Source of the DNA: a virus
Length of the DNA: 20,775 nucleotides
IMG/VR virus record: IMGVR_UViG_3300008448_000824
Span: 1 to 20,775 of that record
Direction: 5' to 3' (one strand)
The notes beneath the pieces were generated by a model. It saw only the letters and a program-made list of their open reading frames with translations. It made no database searches and was not told the origin of the DNA. Shown here one piece after another: positions 1-20,775 of this stretch (the first letter of the stretch is position 1; every line of letters starts with the position of its first letter). The translations under genes were made by a program, and so were the position numbers.

Positions 1-1
1 C

Positions 2-58
2 ATTGTTGGGCATAACTTCATAAGCATGGATAGTCTGCGGTCGATGTATGGAGACTGA
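2..58 (+). CDS. C-terminal end of an unidentified upstream gene (5' partial)
   Basis: The reading frame from base 2 is open for 18 codons and ends at TGA 56-58. The other two forward frames stop within the first 30 bases. The visible peptide ends in MDSLRSMYGD. The stop lies 2 bases before the next ATG, the same tight spacing seen throughout the window, which supports a real gene end. Too little is visible to name a family. The position upstream of the terminase would suit a small terminase or another packaging gene, but nothing in these residues shows that. Confidence 0.45.
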   Translation: MVGHNFISMDSLRSMYGD

Positions 59-60
59 CG

Positions 61-273
61 ATGGACGAGGAAGATGAAGTGGTCGTAGTTGGGCAGGAAA
101 GCGAGCTGGCGCAGTTGGCTGGTGCGTTGTGTGAATTGGCGCAGCAGATTGATCTAACGCGCGACGAGGATGCCCGTATTTACTTGTTGCAGGCGATGGC
201 TGGCATTACCTACATGCTCAACCCGCCGAAGGGGGAAGTTCATGTCTTCGAAGGAAGCAAAGGAAAGCGGTAA
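61..273 (+). CDS. Small acidic hypothetical protein upstream of the large terminase
   Basis: This is a 70-residue ORF whose ATG is preceded by GGAG at 50-53. The N-terminus is very acidic (MDEEDEVVVV), the middle (about residues 14-52) looks helical and Leu/Ala-rich, and the tail is basic (GSKGKR). Its 3' end overlaps the terminase start by 32 bases in another frame, so the two are probably co-translated. It sits where a small terminase subunit often lies. However, it is shorter than usual for TerS and shows no helix-turn-helix that I can recognise, so I leave the function open. Confidence 0.6.
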   Translation: MDEEDEVVVVGQESELAQLAGALCELAQQIDLTRDEDARIYLLQAMAGITYMLNPPKGEVHVFEGSKGKR

Positions 274-1651
274 CGACTTCGTCACGTTCATTGAGCGGTA
301 CGAGCGCGACCCTGTCGGCTTCGTCGAGAATGTTCTCGAAGCGAAGCCACTTCCTTGGCAGAAAGAGTTTTTGAACGCTCTGGCGCGTGGCGAGCGTCGC
401 ATCTCGGTGCGTGCTGGTCACGGCGTTGGGAAGTCGACGGCGTGTTCGTGGGCTTTGATCTGGCACATGACGACGCGTTATCCGCAGAAGGCGGTGGTTA
501 CTGCGCCGACATCCGCGCAGCTGTTTGATGCTCTCTATTCGGAATTGAAGACGTGGATCAATAAGCTGCCACCTGTTTTGCGTGAGAGCTTTGAGGTTTT
601 CTCCGATCGCGTTGTGCTGAAGGGAGCGCCTGAGAGTTCGTTTATCTCGGCGCGTACCAGCTCGACGGAGAGGCCGGAAGCCTTGGCCGGCGTTCACTCT
701 GAGCATGTGCTTCTGGTGGTCGACGAGGCGTCTGCTGTGCCTGAACAGGTGTTTGAGGCAGCGGCTGGCTCGATGTCTGGTCACTCGGCTTCGACGATCC
801 TGATCTCGAACCCGACGCGCAACTCGGGCTTATTCTACAAGACGCATCACGACCTAGCGTCCGATTGGTTTCGGATGCACGTCTCTTGCTTGAATATTCC
901 GCTCGTTTCGTCTGACTTCGTCGCGCAAATCAAGGCGACCTATGGCGACGAGAGCAATGCGTTCCGCATCCGTGTTCTTGGTGAGTTCGCGCTTGCTGAC
1001 GACGACACACTCATACCGGCGGAGTTGGTTGATGGGGCAATCGGACGTGACGTGGTGGCTGGTGCCAATGATCCTCTTGTTTATGGTCTCGACGTGGCGC
1101 GTTTTGGAACTGACCGGACTGCTTTGGTAAAGCGGAAGGGGAACGTCGTTCTAGACGTGAAGTCGTGGGGCGGTCTCGATACGATGCAAGTTGTCGGCGC
1201 GATCGTGAATGAAATGAAGATCGACAACCCTGACGAGATTTGCGTCGATACGATCGGTCTCGGTTCTGGTGTGGCCGATCGCCTGCGCGAGATGGGCTAC
1301 AACGTGCGAGATGTGAACGTGGCAGAGAGTTCTGCCATGAACCCGAACGCAAATAAGCTGCGCGACGAATTATGGTTGAGCGTGAAGGATTGGCTGACGA
1401 CGAGGGCAGTGAAGCTGCCGGTTGACGATCAGCTGCGGCATGAGCTGGTTGCGCCGCGTTATTCGTTCACATCGAGCGGCAAGGTACAGGTTGAGAGCAA
1501 GGACAGCATGCGGAAGCGGCGCATGCGTTCGCCTGACTTGGCCGACGCGTTGTGTCTCACGTTTGCGTCTCAGGCTGCGATGGTCGGAGGTCGCGCGTTC
1601 AAGTGGTTGCCGGGAAAAGCTTTGAAGCGTCACATCAAGGGCGTTGTCTAA
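242..1651 (+). CDS. terL: Terminase large subunit (packaging ATPase and nuclease)
   Basis: This 469-residue protein is the DNA-packaging motor that docks on the portal, pumps DNA into the procapsid and cuts the concatemer. The N-terminal ATPase has a Walker A-type loop, RAGHGVGKST (residues 57-66), and a Walker B, LLVVDE (157-162), followed by a coupling-type motif ILISNPTR. The C-terminal RNase H-like nuclease shows the acidic motifs VYGLDVARFGTDRT, EICVDTIGLGSG and SPDLADAL, which give the expected three Asp ligands. An in-frame start exists further upstream at 170. I chose the ATG at 242 because GGGGGAAG lies just before it and the next residues lead directly into the family's N-terminal helix. 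Motif order and length are typical of the Terminase_6 type. Confidence 0.95.
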   Translation: MSSKEAKESGNDFVTFIERYERDPVGFVENVLEAKPLPWQKEFLNALARGERRISVRAGHGVGKSTACSWALIWHMTTRYPQKAVVTAPTSAQLFDALYSELKTWINKLPPVLRESFEVFSDRVVLKGAPESSFISARTSSTERPEALAGVHSEHVLLVVDEASAVPEQVFEAAAGSMSGHSASTILISNPTRNSGLFYKTHHDLASDWFRMHVSCLNIPLVSSDFVAQIKATYGDESNAFRIRVLGEFALADDDTLIPAELVDGAIGRDVVAGANDPLVYGLDVARFGTDRTALVKRKGNVVLDVKSWGGLDTMQVVGAIVNEMKIDNPDEICVDTIGLGSGVADRLREMGYNVRDVNVAESSAMNPNANKLRDELWLSVKDWLTTRAVKLPVDDQLRHELVAPRYSFTSSGKVQVESKDSMRKRRMRSPDLADALCLTFASQAAMVGGRAFKWLPGKALKRHIKGVV

Positions 1652-1699
1652 TGTTTGCGTTGAGGACGCAATCAACGTATTTTCGGCGCAAACAGGAGG
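1652..1699 (+). promoter_or_regulatory. Overlapping inverted repeats leading into a strong ribosome binding site
   Basis: The gap between the terminase and the next gene holds three mutually exclusive pairings. TTGCGT (1655-1660) pairs with ACGCAA (1666-1671), CGTTGA (1658-1663) with TCAACG (1672-1677), and TGTTTGCG (1652-1659) with CGCAAACA (1687-1694). The last arm touches the Shine-Dalgarno AGGAGG (1694-1699) of the gene at 1706. The base pairing is seen directly. A role in translation control, RNA processing or attenuation is inference, and no T-run follows that would make it an ordinary terminator. Confidence 0.4.
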
Positions 1700-1705
1700 C
1701 CGATC

Positions 1706-2014
1706 ATGGCTAAGACGCCTGCATGGACGCGCAAGGCCGGCAAGAATGCGAAGGGCGGCTTGAATGAGACGGGCCGCAAATCGTATGAGGCGGCTAATCT
1801 TGGTTCTGATCTAAAACCGCCTGTGAAGGCTGGCGATAACCCGCGCCGTGCGTCGTTTCTTGCGCGCATGGGTAACATGCCGGGGCCTGAATATAAGGAC
1901 GGCGAACCGACGCGCTTGCTGAAATCGTTGCAAGCGTGGGGAGCCTCGAGCAAGGCTGACGCGAAGAAGAAGGCGGCAGCGATCAGCAAGCGGAACGAAG
2001 GGAAGAAGAAATGA
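1706..2014 (+). CDS. Small basic phage protein, DUF6321-like
   Basis: This 102-residue, Lys/Arg-rich protein begins MAKTPAWTRKAGKNAKGGLN, continues with a GRKSYEAANLGSDLKPP stretch and then NPRRASFLARMGNMPGP, and ends in a run of lysines. The order of these blocks matches my recollection of the DUF6321 family, which is widespread in marine and soil phages and has no proven function. AGGAGG at 1694-1699 supports the start. The stop overlaps the next gene as ATGA. The charge suggests nucleic-acid contact, but that is inference only. Confidence 0.75.
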   Translation: MAKTPAWTRKAGKNAKGGLNETGRKSYEAANLGSDLKPPVKAGDNPRRASFLARMGNMPGPEYKDGEPTRLLKSLQAWGASSKADAKKKAAAISKRNEGKKK

Positions 2015-2166
2015 AAAAGGTTTGGGACACGAAAGACCCGACGAAGTCGGACAAGAAGCTAACGCCGAAGCAGAAGGCGTCTGCGAAGGCTGCGGCAGCG
2101 AAGGCTGGTCGTCCGTATCCGAACCTCGTCGACAACATGCGCGCCGCGAAAAAGAAGGGCAAATGA
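2011..2166 (+). CDS. Very small Lys/Ala-rich phage protein
   Basis: This 51-residue ORF starts at an ATG that overlaps the previous stop (ATGA) and ends at TGA 2164-2166, one base before the next ATG. The protein runs MKKVWDTKDPTKSDKKLTPK, then an Ala/Lys-rich helix, then AGRPYPNLVDNMRAAKKKGK. The GRPYPNLVDNM block is one I recall from many small phage ORFs near DUF6321-type genes. No function is known to me. It is strongly basic like both of its Lys-rich neighbours. Its exact fit between two genes and its conserved-looking tail make a spurious ORF unlikely. Confidence 0.7.
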   Translation: MKKVWDTKDPTKSDKKLTPKQKASAKAAAAKAGRPYPNLVDNMRAAKKKGK

Positions 2167-2167
2167 C

Positions 2168-2650
2168 ATGGCTGAAGAGATGGAAGGCGGCGCTTGTCCG
2201 GTTGCTACGCGCGACATCACGATCAACTTGCAGAACCGTGGCAAGGCGATCGACAAGGCTAATTACGGGCCTATGAACCCGCGCAAGCCGAACGATCGCT
2301 ACTGGCAGCAGCTGGCTGCGAAGTGGGACGTTCCGGTTGAAGAAGCGAAGACGATGCGCTGCGGCAACTGCGCGGCGTTCAATCAGACAGAGAGAATGAT
2401 GGACTGCATTGCGCAGGGCCTTGGTGGAGAGGGAATGGCAGATGACCCTATGGAAACGATTGAAGCAGGCGATCTTGGATTTTGTGAAATCTTCGACTTC
2501 AAGTGCGCCGCAGAGCGAACCTGTGACGCATGGATCGTCGGCGGTCCGATCACGGACGAAGAAGAAGGCGACGAGTACGGCGAAGACGACGAATACGGCG
2601 AAGACGAAGAAGGCTCCCCCGAAGACGAAAGCTACAACGAAGAGGACTAA
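2168..2650 (+). CDS. Cys-rich conserved phage protein, possible iron-sulfur or zinc site, acidic tail
   Basis: This 160-residue protein has six cysteines clustered in residues 65-119: CGNC (65, 68), C80, C106, C113 and C119. They sit in the blocks MRCGNCAAFN, LGFCEIFDFKCAAERTCDAW and GGPITD. I recall this block pattern from a phage family that is sometimes labelled high-potential iron-sulfur-like. A metal or cluster site is plausible, but the ligands are not proven. After residue about 128 the sequence becomes an acidic tail (Asp/Glu/Tyr/Gly) built on a tandem 18-base repeat. That tail is also fully open in the next frame, see 2442-2657, so the real C-terminus may be shorter or shared. The ATG is 1 base after the previous stop. 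Confidence 0.7.
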   Translation: MAEEMEGGACPVATRDITINLQNRGKAIDKANYGPMNPRKPNDRYWQQLAAKWDVPVEEAKTMRCGNCAAFNQTERMMDCIAQGLGGEGMADDPMETIEAGDLGFCEIFDFKCAAERTCDAWIVGGPITDEEEGDEYGEDDEYGEDEEGSPEDESYNEED

Positions 2651-2657
2651 GTCTTGA
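2442..2657 (+). CDS. Possible overlapping gene: Lys/Thr-rich, histone-like basic protein
   Basis: This second ORF of 71 residues lies inside the 3' half of the Cys-rich gene in the next frame. It begins MTLWKRLKQAILDFVK, an amphipathic-looking helix, and ends in about 35 residues made almost only of Lys, Thr, Ala, Pro and Arg, like the tail of a histone H1-like protein. Three things favour translation: an AGAGGGA at 2428-2434 spaced 7 bases before the ATG; a TGA stop at 2655-2657 that forms a TTGA overlap with the TTG start of the next gene, matching the coupling used elsewhere; and plausible codons (AAG, ACG, GCG). Against it, the same bases encode the acidic tail of the other ORF, and a short repeat can keep two frames open by chance. 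Confidence 0.4.
   Translation: MTLWKRLKQAILDFVKSSTSSAPQSEPVTHGSSAVRSRTKKKATSTAKTTNTAKTKKAPPKTKATTKRTKS
2570..2605 (+). repeat. Tandem 18-base repeat in the dual-frame segment
   Basis: Two adjacent 18-base units, GACGAGTACGGCGAAGAC at 2570-2587 and the same with one G-to-A change at 2588-2605. In one frame they encode acidic DEYGED units, and in the next frame Lys/Thr/Ala-rich units. Because 18 is divisible by 3, expansion or contraction keeps both frames intact. Confidence 0.8.
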
Positions 2658-3343
2658 AGGTAGCGATCTGCATACCGGCGCGGGAGACGGTGTGTTCTGG
2701 CTTTGCAAAAGACTTGGCGATGTTGACTGCCAACATTTACGCCGGTCTACCGCAAGGTGGGACGTTCAACATTAACATTCTCAGCGGCACGCTCATTGCG
2801 GACCAGCGGCAGAACCTTGTCCGCAAAGCGTTTGCGGCTGATTACGACTACGTCCTGTTCCTCGATGCCGACATGCGGTTCCCGGCGAACACATTCTGGC
2901 AGCTGCAAAAGCACGACAAGGACATCGTCGCCGCGAACTACCCGACGCGGCGCATTCCCGTGAAGACGGTCGCGTTCCGTGACTTTGCAAACCTCGAGTG
3001 CATCTACACGGACAGCGCCAGCACGGGTCTGGAAGAGGTTGATGCCGTCGGCATGGGCTGCATGCTCATCAAGATGGACGTTTTTCGGAAATGCCCGTTG
3101 CCTTGGTTTAATCTGGCGTGGCTTCCGTCTGGCAATGTGTGGGTCGGAGAAGATATTTACTTCTGCAAGCTCGCACAGGCGAACGGGTTCAAGGTTTACA
3201 TCGACCACGACCTGTCAAAAGACGTGAAGCATATCGGCACGATGGAGTTCACGCACGATCATGCGGTTGAGTGCAGGCCAGACATACCGTTCGATGTTGC
3301 GGATGCGGCAGAAAAGATTTCAGCAATGGAGGCGTCGGAATGA
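2654..3343 (+). CDS. Glycosyltransferase, GT-A fold (family 2-like)
   Basis: This 229-residue protein starts with the first beta strand of a GT-A domain (KVAICIPARET) and carries a DxD-type metal/sugar-nucleotide motif, FLDADMRFP, with the Asp-Ala-Asp at residues 71-73. Later come GMGCMLIKMDVF and WVGEDIYFCKLA, where a GED-like acid would be the catalytic-base region, and a late His in DVKHIG. The start is TTG at 2654. No nearby ATG gives a complete fold, and TTG overlaps the TGA of the putative basic ORF. The stop overlaps the next ATG as ATGA. Substrates are unknown. It could glycosylate virion protein, DNA or a host surface molecule. Being sandwiched between packaging genes and followed by a methyltransferase suggests a modification cassette. 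Confidence 0.82.
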   Translation: MKVAICIPARETVCSGFAKDLAMLTANIYAGLPQGGTFNINILSGTLIADQRQNLVRKAFAADYDYVLFLDADMRFPANTFWQLQKHDKDIVAANYPTRRIPVKTVAFRDFANLECIYTDSASTGLEEVDAVGMGCMLIKMDVFRKCPLPWFNLAWLPSGNVWVGEDIYFCKLAQANGFKVYIDHDLSKDVKHIGTMEFTHDHAVECRPDIPFDVADAAEKISAMEASE

Positions 3344-3498
3344 AGAAGTCGAAATCAGACAAGAAGATCGGCAAAGTGATGGACGAGTACGCAGCAGGCA
3401 AGCTGCACAGCGGCTCGAAGAAGGGTCCGGTCGTGAAATCGAAGAAGCAGGCGATTGCGATCGCTCTGAGCGAAGCCGGCAAGAGTAAAAAGAAGTGA
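3340..3498 (+). CDS. Small Lys-rich protein, DUF6496-like
   Basis: This is a 52-residue basic protein. It starts with ATG at 3340, overlapping the glycosyltransferase stop as ATGA. The frame is open further upstream, but only over the glycosyltransferase gene. Recognisable blocks are KIGKVMDEYAAGKLHSG and KKQAIAIALSEAGKSKKK, which match the DUF6496 pattern as I recall it (KVM-E-...-LKSG, then KQAIAIALSEAG). The family occurs widely in bacteria and phages without a known function. Its stop overlaps the GTG start of the next gene as GTGA. Confidence 0.8.
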   Translation: MKKSKSDKKIGKVMDEYAAGKLHSGSKKGPVVKSKKQAIAIALSEAGKSKKK

Positions 3499-4052
3499 AA
3501 CACTTCTTCGATGAGATCGACGGCTGGTTCAATTTCAGCAAGCCCTACCGTGCAGCGGTAAAGGCGGCGAAAGATGGCGCGATCTTCGTCGAATTAGGGT
3601 GCTGGAAAGGCAAATCTGCGTCTTTTCTTGGCGTCGAGATCGTAAACAGCGGAAAGTCGATCGCATTTCACTGCGTCGACCATTGGGGCGGCTCAAACGA
3701 GCCAGCGCACAAGGCTGATCCCGATCTTGAGCGCGTTTTCGACATCTTCAACGAGAACATGGACCGCATCGACGGTCTCGATCTGCATGTGCATCGCATG
3801 GCTTCGGCTCCTGCGGCGCATTTGTTTGAAGATGGGACGATCGACTTCGTCTGGATTGACGCGGGCCACGAATACGAAGAAGTCATGGCTGACATCGAAG
3901 CATGGTGGCCGAAGGTGAAGGCCGGCGGCGTCATGGGCGGTGACGACTACCCGATGGATGGTGTAAAGAAAGCTGTGGATACAGTTTTCACCGGACGCGA
4001 GGTCGGCTCTGAGAATGGCTGGCAGTGGTGGCGCGTTCGGAAGAAGGGATAG
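3495..4052 (+). CDS. Class I SAM-dependent methyltransferase (Methyltransf_24-like)
   Basis: This 185-residue Rossmann-fold enzyme has the SAM-binding glycine loop at FVELGCWKGKSA (residues 31-42), a second-strand acidic region at HCVDHWGG (59-66), and a late block, DFVWIDAGHEYEEV (117-130), followed by KAGGVMGGDDY. WIDAGHEYEEV with a downstream GG-G-DDY pattern is typical of the Methyltransf_24 group, many of which act on sugars or small molecules. The start is GTG at 3495, sharing bases with the preceding TGA. It directly follows a glycosyltransferase, so methylation of a transferred sugar is a reasonable but unproven idea. Methylation of another acceptor cannot be excluded. Confidence 0.85.
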   Translation: MKHFFDEIDGWFNFSKPYRAAVKAAKDGAIFVELGCWKGKSASFLGVEIVNSGKSIAFHCVDHWGGSNEPAHKADPDLERVFDIFNENMDRIDGLDLHVHRMASAPAAHLFEDGTIDFVWIDAGHEYEEVMADIEAWWPKVKAGGVMGGDDYPMDGVKKAVDTVFTGREVGSENGWQWWRVRKKG

Positions 4053-4055
4053 GCA

Positions 4056-4676
4056 ATGGCTGATCTAACAAGTCTCTCGCCAGAGCAGATGCTTCTTCTG
4101 CAACAGCTCGGAATGATGCGCGGCCTTGGCGACATGGGCGCTTCGACGGTTTCAAATAACGGGCCTATCTCAGCAACCGCCAGCAACTTTGCGATCTCTC
4201 CTGATACGGCGATGCAACTCGGCAACGTCAGCGGGGCTTTGCCATTTGACGGCGGCAGCATCAGAGGCGGCGTCAATTATCAGGGTATGAACTTCCCCGG
4301 CAGCAATCAGACGACGGTTGTTCCGAACGTAGGTGTCAATTTAGGGCCTATGAACGCAAACTACTCAGCCGCCTTTACCCCGCAGGGTACGCAACAGAGC
4401 GTCGGCGGCGGGTTTGACTTTGGGCCGTTTGCGCTCAATTACCAGCGAGGACTAGGAAACGAGCGCGTGAAACCTACCGACACGTTCGGCGTCTCTGCGC
4501 CGATCGGTCCTGCGCTCCTTAACGCAGCCATGACGCGCGGTGAAGGTATACCGACGCAATACACGGGCGGCGTGACAGTGCCGGGTCTTCTTGGCGGCGA
4601 CCTCGGTGTGACTGCGTCCTATTCGCCAGAAGACAAAAAGAGATCGGTTTTTGGCCGGTTCTCTAAGCGGTTTTAA
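4056..4676 (+). CDS. Gly/Asn-rich hypothetical protein, possible virion component
   Basis: I do not recognise this 206-residue protein. It opens with a helical stretch (SLSPEQMLLLQQLGMMRGLG) and then becomes rich in Gly, Asn, Ser and aromatic residues in alternating patterns such as GGVNYQGMNFPG, VGVNLGPMNANYSAAF, GGFDFGPFALNYQRG and GGDLGVTASYSP. The alternation and the final basic-aromatic FGRFSKRF suggest beta strands. There is no signal peptide. It starts 3 bases after the methyltransferase stop, with AAGGGAT upstream, and lies just before the portal. A minor head or neck protein is possible from position alone. Confidence 0.6.
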   Translation: MADLTSLSPEQMLLLQQLGMMRGLGDMGASTVSNNGPISATASNFAISPDTAMQLGNVSGALPFDGGSIRGGVNYQGMNFPGSNQTTVVPNVGVNLGPMNANYSAAFTPQGTQQSVGGGFDFGPFALNYQRGLGNERVKPTDTFGVSAPIGPALLNAAMTRGEGIPTQYTGGVTVPGLLGGDLGVTASYSPEDKKRSVFGRFSKRF

Positions 4677-4687
4677 GAGGTAGTCCG

Positions 4688-6874
4688 ATGGCAATGCTCC
4701 CCGGTAAATACGACCCAAGCTATACGCCGATCCCGAAGCCGAAAGTGCTGAACGGCGACACGGGGCTGCTTGTCCCTGACGCTGGCCCGATGGATGACGA
4801 CGAGTTCGCCTTCGTATTGCGTCAGGCGATCGAGAACGCGCAGAGCTACATCGACAGCTACCTCGCGCCCGAGCGCGAAGCAGCGATGGCGTACTACCTT
4901 GGCGACAAGTTCGGCAACGAGGAAGATGGCGTCTCTCAGGTCGTCCTGACCGAAGTGCGCGACACGATCCTTGCGATGCTGCCGTCGCTGCTCCGCATCT
5001 TCACGGGGCCTGAGAAGGTCGTCGAGTTCATTCCGAAGCAGAAGGAAGATGTGCCTGCGGCGGAGCAGGCGACAGACCTCATCAATTACATCTTCATGCA
5101 GGAAAACCCCGGCTTCCGCATCCTGCACGATGCCATGAAGGACGCGCTGATCCTGAAGACCGGCGTTCTGACTTGGTACAAGGTCGATGACGAGAGCGTC
5201 GAGTATTACAGCTATTCGGGCTTGATGGCCGAAGAGATGATGCTCATTCAGGCCGAGCCGGGCGTGACGATCGACGAAATGATCGAAGAGTTCGACAGCG
5301 CGATTGGGATGCCATTCTATAGCATCAAGGTTAGGCGCGTGAAGCGATCGCCTCGCTATGTCGTCGAGTGCATCCCGCCCGAGCAGTTCCTAATCGACAG
5401 CGAAGCGACGAACATCGACGACGCGATCTATGTCGGTCGCCGCAAGCTTGCGACTGTCTCCGAGCTGGTTGCGATGGGCTATGACCGCGACATCATTGAA
5501 CAGAACGCCGGCACGGGCGGTTTTGAAGAGAACCTCGAGGTTCTTGTCCGCAACCCGGCAGATCAGTCGTTCTTCGGCATCACGAACGCGACGGACGAGA
5601 CCACCGATCGCGTGTTCTATGTCGAAAGCTATGTCCGCGTGGACAAGGATGGCGACGGCATCGCGGAGCTGCACAAGGTCTGCTCCGTTGGCAATGGTGC
5701 CTACATCCTGCACGACGAAGTCGTTCAGCATGCGCCGTTCTCGATCCTCTCCCCTGATCCGACGCCGCACACGATCTTTGGTCAGTCGATCGCAGATCAG
5801 ACGATGGACTTGCAGCTGATTAAGTCGTCGATCATGCGGAACACGCTCGACAGCCTCGCGCAGTCGATCCATCCCCGCACAGTCGTCGTCGAAGGTCAGG
5901 TCAATCTGGACGACGTGATGAACGTCGAGACGGGCGCAATTATCCGCGCTCGCGCGCCGGGTATGGTTGCGCCGCTCTCCGAGCCTTTCGTGGGCCAGCA
6001 GGCTCTCGGCGTGATGGCATACCTCGACGAGATCAAGACGCAGCGCACGGGCATCTCGCGCGCCTCGCAGGGCCTCGATGCCGATGTGCTGCAATCGACG
6101 ACGAACGCTGCCGTTCAGGCGCAGCTGACATCGTCGCAGGAGCGCGTCGAGATGATCGCGCGCATATTCGCTGACGGCCTGAAGCGGTGCTTCCAAGGGC
6201 TTCTAAAGCTCGTCGTGCAGCATCAGGACAAGCCGAAGATCATCCGCCTGCGTAACCAGTTCGTGCCGATCGACCCGCGTTCGTGGGACGCGACGATGGA
6301 CATGACGGTCAACATCGCGCTTGGCCGTGGTTCTGACGAGCAGCGCATGGCCTTCCTGATGCAGATCATCGCGCAGCAGAAAGAGGTCATTCAGCTCTAT
6401 GGCCCGTATAATCCGCTCGTCGACCTCGTCCAGCTCCGCGATGCGCTGGCCGAAGTGACGCAGCTCGCCGGCTTCCAAGACCCGGCGCAGTTCTGGAAAG
6501 AGATCAATCCAGAAGAGGTCGCCGCGTTCATGGAGCAGATGAGCCAGAACAAGCCGCAAGACCCGGCTGCGATGCTGGCAGAGGTCGAGGCCGAGAAAAT
6601 CAAGGCCGACATCATCATCCAAGCCGCGAAGCAGGAACTTGATCGGCAGAAGGCGATGGCGCAGGCCGATCTTGAGCGCGACAAGCTCGTCGTCGATGCC
6701 ATGCTGAAGGCGATCGAGATACAAGCAAAGTATGGCGCTCAAGTGGATATGGCGATGATTAAGGGCGAGATTGACCGCCAGCGCGAGGAAATCCGTGCCA
6801 TGTTCAGTGCGGCACAGGCGCAAGCAGTTGCGCCGCAGCCGGCTGAACCGATGCAGATGCCGATGGGGATGTGA
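4688..6874 (+). CDS. Portal protein, P22-like
   Basis: This 728-residue protein, close to the length of the P22 portal, forms the dodecameric ring through which DNA enters and leaves the head. Family features include an N-terminal helical region with SYIDSYLAPEREAAMAYYLG, VSQVVLTEVRDTILAMLPSL and FTGPEKVVEFIPK; a central part with PRYVVECIPPEQFLIDSEA and PFSILSPDPTPHTIFGQSI; and the stem/wing region LMDLQ-like with QTMDLQLIKSSIMRNTLDSL. Residues about 629-710 form a long charged helix or coiled coil, which resembles the helical barrel of P22-type portals. The last residues are Pro/Gln/Met-rich. AGAGGT lies before the ATG. The stop overlaps the next gene. Confidence 0.93.
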   Translation: MAMLPGKYDPSYTPIPKPKVLNGDTGLLVPDAGPMDDDEFAFVLRQAIENAQSYIDSYLAPEREAAMAYYLGDKFGNEEDGVSQVVLTEVRDTILAMLPSLLRIFTGPEKVVEFIPKQKEDVPAAEQATDLINYIFMQENPGFRILHDAMKDALILKTGVLTWYKVDDESVEYYSYSGLMAEEMMLIQAEPGVTIDEMIEEFDSAIGMPFYSIKVRRVKRSPRYVVECIPPEQFLIDSEATNIDDAIYVGRRKLATVSELVAMGYDRDIIEQNAGTGGFEENLEVLVRNPADQSFFGITNATDETTDRVFYVESYVRVDKDGDGIAELHKVCSVGNGAYILHDEVVQHAPFSILSPDPTPHTIFGQSIADQTMDLQLIKSSIMRNTLDSLAQSIHPRTVVVEGQVNLDDVMNVETGAIIRARAPGMVAPLSEPFVGQQALGVMAYLDEIKTQRTGISRASQGLDADVLQSTTNAAVQAQLTSSQERVEMIARIFADGLKRCFQGLLKLVVQHQDKPKIIRLRNQFVPIDPRSWDATMDMTVNIALGRGSDEQRMAFLMQIIAQQKEVIQLYGPYNPLVDLVQLRDALAEVTQLAGFQDPAQFWKEINPEEVAAFMEQMSQNKPQDPAAMLAEVEAEKIKADIIIQAAKQELDRQKAMAQADLERDKLVVDAMLKAIEIQAKYGAQVDMAMIKGEIDRQREEIRAMFSAAQAQAVAPQPAEPMQMPMGM

Positions 6875-7533
6875 TGACGTTCGACCTAGAAACTGTCGAG
6901 CGCGAAACGATCGAGGCGGTCCAGAAGGGCCACCTCGTCTTTCAGGCTCACAGGTTCGCAGAAGACGACTTTCAGCACGTTCGCCGGCTGGCTTTGTGGG
7001 CTGACGTGCCTGATGGCTCGCGCATCGTCGATATGGGCAGCGGCGTCGGTGAAATGGCGCGGATTTGGTCGCTCATCCAGCCGGAAGTCTCGTTCTGCCT
7101 CGTCAACATCAGCCCATTGCAGCTCGAGTTGTCGCCGCCAGAGATGAAGCGGCATTGCTGCGACATGCTCGACGTGCCAGAACCGGACGAGGCGTTCAAT
7201 GCGGCGATCTGCTGCTTCTCGATCGGCCATGTCGATCGGTTTAAGGCGTTCAGGGAGATGGCGCGGCTCGTAAAACCGGGCGGCATCGTATTTATCTACG
7301 ACATGGTCCGCATCGATGGCGACAACGAGCGTCTGTTAGAGCTTGCGTATCGCGTCGATGGGCGTGACGTGGTGGAAAGCTACGCCGAGATGGCCGGATT
7401 GCAGCTCGATCTCTATATCGAGCCGGCAGATGCCGGCTGGTATGGCGAAAACGCGCTTGGAGACGGCTTCCGTTACTACTTCGGAGACGTGAAGCCGGCG
7501 ATCTGGAGGTTCAGGAGGGGCCATGTCGTTTGA
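6874..7533 (+). CDS. Class I SAM-dependent methyltransferase (Methyltransf_11/25-like)
   Basis: This 219-residue protein has a SAM-binding loop, IVDMGSGVGE (residues 51-60), a following strand SFCLVNISPLQLEL, an acidic DMLDVPEPDEAFNAAICCFS region, and the late block MARLVKPGGIVFIYDMV, which is typical of small-molecule methyltransferases. A GTG at 6871 would also give an in-frame start. I prefer ATG at 6874 because GGGG at 6865-6868 is then 5 bases upstream rather than 2. It is unrelated in detail to the methyltransferase at 3495: its motif I and spacing differ. The target is unknown, and its place between portal and scaffold genes is unusual for a core head gene. Its 3' end overlaps the next ORF by 11 bases. 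Confidence 0.83.
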   Translation: MTFDLETVERETIEAVQKGHLVFQAHRFAEDDFQHVRRLALWADVPDGSRIVDMGSGVGEMARIWSLIQPEVSFCLVNISPLQLELSPPEMKRHCCDMLDVPEPDEAFNAAICCFSIGHVDRFKAFREMARLVKPGGIVFIYDMVRIDGDNERLLELAYRVDGRDVVESYAEMAGLQLDLYIEPADAGWYGENALGDGFRYYFGDVKPAIWRFRRGHVV

Positions 7534-7780
7534 ACAGGAAGACATCTGGCGCGAGGCGAAATACCTCGCGCAGAGCAAGGCAGTTGCTGAGATCATCAGA
7601 CGGATCGAGCAACGGCAGATTAACGAATGGTCGAACTCTGACCCCGAAAGTGGATGGGATGCACGGGAAGCAAGTTTTCAACTTGTCCGCGCCATTCGCG
7701 CTTTTCGGGATGAGCTGGCGGCGTTGGCGAGTGAGCCAGACGTGACCGCATTCAACCGTCGCTTGAAGGGCGACCGATAA
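7523..7780 (+). CDS. Small charged hypothetical protein before the scaffold gene
   Basis: This 85-residue protein is mostly helical in appearance, with many Glu, Arg and Gln residues (for example AKYLAQSKAVAEIIRRIEQRQ and LVRAIRAFRDELAALASEPD) and no Cys. Its ATG is preceded by an excellent AGGAGGGG at 7513-7520 inside the end of the methyltransferase gene, which decides the start. It lies 12 bases before the scaffold gene. I do not recognise the family. Position suggests a head-assembly accessory, but no motif confirms that. Confidence 0.65.
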   Translation: MSFEQEDIWREAKYLAQSKAVAEIIRRIEQRQINEWSNSDPESGWDAREASFQLVRAIRAFRDELAALASEPDVTAFNRRLKGDR

Positions 7781-7792
7781 GGGAGTAAATAC

Positions 7793-8824
7793 ATGAACAC
7801 AGCCGAGCAGTCGCAGCCTAGCGAAATCGGCATTGCAGAAGCAGCAGATCGGATGGCGGCATTATTGGGAGGCGAAGCCGAACCCAAACCCGCCAAAAGT
7901 CAGCCTGCCCCTGCCGAGACCGAAGAGGTCGAGGCGTCTGCGGAAGATGTCGAAGAGACGCCTTCTTATGACGGAGAGGCCGCAGAGACCGACGAGGTCG
8001 ATGCGTCGTCAGAAGAAGATGCGACGGAAACCGCAGAGGACGACGAAGATAGTTCTGAGGGCGAGCCTTCGGATGATACGCTCATAACCGTCAAGATTGA
8101 CGGCAAGATGCAGCAAGTCACTCTGAAAGAAGCGCGTGAAGGTTATCAACGGCAGTCCGATTATTCGCGCAACATGAATGCGATCCGCGAGGAGAAGCAG
8201 GAAGTTGAAGCGGTACGTCAACAGGCGAAAGCTCTAGAGGAGACTTACGCGCAGTTAATCCCGGCACTACGGCAGCAGCTTGAAAGCATGATGCCGCAAG
8301 AGCCAGACTGGGAAAAACTGCATCGTGAAGACCCTTTGAATTATCCGCTGATTAGGGACCAATGGCGCGACTATCAGGAGCGCCTTGTTGCGACGAGAGC
8401 CGAACAGGAACGTCTCAGCTACCAACGTCAGCAGGAAGAGCAAGCGCAACTTCGGAAGATTGTCGAAGAGGGTCAGAAGTGGCTCGTCGAGAAAAATCCA
8501 GAGTGGCGTGATGCGAAGAAGTGGGACGACGCGCGTAGCAAGCTAAAGGACTATGGCCGCAAGGTCGGCTATACGGACGAAGAACTCGCGCAAGCATACG
8601 ACCCACGCGCCCTGTTAGTTCTCGACAAGGCTCGTAAATATGACGAGCTGATGGCTAACCGCCCCAAACCTCAAAAGCAGGAAGGGCCTAAGCCGATGAA
8701 AGCGGGAACAGCGGCATCATCGCCGCGCAAGACGACCGAGATCACGCGGATGAAACAACGTCTCGCTAAAACCGGCAGCGTCGACGACGCAGCTGCCTTT
8801 TTCGGACTTCTAGACAGGAGGTAA
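7793..8824 (+). CDS. Capsid scaffolding protein
   Basis: This 343-residue protein would organise major capsid subunits during procapsid assembly and then leave the head. It has the usual make-up of such proteins: a low-complexity acidic region (residues about 25-95, Glu/Asp/Ala/Ser), a short beta-like ITVKIDGKMQQVTLKEAREG segment, and a long charged coiled coil (about 125-228, rich in Glu, Gln and Arg). A basic C-terminus (KRKTTEIT-like, ending FFGLLDRR) would contact the capsid lattice. GGGAG precedes the ATG. It sits immediately upstream of the capsid gene, the standard position. No protease is visible nearby, so removal by exit or outside processing remains open. Confidence 0.86.
   Translation: MNTAEQSQPSEIGIAEAADRMAALLGGEAEPKPAKSQPAPAETEEVEASAEDVEETPSYDGEAAETDEVDASSEEDATETAEDDEDSSEGEPSDDTLITVKIDGKMQQVTLKEAREGYQRQSDYSRNMNAIREEKQEVEAVRQQAKALEETYAQLIPALRQQLESMMPQEPDWEKLHREDPLNYPLIRDQWRDYQERLVATRAEQERLSYQRQQEEQAQLRKIVEEGQKWLVEKNPEWRDAKKWDDARSKLKDYGRKVGYTDEELAQAYDPRALLVLDKARKYDELMANRPKPQKQEGPKPMKAGTAASSPRKTTEITRMKQRLAKTGSVDDAAAFFGLLDRR
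8816..8822 (+). promoter_or_regulatory. Strong ribosome binding site of the major capsid gene
   Basis: AGGAGGT, a full match to the 16S anti-Shine-Dalgarno core, lies 6 bases before the capsid ATG at 8829 and touches the scaffold stop (TAA 8822-8824). It is among the best sites in the window, as expected for the most abundant structural protein. Confidence 0.8.
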
Positions 8825-8828
8825 GCCG

Positions 8829-9809
8829 ATGGCTTCCGTTTCTAAAGTAACCACCTACGATGCAAGCAACGCGATCCGCGAAGACCTTGCGAACATCATC
8901 TACGACATCTCGCCCGTCGATACGCCGTTCATGTCGAACGTCGGTCGTGACACTGCCTCGAACACTTATTTTGAGTGGCAGACAGACGAATTAGCCGCAG
9001 CCGGCGTAAATGCTGCGATCGAAGGCGCAAATGCCGGCGATGCCGACTTTGACGCAACTTTGCGCGTTGCCAACTACTGCCAGATCAGCACGAAGGTCGT
9101 CTCGGTGTCGAACACCTCTGACGCCGTCAACACTGCCGGCATGCGTACCGTCATGGCCTACCAACAGGCCAAAAAAGCGAAAGAGCTAAAACGGGATATG
9201 GAATTTATCCTGTTGCGCAACCAAGCGGCTGTCGCAGGCAACAACTCGACCGCCCGCAACACTGCCGGTCTCCCGGCTTGGTTGCAGACGAACATTCAGG
9301 CGAACAGCGCCGTCGCTCCGACGATGTCTGGCGCTGGTGGCAACGGCTACCCGAACGCTGGTTGGACGAGCCTCTCGACCGCAACAGACGTTGCGTTCAC
9401 TGAAGCGATGCTCAAGACAGCGCAGCAGCAGGCTTGGTCGGAAGGCGGCAATCCGTCGATCCTCATGGTCGGCCCGTACAATAAGACCGTCGCTTCGGCG
9501 TTCGCTGGTCTTGCTGAACAGCGCGTCACCTACAACCAAGTGAAGCCGCTCAAGATCATTGCGACCGCTGACGTCTACCTCGGTGACTTCGGTGAACTTG
9601 CAATCGTTCCGAACCGCTTCCAGCCTGAGAACTTCGCGTTCGTCCTCGACCCCGAATATGCTTCGGTGTCCTACCTCCGTCCGTTCCGCGTCATCGACAT
9701 CGCTCCGACGGGCGATGCGGTGAAGAAGGAACTCGTTGTCGAGTACGGCCTCCGCGTGAAGAACGAAAAGGCTCACGCGATCATCGCCAACCTCACGACT
9801 TCGGCTTGA
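8829..9809 (+). CDS. Major capsid protein, SU10/DUF5309 type
   Basis: This 326-residue protein builds the icosahedral shell. Its N-terminus (EDLANIIYDISPVDTPFMSN, then TYFEWQTDELAAAG) and the following VSVSNTSDAVNTAGM-AYQQAKKAKELKRDMEF region match the HK97-fold capsid group annotated as DUF5309 or SU10-like major head protein. The C-terminal part, with YLGDFGELAIVPNRF and DPEYASVSYLRPFRV, fits the P- and A-domain end of that group. It has no long N-terminal delta domain, in keeping with a separate scaffold gene. Codon choice is biased to frequent codons, as in a highly expressed gene. It is followed at once by a strong terminator. Confidence 0.93.
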   Translation: MASVSKVTTYDASNAIREDLANIIYDISPVDTPFMSNVGRDTASNTYFEWQTDELAAAGVNAAIEGANAGDADFDATLRVANYCQISTKVVSVSNTSDAVNTAGMRTVMAYQQAKKAKELKRDMEFILLRNQAAVAGNNSTARNTAGLPAWLQTNIQANSAVAPTMSGAGGNGYPNAGWTSLSTATDVAFTEAMLKTAQQQAWSEGGNPSILMVGPYNKTVASAFAGLAEQRVTYNQVKPLKIIATADVYLGDFGELAIVPNRFQPENFAFVLDPEYASVSYLRPFRVIDIAPTGDAVKKELVVEYGLRVKNEKAHAIIANLTTSA

Positions 9810-9816
9810 TGAATAG

Positions 9817-9843
9817 AGGGGCGGGGAAACCCGCCCCTTCTTT
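9817..9843 (+). terminator. Intrinsic (Rho-independent) terminator after the capsid gene
   Basis: The eight-base arm GGGGCGGG (9818-9825) pairs perfectly with CCCGCCCC (9830-9837) around a GAAA tetraloop, and A9817-T9838 extends the stem. TTCTTT follows directly. It lies 7 bases after the capsid stop and 14 bases before the next ATG. It would end or reduce transcription of the head module and may also protect the capsid mRNA. Confidence 0.88.
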
Positions 9844-9857
9844 CACGGAGAGGATTA

Positions 9858-10184
9858 ATGGCAGAAGAGTTTGCCCCCGGCTCGTTTGATCTTGGCGGTG
9901 ATGCGTTCACCGGCTCAATGACGAAGATGCACGTCACGCCTGACGGCAAGATGCACATCGAAAACATCTACCAAGTGGATGAGATCGTCGAGCAGGCTAA
10001 GGCGGAACGTAACGAAGTTTCACGCACGACGAAGACAGGCGACATGGTCAAGGTCGCAAGTCTGCCGATGCACGTCTATCTCGATCTCCTTCAGCGCAAC
10101 ATCATTGGCGACAAGATGGCGATGCGCCGCTGGCTGAAGTCTGAAGAAGCGCAGCCCTATCGCACACACTGGATGGCGAGCTGA
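9858..10184 (+). CDS. Hypothetical virion-module protein
   Basis: This 108-residue protein has a Gly/Phe-rich start (FAPGSFDLGGDAF), a central charged helix (VDEIVEQAKAERNE) and a C-terminal half, VKVASLPMHVYLDLLQRNII, that leads into RRWLKSEEAQPYRTHW. Similar short proteins with a closing RWL...YRT motif occur between capsid and adaptor genes in related phages as I recall. No function has been shown. GGAGAGGA at 9847-9854 supports the start. It is the first gene after the terminator, so it depends on read-through or on a promoter I cannot identify. Its stop overlaps the next start as TGATG. Confidence 0.65.
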   Translation: MAEEFAPGSFDLGGDAFTGSMTKMHVTPDGKMHIENIYQVDEIVEQAKAERNEVSRTTKTGDMVKVASLPMHVYLDLLQRNIIGDKMAMRRWLKSEEAQPYRTHWMAS

Positions 10185-10801
10185 TGGCGACGATTACGAA
10201 CTACACAACGCTGCAATCGACGATCGCGGACTATCTGAACCGTGCTGATCTCACGGCTCAAATCCCGACGTTCATTCAGTTTGCCGAAGCAGACATGAAC
10301 ACGCGCCTTCGCACGCGCGAAATGATCGTTCGTGCCGAAGCGCAAAGCAGCAACGAATATGTGCAGCTGCCAGCTGATTGGCTTGAGGCGATCAATCTTC
10401 ACATCGTCGATGGAGCGCAGCCGCTTCGCTTCGTCACGCTCGACGAGGCAGACTACATCAACAAGCAACAGTTCTTCACGAACGTCGCAGCGTACTCGCT
10501 GATGAACGGCGCGATCGAGCTGATCCCGCCTCCCGGCGCAGACATCGACATCGAGATGGTCTACTATGGCAAGATCACACCGCTGTCGGAAGTTGTATCG
10601 ACGAACTGGCTTCTGACGAAAGCGCCTGACGTTTATCTCTACGGCGCTCTGATGCACGCGCAGCCGTTCCTCATGGACGATCAGCGCATGCCTGTCTTCG
10701 CTGCTATTTACAACTCTCGGATCGAAGCTCTAAACGAAGAGAGCATGAAGTCCACACACAGCGGTTCGCCGCTTATCGCCCGAGCTAGGAGGGTCTACTG
10801 A
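10184..10801 (+). CDS. Head-tail adaptor (SU10-adaptor-like / gatekeeper)
   Basis: This 205-residue protein is of the type that forms a ring under the portal. Its N-terminal helices (YTTLQSTIADYLNRADL, then IPTFIQFAEADMNTRLRTRE) and the central YVQLPADWLEAINLHIVDG / LRFVTLDEADYI blocks match the adaptor family found next to SU10- and P22-like head genes. The late part contains LLTKAPDVYLYGALMHA, another familiar block of that family. The ATG at 10184 overlaps the upstream stop. The end carries AGGAGG for the next gene. Family assignment is good from memory, while its exact interface partners are inferred from position. Confidence 0.76.
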   Translation: MATITNYTTLQSTIADYLNRADLTAQIPTFIQFAEADMNTRLRTREMIVRAEAQSSNEYVQLPADWLEAINLHIVDGAQPLRFVTLDEADYINKQQFFTNVAAYSLMNGAIELIPPPGADIDIEMVYYGKITPLSEVVSTNWLLTKAPDVYLYGALMHAQPFLMDDQRMPVFAAIYNSRIEALNEESMKSTHSGSPLIARARRVY

Positions 10802-11193
10802 TGGCTGGCCTTAGTAATTACGCAGAAGACCTCGTCCTTGATTGGCTCTTCACAACGGCCTCTGCAACGCGCCCGACTTCTTGGTATGTCGGCCTTTACA
10901 CGGTTGCGCCGGGGGAAGGCGGCGGCGGGACTGAAGTTTCCGGCAACGCATACGCTCGTCAGTCCGCGACGTTCACGGTTTCTGGCACGGCTCCGACGAC
11001 AGCTGAAAACAGCGTGGCGATCGAGTTCCCGACGGCAACTGGCACATGGGGAACGATCGTCGCTGCCGGCATCTTCGATGCTTCGACCAGCGGGAACCTG
11101 ATTGCATATGCCGATCTCACGGCATCGAAGACAATCCAGAGCGGCGACGTGTTGCGCTTCAACGCAGGCACGCTGACGATCACTCTGGACTGA
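10801..11193 (+). CDS. Beta-rich virion protein, tail-fibre-like domain
   Basis: This 130-residue protein has a helical start (LSNYAEDLVLDWLFTTASA), then TSWYVGLYTVAPGEGGGGTE, ARQSATFTVSGT and WGTIVAAGIFDAS, and ends SGDVLRFNAGTLTITLD. This domain pattern is common in phages and is usually labelled tail-fibre or minor structural protein. It is predicted to be almost all beta strands with many Thr, Ser and Gly residues. AGGAGG just before the preceding stop gives a good start. It heads the tail-protein run that continues to 14902. I am sure that it is a virion-type protein but not of its location in the particle. Confidence 0.68.
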   Translation: MAGLSNYAEDLVLDWLFTTASATRPTSWYVGLYTVAPGEGGGGTEVSGNAYARQSATFTVSGTAPTTAENSVAIEFPTATGTWGTIVAAGIFDASTSGNLIAYADLTASKTIQSGDVLRFNAGTLTITLD

Positions 11194-11196
11194 TAG

Positions 11197-12021
11197 ATGT
11201 CTGATTACGGCGTAGCAGATTATGGCGAAGGACTATATGGCTCTGGCTATGTAGTCCAAGCCGCTGCTGCGTCTTCTGTCGCCTCTAACGCGACTGCGTC
11301 TGCCGGAGTTACATACGCGACGATCGCCTCTGGCGCGTCAACAAGTAACGCGACGGCTGACGGTCAGCGCGTCATTCAAGGCACGTTTCAGGCTGCTGTC
11401 ACGACGTCGAGCGGGGCAGCGGCAGCAAATACGCAGCTCCCGACGTGTTCGATCGTCATCACGTCTAACGCGACGGCGGCAGCACAGCGGATCGCGGCTT
11501 CTGAGGCGTCCTGCGTTGTCCTGTCCGATATGGATGCGACGGCGCAGCGTGTGTCAGAAGTTGATGCGGCGGCGACCTCGACCAGCGATGCGACGGCGAC
11601 GGCCTATATCGCAACGCTGGCGGCGGCGTCTGTAACGATCCAGAGCGCAATGGCGGCAGATGCCGTCAGAGTGGTCGATGCAAGCGAAGAGATCGACATA
11701 ACCAGCGCAGCAGCAGCTGCTGCTGTCTGTGACTTCTCGGCGGTAGAACAGATCACGATTGAAAGTGCTGGCTCTGCGGCGGTTATTTGCGTTCGACTGA
11801 CGTCAATGTCGATCGAGGTCACGTCGTCAATGACGGCAACTGCGCGGGAGCTGTGGGAGCCGGAAGTCGTGACGCCTGAAGATTGGACGCCTATTTTTGT
11901 CGATGGTGACGTTTGGACTTCATCGAGCGTGCCGTCCGAAGAGTGGACGCCAATCGATATTCTTGCTAAATCATGGACGGTTCTCCCGTCCGGTTCCGAC
12001 AGCTGGCAGCGATTGAACTAA
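11197..12021 (+). CDS. Virion protein of ten 20-residue repeats with a Trp-rich tail
   Basis: This 274-residue protein opens with a Tyr/Gly-rich stretch (DYGVADYGEGLYGSGY). Residues 26-225 are ten repeats of exactly 20 residues. Their shared core is Ser/Thr-Ser-x-Ala-x-Ala-x-Ala with Arg-Val/Ile near position 13 (examples: TSNATAAAQRI, SDMDATAQRV, SAMAADAVRV). The last 49 residues carry five Trp in spaced EDWTPI / EEWTPI units. The alternation of small residues suggests a beta solenoid or fibre shaft, with the Trp segment as a cap or attachment point. No family name is certain. The protein is almost free of Lys (one) and Arg-poor in its shaft. Position among tail genes supports a fibre or spike role. 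Confidence 0.7.
   Translation: MSDYGVADYGEGLYGSGYVVQAAAASSVASNATASAGVTYATIASGASTSNATADGQRVIQGTFQAAVTTSSGAAAANTQLPTCSIVITSNATAAAQRIAASEASCVVLSDMDATAQRVSEVDAAATSTSDATATAYIATLAAASVTIQSAMAADAVRVVDASEEIDITSAAAAAAVCDFSAVEQITIESAGSAAVICVRLTSMSIEVTSSMTATARELWEPEVVTPEDWTPIFVDGDVWTSSSVPSEEWTPIDILAKSWTVLPSGSDSWQRLN
11272..11871 (+). repeat. Ten in-register 60-base coding repeats
   Basis: Units of 60 bases encode residues 26-225 of the protein above without any insertion or deletion. The DNA is diverged, but the word CTAACGCGAC or a near copy recurs at the same place in several units (near 11284, 11344 and 11464). The strict spacing indicates selection on a 20-residue structural period. Confidence 0.8.
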
Positions 12022-12030
12022 GGGGCCAAC

Positions 12031-12549
12031 ATGGCAGACAGTTATACCCCGTATCTTAACCTGACGCTCCCCGAGGTCGGCGCAAGCCGCGACACTTGGG
12101 GAACGAAGCTTAACTCCGATCTGACCGCAGTAGACCTCATCTTTAAGACGGATGGCACAGGCACGTCGGTCAGTTTGAATGTTGGCGCAGGAAAGACGCT
12201 AAACGTCTCCGGCACGTTCGTCTCGACCGTCGATCTGACGATGACGGGAACGGGCCAGATCAAGGTTCCGGCTGGCACGGACGCTCAGAAGAGCGGCTCT
12301 CCGTCTGCCGGCATGTTCCGCTTCAACACGACGATCAACCGCTTTGAAGGCTACAACGGTTCGTCGTGGGGTTCTCTCGGCGGCGCGTCTGGCGCTGGCG
12401 GTAACGCGATCTTCTACGAGAACGGTCAGACGGTTACGGCCAGCTACACGATCTCGTCGAATAGCAACGCAATGTCAGCAGGGCCGATCACGGTCAATTC
12501 TGGTGTGGTTGTCACTGTTCCCACTGGTTCACGTTGGGTGGTCGTCTGA
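12031..12549 (+). CDS. Tail-fibre protein with conserved phage N-terminus
   Basis: This 172-residue protein has an N-terminus, YLNLTLPEVGASRDTWGTKL, that is a recognisable attachment block shared by many phage tail fibres, followed by a DLTAVDLIF stretch. A short beta shaft (LNVSGTFVSTVDLTMTGTG) leads to a GMFRFNTTINRFEGYNGSSW block that is common in fibres. The C-terminal domain (NAIFYENGQTVTASYTISSN ... GVVVTVPTGSRWVVV) is a small beta domain that I recall as a frequent tip in marine phage fibres. GGGGCC precedes the ATG. The stop overlaps the next ATG as TGATG. Confidence 0.83.
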   Translation: MADSYTPYLNLTLPEVGASRDTWGTKLNSDLTAVDLIFKTDGTGTSVSLNVGAGKTLNVSGTFVSTVDLTMTGTGQIKVPAGTDAQKSGSPSAGMFRFNTTINRFEGYNGSSWGSLGGASGAGGNAIFYENGQTVTASYTISSNSNAMSAGPITVNSGVVVTVPTGSRWVVV

Positions 12550-13082
12550 TGTCTATTGTTCTCAATTCCGCTGGCGGTGGCTCCATCACGTTGAATGAGC
12601 CTAATACCGCATCGAACCGTGTCCTCGAGTTGCCGAACAACAGCGGCACTCTGATTTCGACTGGCTCCACGTTCGCAGGAAATGGTCCTGCGTTTCTTGC
12701 CTCCGCTGATGGAACTCAATCCGTCTCAAATGCCACGTTTACAAAGATGCTTTTGCCAACGGAGTCATTTGATACTGCAAGCGCTTTTGCCAGCAACACT
12801 TTTACTCCGCTTGTTGCAGGGTATTATATCCTTTCATTCGTTGTAAACTTTAGCTCTACATCAGGGCAGATGTTCTGTGAGCTGAGGAAAAACAATTCTC
12901 GGTTCGCTCTTGGTAGCATTGTGCCGGGAACGGCTATTGAAGGCGTCTCGTCTGGATCGGCACTAGTGTATCTTAATGGTTCAACTGACTTTGTAGACCT
13001 TTATGGGTATCAAAATTCCGGTGGAAGCGCGACATCAAGAGGTTCTACTTATCTTTCTGGCGCGCTTGTGAGGGCTGCATAA
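12549..13082 (+). CDS. Tail-fibre protein with C1q-like tip domain (copy 1)
   Basis: This 177-residue protein starts at ATG 12549, overlapping the previous stop. An upstream in-frame ATG at 12534 lies inside the previous gene and is less likely. The N-terminus (SIVLNSAGGGSITLNEP, then RVLELPNNSGTLISTGS) is a common phage fibre anchor. From about residue 45 it has a C1q/TNF-like jelly-roll pattern: GPAFLASADGTQSV, FTPLVAGYYILSFVV, ALVYLNGSTDFVDLYGY and a terminal TYLSGALVRAA. Such tips usually form receptor-binding trimers. The second half is clearly more A/T-rich than the flanking genes and holds the only GANTC site found. A related copy lies at 14390-14902. Confidence 0.82.
   Translation: MSIVLNSAGGGSITLNEPNTASNRVLELPNNSGTLISTGSTFAGNGPAFLASADGTQSVSNATFTKMLLPTESFDTASAFASNTFTPLVAGYYILSFVVNFSSTSGQMFCELRKNNSRFALGSIVPGTAIEGVSSGSALVYLNGSTDFVDLYGYQNSGGSATSRGSTYLSGALVRAA
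12762..12766. other. Only GANTC (CcrM/HinfI) site seen in the window
   Basis: GAGTC at these bases is the only GANTC that I found by reading the whole window. It encodes the Glu-Ser junction in TESFD of the C1q-like fibre, where Ser is TCA. See the GANTC finding. Confidence 0.75.
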
Positions 13083-13285
13083 TGTCGCTCTACGATCAGA
13101 TCATCGCCTACTACCCGCAACTGACAGAAGCTGACTTCTCTCCGTTCGGCGGCACCATCCTGCTCCAAAACGACAGCGACGGCCTCGGTGACTACATCAA
13201 AGTCTGGAACAACCCGCTGCCGCATCCTCCGTTCGGCTATGATCCTCATAAAGTCGAAACTTCTAACGCAAACGATCGAGGCTGA
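13082..13285 (+). CDS. Small protein after a fibre gene, XkdW-like by look
   Basis: This 67-residue acidic protein begins SLYDQIIAYYPQLTEADF, then GTILLQNDSDGLGDYIKVWN, and ends Pro/His-rich. The LQNDSDG-GDYI-KW pattern recalls short phage proteins of the XkdW kind that follow tail-fibre genes. The start overlaps the upstream stop as TAATG. It may be a fibre-assembly helper or a minor tail part. This is judged by position and by a remembered pattern only. Confidence 0.62.
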   Translation: MSLYDQIIAYYPQLTEADFSPFGGTILLQNDSDGLGDYIKVWNNPLPHPPFGYDPHKVETSNANDRG

Positions 13286-13287
13286 AG

Positions 13288-14205
13288 ATGGCGGTTTCTA
13301 TTAACGGCACGAACGGCATCACGTTCAACGATGGGACGTCTTTCAGCTCGGCTGAAGGTCTCGGCATGCGTAACCGCCTGATTAATGGCGCGATGGCTGT
13401 CGATCAGCGCAATGCTGGCGCAAGCCACACGCTGACGGCTGGAAGCAACGTCTACGGAGTGGACCGCTGGTTTACTCTTGCGACAGGCGCGAACGCAACT
13501 GGTCAACGTGTCACAGGTTCGGCGGCTAATACTTATCGCTATCAGATTACCGGAGCGGCAAGTATTAGTGCGCTTACGTTTGTTCAGCGTATTGAAGCGA
13601 TCAACTCTGCTGACCTAGCTGGAAAGACGGTCACGCTGTCGTTTGACATGGCGAATAGCCTGCTGACGACGGTTCGTGTTCGTTTGTCTTATGCGGGCGG
13701 AACAGACAACTGGTCGCTTTCAACGACGGACTTCCTCGACACTAACGTCACGATCACCAGCACGGTGACGCGCTACAGCGTGTCGGTTGCTGTGCCTGCT
13801 GCGGCTACGACAGGTATTCAGGTGCAGTTCTCTGTCGGCGCGCAGACATCAGGAACGTGGACGATCGGTGACGCACAGCTCGAGGTAGGCAATGCGGCCT
13901 CTCCGATGGAGCGTCGTTCTATCGGCACGGAGTTGGCGTTGTGTCAACGGTACTACCAGACAGGGCATGCCGCTGTGTACGGAGGAACGACTGCTGCAAG
14001 TTCGTTCAGTCCTGACTTGATCGGGTTTGTGTCATTCAATGCGTCAATGCGTGCTGCTCCGACAATCACAAGAAGCAGTGTCACCGACACAAACGGAAAC
14101 GCAACGATCGGTTCCTATGTGAGCGGGATCAAAATTTCATTTGACATCACGTCTGGCAACATTGGCGGAACACAGTTCAATTTCGCCGCAAACATCGAGC
14201 TGTGA
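13288..14205 (+). CDS. Tail-fibre protein with carbohydrate-binding-like domain
   Basis: This 305-residue protein has a short beta N-terminus (SINGTNGITFNDGTSFSSAE) and then the block MRNRLINGAMAVDQRNAGAS plus VYGVDRW, a well-known start of a beta-sandwich domain in phage fibres. It continues with VQRIEAINSADLAGKTVTLS and ends that domain with IGDAQLEVGNAASPMERRSI and ELALCQRYYQTG, also characteristic. The remaining 75 residues or so form a Ser/Thr/Asn-rich beta tip. The fold resembles carbohydrate-binding modules, so binding of host polysaccharide is a fair inference. GAGG lies before the ATG. This is the third fibre-like protein in a row. Confidence 0.82.
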   Translation: MAVSINGTNGITFNDGTSFSSAEGLGMRNRLINGAMAVDQRNAGASHTLTAGSNVYGVDRWFTLATGANATGQRVTGSAANTYRYQITGAASISALTFVQRIEAINSADLAGKTVTLSFDMANSLLTTVRVRLSYAGGTDNWSLSTTDFLDTNVTITSTVTRYSVSVAVPAAATTGIQVQFSVGAQTSGTWTIGDAQLEVGNAASPMERRSIGTELALCQRYYQTGHAAVYGGTTAASSFSPDLIGFVSFNASMRAAPTITRSSVTDTNGNATIGSYVSGIKISFDITSGNIGGTQFNFAANIEL

Positions 14206-14207
14206 CC

Positions 14208-14393
14208 ATGTATAGCAACGCTCAATACATCAACGATACGTTCACGGGTCAGGCATCAATGATCCGCTGCGACATCAATGGCGTGACCTCGTTCGTCCCG
14301 CTCGACCCCGCGAACACGGACTATCAGAACATCATGGCGCTTGTCGCTGAAGGCAAGCTCGTCATTCAGCCCGCTGAAGGAGATCAGGCATGA
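14208..14393 (+). CDS. Small conserved protein after a fibre gene
   Basis: This 61-residue acidic protein ends with the block NTDYQNIMALVAEGKLVIQP, which I recall from many small phage ORFs next to fibre genes. The middle is IRCDINGVTSFVPLDP. A GTG at 14202 is also in frame, but GAG at 14197-14199 is better spaced for the ATG at 14208. The stop overlaps the next gene as ATGA, with AAGGAGAT just upstream. It may act as a fibre chaperone or small tail protein. No catalytic motif is visible. Confidence 0.68.
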   Translation: MYSNAQYINDTFTGQASMIRCDINGVTSFVPLDPANTDYQNIMALVAEGKLVIQPAEGDQA

Positions 14394-14902
14394 CGGTTGT
14401 AATCGACGGAACAACTGGCATTGACGCGATCCAGAATGGAACTGTGTCGCAGCCTAAAGTTGCGTCTGGTGTGGCTGGCACTGGTCCGGCGTTTATGGCT
14501 GAAAGCACGGTAGACCAAAGTGTAACATCTGCGACATGGACGAAAGTCACGCTCGGAAATGAGATTTTTGATACTGATAGTTGTTTTTCAAGCAGCCGCT
14601 TCACGCCAACTGTTGCAGGGTATTATCAATTCAACGGCGTTGTCCGTGGAGTTTCTGCGTCTAACAATGTGACAGGCGTAAATGCTGGACTATATAAAAA
14701 TGGAACTGTTTACACAGTTTCGAGCACTTTGAGCGGCGGTATATCTGGATTTCCTACGTGTGTGTCTGGTTTGATTTATCTGAACGGATCAACAGACTAT
14801 GTTGAACTTTATGGCTTCGTAACAGCAACAAGCCCGTCTTTTGACTACAACTCTGCTGGCGTTGCATGTCAACTTTCCGGCTGCTTAGTAAGATCAGCAT
14901 AA
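14390..14902 (+). CDS. Tail-fibre protein with C1q-like tip domain (copy 2)
   Basis: This 170-residue protein has an N-terminus of the type VVIDGTTGIDAIQNG, differing from copy 1. The tip shows the same ordered blocks: GPAFMAESTVDQSVTSATWT, FTPTVAGYYQFNGVV, GLYKNGTVYTVS, GLIYLNGSTDYVELYGF and a terminal LSGCLVRSA. It therefore looks like a C1q-like paralogue of the protein at 12549-13082, joined to another anchor. GAAGGAGAT upstream and the ATGA overlap support the start. This DNA is also more A/T-rich than the head genes, which suits a recently shuffled receptor-binding module. Confidence 0.82.
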   Translation: MTVVIDGTTGIDAIQNGTVSQPKVASGVAGTGPAFMAESTVDQSVTSATWTKVTLGNEIFDTDSCFSSSRFTPTVAGYYQFNGVVRGVSASNNVTGVNAGLYKNGTVYTVSSTLSGGISGFPTCVSGLIYLNGSTDYVELYGFVTATSPSFDYNSAGVACQLSGCLVRSA

Positions 14903-14921
14903 ATAATTCGGAGTTGCGGCG

Positions 14922-15155
14922 ATGGACTTGCAGCACGTCCTTAACTTCGCCATTGGTGCAGTTCTCGCCGCTCTCGGCTGGTTCGCCCGTCAACTGTGGG
15001 ATGCCGTTGCCGCTCTGCGTGACGACATCCGCACGCTCGAGCGCAACCTTCCGGTGCATTACGTTCGCAAGGACGACTTCGTCGATGCCATGCGGCGTGT
15101 TGAAGACATGCTGATTAAGATTTTCGACAAGCTCGACGGGAAGGTGGACAAATGA
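14922..15155 (+). CDS. Lysis-cassette membrane/coiled-coil protein
   Basis: This 77-residue protein has one hydrophobic segment at residues about 8-26 (NFAIGAVLAALGWFARQLW) followed by a charged helix (LRDDIRTLERNLP, then VEDMLIKIFDKLDGK). This resembles small phage proteins with an N-terminal membrane anchor and a coiled coil, found beside holins and sometimes called holin-like or XhlA-like. GGAG at 14910-14913 supports the ATG. Its stop overlaps the holin start as ATGA, tying it to lysis. It could be a holin partner, an antiholin or a spanin-like element, and the sequence does not decide between them. Confidence 0.68.
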   Translation: MDLQHVLNFAIGAVLAALGWFARQLWDAVAALRDDIRTLERNLPVHYVRKDDFVDAMRRVEDMLIKIFDKLDGKVDK

Positions 15156-15541
15156 CGTTCGGTATCGGAGACGCTGTCGCCGCTGGCCTGAAGGTCATCG
15201 ACAAGTTCATTCCTGATCCGCAGGAGAAGATCAAAGCCGAAGAGGCTCTTCGCCGCGATCTTCAGGCTTGGGATAAGGGCCAGACCGACATCAACATCGA
15301 AGAGGCGAAGCACTCGTCGATATTTGTTTCTGGATGGCGTCCCGCTTTAGGTTGGACTTGTACATTCGCTTTTGCGTTTATTTACGTTTTCGGCCCGCTC
15401 GTCACATGGATTTCGACGATGGCAGGAAATCCCATTCCGCTTCCGTCTTTTAACGTCGAAGCACTCATGGGCCTGACGCTCGGCATGCTAGGTCTCGGCG
15501 GTCTTCGCACGTTTGAGAAGGTTAAAGGCGTAGCGCGGTGA
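15152..15541 (+). CDS. Holin, 3-TM GTA-type
   Basis: This 129-residue protein has an amphipathic start (AVAAGLKVIDKFIPDPQEK), a charged helical middle with EEALRRDLQAWDKGQTDIN, and then hydrophobic spans at about residues 64-87 and 103-120. The HSSIFVSGWRPALGWTC block is diagnostic of the family called holin of 3TMs, gene-transfer-agent release, common in alphaproteobacterial phages and gene transfer agents. It would open the inner membrane so that the endolysin can reach the wall. ATG overlaps the previous stop and its own stop overlaps the GTG of the endolysin, so the three lysis genes are translationally linked. Confidence 0.86.
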   Translation: MTFGIGDAVAAGLKVIDKFIPDPQEKIKAEEALRRDLQAWDKGQTDINIEEAKHSSIFVSGWRPALGWTCTFAFAFIYVFGPLVTWISTMAGNPIPLPSFNVEALMGLTLGMLGLGGLRTFEKVKGVAR

Positions 15542-16074
15542 AAGAGAACTTCGATCGAGCCTTTATTGAGACGCTGAAGCACGAAGGCGGATGGGCGGAT
15601 CATCCCCGCGACCCCGGCGGCATGACGAACCTCGGCGTGACGAAGCGCGTGTGGGAGGACTACACGGGCCGGCGCGTCACAGAAGCCGACATGCGTGCGC
15701 TGACGCCTGAGATGGTCAAGCCGCTTTACCGCGATTGGTACTGGAACAAGGTTGGCGGCAACGATCTTCCTTCCGGCGTGGACTTCGTGGTCTACGACTT
15801 CGCAGTAAACTCTGGCCCTGCTCGCGCAGTTCGCTTCGCGCAGAAGATTAGCGGCGCAACGCAAGACGGTGCGATGGGGCCGAAAACGCTGGCGAAGATC
15901 AAGGAATATTGCGACCAGAACGGCGAAGAGTTCTTTATCAAGGCTTACTCTGATGCGCGTCTGGCGTACCTTGAAGGTCTAAGCACGTTCCGCTTGTTTG
16001 GTAGGGGTTGGACCAACCGCGTGAACGATGTAGAACATTACGCGTCGGTGATGTCGAGAACAGAGGTTGCCTGA
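15538..16074 (+). CDS. Endolysin: GH108 muramidase with peptidoglycan-binding end
   Basis: This 178-residue protein starts at GTG 15538, which shares bases with the holin stop (GTGA). Residues 12-30 hold the GH108 signature TLKHEGGWADHPRDPGGMTN, in which Glu16 is the expected catalytic acid. The next block, LGVTKRVWEDYTGR, and then YRDWYWNKVGGNDLPSGVDF fit the family. The C-terminal third (ISGATQDGAMGPKTLAKIKE) matches the PG_binding_3 domain normally joined to GH108. It degrades cell-wall glycan strands at the end of infection. There is no signal peptide, in keeping with release through the holin. Its length is normal for the family. Confidence 0.93.
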   Translation: MKENFDRAFIETLKHEGGWADHPRDPGGMTNLGVTKRVWEDYTGRRVTEADMRALTPEMVKPLYRDWYWNKVGGNDLPSGVDFVVYDFAVNSGPARAVRFAQKISGATQDGAMGPKTLAKIKEYCDQNGEEFFIKAYSDARLAYLEGLSTFRLFGRGWTNRVNDVEHYASVMSRTEVA

Positions 16075-18032
16075 TGCCCCTAGCGCCGATCCAACTTCCT
16101 CCCGGTGTAGTGAAACCCGCAACCCCGTTGCAGGCTAAAGGACGTTTTTGGGACGCTAATCTGATCCGTTGGCAGGCAGGCAAGTTGCAGCCAGTCGGGG
16201 GGTGGACGCGCATTTCTAGCACGCCTCTCCTGTCCCCGGCGCGTGCAATGATGTCGTGGACTGACAACGTCAACGCTCCGTATTGTGCTGTCGGCTGCGA
16301 AGAGCATCTGTACGTCCTCGACGGCTCTAGCTATCGCAACATCACGCCTGCAACGTTCCTTGGGGCCGGCAACGGCATCTATGGTGCGTTTGGCGCAGGA
16401 GACTATGGCGAGCTGCTCTATGGCCTCGACGTGGCTGCGTATGACATCACAAGCGCAGTCCGATCCTCTAACGTCGTGACGATCACGACGGCAGAGCCTC
16501 ATCAATATATCGTCGGCCTACAGATCACAGTTGAAAACGTGACGAACAGCTCGTTCGACGGAAACTTCACTGTGGCTTCGGTTCCTACCTCGACGACTTT
16601 CACATACGCGCAGACGGCAGCGAATGCTTCGTCTAGCGGCGGCGTGTGTCTTCTGGTTGCTGCCGATCGGCGTCCTATTTCTCAATTCTATGTGCCAAGC
16701 TTCACTTGGACTTTTGATAATTGGGGCGAAGACCTCCTCGCCGTCGCATCGAGCGACGGTCGATTGCTGCATTGGAGCCACGGCGAAACGGTAGCGAACG
16801 AAGCAGGCGATGCGGTTATTTTGACGGCATCTCGTGTGTCGAACATTGTCACGGTGACGACGACATTCCATCACGGATATACCGCCGGCAATGAAGTAGT
16901 GATCGTCGGCAATAGCGAAAGCACGTTCAATGGAACGTGGACGATTGCCAGCGTCCCGTCAGACACAACATTCACTTTTGCTGACAGCGGAACAAACGCT
17001 ACAGGCACAGGCGGAACGATTTCTGAAGAAGGCATCCCGACGAACAATCGTGGAGTGGTCGTGACGCAGGAGCGTCATGCCGTCTTGTTCGGATGCGGTG
17101 GTAACTCTCGCCGCGTGGCTTGGTCAAGTCGAGAAGATTACACGGATTGGGATTTCGCAGACCCGACGAACACGGCTGGATATCTCGATCTCGAAACGTC
17201 GAGCCGCATTGTGATGGCGACAGCTGTGCGGGAAGGCACGCTTATCTGGACGGAAGACGAAGCGTGGCTGATGCGCTTTATCGGCCTGCCGTATATCTAC
17301 GGCATCGAGCGGATCGGCTACGGCTGCGGCCTGATGGCTCCGCGTTCGTTTGCTACGTTCGCCGGGCGCTGCATCTGGATCGGGCGCGAGGGCTGGTGGA
17401 TTTATGATGGCGGCTATGTGAAGCCGCTGCCGTGCGAAGTCGGTGCCTATGTGTTCGACAACTTGGACCCTAACGCGAGCCGCCTTTATACGCACGGCTC
17501 CGACAATGGCCTCTTCAATGAGGTCTGGTTCTGGTATCCGACGATCGGCAGCATCGACCCTGATCGTTATGTGATTTACAACTACGCCGAAGGCTGGTGG
17601 TCGATCGGAGAGATGACGCGCACGGCAGCTGAAGGCGCAGGCGTGTTCCCGTTCCCGATCACGGCAGACGCCGAGAACAACGTCTACTACCAAGAAGACG
17701 GATGGGATGCTGCCGGCACGTCGCTGGTCGGTGAGCGGTACGCCGAGAGCGGATCGCTTAACCTTCAACAAGGTAATGGGCTGACGTTCATCCGGCAGGC
17801 TTTGACAGACAGCGGCTACGGCTACTCCTCAACGGCGCTGACGTTCTACACGTCATTCACGCCTGAAGGGGCAGAGACGACCGTGGGGCCGTTCAATCCT
17901 CGCTCCAACGGCTACACAGACACGCGCGCTACAGGTCGAGACTTCAGGGTCAAGATCGAGGCAACACAGGATGCGCCGTGGTCGATCGGTGAAATGCGGC
18001 TCGACCTCACGCCGCAGGGGAGCCGTCGATGA
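16074..18032 (+). CDS. Large tail / DNA-stabilisation protein, P22 gp10-like
   Basis: This 652-residue protein has its ATG at 16074 overlapping the endolysin stop (TGATG). The same frame is open upstream to 16008, but that part lies inside the endolysin. The N-terminus (LPPGVVKPATPLQAKGRFWD, NLIRWQAGKLQPVGGW) and the repeated aromatic segments (FYVPSFTWTFDNWGEDLLAV, RVAWSSREDYTDWDF, FAGRCIWIGREGWWIYDGG, EVWFWYPTIGS) match the propeller-type tail hub or stabilisation proteins of short-tailed phages. It would plug or extend the neck below the adaptor. Two 60-residue copies of a small beta domain are inserted at residues 132-191 and 256-315. The family call rests on pattern memory. A structural tail role is firm, the exact position less so. 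Confidence 0.72.
   Translation: MPLAPIQLPPGVVKPATPLQAKGRFWDANLIRWQAGKLQPVGGWTRISSTPLLSPARAMMSWTDNVNAPYCAVGCEEHLYVLDGSSYRNITPATFLGAGNGIYGAFGAGDYGELLYGLDVAAYDITSAVRSSNVVTITTAEPHQYIVGLQITVENVTNSSFDGNFTVASVPTSTTFTYAQTAANASSSGGVCLLVAADRRPISQFYVPSFTWTFDNWGEDLLAVASSDGRLLHWSHGETVANEAGDAVILTASRVSNIVTVTTTFHHGYTAGNEVVIVGNSESTFNGTWTIASVPSDTTFTFADSGTNATGTGGTISEEGIPTNNRGVVVTQERHAVLFGCGGNSRRVAWSSREDYTDWDFADPTNTAGYLDLETSSRIVMATAVREGTLIWTEDEAWLMRFIGLPYIYGIERIGYGCGLMAPRSFATFAGRCIWIGREGWWIYDGGYVKPLPCEVGAYVFDNLDPNASRLYTHGSDNGLFNEVWFWYPTIGSIDPDRYVIYNYAEGWWSIGEMTRTAAEGAGVFPFPITADAENNVYYQEDGWDAAGTSLVGERYAESGSLNLQQGNGLTFIRQALTDSGYGYSSTALTFYTSFTPEGAETTVGPFNPRSNGYTDTRATGRDFRVKIEATQDAPWSIGEMRLDLTPQGSRR
16467..16646 (+). 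repeat. Inserted beta domain, copy A (residues 132-191 of the 652-residue tail protein)
   Basis: This is a 60-residue unit with SNVVTITT, then a Gly-turn region, SSFDGNFTVASVP, TTFTYAQTAANA and SGG. It aligns without gaps to copy B at 16839-17018. Confidence 0.75.
16839..17018 (+). repeat. Inserted beta domain, copy B (residues 256-315 of the 652-residue tail protein)
   Basis: This is a 60-residue unit with SNIVTVTT, HHGYTAGNEVVIVG, STFNGTWTIASVP, TTFTFADSGTNA and TGG. It has the same length and block order as copy A. The pair lies 64 residues apart (end of A to start of B), which suggests insertion into two loops or blades. Confidence 0.75.
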
Positions 18033-18277
18033 CGACCTACCCTGCGCCTAACGTAGTCCTGCCGATCCCGCCAGATCGGTACGATGCGTCTTATTTCGCG
18101 CGCACGCTGAACAATCTGAACAGGACCATCGCGTCGGCGGTCATCAAGGACGTGGCGGTCTCGTCGGTGCTACTTCAATCTCCTGACGGAAGCGTCTATA
18201 AGGTTGAGGTAGATAACGCAGGCAACCTAACAACTTCGGCGGTTCCTCTTGGACAGCAAGGCGCGCCTCCTTACTAA
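18029..18277 (+). CDS. Small virion-associated protein
   Basis: This 82-residue protein begins TTYPAPNVVLPIPPDRYDAS, then YFARTLNNLNRTIASAV, and ends with a beta stretch, SPDGSVYKVEVDNAGNLTTS. The closing DGS-YKV-V-AGNL pattern is shared by several small phage tail proteins as I recall. The ATG overlaps the stop of the large tail protein as ATGA. It probably accompanies that protein in the tail. No enzyme motif is visible. Confidence 0.68.
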   Translation: MTTYPAPNVVLPIPPDRYDASYFARTLNNLNRTIASAVIKDVAVSSVLLQSPDGSVYKVEVDNAGNLTTSAVPLGQQGAPPY

Positions 18278-18278
18278 G

Positions 18279-18614
18279 ATGCGTAAGGCTCTCAAGATCG
18301 GGAGCGATACGCATAGCTTGGACGACGTGATCGGATGCCTCAAACGAGGCGAGATGCAGGCGTTCACAAACGATCGAGCAATCATTGTGACCTCGATCGT
18401 CGAAGCTCCGCAGAAGAAGTATGTCGAGTTCTTTATGTCTGCGGGCGACATGGATGCGGTGCTTAGTCTTTTTCCTGAAGTTAGGGAATGGGCGATAGCA
18501 CAAGGAGCAGATTTCGGTCGGGCGTTTGTCCGTCCCGGTTTTGAGGACATCTTCAAGCAGCAAGGCTGGAAGAGGAAGTCCATCTTGATGGAATATCACC
18601 CGAAGGGGAACTGA
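18279..18614 (+). CDS. Conserved phage protein, GNAT-like by look
   Basis: This 111-residue protein starts at ATG 18279, one base after the previous stop. An in-frame TTG at 18249 would add ten residues but has no ribosome site either. The order of blocks, THSLDDVIGCLKRGEMQAF, AIIVTSIVEAPQKKYVEFFM, SAGDMDAVLSLFPEVREWAI and GFEDIFKQQGWKRKSILMEY, resembles a short GNAT-fold-like phage family found near ejection-protein genes. The usual acetyl-CoA loop (Q/R-x-x-G-x-G/A) is not visible, so activity is doubtful. It may be an internal virion protein. The family is recalled, not proven. Confidence 0.64.
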   Translation: MRKALKIGSDTHSLDDVIGCLKRGEMQAFTNDRAIIVTSIVEAPQKKYVEFFMSAGDMDAVLSLFPEVREWAIAQGADFGRAFVRPGFEDIFKQQGWKRKSILMEYHPKGN

Positions 18615-18615
18615 C

Positions 18616-19518
18616 ATGGGCGGCGGAAGCAAAGCACCAGCGACGACCACGACGATCCAGAAGACGGAGCTTCCGGCGTGGCTTGAGGGTATTACGAAAG
18701 AAAACCTTTCTATCGCTGACACGATCTCGAAGCGTCCTTATGAAGCTTACGGCGGTCAGACGATCGCTGGCTTCGCTCCCGAACAGGAGCAGGCGTTCGA
18801 TTATATGCGTGGCGGTGTCGGATTAACTGACCCGCTTTATGCGCGAGCAACTGGCGTCACGTCTGATGTCGCTGGCTATCAGCCGACAAGCTTTCTCAAT
18901 GCCAATCTGCAAGGGTATATGAACCCGTTTACGCAGAACATTGAGGATCGAGCGATCGAGGCTGCGAACCGTTCTCTGCGTATGTCAACGAACCGGATCG
19001 GGGATCAGGCGCGAGCTGCCGGCGCGTTCGGCGGCTCTCGTCAGGGGATCGCGGAAGGCGTTGCAGCGTCTGAGGCGGCAACTGGTATCGGTGATCTCTC
19101 TGCTCGTTTGCGGGCGGATGCGTTCAATCAGGCGGCTTCGCAATTCGGTGCAGATCAGGCGCGTGCGGCGCAGGCAGCACAGCTCCGCATGGGCGCTGCC
19201 AACCAGCTCGGCTCTCTCGCTCAACAGCAGCAGGCGGCTCGTATTCAAGACGCATCGCTGCTTGAGCAGATTGGCATGCAGCGGCAGGCGATGCAGCAGG
19301 CGCAACTTGATGACGCATACAACCGTTATCTTGAGCGCCGCAACTACCCGATCGAGATGCTTAATCTGCGTCTCGGTGCAACGTCGGCAACGCCTTACGG
19401 CGGCACATCGACAACGCAAAGCACAGCTCCGCGTCAGGGTGGCAACGCTCTGATGACTGGTCTCGGTGCAGCCGGCACGGTCGCGTCGATCGGCGCTTCT
19501 CTAGCAACGATTTTCTGA
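18616..19518 (+). CDS. Internal virion / DNA-ejection-type protein
   Basis: This 300-residue protein begins GGGSKAPATTTT and has WLEGITKENLSIADTIS, YEAYGGQTIAGFAPEQEQAF, and then a repeat-poor central region with FLNANLQGYMNPFTQNIED. From about residue 115 it is one long Ala/Gln/Arg-rich helix (AARIQDASLLEQIGMQRQAM), followed by a Thr/Ser linker and a Gly/Ala-rich hydrophobic end (GLGAAGTVASIGASLATIF) that could enter a membrane. This architecture is common in podophage proteins expelled into the host with the DNA. AAGGGGA precedes the ATG. The stop overlaps the next gene as TGATG. Confidence 0.66.
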   Translation: MGGGSKAPATTTTIQKTELPAWLEGITKENLSIADTISKRPYEAYGGQTIAGFAPEQEQAFDYMRGGVGLTDPLYARATGVTSDVAGYQPTSFLNANLQGYMNPFTQNIEDRAIEAANRSLRMSTNRIGDQARAAGAFGGSRQGIAEGVAASEAATGIGDLSARLRADAFNQAASQFGADQARAAQAAQLRMGAANQLGSLAQQQQAARIQDASLLEQIGMQRQAMQQAQLDDAYNRYLERRNYPIEMLNLRLGATSATPYGGTSTTQSTAPRQGGNALMTGLGAAGTVASIGASLATIF

Positions 19519-20204
19519 TGCGGACGGTCCTTCAATTCTCTGGCGGTAAAGACAGCCTCGCCTGCCTTTACCTTTTCCGTGACCATTGGGAGACGCTGCC
19601 TGTGGCGTGGCTCAACTCTGGTGCGGCCTATTCAGAGATGCAGGACTACATGCAGATGTGGAAAGAGCGCCTGCCGAACTTCATCGAAATCAAGTCGAAC
19701 CAGCCGCAGCAAATTGCGGAGTTCGGGTGGCCGGCTGACGTTGTGCCGGTCAACAGCACGACGGCAGGGAAGTCGATCACAGAAAACGATGGCCCGCTGA
19801 TACAGCCTTATCTGTCGTGCTGCGCGGCAAACATCTGGTTCCCATTGCACAATGCAATGGTCGAGATGGGCGTCGAGCGGATCATTCGCGGCACGCGCTT
19901 GGAAGATAAGCGCAAGTCGCAGTTTCGTAACGGCGACATCATCGACGGCATCCAGCTCGTTCATCCGATCGAGAACTGGACGACAGAACAAGTCTATGAC
20001 TATCTCGACGAGATGCGCGCAGACTTTCCGCCGGGTTACAATGAAGGCGAACAGACGGGCCGTGACTGTTGGGACTGCACAGCGTATTTAGACGAGAACA
20101 AGGCGCGGATCGAAAACCTACCGGAAGAGCGCAAGGCTGAAGTGAAGCGGCGTCTCGGTCTGATCGGTGAAGCAATTCGCCAGCAGTGGCATGAGGTGAT
20201 CTGA
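19518..20204 (+). CDS. PP-loop ATPase of the PAPS/APS-reductase family with Fe-S cysteine pattern
   Basis: This 228-residue protein has the ATP-pyrophosphatase loop FSGGKDSLACLYL (residues 7-19), a GTRLEDKRKSQF block (125-136) and HPIENWTTEQVYDYL (149-163), all hallmarks of the PAPS-reductase family. It also has adjacent cysteines Cys101-Cys102 and a CWDC at 184-187, 81 residues later. That spacing is like the CC...CxxC that holds the [4Fe-4S] cluster of APS reductases. The catalytic ECG-x-H end of true reductases is absent: the protein stops at QQWHEVI. It may adenylylate or thiolate an unknown substrate rather than reduce sulfate. It lies between two ejection-type genes and overlaps both by 1 base. 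Confidence 0.85.
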   Translation: MRTVLQFSGGKDSLACLYLFRDHWETLPVAWLNSGAAYSEMQDYMQMWKERLPNFIEIKSNQPQQIAEFGWPADVVPVNSTTAGKSITENDGPLIQPYLSCCAANIWFPLHNAMVEMGVERIIRGTRLEDKRKSQFRNGDIIDGIQLVHPIENWTTEQVYDYLDEMRADFPPGYNEGEQTGRDCWDCTAYLDENKARIENLPEERKAEVKRRLGLIGEAIRQQWHEVI

Positions 20205-20775
20205 TGGAAGATATGCGCAAACGTTTCATTCAGCAGATGATGCCGTATGCGCTTGAAGCATCTCGTGCAACAGGCGTTGATCCACGCATCATCATTGGTC
20301 AGGCTGCGATCGAAACAGGTTTCGGCAAGAGCGCACCGGGGCAAAACTATTTCGGCATCAAGTCGCATGGCGCTCCCGGCGGGAAGACGCTTTCGACAAG
20401 TGAATATGGCGATGGCGGTATGTACCGCACGGCAGATAGTTTCCGCCAGTATGGATCGATGGCCGATAGTGCTGCGGACTATGCGAAGTTCATCAATGAA
20501 AATCAAAGATATTCAGGCTTGCGTCAGGCGCAAGGGTTGGATGCGCAACTCGCTGAATTGCAAAAGTCTGGCTATGCGACAGACCCTAACTATTCAGCGA
20601 AGGTCGGCTCAATAGCTCGGGATATTAATTTTCTAGATGGTACAGCTGTCGCGCCTGCTGTTGCCGCAGCAACGCCTGCGGCTCCTGTCTATTCGGCAGA
20701 CCTTGGCACGGCAGCTCGATGGCTTGGTAACACGATCGCGCCAAGCCTTGTCGATGCTCCTACACCTTTGACAAC
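20204..20775 (+). CDS. Virion glucosaminidase, N-terminal part (3' truncated by window end)
   Basis: The frame opens at ATG 20204, overlapping the previous stop (TGATG), and stays open for 190 codons to the window edge. Residues about 15-140 form a glucosaminidase (FlgJ/Mannosyl-glycoprotein endo-beta-N-acetylglucosaminidase type): GVDPRIIIGQAAIETGFGKS holds the likely catalytic Glu37, followed by NYFGIKSHG, MYRTADSFRQYGSMADSAAD and YATDPNYSAKVGSIARDI. After an Ala/Pro-rich linker (about 145-165) a second segment begins. Its place after other ejection-type genes suggests that it is the murein-cutting head of a large ejection protein, as in T7-like phages. That is inference because the rest is outside the window. 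Confidence 0.85.
   Translation, partial: MEDMRKRFIQQMMPYALEASRATGVDPRIIIGQAAIETGFGKSAPGQNYFGIKSHGAPGGKTLSTSEYGDGGMYRTADSFRQYGSMADSAADYAKFINENQRYSGLRQAQGLDAQLAELQKSGYATDPNYSAKVGSIARDINFLDGTAVAPAVAAATPAAPVYSADLGTAARWLGNTIAPSLVDAPTPLT

Follow-up and report, generated by a model that had tools for sequence, protein, structure and literature searches.

Introduction

That dsDNA phage genomes can lose nearly all copies of a palindromic Type II site by selection was described by Rusinov et al. (2018; PMC6286503), in whose survey the sites avoided by phages are almost all of the orthodox Type II kind. In the same survey, site elimination is rarer in temperate phages and occurs mainly in non-temperate ones, and coliphages with hydroxymethylated cytosine show no avoidance (PMC6286503). 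In pelagiphages, GANTC depletion follows phage phylogeny, and a link to host methylation has been suggested (PMC9516812).

Here we describe a 20,775 nt stretch of viral DNA (the window) from which such sites have likewise been lost almost completely. It differs from the surveyed cases (PMC6286503) in that several sites were erased together in a phage that has both predicted integrase and mom genes; the hydroxymethylcytosine of the coliphages is a protecting modification different from that of Mom. The GANTC depletion is shared with the pelagiphages, which are other phages with SAR11 hosts, but here CCWGG, RGATCY, and other palindromes were erased as well, whereas the accessible part of the pelagiphage report describes no depletion of other words (PMC9516812). 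The Sinorhizobium phage phiM5 (MF074189; 24.8 kb) shares homologous portal (49% identity) and capsid (52%) proteins and an integrase with the phage studied here and lacks GANTC and RGATCY (0/52 and 0/10; ratios of site counts are observed/expected). However, in phiM5, CCWGG is only reduced (9/45), and the sequence is distant. Finally, the full-genome contig encodes a homologue that scores above the cut-off of the family of Mu Mom (PF25680), with about 30% identity to annotated Mom-like phage proteins and a putative role in DNA modification. Both site elimination and GANTC depletion are already known, and the present genome adds a strong example to them. What is unusual is the erasure of multiple sites in a lineage with predicted integrases, one member of which also encodes a Mom homologue.

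Results

GANTC is nearly absent from the window

The window contains a single GANTC, the GAGTC at 12762–12766 (annotated without a strand), which lies within a tail/fibre-like gene and is present also in an identical contig, G002, at position 3963. The initial annotation had reported this one site and considered it far too few; the count is exact, and three null models agree. A maximal-order Markov model predicts 44 sites, and dinucleotide shuffles of the window yield 118.5. In 1,000 within-gene shuffles of synonymous codons, which keep the protein and the codon usage, 45.7 sites are expected (SD 5.0; z = −9.0) and none of the shuffles contained fewer than 32, so that the depletion is independent of amino acid and codon usage, and the selection that had been proposed behind the loss of GANTC is borne out. 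The high frequency of GATC had been taken to argue against a base-composition effect. Indeed, GATC is normal in the window (179 observed, 163 expected under the Markov model), as are, approximately, most of the other NN-N-NN palindromes under that model.

The avoidance is visible in codon choice, with all three reading frames contributing. Serine codons that follow Asp or Glu in the window genes are AGC or AGT in 34 of the 35 cases, as the initial annotation had noticed at a smaller set of junctions, although TCN makes up 319 of all 466 serine codons. None of the 743 NTC codons is preceded by a codon ending in GA, and the arrangement G|ANT|C does not occur in the window genes. The erasure is distributed over the coding sequence and is not confined to promoters.

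GANTC is one of several erased words

GANTC had been presented as a singular case of avoidance. This view is not supported, since other Type II-like sites with no relation to GANTC have been lost just as completely. In a scan of all short words, CCWGG is wholly missing from the window (0 vs. 25–32 expected), as is RGATCY (0 vs. 15–20 expected). Across the entire window (1–20775, without regard to strand), the ratios are 1/44 for GANTC, 0/30 for CCWGG, 0/15 for RGATCY, and 0/14 for GRGCYC, and further words missing from the same region are GGCGCC (0/11), TCGCGA (0/10), and CTGCAG (0/9). When elimination was defined as an observed/expected ratio (O/E) below 0.1 for a Type II site with an expectation of at least 15, both GANTC and CCWGG are eliminated, in the window as well as in the full genome (2/76 and 0/67, respectively). 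As a class, 6 bp palindromes of the window have an O/E of 0.45, compared with 1.01 for non-palindromes, and 16 of the 35 testable palindromic hexamers are at zero, compared with 9 of 1,754 non-palindromic ones. Equal depletion of many unrelated words, which the initial annotation had named as evidence against its interpretation, was accordingly found among palindromes but not among other words.

The window covers half of a genome related to phiM5

The window matches the IMG/VR contig 3300032093_000313 (G002) with 100% identity over 16.7 kb and 99.95% over the remaining 4.2 kb. Both ends of G002 overlap on the window, which implies that the genome is circular and about 40.4 kb long. The window makes up half of this phage genome, which is related to phiM5. 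The following window genes lie on the plus strand: the terminase large subunit (170–1651; PHROG 2, E = 1e-46; the start is uncertain and might be at 233), the portal protein (4688–6874; PHROG 1216, E = 5e-156), which was the basis of the search for relatives and of the tree, the scaffolding protein (7793–8824; PHROG 3927), the major capsid protein (8829–9809; PHROG 1328, E = 2e-102), the endolysin (15538–16074; PHROG 315), and a PAPS-reductase-like protein (19518–20204; PHROG 424). The order of the terminase, portal, scaffold, and capsid genes is homologous to that of a phiM5-like, putatively temperate podovirus. The structural block also holds SAM methyltransferase genes of the Methyltransf_24 (3495–4052) and Methyltransf_11 (6871–7533) types and a glycosyltransferase-like gene (2654–3343), possibly genes for decoration. 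The PHROG of the first of these, on the plus strand, is named DNA methyltransferase, but Pfam finds no DNA-methylase domain in it.

The rest of G002 encodes an AAA helicase, an SSB-like protein, a RuvC-like resolvase, a DUF3799 nuclease, a tyrosine integrase, an HNH protein, the Mom homologue, and a small protein with a weak match to YdaS/CII-type DNA-binding proteins. The second GANTC of the genome is located at 26105, within a stretch (25.3–28.0 kb) for which the mechanically called open reading frames are unconvincing.

The Mom family is known for anti-restriction DNA modification. The homologue (L082:2481–3167, corresponding to genome positions 22481–23167 of G002, minus strand) is encoded outside the window beside the HNH gene and matches PF25680 with an E-value of 1.4e-34 (119.9 bits, compared with a cut-off of 27.1); it is about 30% identical to annotated Mom-like phage proteins. 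Scans of 25 further relatives, among them several partial sequences, yielded no Mom homologue. Between the recombination nuclease gene and the SSB-like gene, G002 has mom, G008 an N6/N4 methylase gene, and MW202711 a cytosine methylase gene, which suggests that this interval is a hotspot of putative anti-restriction genes. Altogether, G008 carries two predicted N6/N4 methylases, whereas a search of G002 for N6/N4 methylases of the CcrM family gave none, and the idea that the phage carries its own CcrM-like methylase was dropped.

A tyrosine integrase (PF00589) is encoded in all seven of the longer clade contigs that were scanned (G002–G008), and none was found in the 25 kb fragment G001. The lineage thus carries lysogeny-type genes and, by its predicted integrases, would be temperate.

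Erasure of GANTC persists in the clade, whereas other words turn over

The comparison set comprised 80 related viral loci and 17 phage records, and the portal tree has 94 rows. GANTC is erased in all 15 members of the portal clade of the window. Across the tree, its erasure requires 5 changes, compared with 19.8 with shuffled labels, a contrast inflated by near-copies, although portal identities within the clade go as low as about 85%. For CCWGG, 14 changes are required on the same tree. GTAC is missing only in G006 (L092, L093) and G008 (L096, L097), at 0/33 and 0/32, and is kept by near relatives; in L006–L012, CCWGG is abundant and CCSGG is low. Hence, among close relatives, the presence or loss of CCWGG, GTAC, and CCSGG varies independently from word to word, and this turnover is what a shifting repertoire of restriction enzymes in the hosts would produce. 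Several relatives with similar portals, among them L018 and L023, have GANTC near expectation. Separate counts of GAWTC and GASTC, a split that bears on CcrM versus a narrower enzyme, revealed no consistent difference. Elsewhere, GATC, the Dam site, is absent from the Vibrio phage VpJYP1 of the same superfamily (0/76) and from C72C1 (zero sites), and the Methylophilales phage Venkman (MT375522, L136), likewise of this superfamily, is another genome with several erased sites (GATC 0/52, CTNAG 0/51, CCWGG 0/23).

Selection still acts on these words. G001 is about 95% identical to the window, with 789 differences, and contains neither GANTC nor CCWGG. When each observed difference was placed singly into the window and new sites were counted, the differences would create 4 GANTC sites vs. 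11.3 expected and 1 CCWGG site vs. 9.2 expected. For G003–G005, in which CCWGG is tolerated, the creation of CCWGG is above expectation (50–58 vs. 36–44), whereas that of GANTC is about half of expectation. This contrast serves as a built-in control for selection on individual words.

Indications of the host

An alphaproteobacterial host, as proposed in the initial annotation, is likely but not proven; the support is indirect and comes from the zero count in phiM5, a cultured phage of S. meliloti, from phages with known hosts, and from plasmid matches. The O/E of GANTC ranges from 0.00 to 0.84 in seven alphaproteobacterial phages of the superfamily, six of which are at or below 0.57, and from 0.74 to 1.29 in seven gamma- and betaproteobacterial phages of the same superfamily. 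General erasure in phages of CcrM-containing hosts was not found: six of the seven alphaproteobacterial phages keep 0.41–0.84, with those of Rhizobium, Sulfitobacter, Ochrobactrum, and Bradyrhizobium at 0.41–0.57. Since a 30 kb piece of S. meliloti pSymB has an O/E of 0.54, values around 0.5 may reflect host-like composition and are not diagnostic; only near-zero values indicate erasure. Among plasmids, all seven portal matches are from Sinorhizobium/Ensifer (27–44% identity).

A scan of genome contigs for prophages with the capsid protein yielded two distant hits, one to a contig of an Actinomycetota MAG and one to a fragment of a Flavobacteriaceae MAG. Searches of plasmids and phages with the integrase gave identities below 35% and no host signal. 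Host assignment via a tRNA-type attP was rejected, as the genomes contain no tRNA and no convincing T-loop match was found near the integrase gene. MJing1 (OQ540923, L124), which is labelled a Microcystis phage, has a GC content of 71% and no GANTC (0/26). In the portal tree, it falls beside phiM5, although by a long-branch join, and it may in fact infect an associated alphaproteobacterium.

Discussion

The window is half of the genome of a phiM5-like podovirus, most likely of an alphaproteobacterium, and the purging of several Type II sites, GANTC and CCWGG above all, was probably due to host restriction. Wherever incoming phage DNA carries an unmethylated site, it would risk being cut, and variants that lose sites, mostly by synonymous substitution, would be favored until none remain. 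We infer restriction enzymes as the agent because many Type II-like palindromes were erased at once, because the erased words turn over between relatives, and because a Mom gene is present. The initial annotation had offered two causes, restriction by the host or interference with CcrM-dependent control. The former is supported, whereas a CcrM-specific cause is not needed, given that unrelated Type II-like sites are equally erased; a changing set of Type II enzymes fits better than CcrM control alone. The integrase and the Mom homologue run against restriction as the explanation, in that the survey finds elimination less often in temperate phages and no avoidance in the hydroxymethylcytosine coliphages; nor was an enzyme for GANTC or CCWGG identified in any host.

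Among the erased words, GANTC shows the most stable loss, as would also be expected from a constant cause linked to CcrM. A GANTC-cutting enzyme would be cheap for alphaproteobacteria, as CcrM already protects the chromosome, and an enzyme sheltered in this way could explain why GANTC is near zero throughout the clade while other erased sites turn over. It is conceivable, if doubtful, that some alphaproteobacteria pair CcrM, as the protecting partner, with an unrecognised GANTC-cutting nuclease, in effect a split restriction-modification system. Such a putative nuclease sheltered by CcrM would combine the two explanations and fit the observations behind each.

A cause in CcrM itself is rather unlikely. 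In that case, GANTC would be harmful via CcrM methylation, via recruitment of GcrA by hemi- or unmethylated sites, via titration of CcrM, or via marking of the DNA, and the other words would have been lost for separate reasons. Besides the stability in the clade, the zero in phiM5 is consistent with this explanation, as are the analogous zeros of GATC in VpJYP1 and C72C1. GANTC is low also around GTA clusters in Rhodobacterales (PMC9836097), and pelagiphages are depleted although no restriction-modification system was found in the SAR11 genomes of that study (PMC9516812). However, the loss is just as deep for CCWGG and other palindromes that have no relation to CcrM, and the erasure extends throughout the coding sequence rather than concentrating at promoters. 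Moreover, the Rhizobium, Sulfitobacter, Ochrobactrum, and Bradyrhizobium phages remain at about the level of pSymB, so that having an alphaproteobacterial host is not by itself enough to bring about erasure.

It is improbable that a phage-encoded endonuclease cutting GANTC and CCWGG in host DNA required the phage genome to lose its own sites. The HNH protein adjoining mom would be the candidate, but relatives with erased sites lack HNH at this position, G002 has no CcrM-type methylase, and HNH_3 proteins are typically homing-type enzymes. Host-like word usage or mutation at methylated sites is hardly credible, as the O/E of 0.02 is far below the 0.54 of pSymB that might speak for it, and composition as the sole cause is ruled out by the codon shuffles, with at least 32 sites, and by L018 and L023, which keep near-expected GANTC despite similar portals.

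The present lineage tests two published generalisations, namely that temperate phages and phages with a protecting DNA modification seldom erase sites. The persistent erasure of GANTC raises the question whether CcrM, regarded as a partnerless cell-cycle methylase, also acts as the protecting partner in a defence system. The set of erased words would be a readable record of the restriction enzymes that a phage lineage has met, and as such can help to predict the hosts of uncultured phages.
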